From Rhytidiadelphus loreus (lineage: Eukaryota; Streptophyta; Bryopsida; Hypnales; Hylocomiaceae): 64,000 bases of DNA. Position numbers and translations under genes: made by a program. The stretch spans positions 74,753,348 to 74,817,347 of the forward strand of contig OX344764.1 in the NCBI GenBank assembly GCA_947034895.1, in the 5' to 3' direction. Below the pieces are notes generated by a model. The model made no database searches. It was not told the DNA's origin and saw only the letters and a program-made list of their open reading frames with translations. This document shows positions 1 to 64,000 of this stretch, in pieces (position 1 is the stretch's first letter; every line of letters begins with the position of its first letter).

Positions 1-793
1 ACCTACAAGAGTCACCTAAACTACTTGAACTCACTTGCAAAACTCATCTAAACTACCTGAACTCACCTACTAAACTAACCTAATTTAAAGAACTCTTTAG
101 ATGGAAAAAATGGTGAACAACAAAAAGCAAGAAGATAGCAACAAGCAACAAAGAACCAACAACAAACAATAGAAGTACTCAAAGATGTAAAATACTGCAG
201 CAAGTAGGAGGCGGCTGACCTAAAGGTGGCAGTGGCTGACCTAAACCTGTAGTCACAAAGAAGCAAGAGGCTGGAAAAATTGAAACAAGGTTGATGATCA
301 AGAAGCAAGGAGGCAAAAACAAGAAGAAAAAATGAAAAGAAGTTGATGAGCAAGAAGAAAGGAAGCAAAAGCAAGAAGAAAACATGAGAAGAAGTTGATG
401 AACATTGAACAAGAAGCAAGAGGAAGGCAAAAACAAGAAGAAAAAAATGAGAAGTGGCTGATGAACAAGCTAGTAGCAAGAGGAAGAGGTTATACTTAAG
501 AGACGGCGGTTGACCTAACCCTAATTGTCATTGAGAGAGACAAAATCTCCACCGTCCATCTTTAACATTTGTAGATGCAACTTGTGGGAACCAAATCAAT
601 GACAAATCTACATATAAGATATAAGATGATAAATTTCAATTGTTGTATAAGTTGAAAGGCGGCTGACCTAAAATGTAGTTTAGGGTTTACTACCCAAACA
701 AGATGCAATCTAAGCCGTCCATCTGTCTGGAATTGTATTAAATTTATGACTGTATTGTGAATGACTATAGTAGTGACAGAGTCATTTAAATGT
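1..793. other. Intergenic, purine-rich and repetitive, no gene
   Basis: No credible gene. The plus strand is A/G-rich and the apparent minus-strand Phe/Leu/Ser-rich reading frames are low-complexity shadows. A short motif, GGCGGCTGACCTAAA, recurs in variant form near 207, 228, 502 and 659, which suggests a degenerate dispersed repeat. Confidence 0.6.
290..490. repeat. Polypurine tandem repeat, about 52-63 bp units
   Basis: Four imperfect units each begin with a GTTGATGA- or GCTGATGA-like block (near 290, 342, 394 and 457) followed by AGCAAGAAG/GGCAAAAACAAGAAGAAAA tracts. Unit lengths are 52, 52 and about 63 bp. No coding function is apparent. Confidence 0.6.
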
Positions 794-2483
794 CACTACA
801 AGAAGACATCACTAGAGAATGACTTCAAAACCACTTCATAGAATTATTCATATATTCATTTTAAATGTAAAGAGCATAGACAGTTATAAGTAGTGCTAGC
901 TAACAAATTTGCTATGTACTTTGACAATTCAAATGCAATTGTAAGAAAGTTATTTAAAAGTAATATATGTCTATAAAGAACTGAAATGAGAAATTATAAA
1001 TACCAATAGGGTGCCCCCAAATACTAACATTTATCATTATTTTAGAAAATACCATGTCATATAATTCATTCTACCAAGTAAATAGCCTCCTTTAAAATAG
1101 AATGTTATTTTGTTATAATACACCATCATGTTTTCTAAGAAGGAGTGCCTCCCCAAGGTCCACACATATATTCATTGAATTTTGTCTTGGCATGGAATAT
1201 GTATTACATTTAATTTCATAGATCTATATATACAATTTAAATGTCTAGTGTGTAACACATATATATTGTAATAATTGTATATTGTGTAATAAATTTAACA
1301 GAATCATTGATTCATTCAAGTGCTCTTGCATTCAAAATCAATTCTTGTTTGAAATTAAATGAATTATGTTATATTTTTTCTAATGAATGATAAATTGAAG
1401 TAGTTTCAAGTTTCCATTACATACCTAAGATTATAAATATGAAAATTGTTGGGCCTTAAAGTTTCTCCTTGGGCACATGTTGTGTGAAATGTTTTAAGAA
1501 AATAAATAAAAATATACAGAATATTGCACTCATTTACTCACCATCTCAACTCAATTTATGACATAGCTAGAACAAATTATGTACTTTCTAATTAAGTGCG
1601 GCATTTTAATCCATTGCAACTTTATGTAGCTTTGATTGCTCAATTCCAACTGCTGAGAGCTCCCTCATGTTCTTTAATTTAGCATTTTTTAATCCACTCT
1701 AGCCTCTAATATGTAAAATATGTTGTATTTAGCATTTTTTAATCCACTCTAGCCTCTAATATATAAGGTATGTTGTATTTAGCATTTTTTAATCCACTCT
1801 AGCCTCTAATATATAAGGTATGTTGTATTTAGCATTTTTTTAATCCACTCTAGCCTCTAATATATAAGATATGTTATATTTAACATTTTTTCATCCAATC
1901 TAGCTCCTAATATATAATTAAGGTATGATGTATTTTGCATTTTTTAATCCAGTAGCTCTAGCCTCTAATATAAGATATGTTGTATATAGAAAGTGTATAT
2001 ACTCAACAAGTTCTCCCCTTGAATTGCCTCCTGAAGCCATCCCTACTGCTCCGTTGTCCACTTATTAATGTGGTTAAGTCATTAGTCACATAAATGACTA
2101 CAACGTAACCGTTCCATTATAGAAATCAATAACGGGAAATTAAAAATTTGAATTTCCATGTTGTCTCAATGTTAGTCATATCTCAGTTATATTCCAGTCA
2201 TACATTGCATTCAATATATGACTAAGTGATTGTAGATTGACTCCAAGTAGTCCACATCGGCACCTAATTCAAAAAACACAGACTGCTCCATAGATGAAAC
2301 CTTCTGTCGTCACTACTCTCATTTACCCGTCATCCAATACTGAAACTGGTTACTACAAAATGACTGACCCCAACGACACATCAGCTTTGGCGCCATTTTA
2401 ATGACTGTTGAGCATGAGGTAGTAATGACCCAGTCACCAGTCATTTTTTCACTGGTTACAATTGACCCTGTTTTCTACTAGTG
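794..2483. mobile_element. Candidate non-autonomous CACTA-like element
   Basis: A left terminus CACTACAAGAAGAC at 794 faces a right terminus ending TTTTCTACTAGTG at 2483, the typical plant CACTA/TAGTG arrangement. Both subterminal regions are rich in TGACT/AGTCA motifs. Against it: the flanking 3-bp sites differ (TGT versus GAA), there is no transposase, and the ends could belong to different copies. The interior is AT-rich without a gene. Confidence 0.3.
1678..1990. repeat. 50-bp tandem repeat, about 6 copies
   Basis: Three nearly perfect 50-bp units starting at 1681, 1731 and 1781 are followed by a 51-bp unit and two diverged ones. Each contains TTTAGCATTTTTTAATCC, ACTCTAGCCTCTAATAT and a TATGTTGTAT block. 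Divergence grows towards the right end. Confidence 0.9.
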
Positions 2484-2719
2484 GAAGGTTCTAGTATTGG
2501 TGCAGTTTAACGGACCAGATAGTTCCTGGACCAGAAAGTAAAGGAAGTCGGGTTATAATTTCTGTTGTTTGGGTTGTTTTTGGTTGTAGTATCGGAATCG
2601 GAAAGGCAAAGTTTGGAGACTGACTGAGCTTAGAATCATAAATAGGCTAGATACTTCACAAAATCTCGCAAATTCGATCTTGAGAGTCACTTTTGTTATG
2701 CTCTAGAGTGATTTTTGGA

Positions 2720-4866
2720 GTGTAATAGGGGAATTGTTTGCCCTGTGCTACGACATCAAAGTTCACAAAAGTGCATGTTCACACAGACTCAACTTCAAAC
2801 ATTCACGATTGTGAATCTGGCTAGTATTTGGATTGCTTTGTCACATTCACTCATCCAACGGAGGTGGGGCTTAGGAAGTCATTTGATGGTCTTGGTATTA
2901 TAGACTTGGAGGTTCCCGAGTTTACCGATCTCAGTAACACAAAGAAGAAGAGGGCCATTGTGCGAAGGATGGTTGCTAACAAAAAGAAAGAAGAAAAGGA
3001 ACAAGAGATTTGGGCCAACAAAGAAAAGAAGGAAGTAAAGCGTTCGCCGTTTGGTGAAGTTGGCTAAGAAAGAGAAGGAAGTCAAGAAGGAGGGAAAGGC
3101 AAAAGGCAAAGCCAAGAAGAAGGTCGAAGGTATTGATCAAGTTTCAACATCTTCAACCGTGGATGAAGGATCACAAATGGAATCCGGATCATGTAGTGGA
3201 GTGAAAAGGAAGGCTGTTTTGACAGAGCTCACTGAAGAAATGGTTACACAAGGCATGCAAGTCATCATTATTGGTGATGATGATGAGGTCAACTCAGAGG
3301 AGCTAATCCTCAACGTCTTCATCTTTGATGTGATGGAGAACGAGGAAAAAGAAGGGATGACATGCTACAAGGAAGTCATGAATTTTTTGAAGAAGGTATT
3401 TTTCTTGAACTTCTCTTATTCAAGTATATTATATCAATGAGATTGTATGATTGTATCATGTGTTAATAGTTGTTGGTTTGCACAATACTTGTTTGTAGTT
3501 GTCTTGAATTGGGAAGATTTACAAGTATGGAAGTGAAGTGATGCACTAGCTTAGAGTGAATCTTGTTTTCTTTGACTACAAAGAAAATTTGCTAGTCCCG
3601 GGGGTGTTTTTTCCAAGCTCTCATGTGCCCAAGAGGAATGCTGACAAGGAGTACAAAACAATTCAACAAACTTTTTTTTTTTGTAGAGAAGCACTTACAA
3701 GACCATGGGTGTTTTGTAGTGTTATACTCATGGAGCGCGGATACAAAGGGCGTCATTGCTAGATTGTGTGAAGTATATCCAATGGTTAAGAAAAAAGAGT
3801 GGTTAGAATCAACTATATACACTTGACTTCAGGTGTGGATCCTTCAAACATACTATAGTCTTTTGATGAATTTTCTATTTTAGTGGCATTTTGCAAAGCA
3901 TATTGTATGATTTATTTCTAATGTGTTTTTGGATTTAATGCTACCAGACAATGACATTTTGGAACACACTATTGTTGAAAGACCTCCGCAAGGGAGTGAA
4001 ATTGGACTTTGCTTTTCATCAAACACAGTCTATAAGGAAGGTCAAAGTGGATCTTCAACGAGATGATACACTGATAAACTATACCACAGAAGATACAATG
4101 TTCATGAATGAGAAAGTACCGTGGCGTGGGCCTTGAGAGAAGGACACAAGGCTTTTTTAATTCCTTATAGAGAAGACAATCTTTGAAGGGGATGTAGTTT
4201 TCAACTATATATCAGCTACTAGTAAGTTTTGAATCTTATGATTCCATATTAAATTTGTATTTTGCATATAAATCATTATATTAATCAATTGTCTATTATT
4301 TATTATTGGTGCATCAATTACAGCTTGCCGTGGCATGGGACGTCACATTGTGGCATTAGAAGAGAATAAAGACATCTTCAATGCCATTTTCTTACCTATA
4401 TGGAGGACCACTTTGGCTATGGTGGCTACAAAACCGCCAATAGAAGGTGCAGCGTCTCAAGATCCAGATGCCATGGACATCGTAGTTCATAAGTTTGCTT
4501 GGAAGACTAAACCTTGTAAATAAGTTTCTATGCATTTTAGTTTAATGTAAGTATGTAATTATATATGTTTCATGATTTTAACATGTTTTCATTTGTTTCT
4601 ATAGCCATTAGAGGTTGATGTTGGGAAATGCAACATGACCTAAATGAAAGCTTCTCTTGAGTCTAGAGAAGTCTTTTGATCTGCCAATTTATGCAAAGTA
4701 GTTAGCATCGGCATTCGTAGAGTTTGTCTGTTCAAAACCAAAAAAACATAGAGATACTTATGCATTGAATGTTTTAGAGTTCATAGATGTTAGTGCATCT
4801 GAAGGTAGAGAGACTTCATACTCCTCTACCAATGAGGATTCCGCGACTGAGTCTACTGCCACTTAG
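2720..4866 (+). pseudogene. Decayed DNA methyltransferase-like gene (ParB-MTase paralogue, 5'-truncated)
   Basis: This is a second, decayed copy of the gene on the minus strand at 28-33.6 kb. Matching blocks occur in the same order: a Cys-Met-Phe region near 2780, a PEF plus Lys/Glu-rich stretch (2900-3130), the acidic segment up to 3396, the methyltransferase strand with FDYKENLLVPG (about 3570), the VPWRGP block (about 4117), the GDVV motif-I region (about 4180), and GRHIVALEENKDIF (4335), equivalent to class-beta motif II. The C-terminus matches as FVEFV...LEFID. At least one intron falls where the other copy has one, directly after motif I, so this is a DNA-level duplicate and not a retrocopy. 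It is broken by stops at the R and Q positions after WRGP, by frameshifts near 3660 and by a TAG before LASAF. The ParB-like N-terminal half is missing. Motif I Asp is replaced by Asn. Confidence 0.7.
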
Positions 4867-5339
4867 ATTTACAAAATTGACATATCTTATGAGGTATAGT
4901 ATTTTGTGTTCATTTTCATTATGAGTGGATTTGTGTGTTTAATGGCTATTTTTTGGCTTGATTTGTTTACCTTCAAAGTTATGGTTTGTATAATGTTGAT
5001 TACACTCAAATTTTATTTGTTTTTGCCATTAGAATTTTGAATTTTTTTTTGGAAGTGAATGTAATTTCTTTTAAATAAACTCACGTGTTCCCTAAATTTC
5101 AAATTTACTAGACCCATGGTCATAGGTCCATCATACATTTTTTCCCCCCAAAAAATGTCCACTCACAAGCTTACAAGTTCATAGGCTCACATGCTAGCAA
5201 CTTGCATGGACATTTACGAGTGAAGAGAAGCAATTCATTGAAGTTAGAAGTTGAGGATCTATAACCACATTTCTAAATATGGAATACTGTAGAAATTATC
5301 TTTATACCATAATCTTCTACACTATAATGTACTTCTACC
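4867..5339. other. Intergenic, nothing recognised
   Basis: AT-rich sequence between the methyltransferase-like pseudogene and the end of retroelement copy A. No reading frame, RNA gene or repeat is visible. Confidence 0.5.
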
Positions 5340-6710
5340 TGTCGTACGCGCAGTCTAGGCGTAGGTATCTTTAACACCACAAAAGCGTTAAGATGACACG
5401 AGTTATCGTCCTAGGGAATTCCAGATGTTGTTACAATAGATAGGTTTCCGGAACTACAGATCTACCCGGAAATGACAATCCGCTGTAGGATCTGGTACAA
5501 CACAAACACCAAGTTCCGGGAATACTGTCTTTCGGAATCACATCCGGATCCGTATTAATCCGGATTCTTACTCCTTCTATCCGTCACACTGGTTTTTGGT
5601 ACCTCTATTTTACCCTTAGAGGGTCCTCACTTGTTCTTTTCGAGGGGTGGGGAACATCACCACTCAAGTAACACACGTATCAACTCCTAAACAACAAACA
5701 ACTATCCGTCCTCAAAGTTCTCAGTCCGGTAAGGAGGAAAGATGGTCCTTCTCACAACTTTCCGGGTGACCACCCGGAAGGTAGGTCATATAGAGATACA
5801 CCCTCACCCGCCCTTACTACAACGACACTCAACTTATTTTCCGGATCAAGTTTTCGCCTACTCCCGAGGTTGGCAGACCTTCCGGTGGTTTGGGAATATT
5901 CCACTAGGCGGTTGCCGACTTCCGCACGGAACTACTCTCGAGTTCCCGGACTAGCTCCCTGACCACTACCGGATCCCATCGGATCACCGTTCCAGTGATT
6001 TAAAGGTACCGCGCACAGCTCCTCACTCGTAAACTAGACTCAACCGCAAAACAACCACGGATAGTTGGATTCCGGAACTAGGGGACTTGCTTTCTAGATG
6101 TCAACTGCTCTTGAGGTTGGCAAACCTTCCGATGGTTTGGGAATGTTCCTCTCGGCGGTTGCTGACTTCCGCACAGAACTACTCAAGAGTTTCCGACTAG
6201 CTCCCTAACCACTACCGGATCCCACCGGATCACCGTTTCAGCGATTTAAAGGCACCGCGCATAGCTCCTCATTTACATTCTAAACTCATCCACAAGACAC
6301 CCTTAGCCTGGATCCGGATACCAACCAATCCGGATTCCTACCTTGCACACTCTCCCGGATACACCCACCCACAAGTAATCAAGACGAGATGCGCAAGATA
6401 ATGATTCCCAAGGTGTTTATTCTTGGGTGCTCAGATTGAATGACACAAAATGGAATGACAGGCCACAAGCCGGCCCGCCCTTAAAAACCAAAACAACACG
6501 ACCAAAGTACCAAACGATCTAAAGAAAAAGCGGCCAACGGCTAGTTGAAAATCCGGACAACGGCCAAGTGACCATTCCGGAAAAAACGGAAAGCCGTTGA
6601 CTTCTTAGAAATCCATAACTACCTAACATTCCGGATCAACGGGTCCCACATCCAGAAAACCCGCGTCGGAAACAAAATACCAAAATTAACAAACCAACTA
6701 CACTACTAAG
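5340..6710 (-). repeat. 3' LTR-like region of retroelement copy A
   Basis: It lies directly behind the gag-like stop codon. On the minus strand it shows a TATA-like TTTTTAAGG (about 6483), an AATAAA polyadenylation signal in the region around 6420, and a terminus CGCGTACGACA at 5340. The second copy has the same order with a clearer TTATAAAAGG. The U3 start was not determined. Confidence 0.5.
5866..6271. repeat. 247-bp-period duplication inside the LTR
   Basis: Two about 160-bp copies start at 5866 and 6113. Both run from GAGGTTGGCA through TTCCGCAC.GAACTACTC to GCGATTTAAAGG-like and AGCTCCTCA blocks, with scattered substitutions. Confidence 0.85.
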
Positions 6711-8621
6711 TCATTTGCCCTTCCGGGCCTTCTTCGCTGACGTTCCACCCTTCAATATCCGGGTTGCCGCCTTCTATCGGATCTGCTTCGGTGGGGTGGA
6801 CTTCGTTGCGGATCAAGTCCTTGGCGGACCCGGATTTGTCTCTGCATACTCTGAGTCGGAAGAGGAGTTGGTTACCACTTCCTCTTCTTCCGACTCGAGA
6901 ACCTCTTTCGGATCACTGGGGACCTTTCGCCTAGTGGCCTTCTTCTTCTCTAGATCAGTGACCTCAATAGGGGTCGTCGGTGGTGGCCGCGGAGGAGTCT
7001 GCTGCTGCATGTGGGTGAACTCCTCCGGATGGGTCCGAGCCGGATTCTGAATCCCAACCGGCATCTCCGTCATCGCGGTTACTTCTGCAGAGGAATCCGG
7101 AAGGGGTGGAAAGAGATTTACCGAAGTGTTCCGGGGCGTCAAGACCGGATCCGGAATCCTCCTCCCATCCGTAATCTCCTTTTGCATTGAGGATCTTCCG
7201 GGTGCTGGCTGGGTCGATGATCGCGCTCCAAAGTTGAGCTGAGTCGTCTCCGCGAATTCCCCTCTGGGTATTTCCGGAAACAGAGAAGCGTCCAATCCGC
7301 TGAGCGGATCGAAGTGGCCGACCAACTAGAGCATCTCCTTCAGGGCGACCTCGATCCGCGCCTCGAATTCAACCAAGATTTTGACAACCTTGGTTCCGGT
7401 GATATGACCTTCCCGGGTCATCTGGTTGTTCCAGAGTGCGGATTTGGTGATGATATCCGCTGGCGGGTCGATGAGGTCCCTCAGTTTCCGGACTAGCTCC
7501 GTCGCATCCGTTGCCCGTTTGTTGGTGGTGTTCATCTCCCTTTTCGCCCAGGTTGCGCGGTTTTGAAGATGATCCCGTTCCGCCTCCACTGTCCCGATCC
7601 GGCCCTCCAGCAGGCGGACCATCTCCGAATCCGGTCTATTGTTGATTGCCTTGACAATCTCCGTTTCGTCCGCTACCTTCAACATCGTGCAGACTTTCCA
7701 TATCAGAGTGGCCATCCGGTTGTTTGATGCCTTCTGGCTCCGCAACCAAGAGATCGTGGACTCGAATATGTCCAGATCCGGCTCAGTGTTCCGGAACGGA
7801 ACAGGGTCCGGAAGCTGGCTCTTCCCCCTTGACTCCGGATCCATGCTCTTCCGGTGGGAGTCGTGCCTATCCGGCGAGTCGTGCTCTGGTTCCGGCTTTT
7901 CTTCCTCTTCTGGCTCATCATCCGTCGAATCCAAATCCGGGGGAAGACCATACCGCAGCAGGCTATCTCCCTGCCGGTAGATGATATCTTCCGGATTGCT
8001 AAGTACCTCCTGCTTGTGGTACAAGTGGAGGAGGTATGGGCTGATGGGGCTCGACTTCTTCCCCGCTAGGTTTTCGGACAGCTTTTTCACTATGGAGTGG
8101 ATAATGAGCCCCCAGTTGACTGGTCTAGGGGCCGGTTTTCTTCTCTCCTCTAAAGCTCCGAAAACCGTATTTGCCAGAGTTACTGTGATTCGGCTGGGCT
8201 TTTCCGGATACATGATGGGGCTGAGAAACTCTAACAGTCTTTGGTCCCTAGGGTTCCGGCAGCCGGTGTAACCCTCCTTTGGATCCGCCGGGTTCCGGAA
8301 TCTATCCGCCGCGAACTTCTCCGTCTGGCCAGCCCAGCCGGATCCCCTAGTGGACGCGAAGTAGACTCCGGCCCACATTTCTACCGTCCATGACTTTGGA
8401 CGACCCTTGACGGTTAGGTGATACTGGTTGGGAGCGCCGTAAACTACTTCGTCTATCATATCCTCGCTCCAGATGTTCTAGGGTCTTTTCAGGAACCCCA
8501 GACACCCCATATCCGTTAGGTCGTCCTCCAGCTGCCGGTGGTGTTCCGAATTCTCAGGGATTTCCGGACTAATCATCCGGGCGGTAATCCCTTACTTCCG
8601 CTGCACACTAGGTCCTGCCAT
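6711..8621 (-). pseudogene. Gag-like protein of retroelement, copy A
   Basis: One frame of about 637 codons runs from an ATG at 8621 to the TGA at 6711, interrupted by five stop codons (two near the N-terminus, then at 7326, 6813 and about 6774). The N-terminal block is globular (APNQYHLTVKGRPKSWTVEMW, NPADPKEGYTG, PVNWGLIIHSIVKKL, SPYLLHLYHKQEV). An acidic Pro/Glu stretch, a coiled-coil-like segment and a Pro-rich tail ending KKARKGK follow. It aligns block for block with the 20.3-kb copy, whose tail also ends KKQRKGK. The NWG..I...I block recalls plant transposon-associated gag-like domains, but that family assignment is weak. It has no enzyme motifs. Confidence 0.6.
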
Positions 8622-9060
8622 CACTACCGACATGTTTCGTTCTCACTTCCGCTAATCTTCCGTCACCAGTTCCGCTAATTTTCTGCTAACTGGTTCCGCT
8701 AATCTTTCGTCCTACTTTCCGGTGCGATCGGCACCGGCCTCCCCTTCTCTCCCTAACGCGTTCCTATCTCACCACACTTTCACTCACTAAGCGCCATCGC
8801 GATAATCACGTGGAGAAAAAAGAAGAATGAAGGAGACAGCGGGGGTTAAGTAGTTTTCGGCCTGGCGTTCCCGTAAGTTCCCTAGCTGGACTAGGCTCTA
8901 GGGCCTACTCGACCGGAACTTTCCGGTTTCCGGATTAGGGTTAGGGTTTCCGGTTAGGATTTTCGGATCTGATTGTAACCCTAATTACAGTTTAAGGTTT
9001 TCCGTAAAGGCTCTAATTCCTATTTTTGGTTCTGGGCTTCCTATTCCTTACCTATTATGG

Positions 9061-10478
9061 AAAATTTGAAAATTTCTACTCTATATAATTACTATTGTCT
9101 ATTATTTCTCTTTATCTAGATGTTGCATACTTCCACACTACCCAAAGAATTTCAGATTTTTTTTATCATGATATGTAGTCTATATTTGATATTTCATTTT
9201 TTCATTTTTTCTTTGAAAATTGATGGTAATTAAAAAATTTCACAAAAAATTATGAAAATTCAGTGGCATATATGGTAAAAGAAATGTGATTTCAACTTTG
9301 AAAATATAACCAACAAAACTCACTCAAAATAGTAGCATCACATAGTTACATACTTCTTTGCGTCAACGCCATTGGACTAATAGACACCCCACACACATAC
9401 AAGGAAACATTGCAAGTACTAGCATTGGGTGGCGGAACTCATCCTGGTGGAGTTGGGCACCGCTAGGCAAGTCGGAGCTCCCACGGCTCCTACTTTACCC
9501 CAATCCCACTCCCAAAGCTCCTAATTTAACCCCAATTTAATCTTCCAAGATAAAAAAAAAGCAACCAAGAGGGGGGATAAACTAAGCTAAGGAAGATTGA
9601 CCCCCTCATTGCCTTGACCAAGGGTAAATGTAAAAAAATGTCCCCTATTTTGTGCCTTGTGTTCTTGTATTTTTTTGACCTTTCCTAACTACTTTGGAGC
9701 CTACAATTCCAAATATAGATTCAGAATTTCCAAATTTTATTTTGTGTTGCAAATAAAAAATTCCAATGTGTTTTTCCAAAGGTAAACTGAGGGACAATGA
9801 GGGGGTCCATTCACCCTAGCTAGTAAATTGGGAGTTGAGATGTAGTTTTATTTTGTATGGTTATTATTTTTTTAAATTGATGTGTTGGTGAAATGTTTGT
9901 GCTTTACATTGAAGTTAGATTGGAATGCAATATAAAGGACATTTCATTTTTATAAATTGAAACAAAACAATTATTCCCATTTAAACAAAATCTGGAAGAG
10001 TGTAATGAATCCCATTTTGAATAAAATCTAAAACACAAAACCTTAATCTAAACACTTCACTTCTATAAGAATTTTTAATAGATTCAATTAGTGGTATACA
10101 CTTCTAAACCCTAAACCGATACAAACTCAAAGACAGTCTAAACCTATACAAGCATGAATGAAAATTAAATTAAAACCCCTCAACAAGCACTCATGAATCC
10201 CAACGGAAGCACTACTGTAGGAAACCTACCGCCGCCGCTCCTATCTGAAAACAAAGAAGACCCCGAAGAAAACAACGAAGATCACACAGAAAACAGAGAA
10301 GCCCCACTGGAATTGCAAATGGGAGGAGGCTAAAGCCCTAATCTCTAGTTGTCGTGAATTCTGTTTGGATTTAGACCTAAAGCTAGAAGTGATCGATCTT
10401 AATCTTTACGTAGGATGCGGCTAAGGATATTTGAGTTATTCCAGGGGGAAAAACAAGCAGATTAACGAATCTCTATTC
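9061..10478. other. Intergenic, AT-rich, no gene
   Basis: Apart from the MITE-like inverted repeat at 9576-9833 nothing is recognisable. Telomere-like AAACCCTAA strings occur near 10117 but are isolated. Confidence 0.5.
9576..9833. mobile_element. MITE-like element with inverted ends
   Basis: GACCCCCTCATTG at about 9599 is repeated in inverted form as CAATGAGGGGGTC at about 9796. The arms extend outward with partial similarity (TAAACTAAGCTAAGG against TTTACTAGCTAGGG). The about 200-bp interior is AT-rich and non-coding. A related end occurs at about 52505. The target duplication was not identified. Confidence 0.5.
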
Positions 10479-10830
10479 TAAAAGCGGTTCGCCACTGTAT
10501 CAAACCGAGGTACTTGTACAACGTCACCCCAAGAAGCCATGGTCAAAGGTGTCGAGATGATCTTCTGAGCAACCTCGGAAATGTCCCTCAACGTCAACGC
10601 TTGAATACCGATGTCCTTCGCCGGGTTCTCGGGTAAGCAGGGGTCCATGGTTTTGTTGCGGGGCAGACACCATTTTGAGGGGCGAAGAGGATTCCTTGGA
10701 CCGTGGATTTTAAAACTTTCAGTTCTACTGTTTTCACTCCAGGCCTCAAGGGAACCTTGGATTCTAAAATTCGAACTGCCTTCATCAACATCTATCTTGC
10801 CCGAGCACTCCTGGACAAGATCATCAAAGC
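10479..10830 (-). pseudogene. Mitochondrial processing peptidase alpha-subunit fragment
   Basis: The minus strand encodes LTLRDISEVAQKIIS, then TPLTMASWGDVVQVPRFDTV and a stop at about 10479. This resembles the plant alpha-MPP C-terminus (TLKDI..F..K.ISKPLTM.S.GDV..VPSYD). Upstream, DIGIQ and an LESK-type block match the LESR...EDIGRQ region, but with a TAG, a frame change and loss of about 25 residues between DIGIQ and LTLRD. It is a decayed C-terminal piece of a nuclear gene for mitochondrial presequence cleavage. The assignment rests on remembered family motifs. Confidence 0.55.
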
Positions 10831-12240
10831 CCTAAAGCACCGTTGCAAGGTGCGACTGCACTACTCAACCTCGACTATAGAAATCGGGTCTTAGGGTTTC
10901 CTGGTTAGGCTGACGCATGTGCTATCTCGCCATGTCCTCTCCCTGCGCCAGATTTACCTGTCCGCTCGTTGAGTCTCCACTGCCAGGTAAACTAAACTTT
11001 CCAACATAATTCATAATTCCTCAGTGAAGCATGTGATCCTTTCTCTGCAATTTTGTAGCTGTTTGCATGCGTTGAGTGTTGTGGGCGTTGTGGGTCCTCT
11101 TCCTGCTTCGAGATTTACTCGATTAGGGTTTAGCAATTGTGAAGAAAGCGCGGACAGAATTGGAAGGTGGCTGAATAACTCGAGGAGAGCGATTCTTGCT
11201 TGATACTATGACTATGAGTCTAGGTCGAAGTCAAGGTTGCAATGGCTATGGATCCTATGGAGCTGCTTTGAGGGAGCTTTTCTTTCTGAAGTTAGGGTTT
11301 ATCAATTTGGAGCTGAGAGCGGAAACAGTTGAAAGGTAGCTCAAGAACTCGCAGAGATTGATTCATGTATGATGGGCTGAGGTTAGAGTGAAGTAGAGTA
11401 CGGAACTTGTTGCACATATCGGGCATTGTTCTTGTCAAGCTGTTTAGGGTGACTTAATCTTTATAGTTAGGGTTTGGTAGTTCGGTGGGTAGAGCAGCCG
11501 CGGTTGCAACGGGACCGGCATATTTTAGAAGGCTGATCTCCCACGAAGCTTAGTATTAAGGTTCCATACGTACGTTGTTGGTGCAGGGAACTAGTGAGTG
11601 TTTTTTTCCCTCAGAATCCTGAGAGTTGAGTCATTTAGGAGGGGGTTCCAGAAAGCAGTTTACAGCTAACGGGGAGCGGAAGATCTCAAGCGAGGGATTC
11701 ATACATTGAACTTTGTGTGTGGACTGAATTGAACTTCTAGTCAATAACTTGGAAGTGGCAGACCTTGGAATTATTGGTGCTTAAGGCCGAGAAGCAGGTG
11801 TAAATCAGACAAGCAATTGACCAGACTTGAAGATATTGCCAGTCATACAAGATACTTTGTGTCTCTGCTGAAGTCGAGTTTTGAAGCTTGTTGTACTCAT
11901 TGGACGTTGCTGATGTTGAGGTTGAGGTTGCTGAACTAACTAGAATTTCTCTTCCTGCCTGTAGGTTTAGCAATTTGAAGAAGAGAAGGAACTCAGTTGG
12001 AGGGAGCAGATTGATACTTATATGCTTTTCTTTCAACTTTTACTCAAGGTTTCAGACATTGCAAGGATACGGAGAAGGAGCTCTTTTCAACTGATTGAGG
12101 ACGTACACTTGAAAGGGGGCCGAAGACTTGAGGAGATTCAGTCCTATGCTTTATCTAGATGAGAAGTTGGATTTCTATCTGTGCTGTTACTCTGTTGTTG
12201 AGGCGGAACTATTAGAAGTTTGTAGACACAGAGACACAAA
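10831..12240. other. Leader/intergenic region upstream of the PPR gene
   Basis: No credible reading frame. The region contains degenerate repeats (see the repeat entry) and several TTAGGGTTT telo-box-like strings (for example 11124, 11291 and 11466), which are common in plant promoters and 5' leaders. It probably contains promoter and 5' UTR of the downstream gene. Confidence 0.4.
11120..12150. repeat. Degenerate ~170-bp repeat in the 5' leader
   Basis: A module of the type TTAGGGTTTA / CAATTTG / GAGCGGA / TTG-AAGGTGGCT / AACTCG-GAGA / GATTCATG recurs from about 11120, 11290 and 11465, with weaker versions near 11640, 11960 and 12110. Spacing of the first copies is about 166-178 bp. Copies are heavily diverged. 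Confidence 0.45.
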
Positions 12241-12318
12241 ATGTCTGCATTAATGCACCTTTTGTCGCTTCATAGACAGCAAACGAGAAGCTATTTGGTG
12301 CTTGGAGCTGGTGCACGG
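12241..12318 (+). CDS. Possible first exon with mitochondrial targeting peptide
   Basis: An ATG at 12241 opens 26 codons that are hydrophobic, Arg-bearing and free of acidic residues (MSALMHLLSLHRQQTRSYLV...), then meets a consensus donor GTGAGTGAG at 12319 in phase 0. The PPR frame downstream has no ATG near its start but has a possible phase-0 acceptor (AAAG before 13682). Joining them would give the PPR protein an organellar presequence. The link is inferred; this exon might instead belong to the PDF-motif gene. Confidence 0.4.
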
Positions 12319-12857
12319 GTGAGTGAGTGTTGACTTATGGCCATACACCTGTTCTACGGAAGTAGTTGGATGACTTGTGACTTGTCTGGACTGAACTACC
12401 GTGGTCTTGTTAGCAACACATGTGTCCGATACATTGACAGCAGTATATTTGATCAATACGGTTGTACGCTTCCCCCAACTGACAGGACGTGAACTCGGTT
12501 GGTTGGGCGTTAAACATTAAATCGTAGAACCGATGAGTACCTTATGCTCGAACCACTATCAATTGAATGTGTTTTTTTGATGCTGTCGGGGATTTGTGTG
12601 ACCAGGATGCCTGTGTGATCACACTCTTGAAATCTCCATGGCACATACACCCATGTTTATTATTTGTCCCAGCCTCCCCAGGAGGAAGGAGCAGCGGACC
12701 CATTAGGTGTTCATCGTCATCAGTTTGGAGAAAGCCCTCTGTGAGTACCAATGCTTCAGTTATGCATAAGATAACCGCTCTCATGGCCGGAAGTGGTTGC
12801 TTTTTGTATCTGAGAAAAATTGAATAACACGTATGAAGTATTTAACAATTGAATCAG

Positions 12858-13648
12858 GTGAAGTTCAGACAATGGAGCAAGATTGGGAGGAGTATTTTGC
12901 AGACCCTTTGCAGTGGTGGGACAACAGATTATACAAGGTATGATTAGGAATATTGCCAAGGTTGGTAATTATTTGGTGTTAGAAATTTATGAAAAGACAT
13001 TGAGAAAGTTATTTATTGGTTGTACAAGGTCTTGGGCACTTGGATAAACAAGAAGCATATTACATTTCGAGTGTGTTCAGTATTGAATTGATGGCTAATT
13101 AGATCACTCCAATGTTTAAGGACAAATGTTCCTTGATTTCTTTTTCATATTGCATTGTGGGTTGTTGTGCATGTAGATGAATCCAAAATCACCTGACTAT
13201 AAACACAAGGTGACAATGAAAGCACTTTGGGTGGATGGTTGGTCAACCCCTGCCTGGGTGAAGGCGATGTTCAAATTGTTGACTTTAAGTGAATTATCTT
13301 CTCATGGTGGTTATCATACCAATGGTTCTCAAGAGATTGTTCCACCAAATAGGTATTGGCATGAGCCTAAGTTGTTTCCCTTTGTGAGAAGGAATTGGTG
13401 CAATCAACTTGCTATAGATGATCCTTACACATCGGAGGTGGATGTTGGACCCATTGTTTGTAATTTGTTTTGTTAGGTGTAGCTTGAAACTTGTGGTTTG
13501 GGTCAATTTGAGGATTTGGTTTATGCAACACTCTTGTCTTTGTTTGCTTTTTGATGCTCACTAGGTGCATTTAAAGTGCAATGACCTTGAGAAGTATTGT
13601 GCATGTAAGAGGTATAAAGACTGGATAGTTGCATACAAGTGTTTTTAA
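12858..13648 (+). pseudogene. PDF-motif exons of an OSB-like organellar ssDNA-binding gene
   Basis: Three putative exons: 12858-12937 (DWEEYFADPLQWWDNRLYK), 13177-13476 (MNPKSPDYKHKVTMKALWVD...STPAWV) and 13565-13648. The first two join in phase at consensus GTATGA and GTAG sites and together form the PDF motif of plant OSB proteins (W..FF..P..WWDNR..K, PDFKHK, ALWL, P.WV), here with PDY. OSB proteins bind single-stranded organellar DNA. The N-terminal SSB domain is not found and the second exon runs into a stop, so it is a remnant, or an alternative 5' part of the PPR transcript. Function beyond the motif is unknown. Confidence 0.5.
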
Positions 13649-13681
13649 ATGGATTGAGTAACATTTTTGACAGTGTGAAAG

Positions 13682-16480
13682 GTTCATCGATGGGTCAGGT
13701 TACCCAAGGGCGATTTTCGAAGGAGAAACACTTTGTCAGCTAGTGCAAAAGCGTCAAGGCAAGCCATTCAAGTTAGTGGTGGGAGTGCGAGTGAAGCAAT
13801 TGATCTTTTGAAGAACCGTCTACAACAGGGCATTGCAATAGACTCGTACTCCTATGTTGAGATTTTGAAGCGGTGCTTGAAGCAGGAAGACCTTGCGGCA
13901 GTAAAGCAGGTTCATGAGTGCACCATTGAGAGTGGCATGCAGCAGAATATATATGTGGCAAACAACCTATTGAGTGGATACATCAGATGTGGGAGACTGG
14001 AGGATGCATGCAGACTGTTTGAAGAACTTGTGAAGAAGGATGTTGTTAGTTGGAACGTCATGATTGGAGGTCATGCTCAGCACAGTTGTGGGAAAGATGC
14101 CATGGAAGTTTTCCTTCGCATGCGAAAGGAAGGTATGCAACCTAACGCAGTTACTTACTTGAGCATGCTGAAAGCCAGTGCAAGCCCATCAGCTTTAAAG
14201 TGGGTCGAGGAGGTTCATGGATATATCAGAGTGGGTGGGTTTGAATCAGATTTTCGTGTGGGGACCTCGCTCCTTACAATGTATGCAAAGTGCGGGAACA
14301 TAAAGGAGGCAAGAAACACTTTTGATAAGTTGACGAGTCGCAATGTGATTACCTGGAATGTGATGATTGGAGCATATGCCGACGGTGGTTATGGTGAGGA
14401 AGCATATCGACTTCTTCTCCAAATGAAACGGGAAGGCTTCGAACCAGACGCAATCACTTATAGGAGTATCCTGAATGCCTGTGCTAGCTCGGGGGCCTTG
14501 ATATGGGTGAAGGAGGTTCACAGACTTGCCCATGGAGCGGGATTTGAGTCAGATTTGCGTGTGGGCACCGCGCTGGTGCACATGTATGCGAAATGTGGCA
14601 GTATCAATGATGCTCAATTGGTTTTTGACAGAATGCTGTCCCGGGATGTCGTCACGTGGACTGTGATGATTGCTGGACTTGCGCAACATGGCTGTGGGTC
14701 TGAAGCATATCAACTTCTTCTTCGTATGGAACAGGAAGGTGTGAAACCAGACGCTTTTACGTATGCGAGTATCTTGAATGCGTGTCCAAGCGCGGGGGCT
14801 TTGGAGTGGGTCAGCGAGGTTCATAGCCATGCCCGTGAAGCTGGATTTGAGTTGGATGTGCGTGTGGGCAACGCGCTAGTGCACATGTATGCAAAGTGCG
14901 GCAGAATCGAAGATGCGCGACTGACTTTTGACAAAATGGAAGAACGGGACGTTATTACTTGGAACGTGATGATTGGTGGACTTGCGCACCAAGGACTTGG
15001 TTCTGAAGCATTTGCCCTCTTTCTCCGAATGAAACGGGAAGGCTTCAAACCAACTGCTATCACTTATATTAGCATGCTGAATACATGTGCAAGCGCGGGG
15101 GCTTTGGAGTGGGTGAAGGAGGTTCATGGCGATTGCCGTGAAGTGGGATTTGAGTCAGATGTGCGTGTGGGAACCGCGCTGGTCCACATGTATGCAAAGT
15201 GTGGCAGTATCGATGATGCGCGACTGACTTTTGACAAATTGGAGGATCGGAATGTAATTTCATGGAATGTGATGATTGGAGCCTATGCAGATTGCGGTTT
15301 TGGTGAGGAAGCATATCGACTTTTCCTCCGAATGAAACGGGAAGGCTTCAAACCAGACGCAATCACGTATATGAGCGCTCTTAATTCGTGTGCAAGCGCA
15401 GGGGCTTTGGAGTGGGTAAGGGAGGTTCATAGCGATGCCCGTGAAGCCGGATTTGAGTTGGATGTTCGTGTGGGTAATGCGCTGGTCCACATGTATGCGA
15501 AGTGTGGCAGTGTCGATGATGCTCGATTGGTTTTTCACAGAATGGCGGAACGGGACGTGATTACTTGGAATGTGATGATTGGTGGACTGGCGCAACATGG
15601 ATGTGGGTCTGAAGCTCTAGATGTCTTCAGGAATATGACAGCTGCCGGTGTGAAGCCTGATGGGTACTCATTTGTGGCATTGTTATCGGCCTGTAGTCAT
15701 GCGGGCCTTGTTGATGAAGGGCGTCGACTTTTCCTGGCTATGTCGCAAGATTACGGCATCGATACCAGTGTGGTGCATTGGACCTGCATGGTGGATATTC
15801 TTGGGCGGGCTGGGCACCTGGAAGAAGCAAAGGTTTTGATTGATAATATGCCAGTTGAATCAGATGAAGCAACTTGGGGAGCTTTGCTCGGTGCCTGTAG
15901 ATCTTATGGTAATGTGGAGTTGGGTGAACTTGCGGCTAAAGAGCTCTTCAAGTTGAAACCCGGGGATGCCTCTACATACGTGGTCCTCTCCAACATCTAT
16001 GCTGCTGCTGAGAAGTGGGAGAAGGCATCATCGGTGCGTGCTGCGATGCTGGAGAGGGGTATACGCAAGGAACCTGGGCGTAGCTGGATCGAAGTTGATA
16101 AGAAGATTCATGCCTTTGTTGTAGGGGATACATCTCACCCAGAAACAAAGGAGATATATGCAGAGCTGAGCAGATTAACGGAGAAAATCAAGGCTGAAGG
16201 CTACCTTCCAGATACGCGGCTTGTGTTGCATGATGTTGATGAGAAGGATAAGGAGTTTTCACTTTGCTCTCATAGTGAGAAGTTGGCTATTGCATATGGA
16301 TTGATTCACACCCCAAGTAGTAAATCCGTTCGTGTGTACAAGAATCTTCGGGTGTGTTCGGATTGTCATACAGCAACCAAGTTGATCTCGAAAGTGTCTA
16401 GAAGAGAGATTGTGGTTAGAGATGCAAATCGCTTTCATCACTTTTGTGATGGCTTTTGTTCTTGTAAAGATTATTGGTGA
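13682..16480 (+). CDS. PLS-class pentatricopeptide repeat protein with DYW domain
   Basis: The frame is open from 13682 to the TGA at 16480 without an intron, about 930 codons. Tandem PPR motifs (MYAKCG, NALVHMYAKCG, DVITWNVMIGG) fill the first 600 residues. E/E+ segments and a complete DYW domain follow: the HSEKLAIAYG zinc-binding HxE box, CSDCH, and the terminal CSCKDYW. Such proteins bind organellar transcripts and catalyse C-to-U editing by cytidine deamination in mitochondria or plastids. Each PPR reads one base, so the roughly 18 repeats would define one site. The central part is made of six units with an exact 303-nt period (anchors 13908, 14211, 14514, 14817, 15120, 15423), a sign of recent internal amplification. 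No ATG lies near the 5' end; a spliced first exon at 12241 is plausible. No damage is visible. Confidence 0.9.
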   Translation, partial: VHRWVRLPKGDFRRRNTLSASAKASRQAIQVSGGSASEAIDLLKNRLQQGIAIDSYSYVEILKRCLKQEDLAAVKQVHECTIESGMQQNIYVANNLLSGYIRCGRLEDACRLFEELVKKDVVSWNVMIGGHAQHSCGKDAMEVFLRMRKEGMQPNAVTYLSMLKASASPSALKWVEEVHGYIRVGGFESDFRVGTSLLTMYAKCGNIKEARNTFDKLTSRNVITWNVMIGAYADGGYGEEAYRLLLQMKREGFEPDAITYRSILNACASSGALIWVKEVHRLAHGAGFESDLRVGTALVHMYAKCGSINDAQLVFDRMLSRDVVTWTVMIAGLAQHGCGSEAYQLLLRMEQEGVKPDAFTYASILNACPSAGALEWVSEVHSHAREAGFELDVRVGNALVHMYAKCGRIEDARLTFDKMEERDVITWNVMIGGLAHQGLGSEAFALFLRMKREGFKPTAITYISMLNTCASAGALEWVKEVHGDCREVGFESDVRVGTALVHMYAKCGSIDDARLTFDKLEDRNVISWNVMIGAYADCGFGEEAYRLFLRMKREGFKPDAITYMSALNSCASAGALEWVREVHSDAREAGFELDVRVGNALVHMYAKCGSVDDARLVFHRMAERDVITWNVMIGGLAQHGCGSEALDVFRNMTAAGVKPDGYSFVALLSACSHAGLVDEGRRLFLAMSQDYGIDTSVVHWTCMVDILGRAGHLEEAKVLIDNMPVESDEATWGALLGACRSYGNVELGELAAKELFKLKPGDASTYVVLSNIYAAAEKWEKASSVRAAMLERGIRKEPGRSWIEVDKKIHAFVVGDTSHPETKEIYAELSRLTEKIKAEGYLPDTRLVLHDVDEKDKEFSLCSHSEKLAIAYGLIHTPSSKSVRVYKNLRVCSDCHTATKLISKVSRREIVVRDANRFHHFCDGFCSCKDYW

Positions 16481-19400
16481 TCAGTTTGGCAATTCGAGTT
16501 GATTGTGGAGCAAATTTTTGAGACCTTTGATGAGCATTTGATGTGTACATGTATTAAATTATCCTATTTGTAGTTGCCTAGTCTGATTTTGTATGTTGGT
16601 GTAGAAGACATTTGTGAGTTTGTAGTTGTTTATCAATATTGTATCACAGGCTAAGTGCATTATATTTGTATGGCATACAATCAATGATTGAACTTGAAGA
16701 TTTCTCTTCACGTTAAGACAATTAATGTTAGCAATTGATTGCCTTTAGTTTTTTCTTAGATTACATGATCCATCTAATTTGTTGTTGTGAAATAACTTCT
16801 TTATATTGTTTGCTTGGCAATTGTTTTTGATTTAGAATCTAGATCTTCCAATTTAGAATTAATGACAAGGAATGAGTTGGTTGCCTCAACTTTTGTTTGT
16901 TCATTGAGATACATGGAAGTTAGATGATATTAACACTTAAAGGACATATCCAATGACTTTCAAACCTCAAATCCTTCCCTCTATACTCTCCATTTCTTCT
17001 CTATTTTTGAATGAAATTTTTTATTTTTAAAAGATGAATTCACATATCTGGTATATAGAATTGCAATTAATTTTTGAAGAAAAGAAAAAGGAAATTCATA
17101 TTAATTACAAAATAGTCATGTTTTAAAAAAAAAATTAATTAAGAATAGAATTAATTTTTAATGTAGAACATTTAAGTATAAAGAAAGTTTTCATATCACT
17201 CTATTTAGAGTCATGGGTAATAATGGATCTTCAACTTCAAATTTCAATCAAATGTTCAATATCAAGATTTTTCAAGATTTTTAAGTAGAATGCAACCTTC
17301 TTCATTAAAATGTTTATTTTTGGATTTATATAAAATTTCCAAGTAGAGTGGAAACTACAAACCTTTCTTCAAAAAGATCATTTCACTAGTTTTTCTTAGA
17401 AGCAAAAAAAATAAGAATGTCAAAAATTAGCTTTTAAGGAAAAATTGTTGAAAGTATTGAAAGACATTGTATAGGTGTATCTTTCTTTTTGATATAGTAC
17501 TCCATAAAAACTTAAAAGAACAACTAATATCATTTGAACTTAACTCAATGATGTAAACATAACATTAATGAATTTGCATCCAAAAATTGGATGAAAATTG
17601 TCCATTCTTCAATATGCAAAAGATATGTGTGACTATCCAAAGAACAATATTTAATCCTTAACGTCTTGCCAAGGTTAAGGGTTCTATTATTCTAATATCC
17701 CAACATTATTATGCTTGGACAACCTAGAAGCAGAGTGCTTAAAAGTTCACCAATCAGCATGCTAATTGATCATTGTTAGCACTCAAGAATGCAAATTTGT
17801 GAGCAATGAGTAGTGATCAACAACTAGGTTAACATTGAGCAATAAATTATTTACTTAATTTTAATATTATATGAATTTGAATTAATCTTTTCCTTTAGAC
17901 ATACAATATTAGGGCCACTATCTAGATGAATGTGTGGATGAAATGTGATGGGTGACTTTTTTGCTTAATCTTTAGAGATTCAAGGCTTTTTCTCCATAAA
18001 AAACACTCAAAACTATCATTTTTATTGCAAAGAGAAATAAAATTTAAAAATTATTTTTCTTATGTCTCTAACTATAGGATCTTGTACTAGACTAGTACAA
18101 AAATGTGTGTAAGAAATTTCAAAAACTTTGACAATGTAGATTGCATGATATTTGCATTTAAAGTGAAGAAAATAAGTTTTTTGCATCATTTTTACTTGAT
18201 TAGATTTTTTGGCTTTAAATCTTCTTAACTTAAATTTTTTGCACTATTGATTTTGATTTTCTATTTTTTAATGTTGAAGAATTAGTTGAGAATCTAAAAA
18301 AATAAAATTTAACCAAAAACACTTAATCTTCACTCATAATATTATTACGTAGAAGTAGGTTCAAGATTTAAGATAAAACTAAACTTTTAATAGCTCTAAG
18401 ATGAAATTGAAAAACAATAATTCCAACAGATTGAAATAAAATTTATATTCCTATAAAGTTAATTTGATTTCCTATATTCAATAGAAGTTTCAAAAATCAT
18501 ACCAAAAATTGAGATTATCCAAACTGCTTCCCGAAATTTTAAGAGTCCTTTGCACAAACTTTAAGACTTTAGGGGTTAAGACACTTCTACATGTAGTTAA
18601 GTAACGCTTAGATTTGACACTTGTTTTTTCAAGGGTGGGGTGGGGTAATGGCATATACAAAATAGAGCTATAAAGGGTCATCAATTGACATAGAGGTTAC
18701 ATAGTTATAAGGGATAACATTTGGAATGATAATATCTTTGATTTTGCAAGATTGGAATTTATCACGGATCCAGGGAGATAGTTACTCTACTTATAATGAC
18801 AAACATTTTGGTTCTACTGTTAAGGTAAGAGGCTCTGAAATGGCTCATCCAAGGGATAATCCGCCTATTTCATGTATTTTATTAAATGAAAATATTTATA
18901 GCTCATTTTTCAGACAAAGACAAATAGAAGAGAAATCTAACACAAGTGGTTTGCTATTTTTTGAAGCATCTTTGAATTACTTATGGATTTTCAAAGGAGT
19001 TATGTTATAGGTCCTTATTTATGTCCCTAGGTCTTCCATAAACTATTCACTTGCAACTTTTAAAGAAAAATGGTAAAGCAAAAAGAATGATTGGCTCTTG
19101 CAATTAAAATTGTTTTTTTTCTTAATTCATTCAATGACTATGGAGGTCAATTTATGAACTACCGTTTGTCCATTTCACAGCCATTTATAGAGTCCATTCT
19201 TAATGCCCACTCTATTTTAGAGCCTCCTACCATATAGTCATGATGAATTTTTAAACCTTCACATACCGAACTTACATCTTTTATTTCTTCATTGAAATCA
19301 TAGTCATTAGTGCTTAGGATCTTCGGATTTTCACTTTGCAAGGAAAGTTCCTTAGTGAATCTTTTATACGAGGGTTATACATCCGCCTTTAAGGGCTTAT

Positions 19401-19926
19401 TCGTTAATTTGAGACAAGTTGGGGTCTGATTTTAATGCATTCTATATTTAGAATGAAATTAGTATTCAATAAATTGAGACTCTTCAATAAATTAAGACTT
19501 CAAAATGTTAAAACACTTTTTTATAGATTTTTCTAGTTCTACAAAAAGTATCTCCAACCAACAATTTACTATTTCATTTCTTAATTTATTCATTAATATC
19601 TACATACAATAGACCATGAAGTTATAAATTGAGACATTTTTTTAAATTGAGATTACCTTAAATCTAAAATACTAATCCCCATACTTTTCACACCAAACTT
19701 TTTAAATAAAATACACTTCAACCAAATACTAATTGAAGGCACATGTAAATGTAATATATATAGAAGCATTAATAAGGGAAAAATATATTCTATTAATAGC
19801 AATAAAAATGTTACATAGCTGCCACATCATGATAGAAACAATAAAAGAAACAACTGCAAATACTAAAATGTAAAACCACATTGAACCTCACTTTCTAAAA
19901 TAAAAAACCACCAACAGACCTACAAA
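16481..19926. other. Intergenic, AT-rich, no gene
   Basis: PPR 3' flank with likely polyadenylation signals, then about 3.3 kb of AT-rich DNA. Short frames (for example 18726-19010) have no recognisable family or codon bias. The segment 17990-18460 is a dispersed repeat also found at about 38350-38830. Confidence 0.5.
17990..18460. repeat. Dispersed AT-rich repeat, copy 1
   Basis: It shares ordered blocks with 38350-38830: ATAGGATCTT, ACTAGTA, AATGTGTG, AGATTGCA, GCATTTA-AGTGAA, TTGCACTA, GTTGAGA-TCTAAA and ACTTAAT-TTCA. Similarity is diffuse, roughly two thirds by eye. The other copy lies inside a fold-back structure. Confidence 0.5.
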
Positions 19927-20313
19927 CTATTCCTCGCCTTCCGCGGAAGACACTTTGTTCTTTGAATTAGAGTTAAAGGCCGCCAGGGATGATTTGATAA
20001 TGTTCAGTTGCATCTTGGAAATTGTAACTTTTGTAATAACTTGAGGTTGATCTTCAGCCCCCCTTCTTCCACATGGCTTGAAAGTTGTCATGATACAGTC
20101 TGTGTTGGACGAGCACGGAGGGATTACACAATCCTTGCGCCACACATTCCCAGCTTTAGTGTCCCATTTAGCATACGTATCCATATTGATGTGACGACTT
20201 GAAGTAGGCGTCCAATATTGGATTTGGATCAAATGAACATGGCCAGGATTTGGATTTGGATTTGTAAGAGCCCTCGCAAGCCAAAATGGTTTTGGGTCGT
20301 CATCAGTGGGGCG
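19927..20313 (-). pseudogene. C-terminal fragment of an unknown gene cut by the retroelement
   Basis: The minus strand encodes about 128 residues (KPFWLARALT, HLIQIQYWTPTSS, Lys/Ser-rich tail ending in a stop at 19927). The KPFWLA... plus .YW pattern loosely recalls BAH/chromo-like C-terminal domains of transposon-encoded proteins. The 5' part is missing because the LTR end of the second retroelement abuts it at 20314. No function can be assigned. Confidence 0.4.
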
Positions 20314-21414
20314 TGTCGTACGCGTAATACTGTAGTAAGCGCTCTTAACCACAACAACGTGGCAAGATGACACGGAATATCGTCCCAGGGAACCCCAGAG
20401 GGTGTTCTAAATTCCGTCTAATCCGGTTTATTGTAACTACTTCAATTTTCACTCCCCAACCGGATTCTATCTCTATCCGGACTCTCTCCCGGATCCGGAT
20501 TATTACAAACACCAGATCCGTAACTTAACACACGGTTTTCGATACCTCTGTTTTACCTTCAGAGGGTCCTCACTGACTTTTCCGGAGGGGTAAGGACAAC
20601 GCCACTCCTTGTATTTCACTAACTCTAACTTCCTAATGACACGTACCCAAAGATCTTTCCGTCACAAACAAGGAACAGACTGGCTGACTCTCACAACTTC
20701 GGATTTCTCCAGAAGCAGGTCACTCAGAATACAACCCGACTCCCCTTGCTACAACGACAAATACAAGACTTACCCGGAAACTGAGACGGGGTCCGGTACT
20801 AACACTCCAACTTGTGTTTTGCAGACGGACGGAACTTTCCGGGTGAGCGGGGGTTTTCCACAGACAGTTGCTTATCTCCGCACGGAACCCTCCCTGGCCT
20901 TCCGGACTCGCACCCACACCACCAACGCCGGACTCCGCACAACTTCCTACACACGCTAAAACTACTTCCCTGGACAACACACAGTTCACAGACCCGGGAA
21001 ACCCTGAATCCGGACTCCTCCTTACCACCTCTCTACTCTTTAGCCACAACCTTCAAGCAAGTGCCCAAGCAACCTTAAAACTCCCAAGGAAAAGGAAACC
21101 AAGGACCCACAAAGAAAACTAAGGCAATGAATAAAAAGACAATAAAAATGCAAACATATATTTATTGCTCAAAATAAGGAATAGCAAGAAAAGGAATGAA
21201 GGACCACAAGCGGTCCCTTCCTTTTATAAGCAAAACAACATGCCGGAAAACCCGCAGAAAGTGCCACTAAACACCATCCTAAACTGCCCTAAAAGTCCGG
21301 GCGGATAAGTTTAACTAAAACTTACCCTTGAAAATCCGGAATCCGGGTTTTGACTGAGACCCGGAACTCCTAGTCTAACAAAATGTTAACTGAAAACACT
21401 ATCAGTCTAACTAC
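20314..21414 (-). repeat. 3' LTR-like region of retroelement copy B
   Basis: On the minus strand it has a TATA box (TTATAAAAGG, about 21221-21230), an AATAAATATAT polyadenylation signal (about 21157-21167) and the end CGCGTACGACA. It follows the gag-like stop directly. Copy A shows the same order. Confidence 0.55.
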
Positions 21415-23061
21415 CTACTTTCCCTTCCGTTGTTTCTTCGAACTACTGTCAAATCCTAACTGTCCCCGGGTGCTGGTCTTGCCTTGGGGTGTATGGAGGG
21501 ACGCCCGGGTGATGATCGATGTCTTCCGGACAGGGGGACTGTCAGAATCCGTCTCGTCTGTATGGACTATAGACCGGTCAGCCTCCTCCAATGACTTCGG
21601 ATCCTCCTCCACTTTTGCCTCCTCCGATATCTCGATGGGATCCGGTGGAGGTAGAGGCATCGGTGGAGGTGGTTCGATATCCTCGAACTGCTCCGGATGC
21701 GTACGTGCCGGATTCTGGACAAGGTCGATCCGGGCATCCAAATTGCTCCGGACCGGCATATCCTGACCCAGAAATCCAGAAGAGTGCCCCCCTTGAGTGA
21801 CGATGTTGATCAGTGACCCAAACTGACCTGTTCGTTTAATGGGCGAGATGGGAGGTTGCGTTGCCGGAGTTGCGATGACATCCGGAACTTCCGGAAATCC
21901 CTCGAAGTCGAGAGGCTTGTTCGGATCCATGTCCGCCATTATGGACCGGAATTCCTTCAACGATGCCTCCATTCTACCCGACATCTCCACCATTACCCGG
22001 ACTATCTTCGTGTTAGTGAGGGCCGCGGAAGTCTTCTGCATCTCATCGTAAAGTGCCGCCTTGTGATAGAGGTCCGCCGGACTGACCATCCATTTCTGGA
22101 AGGTCTGGATCGCTTGGTATGCCTTCTGCGTCGCCCCTTGAGACTGGTGCAGCTCTCCTTCCGTCCAGATCAGCTTCCCCTTGAGCGCGTCCCGTTCCGT
22201 CTTCAAGTTCCGGATTTCCGTCTTCATCTCGTTCCATTCCGACTCGACCGGTAACGCCTTCAGCGCGTCCACCAGATTTTCGGGTTCGCACTTTACCACT
22301 TCCGCGGACTGGAGTACGATCTCCGTGAGCCTGTCATGGTAATCCTTCGCGGTCCGGATCCACTCTTCTCCGCACTCGAAGAAGCGGGGTCCTTCCCACT
22401 CCTATTTATCCTGGATGAGAAAGGGACCCGGGAATTTACCTCTGGCAGTCGGAAGTGTAGACTTCCGTCTTTTGCTTCCCGATGGCTGCTCCTGTTCCTC
22501 CTTCTCCCTCTGTGTCTGCTTCGGTTCCGGTTCCGGTTTCTCTTCCTTGATCTCTGGCTTGACTTCCGGCTTGGCTTCCTCCTCCTCCTCCTCAGACTCC
22601 TGCGTCTCCTGATCCTTGTTGTCAGAGCAGTTGCATTGGAGCATGATGAGACCGGTCTCATAATCTGTCGCCTCGTCTTCCGTCAACAGTTCCCGGTGCT
22701 GGTACAGGTGGAGCAGGTACGTGCTGAGCGGGTTTGGCTTGTTCTTTGCCAAGTTCCCGGTGCAGCGCCCCACCACGCTCGCCACGATCCGGCCCCAGTT
22801 CACGACCCAGTCCTGAAACGCCCCGAAGATCGTGTTGGCCATGGTTACCGTAACCCGGGAACTTTTGTCCGGGTACAGGATCGGTAGCAGAAACCGGAGC
22901 AGCCGCCTGTGCCTCTCGTCCCGGCAGTCCTTGATCGCGTAGCCCTCCTTCGCGTGTGGTGGGTTCACGAACTTGTGCTAGTGGTATTGGTCCATCCGGG
23001 CAGCGAATCCGCTTCCGGTTTTGGAGAACCCGTACACCTCCGCCCACAACTCCTCCGTCCA
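21415..23061 (-). pseudogene. Gag-like gene of retroelement copy B, C-terminal part
   Basis: Read from 23061 downwards it begins in the middle of the protein (WTEELWAEVYGFSKTGSG) and continues through HAKEGYAIKD, VNWGRIVASVV and STYLLHLYQHREL, then acidic and coiled-coil segments, to the KKQRKGK tail and a TAA at 21415. A TAG interrupts it near 22978 (QYH*HKF) and a frame change lies near 22300-22400. The missing N-terminus is at 63739-63972, beyond the inserted element. Confidence 0.65.
23053..23061. repeat. Left 9-bp target-site duplication of the MULE
   Basis: CTCCGTCCA, identical to 63739-63747. It encodes Trp-Thr-Glu of the interrupted gag-like gene on the minus strand. Confidence 0.7.
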
Positions 23062-23490
23062 GGGGAATGCTGGTACGTGAGCGGGGAGCGGCGAGCGGGG
23101 AGCGGCGAGCGGCGAGCAGGGAGCGGGGATTCGTGAGCGGGAAGAGACTATTTTGAAATTTTTGATCAAATAGATAGGAAAAAATGGATGATAATTGGAA
23201 TAAAAGTTTAGGAAAATTTCTATGAAAGTTAAAAAATTTCTATGAAAGAACAAAAGTTTTGGGTTTAGGATTGAAGGTAAACTAATGAAAGTGCTTAAGA
23301 AAATGGGTGCACGAAGTTTAAAAAAATGGATGAAAGTGGATGAAAAAAATGGATGAATGTAGATGATGAAAGTGGATAGAAGACGTGGATGTAACTCGGG
23401 GAAGTGGATGAAAATAATGGATGATATTGGATGCATGAAATCAATGTGGGGTTTAGGGACGAGATTAAAAGCATGCATAAATGACGCTAA
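23062..23490. repeat. Left terminal inverted repeat region of the MULE
   Basis: An outer block (23062-23145) of GAGCGGGGAGCGGCGAGC minisatellite units is followed by AT-rich sequence with repeated GGATGAAA / ATGGATG (23170-23440). The right end has the same two layers in inverse order and orientation. Confidence 0.7.
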
Positions 23491-24985
23491 ATAATACAAA
23501 GAAAATCACAGAGAATTCCTCCGTGAAGAAAAGCATACACCATGATCATGAATAGCACACTGTAGAAAATCCAACAAGAACTCCATGTCCAACAGAGAAC
23601 TGTGTGTAGAGAATGAAGGCTAAATTGTAAGAAAACACTGCGTAGGACTATACAATACATGCCCTTGGAATTTATTAAATAGGGTGTTTTTTAAAATCCG
23701 AACTACATGTCTTGGAACTTCCAAGATTCAACAAATTTCAAAAGATTTGAATATAAGTACACTGCAGAATTGAATACGGCTTTAAATCTTTAAGCTCACC
23801 ATGTTATAACATTCATCATACACTTTCTTCGCCATATATCGATATTGGCTATATTACTCTTGAACTAATGAATTGAAGAAGAGATAGATCACAAAACGAA
23901 TTCTGTGTAAATTTTTGGGAAACGAAGTCCAAATCAAGCGAGTTGGGATCAATGTCGAACTATAATTCAAAAATTCAAAAGTTGTAATGGACAATATCGT
24001 CATCTGGCTGAAAAAAATGCACGATGAATGTTAGAAGATGGTGTTCTTGTATGATATTTTTCCTCTCTAGCAGCACATGTAACTTATACAGTTGGTTTGT
24101 AAGTTGGAAGCGGACCAACAACCTGGACAAGCAAGTAACATGAATAAGCATTGCTAGGAATACGTTCATGTACATGTAATTGAGCTTCAGTTACTCTATA
24201 CTGAAGTGCTGTATTTGGATCCTACTTCAAGATCGTATTGTGCAATACCAAGTAATTGAAGACCAAGGCAAGTATTTAGCAAATGGGGTGTATAACTCAC
24301 CGGGGGGGAAATATCTGGGTGTAACTCTTCCTCGTATAGCAGTAGCAAAATCATTGTAGTTGGGCATACAAAGACCTATGCTTTGGCAGGACCGGTCCAT
24401 TTGAGACATTGCTCAAACACTGCCCCGTCTACACAAACATGAAAACCAAATCTAAGATAATAAGATGTATACACTGTAAACGTAGTCGGCTTCACAGGAT
24501 TCAACAAAAAAATGACATACTGGTTAAAGATGACTTCAGAATACATTCAATGGATATGTGGTGTCGTCTAGATATATAGTCTGAAAAGCGGGCCACACAA
24601 ATTCTATCGGAAAACTATAGCCACTCGGTCCCCGCGGAGCGATCACAGCTTTGAAGATAACCTTATCCTTTCTAGAAGCTACAACATTGCAACACGTGGC
24701 ACGAGGAGCATCAATGCAAGGACCCACATTCACCGAGAGCACGAACAGTGCTATTTGAAGAAAGCGATATGCAATAAGAAAACCAGAAAATACAATTCAA
24801 TATTGTAATGTATTGAAAACTGAAGCAGAATAGAATCGTCGGTTCCTCACCGCGCAATGGAACCGCGCTTGTCGACCTTGCAGAAGGAATCGACCCGAGT
24901 CATTAGAGAAATTTTAGAAGATTTATTCTCTTTACTGTAATCTATTAAAAACTGAAGTAGAATAGAGTCGTCGGCTCCTAAACCC
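23491..24985 (-). other. MULE left arm, small unclassified minus-strand frames
   Basis: No recognised gene. A minus-strand frame at about 24536-24770 starts with a hydrophobic, signal-peptide-like stretch (FLIAYRFLQIALFVLSVNVG) followed by DAPRATCCNVVASRK, and another at 24227-24409 reads NDFATAIRGRVTPRYFPPG. They may be exons of a small cargo gene. A short duplication (about 24800-24852 and 24936-24985) carries ACTGAAGCAGAATAGAATCG-like sequence. Confidence 0.3.
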
Positions 24986-26700
24986 GCGGGTTTAATGCAA
25001 CCTCCCACGAGGGATTGCCTTCACGTAGCATAGTCCCCCCCGCGAGGGGTTGCCCCAAGGTAGTATAGTCCCCCCGTAAGGGACTGATGCGGGGCAGCAC
25101 AGTCCCCCTCGTGAGGAGCTGCCCCAAGGCAGTACAGTCCCCCCGCGAAGGATTGACACGGGGCACCACAATCCCCCCCGCGAGGGGCTGCCCCAAGGCA
25201 GTACAGTCTCCCCGTGAGGGACTGCCGCGGGGCAGCACAGTCCCCCCTACGAGTAGCTGCCTCACGGCACTACAAATCCCGCGAGGGGCTGCCCCAAGAC
25301 AACACATCCCCGCCCCGCGGGGGACTGCTCCAAGGCAGAACAGCCCCTCAGCGAGGTGCTGCCCCAATGCAGCACAAACACCCCCGCAGGGGACTGCCCC
25401 AAGGCAGCACAGTCCCCCCCCCACAAGGGGTTGCCTCAAGGTAGCACACAGACCTCCGCGAGGGACTGCTGCAAGGCAGCACAGACCCGGGATGGCCTGC
25501 CGCGGGGCAGCACAGCCCCCCTCGCGAGGAGCTGCCCCAAGGCAGCACACAGACCGCCGCGGGAGCCCGCCCCAAGGCAGCACAGACCCGGGAGGGGCTG
25601 CCGCGGGGCAGCACATAGACCTCCGCGGGGGACTGCCTCAAGGTAGCACACACCCTGCGAGGGGCTCCCGCGGGGTAGCACAGACCCCGCGAAGGGCTGT
25701 CGTGGGGCAGCACAATGCCCTCCGCGAGGGGCTACCCCAAGGCAGTATAGTGCCCACCGCGAGGGGCTGCCCCAAGGCAGCACACAGACCGCCGCGGGAG
25801 CCCGCCTCAAGGCAGCACAGCGCCCTCCGTGAGGGGCTGCCCCAAGGCAATTCACAGACCTCCACGGGGGACTGCCTGAAGGCAGCACACACACCGCGGG
25901 GTAGCACAAACCCCGTGAAGGACTGTCGTGGGGCAGCACAGTGCCCTCCACGAGGGGCTGCCCCAAGGCAGCACACAGACCTCCACGGGAGCCCGCCTCA
26001 AGGCAGCACAGCGCCCTCCGTGAGGGGCTGCCCCAAGGCAGCTCACAGACCTCCACGGGGGACTGCCTGAAGGTAGCACACACACCGCGGGGTAGCACAA
26101 ACCCCGTGAAGGACTATCGTGGGGCAGCACAGTGCCCTCCACGAGGGGCTGCCCCAAGGCAGCATACAGACCTCCGCGGGAGCCCGCCTCAAAGCAGCAC
26201 AGACCCCCGCGAGGGGCTGCCATGGGGCAGCATAGCACCCTCCGCGAGGGGCTGCCCTAAGGCAGCACAGCCCCCCTCGCGAGGGGCTGCCCCAAAGCCA
26301 CGACAAAGGCCTTCGCGGGGGACTGCCTCAAGGCAGCACAGAGCCCCGCGAGGTGCTGCCCCAAGGCAACACACACACACATGCGGGGGACTGCCCCAAG
26401 GCAGCACAGACCCTGCGAGGGGTTGCCGCGGGGCAGCACAGCCCTCCCTGCGAGGGGCTGCCTGAAGGCAGCATAGCCCCGTCGCGGGGGACTGCCTCAA
26501 GGCAGCACTGTCCTCGCGAGGCGCTGCCCAAAGGCAGCAGAAACCGTGGGAGTAGTTGCCATGGGGTAGCACAGACCCCGCCGACGGTCTGCTTCAAGGT
26601 AGAACACACCTTGCTAGGGGTTGCCCTATGGCAGAGCAACCCACCCGCGAGGGGCTACCGGGTGTTTTGGCTAGTACCCCGCGAAGGGTTGCCACGGCGT
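24986..26700. repeat. GC-rich hairpin minisatellite with 191-bp higher-order period
   Basis: About 40 units of roughly 40 bp of the type GCGAGGGGCTGCCCCAAGGCAGCACAG. Most units contain the perfect stem GCTGCC-CCAA-GGCAGC or GCTGCC-GCGG-GGCAGC. A higher-order repeat of exactly 191 bp is visible from the block CCCGCCTCAA at 25801, 25992 and 26183. Long frames on both strands are by-products of the unit and are not genes. Confidence 0.85.
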
Positions 26701-27726
26701 ACTGTAGAGCCCGTGAGGGCAGCAAAGTCCAAAGGCGGGGCAGTGAAGACACGACGAGGACAGCGAAGGCCGCAGACGGGGCTGTTTTGGTGCAGTATAG
26801 GCCCCCCTAGTGAGTGTGCGTGAGGTCCGTGTAGACATTATGCAAGGCGTACTGGGGACCCCGTAGATCCCAAGCGGGGATGTAGAGGGCAACTCAGACC
26901 CACAGGAGGGTATAACACGAGGGTTTAGGAATTTGGGAGCAACCCCAAAAAGAAAGTATAGACACTTGGGAGCTACATCGTAGCAACACAATTTCCCCAA
27001 TACTAGGAAGGCAACCAAGATCGAGCTTCAAAATGACAACCACGGACATGATCGTAGAGATAAGATTTTGCAAGACAGAGAATCACATATGGACCGGAAT
27101 TGGTACCAGTGATGCATGATCACTGGTGGGTCCAAAAGATAAGCGCTGGTGTATATCAAAATTATTTATCACAATGACCTAGTCCCTGGACTGAGCAAGA
27201 TGTCTATGTAAATTTTAAGAATTATGACTAAGTAAAAGGGGTAAGTACGTTGGCCTGCCTCATAGGCAATACTCCACTACACGTACAAACAGTGACAATG
27301 ATATAAAACCATGAAATATGGAACTATAGGAATGTTGAAGGAGTACAGAAAGAAAAACAAAGCATATAATTGGAAATCAGAGGTCACAACTTTGGCCTCT
27401 ACCTCCATGTCGTCCCTATATTACACTCATTTGACACATTGAATGAAGCATCGCACGTCAAGGTCGTCTTCTAACTTAAAAGAGAAAATTATTGATCTAT
27501 TCAAATAACCAACCAAAAAAAATTTCCACATTGCAACCATTAGAAGTGGTGCAAAAGTATAGTCACGGTACTTATGCAGAGGTTATGAATCCATACCAAT
27601 TGAGGAAGACTTCAAATTAAAAATAGAACATGAGAACACGTATCTCAGAAAACACGAAAATCCATTAAAGAAAGAAAAGTGTTGTGAAACAGGACATCCA
27701 GTCTAGTGACCTAAAGTCTGACTACA
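26701..27726. other. MULE interior, nothing recognised
   Basis: Decaying edge of the minisatellite to about 26810, then AT-rich DNA without a supported gene or RNA. Confidence 0.4.
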
Positions 27727-30700
27727 CTATGTATATGAAGTATCCGAATCTGACTCTATGGCACAGTCATCTACGAACTGTAGAGCACGAGGACATACAG
27801 AACGTGACCGAGAGTAAGGCCTAGGGTCAAATGCCACGAAGTCACGCAAAAGAGCCTCTGCATAGACGGGAAGCTCAAAAGCTTTAGGTGGGCTTGGCAA
27901 AAAACCCTGTCTCCCAAAAAAGGGAACCTTTCTGAAGTTCCTCACCTCCTGGGCCGGCCTGTAGAAAGGAGTGAACCCAAAATTAGACCAAGATGAGGTA
28001 CCTGGACAGACAGACCAATTGAATGAGAAGAATGACAGACTTACTTACTGAATCTTGCTGTCTTCACAATACGCTGAGCAACAACCACCTCATCATCGAG
28101 ATCTAGAACTTCTGCAGCAAGGCGCGGAGGTTCAGTCTCAGGAACCACCTCCGTCTGCATTACCGGAGCAATGACGGCGTCATAGATCGCTTTATCTTCC
28201 TCAAAAGCTATAATATGACGTCGTGTTGCACGACAGGCTTGGATACTTGCCCCTGAAGATTAAAAAACAACCCACCAAAATTACACATTGTTGTACAATG
28301 AATTATGTGACAATTGATAGAGAAATAACAAATTCGCATTCGAATATTACCAATGGATGCCATGCAATCAACGACAACATCTCCTGGCTCACAAAGGGCT
28401 TCGATGAGCATTTGCATGAATTGTCAGGCCTTTTCCCGAGGTCCACGCCAAGGGATGTCGCCATTCATGGTAACATCAGATTTGTTGCAGAAATTCTGTA
28501 GTATGTCGTCTCGGGACACATCGACACCAACCTCTTGGTGTGACGGCACAACTTGAAATGGAAATGCAGATGTTGACTTTGGACCCGATTCCCTAACGAG
28601 GAGCGATATGGCAAAGCGCATCGTCTGCAAGGAAAAAAATGCATTCAGTGTGATTCACAAAAAAAATTAAAACACAATATGAATTTTAATATAGAAAACA
28701 TGGTACCGTTCTAGTTGTATCCGCTGGCGAGGTTAGATGGAGATGATTCATCCCGAACCACGTGACGAGTACTCGAAAACCATATTCCTTGCAGCACCCA
28801 AGGATATGACTTTTGTGACGAGCGGAAGGGGACGGATACATCAGCAGCACACCACCGTTGTCGTGAAGATACTCTTGAGCAAAGTCGAAGACTCCGACTA
28901 GGCAATCTGGTGAGAATTCATTCCACTTTGGAATGGGTTGAGGTGGAGCCGAAACACTTGGTACGTGGAGCCCTTCCGGAACATCCACGATGATCAAGTC
29001 CACCGTTGGTTGTGTGCTGAGTACACCATCGAAGTGTCTGTCTTTGTCAGTGGCATGCTGTAGATGACATGGAGGATCATATCCGATCAATACAAATGTA
29101 GTAGGTATATTGATACATGAAGCATAAATAAGATAGTTTGAAATGAAAGAAGGTCAAAGTACCAAAGATATGTCATGTACACTAGTTGTACATGTCTGGA
29201 CAACCTTAGGACCAAGAAATCAAAGTACTATGGAAAGATATTTACCATGTCCATGAAGGCTAGGACGCTCTTGAATGCCTTATCATTATTGGGGAGGTCA
29301 CCCACCGACAAGTTCAGAATGCACTCGTCGATGTCAGGAACTGGAAGAAGATTGAGTACTCCTGGAAGAAGACCATGCACCAGTCGATCCTGTGTGAGGG
29401 AGAATCCTGATGACGAATCCATGTTGTCAGCGGATACCGTTGCCCCCTCATGTAGAGGGGTCTCAGCCTTCTTCTTTGTTCCCTTCTTTTTGCTCTTCTC
29501 CTCCTCCTTCTCAGCCTTTGAGGCAAGCCTCTTGTTCTTGGTAGCTTCATTCCTCTTCTGTGCTTCTTCCCATCTCTCCTCCTTCTTCTTGTCTATTGCC
29601 TCCCGTCTTGCAATCGCTCTAGCTTTGGCATCACCCTGAAGTGAAGCAAACTCATCGAACTCTGGTTCTACTACCGTTGTCTGCTTCAAGGACTTGAACA
29701 GAGACTCCTCTTCCGTTGGAGTTGTTCCGAAATTACACTCAAGATACCACGAGCATGCCTGGAGGTGTGGGGTAGTCCAATTCTTCATTTGCCAAGCGGA
29801 GAACATACAGTCAGGGGAGGATCTGTCCAACCACGTCGTTAGGAATGGTGGCAAGTTTGCCTTCAGTATAGCGCCCTTGCCGTATAACTCGAATTTGAAA
29901 TACCTAGCCACAGGAAAAGGGAACAATGTTAATTCATAGAGATAGCACAACAAAAGAAAATAATACAGTTAGAAAACATGAATTCAAATCTCATGAAGAG
30001 CTACCACCGTCAATAAGAAGTGGATAGAACAGAAGCGCACGAAGAAGGCAAAATAAAGAAGACTCTCAGGCTTAGAAGGACTTATCCAACTATCATGTAC
30101 TTCAACCAATCTATCAATTATAGATGAATACCTGTAAATAACACGCTTCACTGCAAGAATCGCCCCTCTGAAATCCTTAAAAGTATCTGACTTCTTGAAA
30201 GCGTCGGACCCCTTGAACATTCCCGTGTAGGCCATGTCCCAAAGCTTCATCCTCCAGTCCTCAATATAGTCTAGCAGCTCCTTTGGCTTGGTAGGGATGG
30301 CTATGGTAATGGGAATATTATCTGAACGGACAATATTCTCGAACATCTCCGTCGCGGCCTCTTCGAGCTGAACAAACATATGACCAAAGTGAGCTGGGCA
30401 GGGAAATGACAGTTTAGATTGAAACATGATTAAAGCGAATTATAATAGATTAGAACGACGAAATCCTTACCCGAGCATACCAGCACGCCCTAGCCAGAAA
30501 CAACAACAATTTCTCCTCGTTCACCGGTCGCGTTGGAAATCTTCTGGCCTCTCTTGTAGGACCGGATGCGTTCAACCACTACAACCATTTTACCTTGTAC
30601 TGCGGCTTGACATTAGCCGTGCAAATCATCTGTAACTTTTCCAAAGTTAATTCTGGAATTGTATAGAGGTTCCAATGCCTCTCGATCTGCGTTAAAGAAA

Positions 30701-33569
30701 GAAATAGTGGTTAGAAGCAAAAATCAAAATGTACCCGTGCAGTGCAAAGGTCTAATCGACATCGAATTTGGATATACCTCAGTAAGCCAATCCTGGCCAA
30801 GAGATGGAGAGGCTACAGCCACAATCTTTGACAGTTTCTTATAGAACTTCTCTGTAGAGTCTCTTATGGAGCTCCTCATTGCAGCTGCCACACCTGCCTT
30901 AGTGTTTTGATCAAGAGGAGTATCCTCGTTGTACTTTCGAACTGCGACGTCCGCAGCCACAGAAATCTCTTGCTGTTGGGACCAATATGACACATATTAA
31001 TAGGACATCAATCAGGGGATGGAATACTTGAGATGAATTCAATGAAATAGGACCTGTATGTATCAAATTTTTTACCTTGAATATGAAAGAGGTGAAGACC
31101 TCAAGGGGCATTGAATACCACTTAGTTCGATTATTTTGCAGGCAAGTCTTGACCTCGTCTGCACTCAGAAGCTCTTTGAATTTCTCCAATTCCATGACTC
31201 CATATTTCTGGACTCTATATAGAGTGTGAACCAGATTAGTCTTGATGTGAGAGTTCTCCGTCTGCCTGAGACACCAAAGAAATACCGAATTAGACGGAAA
31301 CTATTACATAAAACTAGAAATGAATTTCTGAATAACAAATGAAGGAATGGCCTAAACACGAGTATTCAAGAACCACCAAACTCACTTGTTTATGTCGTGC
31401 ATTGCCTGCATTGCCACCCCTATCCGGTTACGCGTGTCCAGAATAATTGAGTCCACACTGATGTGCCAAATCTTCTCCTTTGCGTGTAGTCTTTCAATAT
31501 GATTCATCCAGGCGATTCGTCTGTGATTGCCATCACAGACGAAGAACTTGAAATCCACTAAGTGCTTGACCCCAGCTTGAGACCTCAAGTGATTGTTGAA
31601 ATTGTTGTTCACTGAATTCCATATTGGCCCCCATTTCTCTTTCTCTGCCTCTGAGAAAACGGAGGTCTGCCCTTGCTCATCTGACACAGACACATAGAAA
31701 ACCCTCGCACCTTCATCATATCCGGCGCTGAATTGGTTTTCTAGCACCGTCAAGTCGCATTCGAGAGTTGGGCGTACCATCGGCATAGGCACCAACCTAC
31801 AGAGAGGAATCCTCATCCGGGATTGGTCTGAGGTAGTTAACCGCAAGCTTGAAATAATGGAGACAATGTCCATTTTTTGCGATCGTCTAATATCGTCTTC
31901 CATATCATCCTTGTGCACACCAGGGATGTCTTCCTCCTCCGATTCATCACCAGAAAGACTCTCCACATTTGATTGAGGATGAGAAGCAGTGATTTGTTGT
32001 GGACCGTCACCGGCTCCAGGATCCACGTCATCCTGCAGCATACCCAAGAGCAATGGACGGTCCCAGGAACAAAATAATGAGGAGATATAAATTTTATAGT
32101 GAAAGCACAGGGCATAAAGCCTTCATCAATAGTAGAAATCAATGAAACTGAAGTCATTTCAATTAGTGCTGAGTTCTCATACATTGCATGTACACCTATC
32201 AACAACTGATCGGTAACTACCGCAACACCAAATGAGGATGTCAGCGTCCTCATGTAATGCAGATGTGACTTCTACATTCCGATGATCACAAGTGCAAATC
32301 TCAAGATCTATCAATGCTTCAGAGGATAGAGCCCTCTCAGTGTTCGATCCATGCGAGGAGCATGTTGAGAAATCTGGATCCAGAGAAGAATTCTGGATCT
32401 GGACCATTGAGTAAATATCAACAAGATTGCCAACCTGTCGATCTGCTGGGACGGGAACAAGCAGGTCTTCAACAGTTCCAAGTGGGGACAACTCCAACAC
32501 TCTTCCTGAGACAGGTTCCAACTGATCATACGTAACCACCGTCGACCCGACACAGACCTGCAAGCACAACAAAATCCGTAAGATGAAGGATTATCAGTAA
32601 GATAAAGGATTTTCTACCGACGGGTACTATAGTCCCAATTCGAGGTTTTCAAATCTCAAAAATGGTCAGCAAGTACTCCCTCTCACCGCAGCGCATGACC
32701 CAGGCTACGCAGACAGTCTCTCGGGCCCGAGACTGTATCCCTTGCGGTGGGGTCTTGCTCCCCGTGTCCTCACCTCGGGCCCAAGAAGGAAACGAACAAA
32801 CCTGAATTGGACAATCACGCGGAGCTCCAGCCTCCACAGGTGCATACCGGACAAGGAATCCGACCCAAAAAAAAATATATAATGCACATACCGTCGCACC
32901 CCACGCCGACGTGGCCACGTAGCCTTGGATCCACGGGACGAAAACAAGCATTTCAAATGTGACACACTGGCACGAAAGAAAGGATTTTGAATCCATGTCC
33001 AAATCTAAAAAATGGTCAGCAAGTACTCCCTCTCACCGCAGCGCATGACCCAGGCCATGCAGACAGTCTCTCGGGCCCGAGACTGTATCCTTTGCGGTGG
33101 GGTCTTGCTCCCCGTATCCTTACCTCGGGCCCAAGAAGGAAACAAACAAACCTGAATTGGACAATCACGCGGAGCTCCAGCCCCCACGGGTGCATACTAG
33201 ACAAGGAATCCGACCCAAAAAATAATATATAATGCACATACCATCGCATGACCCCGGCAGAGTTTTGACCGGTAGCATGCCTGCGGTCCGAGGATGGACC
33301 TCTCAGGCCCGAGAGAAGACCCGCTCTTGCTCCCTCTTGCAACCGGGTGCAGCATTAGGGGTGATCCGCTGTCCGAGATGAAGCCTCGTGTCCCCGAGAC
33401 TTCTTTACGCGATTCCGAGAGTAGTCAACAAACAAGAGGCCGAAAACCAAATCACAAACAACAGAATTTTGAATTTTACCTCCGTTCGGTCGTCCGCAGT
33501 CCCTCTTGAGACTTCATCGTTCACCGCATCCAGTGCCTGCCCCTTCCTTGATCGCAAGTTTCGTTCCAT
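27727..33569 (-). pseudogene. ParB-like / class-beta DNA methyltransferase-like gene of the MULE
   Basis: At least 12 exons can be traced. Exon 1 is 33480-33569 (ATG at 33569, 30 codons, phase 0 donor), exon 2 starts at 32557, exon 3 is 31386-32032, exon 4 is 31076-31265, then about 30778-30973, 30614-30690, 30000-30380, 29246-29903, 28707-29090, 28351-28624 and 28040-28252, with a C-terminal block at 27727-27962. Exon 3 carries a ParB/sulfiredoxin-like core (FFVCDGNHRRIAW). A Lys/Glu-rich coiled coil is followed by a methyltransferase fold in class-beta order: VDLIIVDVPEG at the motif IV place, GGVLLMYPSP, PWRGPREK at motif X, EPGDVVVDCMASIG (motif I), and RRHIIAFEEDKAIY (motif II). Motif IV lacks the usual DPPY. 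A TGA lies inside exon 28351-28624, just before QFMQMLIEAL, and a one-base loss occurs near 30620, so this copy is probably inactive. Role unknown; DNA binding or modification for the element is inference. Confidence 0.6.
32651..33248. repeat. 350-bp tandem duplication in intron 1 of the ParB-MTase gene
   Basis: 32651-32897 and 33001-33247 are about 95% identical at an exact offset of 350 bp. Each copy carries the palindrome CTCGGGCCCGAG and a second CTCGGGCCCAAG. The unit is GC-rich and unlike its AT-rich surroundings. Confidence 0.9.
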
Positions 33570-34498
33570 TGCTATGCACAAGTAAACTCGATTGAATACC
33601 TTTGCGAATGTGCGCATGAGCATGAAGTATTTGGCGAGACTCCACCCTCGAAACTCAGTCTGAGACTACCGGTCGATGGACTGCGGCAATGTTTGCAGGT
33701 TAGGGTTTCTTCCTTGAGCTGAAAATTGATTCCCAGTCGGTTTGACAATGAGGTCAAGGCTCGGGCATTAGGTTCGGGGTCGGGCATTAGGGGCGGGTTT
33801 GGCCATAAAGATCGGGGTCATCCACAGGTTGAGGACTCACGCATAGGGTGCTTACTGGGCCATAGGGTCGGGATCCCTGCCATTTTGTCAGCAGTTGTTT
33901 ATAGTATCGGGAATCCAATATGGAATTTAAATTTGACATAAAGTAATAATCATTGGAATTCAATACGGAGAAAATTGTGAATTTCAAGTATAATGGCGTC
34001 TATCATTATAAGCATTCTACCACATATTCGTATGGTTCCTATATATTTTAGTTGTGAACGAAAGAAATATTTTTATATGATTTTAATCGATTTATCATTT
34101 TCTCGGTCGGTGCTAACAGGATTACATTATAAATATGGATAACACGGATTTCCTCTCCCAACAATACCTTTGGTATATATATCAAATTTAGTTATCAGCC
34201 GCTTTAAACTTTTTTATATGATGATTTTATTTCGAATTTACAAATGACTCCATGAGGTTCAAAGCAAGCATTTATGATTTTTGGGTAAGTACTGTATGGC
34301 AACCGACACCATAAAGTATATTCATATAGAATATTGAATAATATACTTCCATGTCTATTGCACAAGTTCCAGTTGTCAGCCCTCGTTATGCCGTTGAATA
34401 CATTTCTTGTTAGTTGAGTACCCATTGTCCATATGCATGCACTAAAGTTCAGTCCCCATTATCGGATCATTATAGCCAGCTTGTTGTTGATAGTGAGG
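33570..34498. promoter_or_regulatory. Divergent promoter region of the MULE (left half)
   Basis: Upstream of the ParB-MTase start. Before the hAT insertion it was continuous with 57547-58644, giving about 2 kb between two divergent genes. Contains short GGGTCGGGCATTAGG repeats (33764-33793). No clear TATA box was identified. Confidence 0.35.
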
Positions 34499-34506
34499 AG
34501 TATGAG
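34499..34506. repeat. Left 8-bp target-site duplication of the hAT element
   Basis: AGTATGAG, exactly repeated at 57539-57546. Eight base pairs is the diagnostic hAT length. Confidence 0.92.
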
Positions 34507-34640
34507 CAGGGTTGTTCGCTGCGACACCGCGACACCGCGACAGACAGACGTCGCGCGACGTCTAGAAGAGCCCGCGCGACGTCACGAAAAGTCAAATTTA
34601 CCTTTGACTTTACAGGAAATTACCCCCCTCCAGGTGGATG
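34507..34640. repeat. Left terminus of the hAT element
   Basis: TIR CAGGGTTG followed by GCGACACCGCGACACCGCGAC and ACGTCGCGCGACGTC palindromic blocks. The right terminus (57410-57538) has matching GACGTC/GTCGCG blocks and CAAGGTTG. Confidence 0.8.
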
Positions 34641-34674
34641 CCACATGGCATCCACTTGGCAAACTGGAGGGCGC

Positions 34675-35062
34675 GTACGGGTAGGAGAGTGCGGGTAGGG
34701 TCGACTGCGGGTCGACGAGGGCGACTGCGGGTGGGCGACTGCGGGTCGACGAGGGCGACTGCGGGTGGGCGACTGCGGGTCGACGAGGGCGACTGCGGGT
34801 GGGCGACTGCGGATTTCTGAGGAAGACCGCGGGTGGGCGACTACGGGTTTGGCAGGGAGACCGCGGGTTCAGGAAGTGTTCTTGGGTGGGCGACCGCGGG
34901 TGCGCAAAAGGTACCTAGACCCGGTGGTGGACCCGAAGTCGCCCAATTTGGACCCGCTGTCGCTCTCTCGAGACCCGCTGTCGCCCACGTCGGACCCGCA
35001 GTCGCTCTACCCAGACCCGCAGTCGCTGGATACGCAGTTGCCCTATCCGTACTCGCCCCCCT
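34675..35062. repeat. GCGACTGCGGGT motif cluster A
   Basis: At least a dozen copies. Up to about 34900 they read GGGCGACTGCGGGT, then they flip to ACCCGCAGTCGC/ACCCGCTGTCGCCC, forming an inverted array. It ends 180 bp before the start codon of the RING-type cargo gene. Confidence 0.9.
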
Positions 35063-35242
35063 AGACCGAAGTCACTCGCCCTATATAGCCAGTAGCCCAT
35101 CATCATGCTATCACCTTCATTTTCCATTGAGGCTTTCTGTCTTGCAACCTTTGTTGGTTGCATGCGTGACCCTTTTGGATAATATATATACTATTTTTTG
35201 CTATCATTTGGTTCTTAGAATTTTGCGACGTCCGCAAATCTC

Positions 35243-37756
35243 ATGGCAACTGGAGGTAGCAGTGATGGGTCCCTTCCGGGTTTTTCCACTGTACGCACTC
35301 CTGGTGCAATTAAGAAGGCTGCCAAAGACAAGACTAGAAAAAGGAGGGGTAACATTCACAAGAAGCGATGGCATGTGTTGAACAATGATAACCACCTAGC
35401 TTTCAAAGAGTGGAACGAGGAGCCAAAGCCTTGGAGTATGCAGGTGTGCGAAGACTACATTGAATGGTGTCACATCGGGAAGTTCTTTCCGGCATGGCGC
35501 CATCATCACAACCGACACAATAACAAGGCAAATTTGAAGTATTGTGAAAATCCAGCTTTCATACGAAGGTGTTTAGAATTGTGGCAGGTCCTCTACAAAA
35601 CCCCTTTTGTAGATAGGAATGAGGCCCCTTTGTTCATTGCTAAAGGTGCCTATGCTGAGGTTGCCTTGAACAAACAAGTTGACTGGACCACGATCAAAGA
35701 AAGTACCTACGTGGAGCGTCCAGAAGTTGGAATAATTCCAAGAGGGGTTCTCAAATTTCCGGAGGGTGGACTTGGGCCTTTTCGAAGTGATCCACAAAAC
35801 AAAGAAACTCAAGAGGTGGACACGGAAGAATCAGAAGAGGATAATGATTCAGATGGTACACGGATTCCTAAGCTTGTACGAGTGAAGGAACAGATTATCA
35901 CCCCCGTCCAAGTTCCAGTTCCAGTTCTAGTTCCAGTTCCAGATCCAAATGTTCAAGCCGCTTCATCATCGCGGGGAAAGAAGATGAAACATCCTGCCAA
36001 AGTGCGACGGTCCACCACGAAAATTAGATTGGCATCAACCTCAACCACAATTGCGACTCCAATCTTGCCACCACAAGACGCCAGCAACGTCTTCGACTTT
36101 GCTTTAAGTGACGACTCACCCGTATGTGCCACAAGTCACATTCCCATTCCACAGTCTGAATCTGATGTTGTTCACAATGCGATGACATTGGCAAAGGCTC
36201 TCGACCTCTTGAAGACCAAGGATGCACAAATTGCAACCTTAGAAGGTGATGTGAAGAAATGGCGGTCTACATGTGAACAAAAAAATGCTCTCATTTCTCA
36301 ACAATCCAAAGAATTACAAGGCCTTCGAGAAAAAGAGCGTCAGACTTTCACATTGTCGGACATGGACAAAACCTTTGTTGAGCAGGATCCACATCACTTG
36401 GACAAGCTTGTTGGGGACCTCACCAGCGATGTCATTCACCTTTCTCCCCCTGCCAAGCGTACGAAGCGTTCTTCAATTCTTCCAATGGCACCGCTTCCGT
36501 TCGTCTCAAGAGAATCTAGCAATCCGCACGTTGATGGTTTGCAAGGGACTCAGGATTCACTTTCGTTTCCTGCCATTCCACATCTACAATCATCAAAGGA
36601 ACTTGATTTGGCTGAGGAAAATAGAATGCTTCGAGAGAAGTTGGCAGTGTTGGCAGCGACATACTATCATTGGAAGGTCGCGTGCATTCTCTCCGTGGAT
36701 CGATCTCAACAAGTTGCGAAAGAGCTAGACAAAGTTTCGAAGAACTTTGTAGCAAATGCCCCTAAACGAGAGAATGGATTGACATCATGGGCATTGATGG
36801 AGGACATGTTTCCGGATAACATGTCCATGCTTGACGTGGCGGAAAAAAATGTCATAGACTGGGCACAAAATGGTTGGGACCATGGAAATCAGATGTCTAG
36901 TCACTTCAACAAAAAAGACCAAAGTCTATTGTGGCCAAAGCCAGCTCATTTCGTCTTGGATCATACCAAATGCCCCATATGTCTAGAACAATTTGGGCCA
37001 GAAGGAGGATGGGCACTTGGATCATGTACACATGTGTACCATCCTCAGTGTCTCATCACTCAATGTCTGATTAGACGACGATGTGTGATTTGTGCAGCAC
37101 CATTCCATGATCGCTTGTATACCATGTTCAACTTGATGACTTACATGCCACCTTCTTGGGAACACAATAGAGACACGACGGCAGAGCCACGATTTTGGGG
37201 ACGAGACTTGCTTTGGAGTTGGCGAGAAGGCCTACATGATCAAGAAATGGGAGCTGCTGCTTCACAATTAAATTGGGAAACGGACCCGCGTGAAATTCTA
37301 AGAGTGGCATTCAACCTTATGGGAAAAGGAGCTCACAATGCAGGGAAGAGGGCGTTTTTTTTTCAATGCCTTGGTGGATATTTTGATAAGACATCCCAAA
37401 CCTTTAAGTGGGGTGCTCATTGGGAAGGACACCATTGGAATTTTGAAGGTGAACAAGGGGCTAATCGTGATGAAAATGCCACTCCAGAAGACTTGAATAG
37501 TATGGCTTACCTCGACTCAACATACGGGCCTTATTATCAAAGCCAAGCACTCGATTATCTATTGGAGTTACACTCTCCGCAAACTAAAAGGACACTTGAA
37601 GCTCTCAAGAACTCCAATGTCTTGGAATCTATTTTAGAAGCAGATGGACCTGCTTCAAGGACTCGTGCTAAGAAGAAACTCGTTGTTGGAGAGTCCAATG
37701 ATTACGAACAAGGTGCAACGAGTGGTTCTCAGAACAATCCAATGGACTTGAACTAA
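35243..37756 (+). CDS. hAT cargo protein 1: WCHI-domain protein with RING-H2 finger
   Basis: 837 residues, intact, ATG at 35243. Residues about 25-155 hold the domain shared with two other cargo genes (KPWSMQVCEDYIEWCHIGKF, FPAWRHHHNRHNNKANLKYC, FIRRCLELWQVLY, VDWTTIKE). An acidic segment, a Pro/Val-rich linker and basic patches follow, then a coiled coil (about 315-360). At about 576-620 is a RING-H2 finger with CPIC, CTHVYHPQC and CVIC (C3H2C3 spacing), typical of E3 ubiquitin ligases. The C-terminal 200 residues (GRDLLWSWREGL, AHWEGHHWNFEGE) are unrecognised. A TATA-like CTATATAG lies at about 35081, with motif cluster A upstream. A plausible role is acting on host or element proteins through ubiquitin; this is inference. 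It could also bind DNA through the N-terminal domain. Confidence 0.85.
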   Translation: MATGGSSDGSLPGFSTVRTPGAIKKAAKDKTRKRRGNIHKKRWHVLNNDNHLAFKEWNEEPKPWSMQVCEDYIEWCHIGKFFPAWRHHHNRHNNKANLKYCENPAFIRRCLELWQVLYKTPFVDRNEAPLFIAKGAYAEVALNKQVDWTTIKESTYVERPEVGIIPRGVLKFPEGGLGPFRSDPQNKETQEVDTEESEEDNDSDGTRIPKLVRVKEQIITPVQVPVPVLVPVPDPNVQAASSSRGKKMKHPAKVRRSTTKIRLASTSTTIATPILPPQDASNVFDFALSDDSPVCATSHIPIPQSESDVVHNAMTLAKALDLLKTKDAQIATLEGDVKKWRSTCEQKNALISQQSKELQGLREKERQTFTLSDMDKTFVEQDPHHLDKLVGDLTSDVIHLSPPAKRTKRSSILPMAPLPFVSRESSNPHVDGLQGTQDSLSFPAIPHLQSSKELDLAEENRMLREKLAVLAATYYHWKVACILSVDRSQQVAKELDKVSKNFVANAPKRENGLTSWALMEDMFPDNMSMLDVAEKNVIDWAQNGWDHGNQMSSHFNKKDQSLLWPKPAHFVLDHTKCPICLEQFGPEGGWALGSCTHVYHPQCLITQCLIRRRCVICAAPFHDRLYTMFNLMTYMPPSWEHNRDTTAEPRFWGRDLLWSWREGLHDQEMGAAASQLNWETDPREILRVAFNLMGKGAHNAGKRAFFFQCLGGYFDKTSQTFKWGAHWEGHHWNFEGEQGANRDENATPEDLNSMAYLDSTYGPYYQSQALDYLLELHSPQTKRTLEALKNSNVLESILEADGPASRTRAKKKLVVGESNDYEQGATSGSQNNPMDLN

Positions 37757-39428
37757 ATATTTCTATGAGATACTTACTTCAACGGTGGTTCTAGTTAATC
37801 GTAGTAGTATACAAGATGTAAGGCCCATAGTATAAGGGCCATAGTATATCCATACTCGCACAATGTAGTACTCTAGCAAAAGTTAGGGTTAAGATGTTGG
37901 CTTCTAAAACTATACCGCCTTGGCTGTGTATTGTACTACTATGCTTATGGACAACAACCTTCTATTGCTTTGGTTTTGAAGGTTTGGGCATACTTATACA
38001 TTTGTAGCCTAAAATGTAATTGGTGAAATGCAAATACATTTGTTGTAATGCCTCACACAATGATTCCATACACGGTCCCCACAAAATTGCTATCTTCAAA
38101 TCTTTTAATGAATTTTTTCCTTTTGGATTTTTTTCTCATACAACATGTTTTTGTTTACATGGAAAAATTTGATTCATTCCATTCAGATTTTTTATGAGAA
38201 AGTTATGGACCATTTTGTTTGGCGGGCAACTTGAGTCTACAGCTTCTTCTTTTAAAAGTTGCTTGTAGGATTTGTTTCTCCAGGCAATTTCTACAATCTA
38301 AAAAAAAATTAGGTCCGGTCACATAGTTAACTTCACTTGATAGCACACTCTCACCATTTTCATTTCATTTTAGAGATATTCATTATTTAAATTTTACAAC
38401 TACATCTTACCTACTTCTACTCAACAATTTCTTAAAGTATCCAAAATTGTTTTTGAAAATTGTTTTTTTCCCACACATAACCATAGGATCTTACACCTTA
38501 CTAGTATGAGAATGTGTGGAAAAAATTTCAGAATTTTTCATCTTACAGATTGCAAGATATCCGCATTTAGAGTGAAAAAAACAATTTTTTCAGCACATTG
38601 CTGGACTACATTATTTGACTTTTAACATTTTTCACTTTAATTTCTTGCACTACAGAGTTTTGAGCTTTAAGCAAATATAGTGGAGAATTGAGTTGAGAGT
38701 CTAAATAAAAAAAAGGTTTTCAAAAAAACTTAATTTTCATTCTTAAAAAAATTGTAGAATAGAAGTACATATGAGATTGAATGAAAATCTATTTTCTTTC
38801 TAAGATAGAATTAAAATGCACTAATCCCCACAGTCAAATTGTTGTTGCAAGCAAACTAAACCATGTCAAACTTCTTTTCTTGAACAATTGCCAAAATTGC
38901 GTTCCTAAATTAATCTTACAAGGTATTTTTCCCACCAAAAGCTCTAATTGCCCAATAAACAAGATTGTCCATAACTTTCTCATAAAATATCCAAATGAAA
39001 TGAAAAAAAGCTTTCCGGATAGACAAAATTATAATCTATGAGGGAAAAAAACTTAGAAAAATAAATTCAAATGCTTGTCACATTTTTTTGCTGCCCATTC
39101 TCCCCTGCTTTGGAGTTTGGACTATATGGGCATAACTTTTGTTCCCGGGCACCGATTGGAAAAAAGGTTATATTACCACAAAGGTAATCGTTTTTTCTAT
39201 CTTCAAATAAAGTTTCAAAAATTCAGTCCCAAATTTCAGCCCGTAGGTACCATCTCTGACATCCATTCTTGCAAAGACACCAAATTCATAGCCCTCGTAT
39301 TCAAAATATAATAAAAACATATGTACATTTCAAAAACAAAGGTGTGAATTTCTTTATTCCACAAAACCTTTGGAAAATCAAAAATTGGAAGGCCAAATTG
39401 TTTTTTTCTACCACACTAGATCCAACCA
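37757..39428. other. hAT interior between two convergent genes, no gene
   Basis: AT-rich DNA after the RING-type gene and before the convergent second cargo gene. It holds an inverted repeat (see fold-back entry); otherwise nothing is recognised. Confidence 0.5.
38110..39060. repeat. Fold-back element with dispersed-repeat core
   Basis: The arms at about 38110-38240 and 38945-39060 are inverted copies, best seen as CATAACTTTCTCATAAA near 38975 and its complement near 38200. The interior 38350-38830 matches 17990-18460. It fits an AT-rich fold-back or MITE-like element inserted in the hAT. Confidence 0.5.
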
Positions 39429-40919
39429 CTAAGCATTTTTTTCACTATTCACAAAGTCACTTTCTTTGGGCTCCGGTCTCATTCTTTGAAGTTCCACACG
39501 GGTGGCACCTATGCCTTCATAGGCCCACTTGCGCCATTCCTTAAAATAAAGGATGTGGCCCTCCAAGTCCAATATGCCCTCGTGCAACAACTCTTGTTTT
39601 TTCTCCAGTAGCTTCACCAAATAAAAAAGCGTTGCTCTTTCTTCTGTATTGCTACCATAATCCGGAGCTAAAGCCAAGATGCCCTCTTTTTTGGCTTCTT
39701 TTAAGGCATCATCATAATATTCCATCTCTAGCTCACGTATTTGAAGATTCAAGCTTCTCCTTTCGCTTTGATGGGACCATTTATCACGTTGCAAAAGATC
39801 AAGTTTATTTTGAAGCACCGCTAAATCATCGGAAATGTGTGCTCGCCCGTCTTCGATCTTCTTGAAATAATTTACTCTACTTTTGTTTAACTTAGAGTAA
39901 ATCTTCTCATTTTCAGCAATGGCGTTTTCAGTCGCCTCTAACTCCTTCTTCAACCCATCCACAACAGTTGGATTCACTGGAAGATGTTGTACCTTCTCTT
40001 TCAAATTCATAAGATCCGCTACTGTTGAAGTCAAAGCTGCTCGTGCACTTTCGATCTTAGTGCCCAACATCTCCAAATTGTCTTCCGAATCATTGTCACT
40101 GCTTCCGCTAGACCCAATGTCTGCACCAAAACGGTCCACATTGATCGGTACATGAACATCTAAGCTTTGTTTTTTAATCTTGGACAATGATTGCGGCTCC
40201 TCCAGCTTCCTCTTTCCCTTCTTGTCAACTTGAACGTCTTCAGCCGCCTCTTGTTTTTCTTTGCCAATGTCTTCGTCGTCACTCTCAAAAGAATATCCAT
40301 CGTATTCGTGAGTGTGCTCATCTGAGCTAGAAGTTGAAGACCATTGAACTTGGTCATCACCAACAGCCAACTTGCCAGGCTTTGCCTCTAAAAGCTTCTG
40401 ATTTGCTTGAAGAAGTCCTTCTTCATCCAGCACTATCGGTCTGTCCGGGTGGTCACCGATAGGAAGCTCCTTCAAGGTTGTCCAATCTACCTTTTTCTTC
40501 AATTGAACTTCAACGTACACCATTTGCACAAGATAGAAAGAGAAGTTGTCATTTCGATAAGGCTGGGACTCCAAATAGAGTTGCTGCCATACCTCCAAAC
40601 ACCTTCGCTGGAAGACAACACTCTTGCAGTAATCCAAATTTGCCTTATTAGACTTCACGTGCAAAGGGTGTCGCCAAAACGGGAACAACTTGTTGATGTG
40701 GCACCAATCCACATATTTGTTTACAGTTTCATATGTCCAAGGCTCTGGTTCTACTTCCCATCCCAAAAAGGCCTTCATCTTTGGATGCAACAAGATGGGT
40801 ACACACTTCTTGCGAGGTTTGCCGCTCCTTTTACGATCCTTGTCACGAACCGCCTTTTTGTTGAGCCGAAGTCGGTATCTTGACATACCGTGTGGCGGTT
40901 GAGAGTCCTCGCCCTCCAT
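39429..40919 (-). CDS. hAT cargo protein 2: WCHI-domain coiled-coil protein
   Basis: 496 residues, intact; the ATG at 40919 is preferred over an upstream GTG. The basic N-terminus (RLNKKAVRDKDRKRSGKPRKK) leads into the shared domain (PEPWTYETVNKYVDWCHINK, LFPFWRHPLHVKSNKANLDYC, FQRRCLEVWQQLY, VDWTTLKE). An acidic Ser/Asp/Glu stretch (about 205-235) and a long coiled coil to the C-terminus (ELEATENAIAENEKIYSKLN, LQNKLDLLQRD) follow. No enzyme motif is present. Upstream lie an inverted telo-box pair (40961-40986), the shared ~70-bp module (41121-41188) and motif cluster B. The coiled coil suggests self-association or pairing with the other two WCHI proteins; function unknown. Confidence 0.85.
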   Translation of the reverse strand: MEGEDSQPPHGMSRYRLRLNKKAVRDKDRKRSGKPRKKCVPILLHPKMKAFLGWEVEPEPWTYETVNKYVDWCHINKLFPFWRHPLHVKSNKANLDYCKSVVFQRRCLEVWQQLYLESQPYRNDNFSFYLVQMVYVEVQLKKKVDWTTLKELPIGDHPDRPIVLDEEGLLQANQKLLEAKPGKLAVGDDQVQWSSTSSSDEHTHEYDGYSFESDDEDIGKEKQEAAEDVQVDKKGKRKLEEPQSLSKIKKQSLDVHVPINVDRFGADIGSSGSSDNDSEDNLEMLGTKIESARAALTSTVADLMNLKEKVQHLPVNPTVVDGLKKELEATENAIAENEKIYSKLNKSRVNYFKKIEDGRAHISDDLAVLQNKLDLLQRDKWSHQSERRSLNLQIRELEMEYYDDALKEAKKEGILALAPDYGSNTEERATLFYLVKLLEKKQELLHEGILDLEGHILYFKEWRKWAYEGIGATRVELQRMRPEPKESDFVNSEKNA

Positions 40920-41200
40920 AACGATCACTTCGTCTCAAAAGTAGCCAACTAAGTACTATGCGGTTTAGGGTTGCAAGCCTAAACCGTAGGTGTAAAAAAT
41001 GCTAAACGTAATCCTATCACATTTAACATTTACAAAAATACAATGTTCTCGTGAAACACCCTATGTCATCCAAGCGTGAATAAAATGAGCTGTGCAAAGG
41101 GACAAAAATCCCCCCCCACAACTCAAACCCCTAGCTTCTGTGCACGCATTCAGCCACATCAGCAGGTGAAAGACAGTGCGCAGAATGCCAGGGAAAATTT
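40920..41200 (-). promoter_or_regulatory. Shared cargo-gene promoter module (cargo gene 2)
   Basis: The module, read on the minus strand, contains GCGCACTGTCTTTCACCT, GTGGCTGAATGCGTGC and GCTAGGGGTTTGAGTT. Near-identical blocks precede the kinase-like gene and cargo gene 3, and a weaker one lies at 47.3 kb. Closer to the ATG is CGGTTTAGG...CCTAAACCG, two telo-box-like arms with a 9-bp perfect inverted repeat. Confidence 0.7.
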
Positions 41201-41204
41201 AATG

Positions 41205-41695
41205 GCGACTGCGGGTGGAGGAGAACATTGATGTACCCGAGGTCGCCCCTGGGGCGCGTGCGGGTCCTGAAGTGGGGCGAGTGCGGGTCAGCCCAGTGCT
41301 CCAGGGCGACCGCGGGTCCGGAAGTGGGGCGACTACGGGTCAGCCCAGTGCTCCAGGGCGACCGCGGGTCCGGAAGTGGGGCGACTGCGGGTCAGCGCAA
41401 GTGCTCCAGGGCGACCACGGGTCCTAGAGTGGGGCGACTACGGGTCTGGACAGGTGCTCCAACGCAACCGCGGGTCGAAGGAGCCCGGGCGAGTGGACGA
41501 CCGCAGGTCCAGGGCGACTTCGGGTCCAAGGCGACTTCGGGTCCAGGGCGACTGCGGGTCCTAGGCGACCGCGGGTCCAGGACGACCACGGGTCCACTTT
41601 GCGAAGGCGACCGCGGGTCCTGGGCGACAGCGGGTCCTGGACTCCTGGGCGACAACGGGTCCTGGGCGACCTCGAGTCCCAGGTGACCGCGGGTC
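41205..41695. repeat. GCGACTGCGGGT motif cluster B
   Basis: More than 20 copies of GGGCGACTGCGGGTCC and variants (GACCGCGGGT, GACTACGGGT, GACTTCGGGT), all in one orientation. Includes a tandem block of about 57 bp around 41285-41400. Confidence 0.9.
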
Positions 41696-43452
41696 CATTT
41701 ATTAATGCATGGACTTTTCTTTTCTTTCTTAGTACATGTTTATAGATTGTGATATTTTTTTCCATTTTTCCTTGCGCTGGGAAAGTGGCGATACTAAATG
41801 TTACGGAGGGGCTCCAAGCTTCAACATTCATCCACGTACTGGATAGAAAATGTGATACTAAGTATCTAAAATTCTATTTTCATTTACATTGTGGCGATTT
41901 CATCGAAGACTTTTCTAGAAGTTGAAGTTTTTCTAGCAATTTCATCCAAAATTTTCCTAAAAAATTCCTATAGCTTATAGCTAGCCTAAATTTTTTGTTG
42001 CTTTTGAGCACCAAATCTCAAGGGAAAAAAAAAGGATTGTGAGCTCAATCCCATTTGTGTTGCAAAATTTATGGAATACTAGTTTATACTTTATACTATA
42101 TTTGGGGAGCCATTAGGGTTGAGGTCGGTTGTGGTACAAATGGATTCCTTATTGATTATCTGAACAAAAGTTAAATCTTTGCAATTGTTTTAGAAGAAGT
42201 TCTTGTTAACTAATTTTTTTCTTATTAATTAATTTCATTGTTAATTCTTAATTTTATTGTAAATGACTTATTTCATTGTTAATGACTAATTTTATTGTTA
42301 ATAACTAATTCAATTGTTAATAACCAATGTTATGATTATTAACCATTGCAATTGTAACAATAATATCTTTGTAATTGTTTTGACATGAGATGTTCATTAT
42401 GTATTTTTGGATGTAGACTCAAATTACATACTATGTTACACACACTAATTTTGGTAAATTACATGCCTAATAACTAAATTTCTTGTACGGACACAAATCT
42501 ATAAATGAAAGTCATTGTTGGACTTATATCATACTCCAACCATCTATGAAAGAATGTGTGTTTTTATCAATTTGGATGACATATACCAAAAAAAAGAATA
42601 TGGTAGGAAAACATTATGCTACTAGGAATAATATATATGGTAAAACCAGATTTACATTTATTATTGAATTCATCCAAGTTTTCTCAAATTGCGTGTTTAA
42701 TAAATGACAAAGATTATGGCTACATATCTTTTTTGCAATATCCACTCTTGTTTCATTGTCTCAAAAAAAAAAAGGGGTCGCAAGAAGTCAATGAACTTCC
42801 TTTTTCCAAATAAAATAAATAGGAAGAGAGCGAAAAAGGTTAAATAAATAAATAAAAACATCTCTCATCTATTTTGAAATAGGTAAAGTACGAATAAAAA
42901 GGAAAAGTCTAAAAAAGTCTAAAATGTATGTTTCCTATATTTGAATTAGAATAAATAGGAAAAAAAAACCAACTTGCTTTTATTTTTGGAAATAGAAAAA
43001 ATAATAAGAGAATGTAAATGATGTATGACTTACATTTTTTTAGGGATTGAAAAAACAACTATTTGAATTCAATGACCATGAAAGTAAAACTCCTTTCAAG
43101 TGCATACTAGCACATTTTATTCAAGAAATAATACAAGTCTTCAACATCAATTACCAACTAATTTATTTTCATTTTCTTATTTTCCTTGCGTCCATTATAT
43201 ACTACGGAATCAAAAAGGACCAAGAACATTTGAATTCAAAAGTTGTTATATTTTGCATAACAATGTGTAAAAGGCCATATTCAATATATACAATTTGACA
43301 AATAGCCCATTGAGTAATTGTTTTTCTAAAGACAAGGCGCGTAGCATAAAATTCCTTCATATATTATAGGAAAATATTACAAAGTAAGCAACACATAATT
43401 GGCCACCAAGCTCATTGCTTGCACCACTAAACTCTTGCTCTAGACTATCCTA
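41696..43452. other. hAT interior, AT-rich, no gene
   Basis: No supported gene. A loose TTATTGTTAATGACTAATT tandem repeat lies at about 42215-42340. Confidence 0.5.
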
Positions 43453-45045
43453 TTACAAAGGTGAATCTCGGAACACCAATTCGGAGGGCATCATGGACCA
43501 TGGTGGAGACATAAGGGAATTTGTGATCTCTATACACGTTGGTCTCTTCTTTGGGTCAGTGTTCACGAGTTCACGCAACTTCATTCCAAAGTACATTGAT
43601 CCCTCGCGGTTCTTGAACAAATCCTTGTCTCAATCGTCCATATCACCAATTCTCATCCATTCGGTCAACTTCCCAATAGAATACGAGTCTGACTGTTGCG
43701 TATATTTATACCGTTGTTGCATGATCGATATGCTTGTATTGGAATTTGGAGGTCCATATGCATAAAACAACTCCGGGGCAACCCACCAACGACCTTCTCG
43801 GTATTGATCCCTCTCGGCCTCAGATGGCTTTCCAAAATGTGAAGGCGCGTTTTCGTCAAAACGACTTGATATTCCAAAATCACAAATTCCAATGTTGATT
43901 ATGTCGTTTGAATAATCCGGAAAATGCAACATGATGTTCATGGGAGACAAGTCATTGTGTAGCACGCGGCACTTGTGCATGAGATTTGTCACATATACTA
44001 AAGCCCATGCCAACTTTGCCTTGTGCCTTCGGAAGAGACCAAGTTCTTTTTGTTTCTCTTCAGGAAGTCTTGTGGCTTTTTGCATTTCATGCCAGTCAAT
44101 GGTTGGTGATACAGAACGATCTAAATGCCTCAACTCATTCAAATGGCCCCCATTCCACCACAAAGTGTACGCTTCATTCGTGCGAGAATGAATGGCAAAA
44201 AACTTAATGATGCCAGGGTGGTTCAAGGGGCATGCAAGGGCCTCCATGGATCGTTGCGCTCTCCCCTCGCGCGGGTTTATTGCCTTGGATACTTTCTCAG
44301 CAAAAGCGATGTAGCTTGGAATTGTATCCATTCCTTCAATGCGTACCTTATGCACTTTTGCATACCCCCCTTCATGTTCAAAAGCACTAAGGGGCACCAC
44401 TTTCGCCGTATCGGGGATCCACGTGATACACAATCCACCATCTCGTGCAAATGCTGCCTGCACCGCTGCATTTTTCCACTTAAAACCCCTTGCCGAGCCT
44501 CTTGCCAATTTCTTCACTGCGCTGGACCACCACTCCATTTTTTGGCGGAATGCCTTGATGTCTTCTGATTCCTCTACTATCGGAAGAAACGGTCGATGTT
44601 CCTCCATCAATTTCTTGGTATTGACCATCACCGCTTTCAATGTGTTATCAAGCCATTCAAATAGTCTCGAAGAATATGTCAAGTCAATGTCTGCGAAATC
44701 ATCGGATCCCTTTAGCTTGGTTAAAATCCGTGCTTGTAAATCGTTTGGCAAGGCCACACTACCAGTTGTAGGACACCTCAAATAGCTTGCCTCCAAGAAT
44801 TGTACACTTTTCCCTGCGTACCACTGGAGACACGTTTCGTATGCATATCGGGTATAACTCGGGGGAGGATAGTTGGAGTCCTTGTCATGTGCTGACTTCT
44901 GCTTCTTGCCCTTCCGTCGCTCTTGACTCCCTCCTTCTTCGTTTTCATTTACAGCTATCGGAACCTCGAAAAAAATTGGATCATCGAGGTCCAGATCCCA
45001 TAAAGACTTTCTCTTTGTAGTGTTGCCTTCATGTGGAAAAGCCAT
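43453..45045 (-). pseudogene. hAT cargo: protein-kinase-like protein with one nonsense codon
   Basis: ATG at 45045. About 470 codons lead to a TGA at 43630-43632; the same frame then stays open for 58 more codons to a TAA at 43453, and that tail contains the expected kinase C-lobe motif (NTDPKKRP). Kinase landmarks in order: a glycine-loop-like EGGYAKVHKV, AFAEK in place of VAIK, NHPGIIKF, LHNDLSPMNIML (HRDLKPxN with HND-LS), ICDFGIS, VAPEL and SDSYSIGKL. Catalytic Asp, Asn and DFG Asp are kept, so an active or nucleotide-binding kinase is plausible for the undamaged form. The N-terminal 200 residues are basic then unrecognised. The shared promoter module (45117-45180) and motif cluster C lie upstream. 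The premature stop removes the last C-lobe helices. Confidence 0.75.
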
Positions 45046-45185
45046 GTTGTACTTAAAAACAATTCAAAACCGTAGTTTAAAGTTCGTAGATTGAAAGGGT
45101 AAAAATTCCCCCCCCAATTGAAACCCCAGCCCACGGGCACGCATCCAGCCACCTGAAGGTAGGTGAAAGACAGTGCGCAAGGCTA
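45046..45185 (-). promoter_or_regulatory. Shared cargo-gene promoter module (kinase-like gene)
   Basis: Read on the minus strand: GCGCACTGTCTTTCACCTAC, GTGGCTGGATGCGTGCCC, GCTGGGGTTTCAATT, ending about 70 bp before the ATG. Homologous to the modules at 41121-41188 and 50390-50460. Confidence 0.7.
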
Positions 45186-45640
45186 AAGTAAGGTGAGAAT
45201 CGGAAGTGGGGCTAACGCTTAAGTACCCGAAGTCGCCTTAGGGCGCGTGCGTTTGGGTGACTGCGGGTCGGGAGGGGGCAATTGCGGGTCTGAAGTGGAG
45301 TGACTGCGGGTCTGAGGAGGGGCGACTACAGGTCTGATGACAGCGGGAATGGGCGACTGCGTGTTTTTGGAGCGCTGAAATGGGCGACTGCGGATCGTGG
45401 GCGACCGCGGGTACCAACTAAACCATCCCGAAACTTGCACACGCGGTCGCCCACAAAGAAGTCTCTTCGACCCGCAGTCGCCCCCTACGCGCAGTCGCCC
45501 CACTGGAGATTGAGTTTGCATTTTCCAAAAATTTAGTCTCCCTCCTTGACCCGTAGTCGCCTCCTACGCGCAGTCGCCCTGATTCAAATGTGTTTTTTGC
45601 TTCGTCGATGACCCGCGGTCGCCCCTGACCCGAGGTCGCC
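45186..45640. repeat. GCGACTGCGGGT motif cluster C
   Basis: Forward copies (GGTGACTGCGGGTC) change to reverse copies (GACCCGCAGTCGCCC, ACGCGCAGTCGCCC) at about 45430, again an inverted array next to a cargo-gene promoter. Confidence 0.9.
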
Positions 45641-46500
45641 CTAAACCAACAACCAATCTGACCCAACACTAATTAGCATCTGCAGCATATTCTAATTGAT
45701 TTTTCCTTATCTCACATCCAAAATTGGTAATAAATGTTAGGCGTCAGTTCATATCAAAGACATAGCAAGGCAATGGAAGAATTATTCTCACAATGTGAAG
45801 GGTTTCCCAAACCCTAAACTATAGACCCTAGACCTTGAAAAACAATAATACAACTTTTATCTAGATTCAAATCCTTAAACCTACATAAAATACTTACACA
45901 TCCTACACGAGATGTAGTGTTTTAGACCTAAAACAGAATCATGTCTTTTTTGTCTTGTTGAATTTGTAAACAAAATGGAGGAAGTAACATATGATTAAAG
46001 GGAATTAGAAACAATAAGGGAGAGGTCCAAAAAAAAACACCATCTCGTGAAACATGCCCAAATAAATCTAATCATGCCCAAATAAATCTAATTACACCTC
46101 CCCACTATTAGAATGTACATAAAACTTTCATTTGGAACTTCTTGCCAAAGGAGTGTTGGAGAGCTAATGCAAAACCTAGGATTTGTTTGTCTTGTTGAAT
46201 TTGTAAACAAAATGGAGGAAGTAACATATGATTAAAGGGAATTAGAAACAATAAGGGAGAGGTCCCAAAAAAAACACCATCTCGTGAATCATGCCCAAAT
46301 AAATCTAATTACACCTCCCCACTATTAGAATGTACATAAAACTTTCATTTGGAACTTCTTGCCAAAGGAGTGTTGGAGAGCTAATGCAAAACCTAGGATT
46401 TGTTTGTCTTGTTGAATTTGTAAACAAAATGGAGGAAGTAACATATGATTAAAGGAAATTAGAAACAATAAGGGAGAGGGGTCTTAAAAAAAAATTAATC
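45641..46500. repeat. ~217-bp direct repeats, 2.3 copies
   Basis: TGTCTTGTTGAATTTGTAAA starts at 45951, 46188 and 46405. The first unit is 237 bp because a 20-bp segment (AAATAAATCTAATCATGCCC) is doubled; the second is 217 bp. Copies are nearly identical, so the duplication is recent. No gene is present in 45641-45950. Confidence 0.9.
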
Positions 46501-46514
46501 TTGTAAAACATGCC

Positions 46515-47250
46515 CATACCCGCAGTCGCCCTAGAACCCCAGGTCTGATTTTGGAAGTGATCTGGGGACCCGCAGTTGCCCTCTACGCGTAGTCGCCCTG
46601 ATGGAAGGGGGGAGATTGCATTTTCGAAATTTCTGGTGTCTCCCACCTTGACCCGCAGTCGCCCCCTACGCGCAGTCGCCCTGATGGAAGGGGGGAGATT
46701 GCATTTTCGAAATTTCTGGTGTCTCCCACCTTGACCCGCAGTCGCCCCCTACACGCAGTCGCCCTGATGGAAGGGGGGAGATTGCATTTTCGAAATTTCT
46801 GGTGTCTCCCACCTTGACCCGCAGTCGCCCCCTACGCGCAGTCGCCTTGATTGAAGGGGGGACATTGCATTTTGAAATAGTTAGGTTGCTCCCACCATGA
46901 CCCGCAGTCGCCCCCTACGCGCAGTCGCCCTAATAGAGGGCGGAAAAGTATTTGGTGTCTCCCTCCCCTTCCATCAAGGCGACTGCGCGTAGGGGGCGAC
47001 TGCGGGTCAAGGAGTTTGCATTTTCTCCTTGACCCGCAGTCGCCCCCTATGCGCAGTTGCCCTGATGGAGGGGGGATTTTGAAATGTGTTTCCCCCTCGA
47101 GGACCCGAGGTCGCCCTGACTCGCGGTCGCCCTTGAAAGACGCGAGGGATCCTTGGACCGGACCCGCGGTTGCCCCACGCACAGTCGCCCCATGCGCTGT
47201 CGCCCTAGTATCCGTGTTAGGGTTAGCGCATGCGCCCCTGGCGACCACGG
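46515..47250. repeat. GCGACTGCGGGT motif cluster D with 82-bp tandem units
   Basis: Mostly reverse copies (ACCCGCAGTCGCCC, ACGCGCAGTCGCCC). Four units of about 82 bp (from about 46569, 46651, 46733 and 46816) also contain GATGGAAGGGGGGAGATTGC. A short forward pair lies at 46978-47010. Confidence 0.9.
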
Positions 47251-47289
47251 GTATTTCATGGGCTGTTCCAGCCTGTGGTCCATAATTTT

Positions 47290-48768
47290 CATAACTGCGC
47301 CTTGTAGCTCACCTACCTTGTAGTGGCTGAATGTGGGCCCAATGTTGTGGAGGTCTCATGGTTTTTTTGGTTTCCCACAAACAGCCAACAATACATCAGA
47401 CACTTCTTGTATACTTCAATGAACCCAAAATCTTTTCCATTAGTTTAGGATAGTGAGAATATCAAAGCCATTTGATGTAGAGGGCCTTGAAACGGCAATT
47501 GCATTCATTGTGGCAAAGTTGTTGAATAATAAGGATGCACACACAAATGGGTGTGAAGTCACCGAAAAAGGGTACACTAAATTCACATTTAAAACAATTA
47601 GCAATTCAAATGAAAATGATTCATTTGGTTCTTCATTGATTCTCTTTCATTTTTGGGTGTTATAGTAACGTAGGGGGGCCTCAATTGTTATGTAGCCTAT
47701 TCAAATTTAATCTTCTTGCATTGCTAATGATTAGTTATTTGGCTCCTTACAGGCTTAATGGCAGGTGTTCAATTTAGCAAGTGCTCAGAGGAAGTCATAA
47801 TTATTCTCAACCATGAATATTTCCGGTAAAAATTTGTTTAGTTTGCGTTTGACTTCCTTATTGTCATCCACTTGTATTGTAGACAATGTCTTTTTAATAG
47901 GTGGGAGAATCACCATGACAATGACTATTCTATTGGAATTGATTTGTGATCTTTGAAATAGGATTAAGGACTTTTGGAAAGGCTACAAATTGTATTGCTT
48001 TGCTCATTATGGCCAATGCAATGAGTCCAAAGGCCATTTCCAAGCCAGCAAAATGGGTGAGTAAAATATTGCCCTTCATTTTGTATAGGTGATTTGAATC
48101 CTTGAATAATGAAATGAACATGTATTAATGAACATTTCTAGTTGGATAGTTGGTGGTGGACATTTCATCTCACTATTAGTGCTTATTTGCTGCAGGACGA
48201 GTGATGTGTTTGATACAAAACACACGTGATATTGTTTGGGGAGCCAAATTTGATGAGGCCATTAGGGAGGGGTGGGCCATGATGGAAGAATATGTGTGGT
48301 TCGGCAAGGAAAAGATTGCACAAACCTCAGGTTCGGTTGTTCTAGTATAGAACTTGTATTATAAGATTATATGCTAAAAATACCCATATGTAGTTGTTAT
48401 GTTTTAATATTCATTGATATGGGGGGTCGGGAGATGCAGGGCTTTATTAGAAGAATTTGAGGATGTCGAGAAACTTTCCGAGTCTGAGAATGGATGCTTG
48501 TTGTTACAACTCATTAAGGTTAGTGCAATACCACAACACGAGTTAATATACTTGTTAGGTTAGTATTGTTTGTACCCCATTCTGTGAATATCATATGTAC
48601 TAATGACAATTCCACCTTAGGATGATGAGCACGGGACGGAACGCGCATTTACACAATCTCTGAGCGTTCTAATCAACACCACGGATATCTTTGAGCAGAC
48701 CAATAATAGGTTAAACCAAGCTCGCGCAAACTTGGACAACCTTGTGCCACGGGCAAATCGTTCATGAC
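47290..48768 (+). pseudogene. Possible spliced hAT cargo gene of unknown function
   Basis: A weak copy of the shared promoter module sits at 47294-47345 behind motif cluster D. Four exon-like stretches follow with consensus splice sites: about 47911-48054 (LYCFAHYGQCNESKGHFQAS), 48198-48330 (TRDIVWGAKFDEAIREGW), 48440-48519 (EEFEDVEKLSESENG) and 48622-48768 (ALLOWED acidic/coiled C-terminus ending RANRS and a TGA). The first-second and third-fourth junctions keep frame; the second-third does not, so the gene is damaged or misread. No family is recognised. The 5' exons between 47350 and 47900 are unclear. Confidence 0.35.
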
Positions 48769-50034
48769 TAGAAACATTGTTGTGGTGCATCAAACGGCAG
48801 CCTTGTACCATGGCATAAGACCCTATTTTGATTTTTGAGTTGGGATCATAAAAAGAAATAAGTTATTTATGAAGATAATAGTACTAAAGTCATGCTAGAC
48901 ATGTGAAATAGCAATGTGCTTGACAAAGAACTTCATTTTACATTTCTATACTATGATTTTGCTAAACAATGCATGGATTGTTTATCTCAGATGGATGATC
49001 ATATTTTGCTAAACAGTCCATGGTATATGAATGTTTAATTGATTAGTGCCCAATACTTTAATGGTTTACATATGTGACCCCTCCCAAAAAATATATATGC
49101 CCATAAATGTGACCCCCCCAATAAAATATATACCCATAAATGTTGTGGCTTGTTATTCTTGGTTCACAAGTTTGAAATCCCCAAATATTGAAAATGTACA
49201 AATGTATGCCCTTGATTTAATCCCTTTGTTTGTAAATATGATGGCTACACTTTTAATTAATATGAAACAAGTTTTATTGTTTGGATACCTATGAATGTAC
49301 AGATAAATAAAATTTGAACAAAACCATGAAATCAGCTGGGAAATAGCTATGACAATTAATTGTGACAATTAGTTCCCAACTACACCTTCACGGTGCTTGA
49401 TGAAGCACATGATGAAAGTTATATGGGAGCTCATGTTGTCACACCCAATCCTTATGAGATATTTGAACAACCATCTTACTACACCTATCCTATGCATTGT
49501 ATAATTGATTATATTGAGTTTTGTTCTCTCACGCAATTTATAATGTGTCAATCACACTTGACCATAAATGAATAAAAGGTATTTATCCCTCAATTCCCAA
49601 ACCCCTTCTTTTGGAGCTCTCCGAAAGTGGTCTACATTGATCAAAAATCCCACATTCTTCATAGTTGGATCTTGTTTTACAATCATGGATTCACCATACA
49701 AATTCAAACTAAACATAATAGAGATTGCATTGGAAAATAAAACGCAACCATGTGAATCATGGATGGTAAATTTCTTATGTTTGATTATTTTCTTATTGAA
49801 ATTGCAGAAGTGATGTTAGGGTGGGAATCCTCTTTTTGCATGTCAAATCTAATAAGTTGCAACAATAATTAATAAAATGGCTAAAGATGCATAACCCAAA
49901 TTTTTAAATAAAAGATGAAAAGGTGCAATACATTTTTATGAAGTGCATTGGTAACTAAAATTTATGTCCACAATTTTGTGTAAGAGAACTTCAAAGTGAA
50001 AGTCTTAGAGGTTCAGAAATTCAAAATCCCGCCC
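48769..50034. other. hAT interior, AT-rich, no gene
   Basis: No supported gene. A short direct repeat of about 38 bp (ATGTGACCCC...ATATATGCCCATAA type) lies at 49071-49145. Confidence 0.5.
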
Positions 50035-50348
50035 TGTACCCGCAGTCGCCCACCCGCGGTCGCCCCACTGTAGGGGTCCAGAAATTACTCTGTGGTGCCC
50101 CACACGCGGTCGCCCATCCCCAGTAGCCCCAGACCCGTAGTCGCCCTACCCGCAGTCGCGCAGGACCCCAGTACTTCTATAGCCATTGACCCGCGGTCGC
50201 CCATCTCCAGTAGCCCCAGACCCGCAGTCGCCCTACCCGTAGTCGCCTTCGCAGTCGGCCCCTTAGACCCGCAATCGCCCTACCCGCGGTCGCTCTCAGA
50301 CCTGCACGCGCCCCTTCCTGCACTCGCCCTAGGGCGATTGCGGGTTAA
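50035..50348. repeat. GCGACTGCGGGT motif cluster E
   Basis: Reverse copies (ACCCGCAGTCGCCC, ACCCGCGGTCGCCC, ACCCGTAGTCGCC), then one forward copy (GGGCGATTGCGGGTT) at the inner edge, 230 bp before cargo gene 3. Confidence 0.9.
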
Positions 50349-50384
50349 TTAGCTGTCTCCCCACCCGACTTCGCCACTTTCCCT

Positions 50385-50573
50385 TCTTGCTGCGTACTGC
50401 CTTTCACCTACTTTACAGTGGCTGATTGCGTGCCCGGGAGCTTGGGTTTTGAGTTTCACTTACATGTGGCTCATGTTCTTGATTTTACTCCATCACTCAC
50501 TAATCGCTAGATAATACTTTGCGGTTTAGGGTTAAGTTTAGATTCCTTGCCCCAAATCTCAAGAGCATCTCCA
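50385..50573 (+). promoter_or_regulatory. Shared cargo-gene promoter module (cargo gene 3)
   Basis: GCGTACTGCCTTTCACCTAC, GTGGCTGATTGCGTGCCC and GCTTGGGTTTTGAGTT at 50390-50460, then GCGGTTTAGGGTTAAG (telo-box) at 50521-50536, 38 bp before the ATG. Confidence 0.7.
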
Positions 50574-52181
50574 ATGGCGGACCACAAGAAGAAGACCAAG
50601 GCAAAAGGAGCCATGCACCTTAGGCAACGACGCATCCTTTTGGACCCAGCGTGTGTGGCCTACCGAGGTTGGGATCGAATTACGGGCCACTGGACCGCCA
50701 AGACTTGTAAGTCCTTCGTGGGGTGGTGCCACATCGACAAGTTATTCCCCTATCATCGGCACTACACAAATCGGTGCAACAATACGGCCAATTTGCATCC
50801 ATGCCGTAGTGATGCATTTGTGCAACGTTGTATCGAAATTTATCGATACTTGTATGGCACATATTCAGTGCCCAGGAGCGAAGTCCCGTATTTCATATGT
50901 GCAATGGTGTATACGGAACTCATTTTGTTTCGAAGCGTGGATTGGAGTTCAATCAAGGGAGTGAAGCATGCTCGCCTTCCACCCACAGAAGACATTCCAA
51001 GGGCGGCTCTATCTACCAATCCACGTGAAGGGCTAAGCCAGAAGAAAAACTTGAAGGAGGGAGTGCCCGATGAGCAGTTTCATTAGACGTCATCTGATTC
51101 ATCTTCGGGAGAGGAAGACAACCTTGGTGAAGACCCTCCAATGCAGCCCCAAAACATGGCGATGGTGGCTTCTACTTCACAAAATTTACCTCCCCCGAGA
51201 ATGGAAGAAGAGGGTGAACCAGCTAGGCAACCACAAAATCTTGATATTTTGCCTCTTGCTATGGTGAATCCGATTACAGTCCCTCGCACTGAAGAAGACG
51301 AAGTTTTGCAGTATGTGCTTGCATGCATGCAAGAAGCAGAAGATGATGTTTTTTGGACAGAGATGGAAACAGAAGAAGATGTGAAGCCTTCTTTGTTCCA
51401 ATTGGATTGTGTTGATGACATGTACCGAAGTGAGGAATTTGTTGAAGATGGAACTGTCCCTGACACACTAATGTTGGACACCAAAGTTGTTTACAAAGCT
51501 CAACTCAAGAAGCTTCTAAATGAGTTGGATGAAAAGCATCTAGAATGTGAGAAGCTTCGCAATCAAGAAACGCAAACTTTGAGTGGAGATATTGTGAATA
51601 GCTTACGTGCTGAACTTGAAAGTCGGCAAGTTCTTTTGTCAACGCAAATAACAAAGATTTTAGACTTGGAAGCATTTTACCTTAGATTCTCTTCTCGGCA
51701 TGCTGGAGGATCTAGTTCTTCTAGCAATGAGTTTGCGAAATCACGGCTTGCCAAAATTATGGAAGCATGCAAGCTGGAGGAAGATCAGATAGACTTGGAG
51801 AAGCGAGGGGTGGAAGAAGCACGATCAAGATTAAATTCCTTGAAAGCATTAAAGGACAAAGCCCCCCTTGACCATGTTGTAGAAATGTGTGGTTGGAAAG
51901 ACGTGGCTACTAAACAAGCATTGTCTCTTACGGAAGTAGTTGACTTGAAAAAGAAGCTTGGAGTTTCTTTGTCATTGGATCCAAAATTGGAAGAACATCG
52001 GGATGCACTGAAGGCGCTTTTGAAGTTCCAAAAATCATACAAACAATTTTGGTTGGAAAAGAAGTTGGGGAAGGATGACCGATACCTTAGAAATTTGCAG
52101 TTGGAAGGTAGGAAAGTCTTGTATGAGATGGAACGTGAGGCTCATGACCGCAAAGAAAAGGCCAAAATGGATGTTGAATGA
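50574..52181 (+). pseudogene. hAT cargo protein 3: WCHI-domain coiled-coil protein with one nonsense codon
   Basis: ATG at 50574. The basic start (DHKKKTKAKG) is followed by the shared domain at about 25-150 (GHWTAKTCKSFVGWCHIDKL, FPYHRHYTNRCNNTANLHPC, FVQRCIEIYRYLY, VDWSSIKG). A TAG at 51084-51086 interrupts the frame, which continues without change to a TGA at 52181: an acidic Ser/Glu stretch (SSDSSSGEEDNLGEDPP), more acidic residues, then a coiled-coil-rich C-terminal half (LKKLLNELDEKHLECEKLRN). The layout equals cargo protein 2, domain then acidic linker then coiled coil. The stop sits where cargo protein 2 has a Ser-rich linker, so the lost residue was probably Gln (CAG to TAG). About 535 codons in all. 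Function unknown. Confidence 0.75.
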
Positions 52182-52655
52182 TTTTCATTTTTAGCACATT
52201 TTTGAGGACTATGTATATTCCATCTTATGTATATATAAAAGGATATTATCCATTTTGAACATTCCAATGCAAGCACATTGAATTCTATGTAGTTCCTTGA
52301 CAAGAGTACATAAATATAGATATGAATTTTTGGTTATTTATGTTTGCAATGTTGTGAATACTTGAATATTCTAGGAATTTTGGCAGGAAAATGACCTTGG
52401 GAGTTCGGACTTTCGGAATTAAAAGAGAATTAAAAAAAAAAGGAAAATTAAAAACTTGCCGGATTGGAAAAGAACTTGTTATTGAAGTTCAGAGCAATTG
52501 TCACGGCTAGGGTGAATTGACCTACTCATTGCCACTCCAGGGCAAACACTAGAATTTTTTATTTTCAAGGCTTATTTTTTTAGTGGAAATTCTGAATTCA
52601 TAGTTTCAATTATAGGCCCCAAATTACCCCAGGGGATGCAAGAATTATCTAAACA
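52182..52655. other. hAT interior with a MITE-like end, no gene
   Basis: A sequence at about 52505-52550 (GCTAGGGTGAATTGACCTAC, then TCATTGCC) matches the arm of the element at 9576-9833, so a fragment of that repeat family may lie here. Otherwise AT-rich. Confidence 0.35.
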
Positions 52656-52659
52656 AATG

Positions 52660-52930
52660 GCAGTCGCCCGTTCCTGGACCCGCAGTCGCCTTTTTCTGGA
52701 CCCGCAGTCGCCCATTACTGGACCCGCAGTCGCCTGTTTCTGGACCCGCAGTCGCCCATTACTGGACCCGTGGCGCCCACTTCTGGACCCGCAGTCGCCC
52801 ACTCCTGGACCCGCAGTTGCCCACTTCTGGACCCGCTGTCGCCCAATCTTGGACCCGCAGTCGCCCATCACCTGACTGATTTCAGGTTTTTGGACCCGCA
52901 TTCTCTCATGGGGCGACCGCGGGTCCAAGG
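52660..52930. repeat. GCGACTGCGGGT motif cluster F
   Basis: About 12 copies of CTGGACCCGCAGTCGCCC at a spacing of 20-21 bp, then one forward copy (GGGCGACCGCGGGTCC) at 52912. It ends about 250 bp before the transposase ATG. Confidence 0.9.
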
Positions 52931-53175
52931 AGTTTTCTTGTATGAAGTTCTAGGGGTACCCCTTGTTTTATCACCTTGGCTCCGTTGATAAAACTCTTGT
53001 CTTGGACCTTCGAAAGAGGCTTCATGCGGACGTTTAACTTCTTCGGAGGGCAACAACCGTGTTTAGAAGGGTTTACAAGACCACTCTAAGCGGGTTGCTT
53101 TGTCATTACATCTTCCATAGTATTAGTGTGATTATTGTAGTCATTTTCTTTGAAGACCCAGTGTTGATCTACTAC

Positions 53176-56100
53176 ATGGCTGGACAAGGTGTTGGGAGGG
53201 GGGGGATCATGAATGATACGCGGAGGTCCACAAAGGATTGGGACCCTTGGCTAGTACTGTGTACCCCAATTGATAATTCCCCCCATGCTCGAAAATGCGT
53301 GTTTTGTGGGTGGAGCAAAGCATTTGTACGAAAGAGAGCATTGATTCACTTTGGCTATGGCGGCTCGACTACATCGGAGCATTGTAAGGAGATCCCTAGA
53401 ATTGTACGAGAAAAGTTTCGGACTGGCGAGGGGCAAGTTCCAAGGTCCATGAGTTACGAAGAGATGTATGATGCATCGACTAGATATGATGCACCAGTTA
53501 ATGTTGCAGAGTCTATTGTCGCACCTACGTTGGATGTCGAAGAAGAAGGGTCTCTCAATCCCTTTGAATCAAATGCAAGACCAAATCCTACGCATGATTC
53601 AGTAGATTCTATTGGAACAACGCTTGAGAGAAGGAGGAACATGCCATCTGTTTCTCGGCAAAGAAGTATGGATGAATCATTACAGACGGGCCGCAGACAA
53701 GAGTTGGATAGGTTGTGGGCTTCTTTCTTTTACGAGGCGAACATTTCATTTAATGTTGTGCGCCACCCGGCCTTCGTGAATGCTGTTAAACAAACTGCAG
53801 CAGCTGAATTCGTGTACCAACCGCCACCGTATAATGCGATTCACACGAAAATGATAGATGTTAAGAAGGCATCGGTTGAAGCCATGGTCTCGGAGCGGAC
53901 GAGGGTTTCAATAAGTCAGTATGGAACGACAATCTGTTCAGATGGTTGGTCCAATACTAATTCGCGGCCGTTACTAAATATGATGTTGGTGTGTCCCGCC
54001 GGGGATGTCTTTTTGGGATCAGTGGATAGTACTGGGGAAAAGAAGGATATATCTTACACGACTGAGACGATGGCACGATACATTGAGGAAGTTGGGCCTA
54101 CCAACGTTGTGCAATTGTGTACGGACAATGCTGTAGTCATGACGGGGGCGATGGCAAGGTTGGAAGAAAGGTACCCTCACATTTATAGGCAGGGTTGTGC
54201 GGCACACATTTTGGACTTACTCTTAGAAGACTGGGGAAAGGATCAGAGAATAAAGGAGTTGGTAAAAAAGGCTTCATCAATTGTGAAGTTCATCAAGAAA
54301 TACCAACATACTTTGGCGTTGTTTCGGAGATTTTCACCAAACAAAGTGTTGAGACTTCCAAGCAAAACACGTTTTGCCACAAATTTCTTGATGATTGATC
54401 GTTTGGTAGACTGCAAGCAAGCAGTGCACAACGTGACACTGGATGAGACATACATGACGTTCGAGTTGAGTTTGCAAAACCGTAGAAATGGACATTTCAT
54501 TATGGGCAAGGCCAAACTTGCAAGGCAAGATATCCGTTCAGAAGAGTTCTAGGTTCAGTGCGACAATTTCCTCCATATGGTAGAGCCCGTGCTGCTTTGT
54601 CTTCGTCATTTTGATGGAAAAGTCCCGGCAATGCCGAAAGCTTTAGTAATGATGACAGCCTTGAAGGAGCACATTTATTCTCTCAAGAATGCTCCATTTT
54701 TCCTTGATCCAGTGGTGGCAACACGATACGAGAAACAATTTGATGCTCGCTGGAAGTTGATGATTACTGACCTACACTATGCGGGGGCACTACTAAATCC
54801 ATACTTGAGTGACGTGGAGGCTATTCATAACAATGGCTACGCGAAGGGAGCTTTGAATCGAGTCATACGAAAACTGAGCGTACCATTGAACGTGTCAGTG
54901 GTGGAAGCAATGCAGGAGCTAACTCAATTTGAAGAGAAGACAGGTGCATTTGATCCTTTACATGAGGCTCCCGATATCATTGAATGTCAATTATTGCCTC
55001 ATCAATGGTGGAATCGTGTGGGGGGCAATGCTCCTCCAAAAATTGCAAAGCAAATTCTCGGTTTGACGTGCTCTGCATCTTCGTGTGAAAGGAATTGGAG
55101 CATGTATTCCTTTGTGCACAATAAAGTGCGAAACCGCTTGGCCACGACAAAGGCAGAGACATTGGTGTATATCTACGCGAACAACAAACTTGAACGTCAA
55201 AAACGTGGACACAACCCAACCATTTTTTACGACCAGATGCTTGCAGATGGAGACGATGAGGACGAGCGTGATGGGCCTTTGTCTTCAGGGGAAGAAGACG
55301 ACGTTGTTCCAGATTTTATGAGAGAACGCGAGAACCGCAGGGATGAAGAGGATCGGTTGCGCAACAATCCTTGGAATGCAATGGTTAGGCCGCCACATAG
55401 TCCTCCACGACCAATATACGGGAATACATTTGATTTTAGTGACGATGGGTATGTTTCTCCGGAAAATTCACTTGTACGCAGTCCACCGCAGAACGTCGTG
55501 CACAATATGGATGCAATTTCGCCGGCACATGCATCACTGAGGAGGGAAAGCACCCCCAACAACAACGACGAAGGCGTACCTATTCCCATGGCACCCGTAG
55601 AGGAAGAAGCTAGATCTCCAATATCAACTAGTTCGCCTCCAAATATGGCCCGCAATTTAAGAAGCAGTGCACAAGTTCCAATGAAAAGCGAACATGAAGA
55701 AGAGGCCATCGAAGTCAATGAAGTTGTACACGAGGGAATACCAAATCCCGTTGTATTGAACGCATCTACCCTCGGAACAACTGTTACTACAGATGATGAT
55801 GATGATGTGCCATTGGCATATGTTATGAATCGAAATTGGAATGTGCCGTTGAATCCAGAGACGACTACAAATGTGGCAACAGTGAGGAGGTCTATCCCAA
55901 CCCTTCCAACAAGGCCATCGGTGCGTGGAGGTGCTCTACGGACGATTGATGAAGAGGTTCACGGCTCAGCTCCACAACCCACTCAACCTTCATCCGTGTC
56001 TGACCCTAGCGAATCATCATTAGGAATCCAGGGGCGCAACAGTAGAGGCCAGAAAAGGCGTATTAGGAGGGTTGATGAGAGGGGACCTCGAAATCCTAAA

Positions 56101-56475
56101 CGACCCACTCAAATTGTCCAACGGTGTACCATTGGAGCGGGATGTTCCACCCAGAATGTTGGACAATCAAGTAGAGGAGGGCGACACCCTGCATCCAACA
56201 TGGATGGAACTACGGATGCGTTGAGGCTCACGAAACGACTTGTGCAAACTGAAGGGTTTAGTGGTGTAGATACAAAAGTTCGAAATCTGAACTCAGAGGT
56301 AGAGCGTGAGGTACAAATCGAAGTAGTAACAAGGGAAGATGATGAAATCGAAAGCTCGGGCGACAACAAGAGCAACGAAGAGTCTTACGAAGATACAGTC
56401 ATACAGACCCTAATGCTGATGAGGTGCCGAGTGATTCCACATTCACGCCTGGTGACTAGAGTACTAGAGAAGTAG
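53176..56475 (+). pseudogene. hAT transposase with one nonsense codon
   Basis: ATG chosen at 53176 (MAGQGVGRGG); an upstream ATG-like extension is hydrophobic and unlikely. The frame has one TAG at 54550-54552 and is otherwise open for about 1,100 codons. Residues about 15-75 form a BED-like zinc finger (CVFCGW...HF..GGSTTSEHC). The middle holds the DUF659/RNase H-type core (SQYGTTICSDGWSNTNSRPL, VVQLCTDNAVVM, GCAAHILDLLLEDW), with Asp residues placed as in hAT catalytic centres. The dimerisation region follows the stop (CSASSCERNWS, HNKVRNRLATTKAETLVYIY). An unusually long disordered, acidic and Pro/Ser-rich tail of about 400 residues ends the protein. It would cut and rejoin the element ends, giving 8-bp duplications as seen. 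The stop probably makes this copy non-autonomous. Confidence 0.85.
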
Positions 56476-56989
56476 ACAATAATTATAGTTATAGTTATAG
56501 TTATAGTTATAATTATAGTTATAAGGTTTTAGCTTATATGTTAGGTAGCAAATCTTTGTAGTTCAAGCTTTGAGCCTTCATCCTGATGTGTAAGGATTTT
56601 GTAATGCTTCATCAAGCATATGAGCATATTAGAGTGAGGGACAGATTACCGGTTTTAAAATATATGTTGAATTCTAATTGGTAGGCAGTTAGGTGATGAC
56701 TGCAACGAGGTTATAAAAGTGCAATGCAAGTATGGCTACATTTGAAGTCCGCCTCAAAGCAATATCGATGACTAATTAATATAATCGTTGTTGACATTAT
56801 TATTGTGGCCTTATACTGGGTGAATTTTTGGGATTAGAGAAGTTTGTCCAATTTACATTTCATGGGCTCTATTATTTGCACTTGTAAATTGTAAACCCCA
56901 ATATAACGTAGCACCTAATTCTGCGCTTATAAAACACCTATGTGACGTGTTACTTCAAAGACTAAATATGCCAAACTGAAATCCTAAAT
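56476..56989. repeat. TAGTTA microsatellite and transposase 3' flank
   Basis: (TATAGT)n, about seven units, at 56480-56525 directly behind the transposase stop codon. The rest to 56989 is AT-rich 3' flank without a gene. Confidence 0.8.
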
Positions 56990-57365
56990 TGAACCTGCGG
57001 TCGCCCTGGAACACGCGGTCGCTGTCTGCTGCTCCGACCCGCAGTCGCCCTGTAACCCGCAGTCGCCCCTACCTGTCGGACCCGCGGTCGCCCTCAGTAC
57101 CCGAAGCCGCGGTCGCCCCTTCACCCGAAGTTGCTCTAAAGCCCCTGACCCGCAATCGCCCACTCACCCGCAATCGCCTTCAAGCCTAAACCTGCAGTCG
57201 CCTCTATTTTTTCCACCCGCGGTCGCCCCTTCACCCGAAGTTGCCCTAGCGCCCCAGACCCGCAGTCGCCCCTTCACCCGTAGTCGCCTCAATTTTTCCA
57301 CCCGAGGTCACCCAAGGCAGACCTGCACGCGCCCACACCCGCAGTCGCCCATGCTGGCTGTCCAC
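56990..57365. repeat. GCGACTGCGGGT motif cluster G (right subterminal)
   Basis: About 18 reverse copies (ACCCGCAGTCGCCC, ACCCGCGGTCGCCC, ACCCGAAGTTGCCC). It faces cluster A at the opposite end of the element in inverted orientation, as subterminal transposase-binding arrays would. Confidence 0.9.
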
Positions 57366-57538
57366 GTCAGTTCCGAAGCCCTGCCACGTAGGCAAAATCT
57401 ATTTACCATGGGGTAAAATTTTTTACCCCTCCGCGACGCGATGTCAAGTAAACTCGACACTTTGTGACACGCGACACGCGACGTCAGACGTCATACACGA
57501 CGCCTAAACCCAAAAATATGTCAGACAAGACAACCTTG
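57366..57538. repeat. Right terminus of the hAT element
   Basis: GACACGCGACACGCGACGTC and GTCATACACGACGCC blocks, then CAACCTTG, the inverted counterpart of CAGGGTTG with one mismatch. Confidence 0.8.
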
Positions 57539-57546
57539 AGTATGAG
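57539..57546. repeat. Right 8-bp target-site duplication of the hAT element
   Basis: AGTATGAG, identical to 34499-34506. Confidence 0.92.
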
Positions 57547-58644
57547 GTACTGTATATTTACCTATGTACAATGATAGGAAACTAGTGCCCCACTAACTAA
57601 AGTAACCCTACAGAATTCCGTACATGTCCCAATTCCGTCATTCTACAGTTAGCCCCAATTCAAACCGCTAAATTTCTCAATTCCGTCAACTGAATCAACG
57701 AAATCAGCTCTAAATTCTGACAAAAGTAGTACATTAATGTAATGAACAATGACGTGTCCGCCCTTGATTGGTGGATTGATAAGTACTAATAGATACATAG
57801 AAAGGCGGTTTTGGGTTGTTGATATGGCATTTAAGTACAGAGATGGTTTTGTTAGTTCAGCATGATTACTTCACAAATGAAGAAAAATATAATTTGTGAA
57901 ACCTTTGCACACCTTTGGAAAATATGTACCCTTGTTGAAGTTGACCCCAACATAATGAGATTGCTAATCTGAGTGGTGATACGTAGTTCTTGCTTAGTGC
58001 CTCAGTAACCACTTCATCCATTCCTGCTCACTACAGTGGGACATGTATCCTAACCTTGTTAGTCTTCAGCTTCCTCAGGACTCCAAAAACTATTTCAGGT
58101 TTGTGTTGGATATGTGATTCAACCTCTGTTCAAAATGATGCACCCGTGTGCCATGTTTTGAATGGAATTCAATTCCTTGGCCATTTAGTGGATAATTTAT
58201 TTTTTATAAAATGGGACGTCCTCATATTGTCAGACTTAGCTCTAAGCATGACGTCTAATCATGACCCTAAGATCCCTGACATTAGATAGTGCAGGAACTT
58301 AATAAATTGTGGTGGTTTTATTTTCTAGAGTGCACCACCTCTTTTAATAAAGTAATTGTACATATTTATTTCCTCTACTGCTGTGATCATGCCTTGCATG
58401 TACTTAATAAGTACTTCCATTCATTGCTTGTCGAAACCGCCTCTAAGCAAACTCTTTAATTAATAAACTATAATGTCTTATTGAAATACTGAATATCTGC
58501 TAAGGTGGTAGGATGTGTCATACACATTGTAGGCTTCTACTTTAGTTTTGAATGGTTCCTTAGATCGTTTCTAGTTATTAGAGTTCTGTAGAATTTTATC
58601 GCGTTTCAAGACCCTAATTTCTGTGTCTGTAGTTTTACTTCACA
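57547..58644. promoter_or_regulatory. Divergent promoter region of the MULE (right half)
   Basis: AT-rich, no gene. It leads into the MULE transposase ATG at 58645 and was joined to 33570-34498 before the hAT inserted. Specific promoter elements are not obvious. Confidence 0.35.
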
Positions 58645-61600
58645 ATGGCGCAATTTAAGGACATGGTGGTCGTTTCGGCAAACGGAGAAGGGGTGCCAAT
58701 GGTATTTCCAGTAGGAGATGATGGCATGGCTGTGGTTACGTCGTTTAGGTTAGGTCTGAGGTTTCAATGGAAAGCTTATTCCATTCATGTAGATGAAGAT
58801 ATTTATGATGTCGAGACGGGAACACTCACTCACACTGTCGGTCAACTATCTGCCTCATCTGGAGAGGACTTGTTCTGGAACCTCAAGCCTGGGAGATATA
58901 GGGCTTATGGAGTTCCGAATGAAGTTGTGTCTTCTTCTTTGGAAGATGGAGCATTGCCTTGGTCGACCTCAGGTTCTATTTTGAGATCGCCCTTACAGCA
59001 TGTGAAATTAGAACCTCAGTCCAAGACTGTCACCATCTTGAGTTCCGATTCAGAAAGCAATTCTCCAAAGCCAAACTTGAATTTGAGGACTCCGTCGTCG
59101 GTGTCAAGTTTCCCTACCTTGACACCAGTGAAGTCAGTATTTGTGGCTACTGCAGGTGTCACTAATGGGTTAGGAGCATCTGTGGTTGATTGCTTGAGAG
59201 AATTGCATAATTTGAAAGGATGTAGGAACGTCCTATCCAAGCTGGACTATGATAGAATTGATATTCACGGAGTGACAGTGTTGCCTCCGACTTTTAATGG
59301 ACATGTCATTTTTGAGTTACCTGCTGCTAATTCCACTGGCACCTCATCACAAGCAAAGCAGATGTTCGGAATGGATAAGCGGTACGATGGACATGTGTGG
59401 ACGAAGACAGTGACCACCAATATTGTGAATCGATTCGATCTATCGTTTCGCAGATCTGTTTGCCTAGGGCATTTACGGTGTGTAAATTCAAAATGCGAGT
59501 TCCTTACTCGCATTCACCGTACAAAACAATTGAATGAATTAGAGTGGGAAGGGATGGCACCCACCGTAATTGCTGTTGGCCAACCGCATCCACTTGGTTC
59601 GACGCTTGTATGCAAGATTTGCAAAGAGCCTCCGTCTTGTATTGTGCTATATGCAGTGCAGGTGTATTACGTTGCAGGAAACCCGTCGGTTACTAGGGCG
59701 TTTGTTCATCTTGGCACTCATGAGCATCATGTAAAGGATGGTGAACTCCGAGATATGCAGGAGAAAACCCGAAATCTCATTGGAGATCAATTGGAGATCA
59801 ATTGGAGAGAACCCCATCTGCAACGAATTCTGCAATAGTTTTAGAGGCCACAAAGGAACTATTGGGAGGTCTACTTCTTTGCCCAGATGGAGAGACGCCA
59901 CAGACCCTAGACTTCTCTCAGCTCGTCCCGGTTTTAGACAAATGCAAATACTTGAGTTCACCTAGTATACGGAATGAGGTAACCTCTTTCAAATATTTAC
60001 GGAAATTTGGAGTGATTGATAGCATTACGAAGTTGAGGGGATCCAGCACATGGGCATTCATGCAAGAGAGCAAATTTCCTGGCCAAGGGACAGACTTAGA
60101 GAAGGTCTTTGTTTTCAAAATGTCTGAAGTAGGGCCAGGGAGCGGAGTTGATTTAGTGAAGCGCATGCAACCGAAGGGAGACCTCGAAGAAGCTTGGATG
60201 ATGTTTGATCATATCAAGCGTGTTAAGGAATGGACCACGATGGCTTGCCACGTGTACGACTTCTGTTACTGTCGTGTTATGACAATTGCATGTTGCGATA
60301 TGCAATCCGAGGACTGCGCAGCACAAGTTTTATTTTGGAGAAACTTGAATTCTATTCTTGAACGAAACGGCCAGTTCGAGACTCAATTCAAAGGGTTCAT
60401 GGCTGATAGTGCCCAAGCCAATTGGAATGCTGTGAGGATTGTTTATGGGTCGGGAGACATTGCAGAACCAATGCCTAATCGGGAAAGGACTTGCCTCTTC
60501 CACTGGACTCAATCTATGGAGAAGCATACGAAGGCTGATATACGAGGGGATTTACAAGATCAACATCGTCTTCTATGCAATCAATACAAGAATGCCATTT
60601 CCTTGGAGCAATCGGAGGAGCGGTACCTAGCCATTAGAGCTTGGTGGTTGTCATCAGGTGCCACGTCAAAGGAAGGTCTTCGACGACTGGATCTCTAGTT
60701 GTCTTTCTAGCATTTCCGTTATCGCCAGTGGGGTGGATTTATGCAGCTGGTATGTACCATGCCTTCTCCCTATCATTAGTAATCAATTTAAAATTCTTGT
60801 ATGTGTGATCTAAGTCGCATTTTTGCTTGTAAGGCATTCAGATAATTTTTTGGTGAACAGCTTGACAACAGGCTATATACAGGTAGCATGTTCGTCATGT
60901 TTGCATAGTAAGGGATGCTGAACCACATACTCCTCTCGGGCCCGAGACCTCTTTCTTCGTTCATAGGGTATGCAATCTTCGGTATCTTTTCGTAGAATAC
61001 GGCCTTTAATGGGATAAATTTGGTCAAGCACCAGAATGTGATTTTTCCGCCATCTACCCTTTTTGTACTTCGTGTATGAATTTTTATATGTCTCCATAGT
61101 CAGAAGTATAGTGTACACTATCAAATTATAATGACGGAAGTGGTCCTTTCTCATTTCAGGATCTGACTTTGTCTAAAAAGGCTGAAATGCCGTCATGCAA
61201 CCTTGCTGAGACAGTGCACAACAAGTGGCTTCAACAGTCTGGAAATCGTGGTAATGATTTATACATTGCCACCATAGACGATTTTGTTAGAGCCTTTATG
61301 CAAATGGTAAAATATTACCAGTTCTTGAAGGGAAACCAGGCGGGGACCGGGCCAGGGAAGGAAGAGCTCCTATTACGAGTTGCACAACGTTCCGCCGAGC
61401 GAACTGGAAATCCAAAATCACTCAGTGAAGCAATTTCAAATATGGGAGGAGTTCAAGAATTTATCAATAGAGAGCCCCATCTCGAAGGTCAAGAAGTGTT
61501 TGGGTCACAAAAAAGGAAGGCCGGTACGCCTCTTGGATGTGAAGTCGAATTGCATAGGCCAGACAAGGTCAATTTCTCTTATCCCCGCATTCAAACTAGA

Positions 61601-62635
61601 TCTTCGAGATGGACATCAAGTTTGCAGGTTACAAGTCCCATTTCAGAAGAAGTTGTTCCACATAAAGATGTTGAAGTTAGTGATGTGATTGAGATTGAGG
61701 ACAACGTCGGCCAACCCAGTAGTCGTGATTGGACTCATGTGTCCGCGATTCAGGAGACCATGTGTGACGAGAAGCAGTGGCACATTGCTAGATTGGCCAA
61801 AACCTCTGCAAAAGCATGTTTTGCACTTTAGGCGATTACAAAGAAGAAGTGTACCGCTCACATCATCCAAAACAACAAAGCTACTGCTGCACCAACGTAT
61901 ACAGGTATGATGGTAAATTATAGGAAGAACCAGAATGAACGCATGCAGGGTTTTTTTTGCAACGACGACATTGAACGTTGTGTAAAGGGAACACGTCGCA
62001 AGTGGGTGTTATCTGTACCCCTTGTGCCATCCATCTAGCTTGTCAAAATTGGCACACATCTCTCTAAGGCTGAGATTTTAGCATTAGAATCGGCCGGCTT
62101 TGTGCTTCCACAACGGAAAGCCATTTCACCGCGCTGCCTATTTGGTGGAGAGGGAGGTATAGAATTGGTGCATGCCTATCCTATTCCATCTTCACCCGAC
62201 GAGCATCCTCCGATTCGAGTGGGTAAAGTCGTTCGTAGGAATACAAAAGCACCTACTACAAAGCACCAGAACAACTGTGCTTTTGCTCTCACTTTGAATG
62301 CACGCATTCAGAAGGTGACAATGGTTCCTCATCCAGGATTCGGTTGCATAGTTTCTCTAAATTCAGGGACAGAGACTCGGAATGAGAATTACATGCTCAC
62401 CATTTCGTCTTTTCCAGAGTGCAACTGTCCAAATTTCAAAGAGATGAAACTTAGTTGTTTAGGTAAGCGTGGAAGTTGGGCAAATTGTAAGCATCTTTAC
62501 TACATTTTCACTGTAATTTGTAATCTACAGTGTACGTTAGATGTCTTCATCCATGCTGCTAGTTTCAGCTTCAATGAAGTGAAGCAGGTACTGCTTAGTG
62601 GGATATTGAATCATTTGAAATCTACAGAGGTTTAG
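58645..62635 (+). pseudogene. Mutator-like transposase with WRKY/GCM1-like and SWIM zinc fingers
   Basis: ATG at 58645. The N-terminal third ends in a WRKY-GCM1-like finger (DGHVWTKTVTTNIVNRFDLS, CVNSKCEFL, CKICKEPPSC). The MULE core follows: SSTWAFMQ, KRVKEWTTMACHVYD, GFMADSAQANWNAV (the D..A motif) and CLFHWTQSMEKH (C/WH motif). An intron spans 60750-61159 with GT/AG ends in phase. The last exon ends with a SWIM finger (CNCPNF...CKH). Damage: an 11-bp tandem duplication near 59785 shifts the frame, and four TAG codons interrupt it (about 60696, 60708, 61829 and 62036). The family makes 9-bp target duplications, matching those at the element ends. The gene reads outwards to the right TIR, 1.1 kb away. 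Confidence 0.75.
60750..61159 (+). other. Intron of the MULE transposase
   Basis: Donor G|GTATGTACC, acceptor TCATTTCAG; both flanking exons stay in one frame. It contains CTCTCGGGCCCGAGAC at 60933-60948, also present in intron 1 of the ParB-MTase gene. Confidence 0.65.
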
Positions 62636-62949
62636 ATTCTCCTAGATTGGAATACTCCAAGTTTTAACACATCTGTCTTTTATTCATAAATCAAAATATA
62701 GTGAGACTAAAAGGGCCACTATTTGCATTACACTTCATTGAGCAGACCTATGAAAGTCACTGGTATTACTTGTACTTCATGCATGAACAAATTTAACCTT
62801 CCCTTATCAACCTTGTCAATACATTTTTCTCTTGCCCATGACTTAAGCTGAAAATAATATAATTTGTTTGTTCACATAGAGGAAATTAGAGTTTTCTGAA
62901 CCTCAATCCAACATAGTTAACAACTTACCATGTCTTCATCTCAATTATT
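62636..62949. other. 3' flank of the MULE transposase, nothing recognised
   Basis: AT-rich DNA between the transposase stop and the right terminal repeat. Confidence 0.5.
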
Positions 62950-63738
62950 TTAAATGAACTCAACCATTTCTCTATACCGTCTTCTAGACCTTCTTGCATG
63001 TTTACAAACTTTTACCTCTACTTTAATCCCTTTTATTCATCCACTATTTCGTCTATTGTCATCCATTTGGTTCATCCATTCATTCTCCTGTTTTCAACCC
63101 ATTTTCCGGCATTCGTTAATTCTTCTACATTCATCCATTATATCCATCCACCAATTCTTATACTTTCATCCATTTTTAAATTCGTTCATTATCCTACTTT
63201 CATCCATTGTTTTCATCTATTTTTTTCATTCATTGATTCTCCTACTTTCACCCATTTTTTTCATCCATTTTTTTCATCCATTGATTCTCCTACTTTCACC
63301 CATTTTTTTCATCCATTTTTTTCATCCGTTCATTCTCCTACTTTCACCCATTTTTTTCATCCATTTTTTTCATTCATTTTTTTCATCCGTTCTTTTCATC
63401 CAATTATTCATCCATTTATACTTTCATCCACTATTTTCATCCATCCCTTTTTCCACTTTCATTCACTGTTTTCATCCATTCCTAACTTTGCTTTCATCCA
63501 TATTTTAAATCTCCTTTCATCTACATCCCTTAGACTTTTCCATCTACATTTTTTGAATCCCCTTCCTAAATTTCAAGCAACTTTCAACCAAAATCCAACG
63601 TTCTTCCTCCAAAATTTACCTACACTTCAATACATTCAGATGTTTTTTTCATCACTTGTCTCCTTCCTAACCAAGAATCTATGCTCCTCGCTCTCCATTT
63701 CCCGCTCCCCGCTCCCCACTCACATACTAGCAACGTTG
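62950..63738. repeat. Right terminal inverted repeat region of the MULE
   Basis: Dense TTTCATCC / CATCCATTTTTT repeats (62990-63530), about 60 occurrences, then a short CCGCTCCCCGCTCCCC block (63697-63717) and the end ACTCACATACTAGCA. This mirrors 23062-23490. Phe/Ile/His-rich frames here are repeat translations. Confidence 0.75.
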
Positions 63739-63747
63739 CTCCGTCCA
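63739..63747. repeat. Right 9-bp target-site duplication of the MULE
   Basis: CTCCGTCCA, identical to 23053-23061. Confidence 0.7.
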
Positions 63748-63972
63748 CTGGTCCAGATGCCCACGTACGGTCTGGTCGTACTGGTTCGGAGCACCTGCCG
63801 CCAACTCCCGGAGTACTTGGTTACTCTGGACGTTCCAGGGTTTCTTCAACAGACCTGCACAACCTAAGACAATCAAATCGTCCTCTAAATGCCGCAGGTG
63901 TAGCGGATCTTCCGGATATACCGGACTAATCTTCCGGGCCGGTACTATATACCACGTACTAACCCCTACCAT
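63739..63972 (-). pseudogene. Gag-like gene of retroelement copy B, N-terminal part
   Basis: ATG at 63972, then RKISPVYPEDPLHLRHLEDD, KKPWNVQ and GAPNQYDQTVRGHLDQWTE, where the MULE interrupts it. Copy A shows the same order (RMISPEIPE, LEDDL, GAPNQYHLTVKGRPKSWT). The rest of the gene is at 21415-23061. Only this and a short leader of the element lie inside the window here. Confidence 0.65.
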
Positions 63973-64000
63973 CCGTCTCACCTCTCCTATCGCGGTAACC

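Follow-up and report, generated by a model that had tools for sequence, protein, structure and literature searches.

What is the 23-kb stretch of the moss genome that encodes a hAT transposase together with several other genes: one mobile unit with genes of its own, a transposon with passengers, or a chance assembly of repeats? The window, that is the whole stretch of 64,000 nucleotides that we analyzed (C4:74753348-74817347), belongs to an assembly of 407 Mb in 489 contigs, and coordinates beyond it keep the window's numbering. Positions 34507-57538 form a hAT element of 23,032 bp, directly outside whose ends lie exact 8-bp duplications (AGTATGAG):

34499-34506, no strand: left target-site duplication AGTATGAG, 8 bp
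34507-34526, plus strand: left terminus CAGGGTTGTTCGCTGCGACA, 13 of 20 bases equal to the reversed right terminus
57519-57538, minus strand: right terminus, reversed CAAGGTTGTCTTGTCTGACA, a terminus sequence with matches elsewhere in the genome
57539-57546, no strand: right target-site duplication AGTATGAG, 8 bp

The terminal inverted repeats of hAT elements start with the consensus CA(G/A)GG. The ends of the window element (CAGGGTTG on the left and, reversed, CAAGGTTG on the right) are short imperfect inverted repeats of the hAT kind, and the boundaries given in the preliminary description hold to the base. In a control covering 262 kb around and including the window, we found 19 left-type and 21 right-type sites. 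When these were paired at spacings of 0.3-45 kb, only two pairs agreed in 7 or 8 of the 8 flanking bases: the window element and a derivative of 6,613 bp.

The element holds five recognizable genes, which we refer to as g1, g2, kin, g3 and tp:

35243-37756, plus strand: g1, WCHI domain and RING-type zinc finger, 837 amino acids (from frame, Pfam and pairwise comparison)
39429-40919, minus strand: g2, WCHI domain and long predicted helices, 496 amino acids (from frame and pairwise comparison)
43630-45045, minus strand: kin, protein kinase, 471 amino acids in the window copy (from Pfam)
50574-52181, plus strand: g3, WCHI domain and C-terminal region, with an in-frame stop at 51084-51086
53176-56475, plus strand: tp, hAT transposase with DUF659, Dimer_Tnp_hAT and a long C-terminal extension (from Pfam)

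These genes bear out most of what had been claimed from the reading frames: an internal hAT transposase, three related WCHI-domain genes and a kinase-like gene. In tp, Pfam recognizes both DUF659 (E 3e-35) and Dimer_Tnp_hAT (E 4e-5; 23.7 bits against a cut-off of 21.4, and 31-32 bits in the related elements 3 and 4 described below), so that a transposase with the C-terminal dimerization domain accompanies the 8-bp duplication, as in other hATs. The N-terminal WCHI domain is common to g1, g2 and g3, with pairwise identities of 36-44% over 109-179 residues. When the cargo proteins were searched with the Pfam HMMs, the kinase lay above the cut-off (Pkinase, E 6e-11), the RING finger of g1 fell below it in the window copy (24.5 vs 27 bits), and g2 and g3 matched no family above cut-off. 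The corresponding WCHI-RING frame of element 4 exceeds the RING cut-off (28.8 vs 27.3 bits), and the g1 product is a probable RING E3 ligase. Presumed catalytic residues (a lysine, HND...N and D(F/W)G) are invariant in the kinases of four elements. The WCHI domain of g1, g2 and g3 matches no Pfam family above cut-off, and its structural model (pLDDT 72.6) finds no counterpart among solved or viral folds; DNA binding by the WCHI proteins is therefore a guess. In addition to the kinase and the WCHI genes, a possible fifth gene had been mentioned; unless the transposase was meant, it found no support: between 45.6 and 50.4 kb no stop-to-stop frame exceeds 158 amino acids, and the one of that length sits in motif repeats.

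The window copy itself is decaying, judging by its frames, since tp and g3 each contain one in-frame stop and the kinase is 59 residues short. The stop in tp (54550-54552) is common to the window copy and a nearby second copy (copy 2). The kinase has 530 amino acids in all nine other copies read, which indicates that the version in the window has been shortened.

Similar elements are dispersed through the genome. Our searches scored the best-scoring places of many candidates, the window's own place being counted each time. Among the matches scored, kin occupies at least 90 places (96-100% alike; 65 of 90 without stops in the 471-amino-acid part), g2 at least 86 (97-100%; 64 of 86 stop-free), g1 at least 54 (97-100%; 24 of 54) and tp at least 42 (95-100%; 17 of 42). 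At a threshold of 98%, the left and right 194 bp each have at least 40 places, counting that of the window, out of 613 and 650 candidates, respectively. Copies of the window type thus number in the dozens and are about 95-98% alike. We grouped the listed places by element strand and a distance of less than 25 kb between neighbors, which gave 200 groups, 100 of them with two or more parts. Among the matches listed, not one of these 100 breaks the order left end-g1-g2-kinase-transposase-right end, and three groups, the window included, contain all four searched genes; the copies with equal gene order that had been sought are therefore present. Pairs on opposite element strands within 10 kb are absent among the matches listed, right ends excluded. 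All ten left-end loci (the window's own included) run on into g1. Two further pairs of ends span 22,389 bp (the C2 pair, with the exact duplication ATTGACAC and tp inside) and 32,140 bp (the C1 pair, known from its ends alone, with flanks alike in 7 of 8 bases, GTTCTGTC/GTTTTGTC). Copy 2 lies 48-91 kb to the left of the window's start; its flanking octamers differ, and no matching duplication was found there.

A nest of separate elements, or an assembly artefact resembling one unit, might be suspected from the repeat-rich neighborhood and from inner motif clusters that resemble further ends, but is extremely improbable: copy 2 is collinear with the window element except for a single 20-kb gap and matches it at about 96-97% in its three long blocks, the distance between g2 and kin is 3.8-4.2 kb in 37 of 39 pairs among the matches listed, and the ten left-end loci have ten different flanking octamers. 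Across ten kinase copies (45 pairs), mean pairwise dS is 0.022 and dN 0.0065, pointing to a young family. Between the window copy and copy 2, dN/dS is 0.31 for g1 and 0.76 for tp, the latter suggesting that recent selection on tp has been weak in these two copies.

Other repeated frames occur in the surroundings. To the left of the window, three sets of long frames look alike by eye (-108482 to -101785, -73822 to -66480 and -39752 to -33820), one of them inside the 20-kb gap of copy 2; they perhaps represent another multi-gene transposon, to judge from their frames, and one frame of such a set, with WLNIVFDLNGVLC, presumably resembles a HAD/NIF phosphatase. Further frames, again alike by eye, recur at 58633-61831, 90768-93868 and 108680-115321, and one recurring frame of this group carries MPSCNLAE(T/S)VHNKWLQQSG. 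A DYW-type PPR gene, of a family that marks its genome as that of a land plant, lies in a single open frame of 932 amino acids at 13679-16474 (DYW_deaminase, E 1.7e-39).

A more distant relative, element 3, allows the gene content to be compared over greater divergence. It starts at 127238 (C4:74880585), about 70 kb from the window element. Its left flank, ATTGGGGT, predicts an 18-base right junction, GACAACCYTG+ATTGGGGT, which has a single match in the 407 Mb (C4:74906584-74906601; 0.02 expected, and none for the backwards control). Element 3 is therefore 26,009 bp long, with the exact duplication ATTGGGGT. Its genes g1, g2, kin, g3 and tp follow one another as in the window element, with kin in reversed orientation. 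Over aligned codons, identity to the window element is 62% for g1, 45% for g2 and 52% for kin; g3 (53% and 33%) and tp (64% and 54%) were each compared in two parts. The dN/dS values are 0.20 for g1, 0.27 for g2, 0.18 for kin, 0.23 and 0.37 for g3, and 0.27 for the second part of tp, the one for which the ratio was computable; all are rough, because synonymous sites are near saturation. In element 3, one stop lies in the stretch used for the g1 comparison and another in that used for the second part of tp.

Could the additional genes nevertheless be captured host genes that travel as passengers, as in Pack-hAT elements, and play no role in the element's life cycle? Kinases and RING fingers are common plant domains. 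Pack-hAT elements do exist (PMC8903248), and the fungal ToxhAT carries cargo (PMC9594970). However, the same five genes stand in the same order in elements that are only 33-64% alike, with dN/dS of about 0.2-0.4, which marks them as conserved parts and not passengers. Many copies also keep open frames (among the matches scored, the counts for kin, g2 and g1 given above), and Pack-TYPE elements are described in the accessible text as non-autonomous (PMC8903248). We regard the passenger explanation as very unlikely. The comparison instead supports g1, g2, kin and g3 as accessory genes conserved under purifying selection, for which 'cargo' is too weak a word.

With the shared gene order of the copies, the C2 pair and the divergent 26,009-bp element, the proposal of one hAT element with multi-gene content of its own stands, and the sequence comparisons confirm the stretch in the window as one copy of a large hAT transposon family. 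A copy without the cargo between the same ends, which would have spoken against that proposal, does exist: the derivative (6,613 bp; -20943 to -14331, C4:74732404-74739016) has ends that are 84% and 90% like those of the window element, an exact 8-bp duplication (read in the derivative's orientation, TGCGCAAG), four motif sites and none of the five genes. We read it as a Ds-like partner or derivative, which would carry no weight against gene conservation in the large elements. Because it retains its ends and an exact duplication without the five genes, it suggests that such ends can be mobilized in trans. Of the six elements or pairs of ends considered, four have an exact 8-bp duplication (the window element, the C2 pair, element 3 and the derivative), the C1 pair has one that agrees in 7 of 8 bases, and copy 2 has none.

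Two still more remote relatives are located between the window element and element 3. Element 4 (about 115.8-127.2 kb, L019-L020) has a tp frame at 116.2-118.7 kb, a kinase at 120.1-121.6 kb and a WCHI-RING frame at 125.5-127.3 kb. Element 5 (about 66.5-106 kb, L010 and L015-L018) has a WCHI frame at 68.3-69.4 kb, a kinase at 70.4-71.9 kb, a WCHI-RING frame at 96.2-98.9 kb and tp from 100.5 kb. Their matched stretches are 27-51% alike and their kinases score below the Pfam cut-off. Neither has a recognizable g2 or g3, and their termini were not found in the neighborhood of the window. Judged from these frames, they are perhaps members of a wider group of kinase-bearing hATs.

A further feature shared by the window element and element 3 is a short motif, CCCGNNGTCGCC. 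The window element has 60 sites and element 3, as far as it was read (to 152653), has 61, against 0.035 and 0.04 expected per element (200 local shuffles each). In both elements it is clustered at the left end and 5' of all five genes, and in the window element also at the right end:

34720-34985, minus strand: subterminal cluster, also upstream of g1; 9 CCCGNNGTCGCC sites, 7 of them on the minus strand
41204-41660, minus strand: cluster upstream of g2; 15 sites
45226-45640, plus strand: cluster upstream of kin; 6 sites
46519-47251, plus strand: cluster without an adjacent recognizable gene; 9 sites
50039-50247, plus strand: cluster upstream of g3; 6 sites
52679-52923, plus strand: cluster upstream of tp; 8 sites
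57038-57349, plus strand: right-end subterminal cluster; 7 sites, in the orientation opposite to most left-end sites

Each gene in each element has 3-15 sites upstream. Sites within 1 kb upstream of a gene make up 44 of 60 in the window element and 39 of 61 in element 3, where some gene starts are estimates, while such DNA accounts for about 20-22% of the length. Most sites ahead of g2, g3 and tp are oriented like the gene, most of those ahead of g1 are not, and for kin the direction differs between the two elements. The same arrangement recurs in other copies. At each of ten kinase loci, counting that of the window, 5-12 sites precede the gene within 1.5 kb, and the gene itself and the DNA behind it have none; each of the ten left-end loci has 4-10 sites within the first 1.7 kb of the element and not a single one within 1.5 kb beyond its end. 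The neighboring DNA, about 140 kb of it, contains four sites, all within the 6,613-bp derivative, in line with the earlier claim that the motif clusters stop at the element ends. The stretches of elements 4 and 5 contain no CCCGNNGTCGCC site. Element 3 has three gene-less clusters of its own (136227-136323, 142020-142398 and 143367-143633, with 4, 11 and 7 sites); these and the one at 46519-47251 are possibly promoters of a lost gene or of a non-coding RNA, going by their position.

The main form of the motif is specific to the lineage, as far as the two lineages compared can tell. In the window element, the NN of the motif reads CA in 28 of 60 sites, CG in 12 and AA in 4; in element 3, it reads AA in 30 of 61, CG in 16 and CA in 3.

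That each gene stands behind its own motif array suggests that the element controls its own expression. We consider it probable that the window element belongs to a young, high-copy family of giant hATs whose autonomous form encodes five proteins and runs a regulon through a motif-binding protein. Such an autonomous form would produce the transposase, the kinase and three WCHI proteins, among which that of g1 is probably a RING E3 ligase. We infer that an element-encoded protein, most likely at least one of the WCHI proteins and possibly the transposase, binds the motif arrays. The bound arrays would keep the element's promoters open against host silencing, placing its five genes in a regulon of their own. 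Speculatively, the RING protein and the kinase may assist by eliminating or altering host proteins of silencing or the cell cycle, and the accessory genes and the motif would evolve together with the element lineage.

The arrays might instead be binding sites for the transposase only, like the subterminal repeats of other hATs. In that case the transposase would regulate every promoter, and the kinase, RING and WCHI proteins would act elsewhere, for example in repair, nuclear entry or the timing of excision. In the window element the left and right terminal arrays are mostly opposed, as subterminal repeats recognized by a transposase would be, and the derivative, with both ends, its four sites and an exact duplication, makes the ends seem sufficient in trans. 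Yet in both elements arrays also stand upstream of every gene, the inner ones included, where excision alone would not need them. We judge this alternative unlikely, though deserving of serious weight, and favor a regulon run by a dedicated motif-binding protein.

How does this arrangement compare with known systems? The hAT superfamily comprises Ac/Ds, Hermes, Tam3 and their kin, and typical autonomous members have one gene. The window element shares with them the transposase domains, the 8-bp duplications, short imperfect ends, a repeated subterminal motif and a small derivative with the same ends. Unlike the usual hATs, the window element and element 3 extend over 23-26 kb and contain four conserved accessory genes; Ac, by comparison, measures 4.6 kb (PMC3260210). 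The claim that no hAT of such composition had been described holds in part. In the literature on large or cargo-carrying hATs and on bryophyte genomes, with Repbase and most subscription papers outside its scope, we found no plant element of like make. A large hAT with cargo is known, however: ToxhAT of cereal-pathogenic fungi, a 14-kb hAT that carries an effector gene (PMC9594970), so that large size with cargo is not new by itself. ToxhAT resembles the window element in being a large hAT with non-transposase coding content, but the accessible part of that report mentions neither a gene set conserved between divergent elements nor motif arrays (PMC9594970). Pack-TYPE elements, described in the accessible text as non-autonomous with captured fragments (PMC8903248), likewise are DNA transposons with extra coding sequence; the elements described here, by contrast, contain full conserved genes beside a transposase gene of their own, which is stop-free in 17 of 42 copies among the matches scored.

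Terminons, Mavericks, Teratorn and Starships are giant eukaryotic transposons, large mobile units with accessory genes, and the VANDAL elements of Arabidopsis belong to the Mutator-like superfamily by their transposase. The enzymes of those giant transposons differ from that of the window element. The word hAT was not found in the accessible main text of the review PMC6431247. The closest likeness that we draw is to the VANDAL/VANC system: VANC21 binds arrays of a nine-base motif that lie in one orientation and at high density in the non-coding parts of its own VANDAL21 (PMC5735166, PMC10398659), and the accessible text reports that motif types differ between VANDAL subfamilies (PMC5735166). 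In the window element and element 3 there are likewise several genes per element and a short motif densely arrayed outside the coding parts, in forms that differ between relatives. Unlike VANDAL elements, they encode a hAT transposase, a kinase and a RING protein, and binding to their motif is putative. The VANC domains DUF1985 and DUF287 were not found in seven frames of the window element (Pfam, E up to 1). Because the VANDAL proteins are others, we treat this as a likeness, by analogy, and not as membership. A more far-reaching proposal, possible but tentative, is that the WCHI proteins constitute a new family of factors that act at specific sequences, against silencing or as activators. 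Together with the kinase and the RING E3 ligase they would form a self-contained chromatin-opening pathway of hATs, independent of VANC and with a co-evolving motif.

Cut-and-paste hATs are usually viewed as small, single-gene transposons. If our reading is true, hATs too can become complex self-regulating units, with four selected accessory genes, a private motif before every gene and a copy number in the dozens. As the main motif form, with some 30 copies in each, is not the same in the two relatives, it would then be possible to test directly whether a factor and its sites have evolved together.
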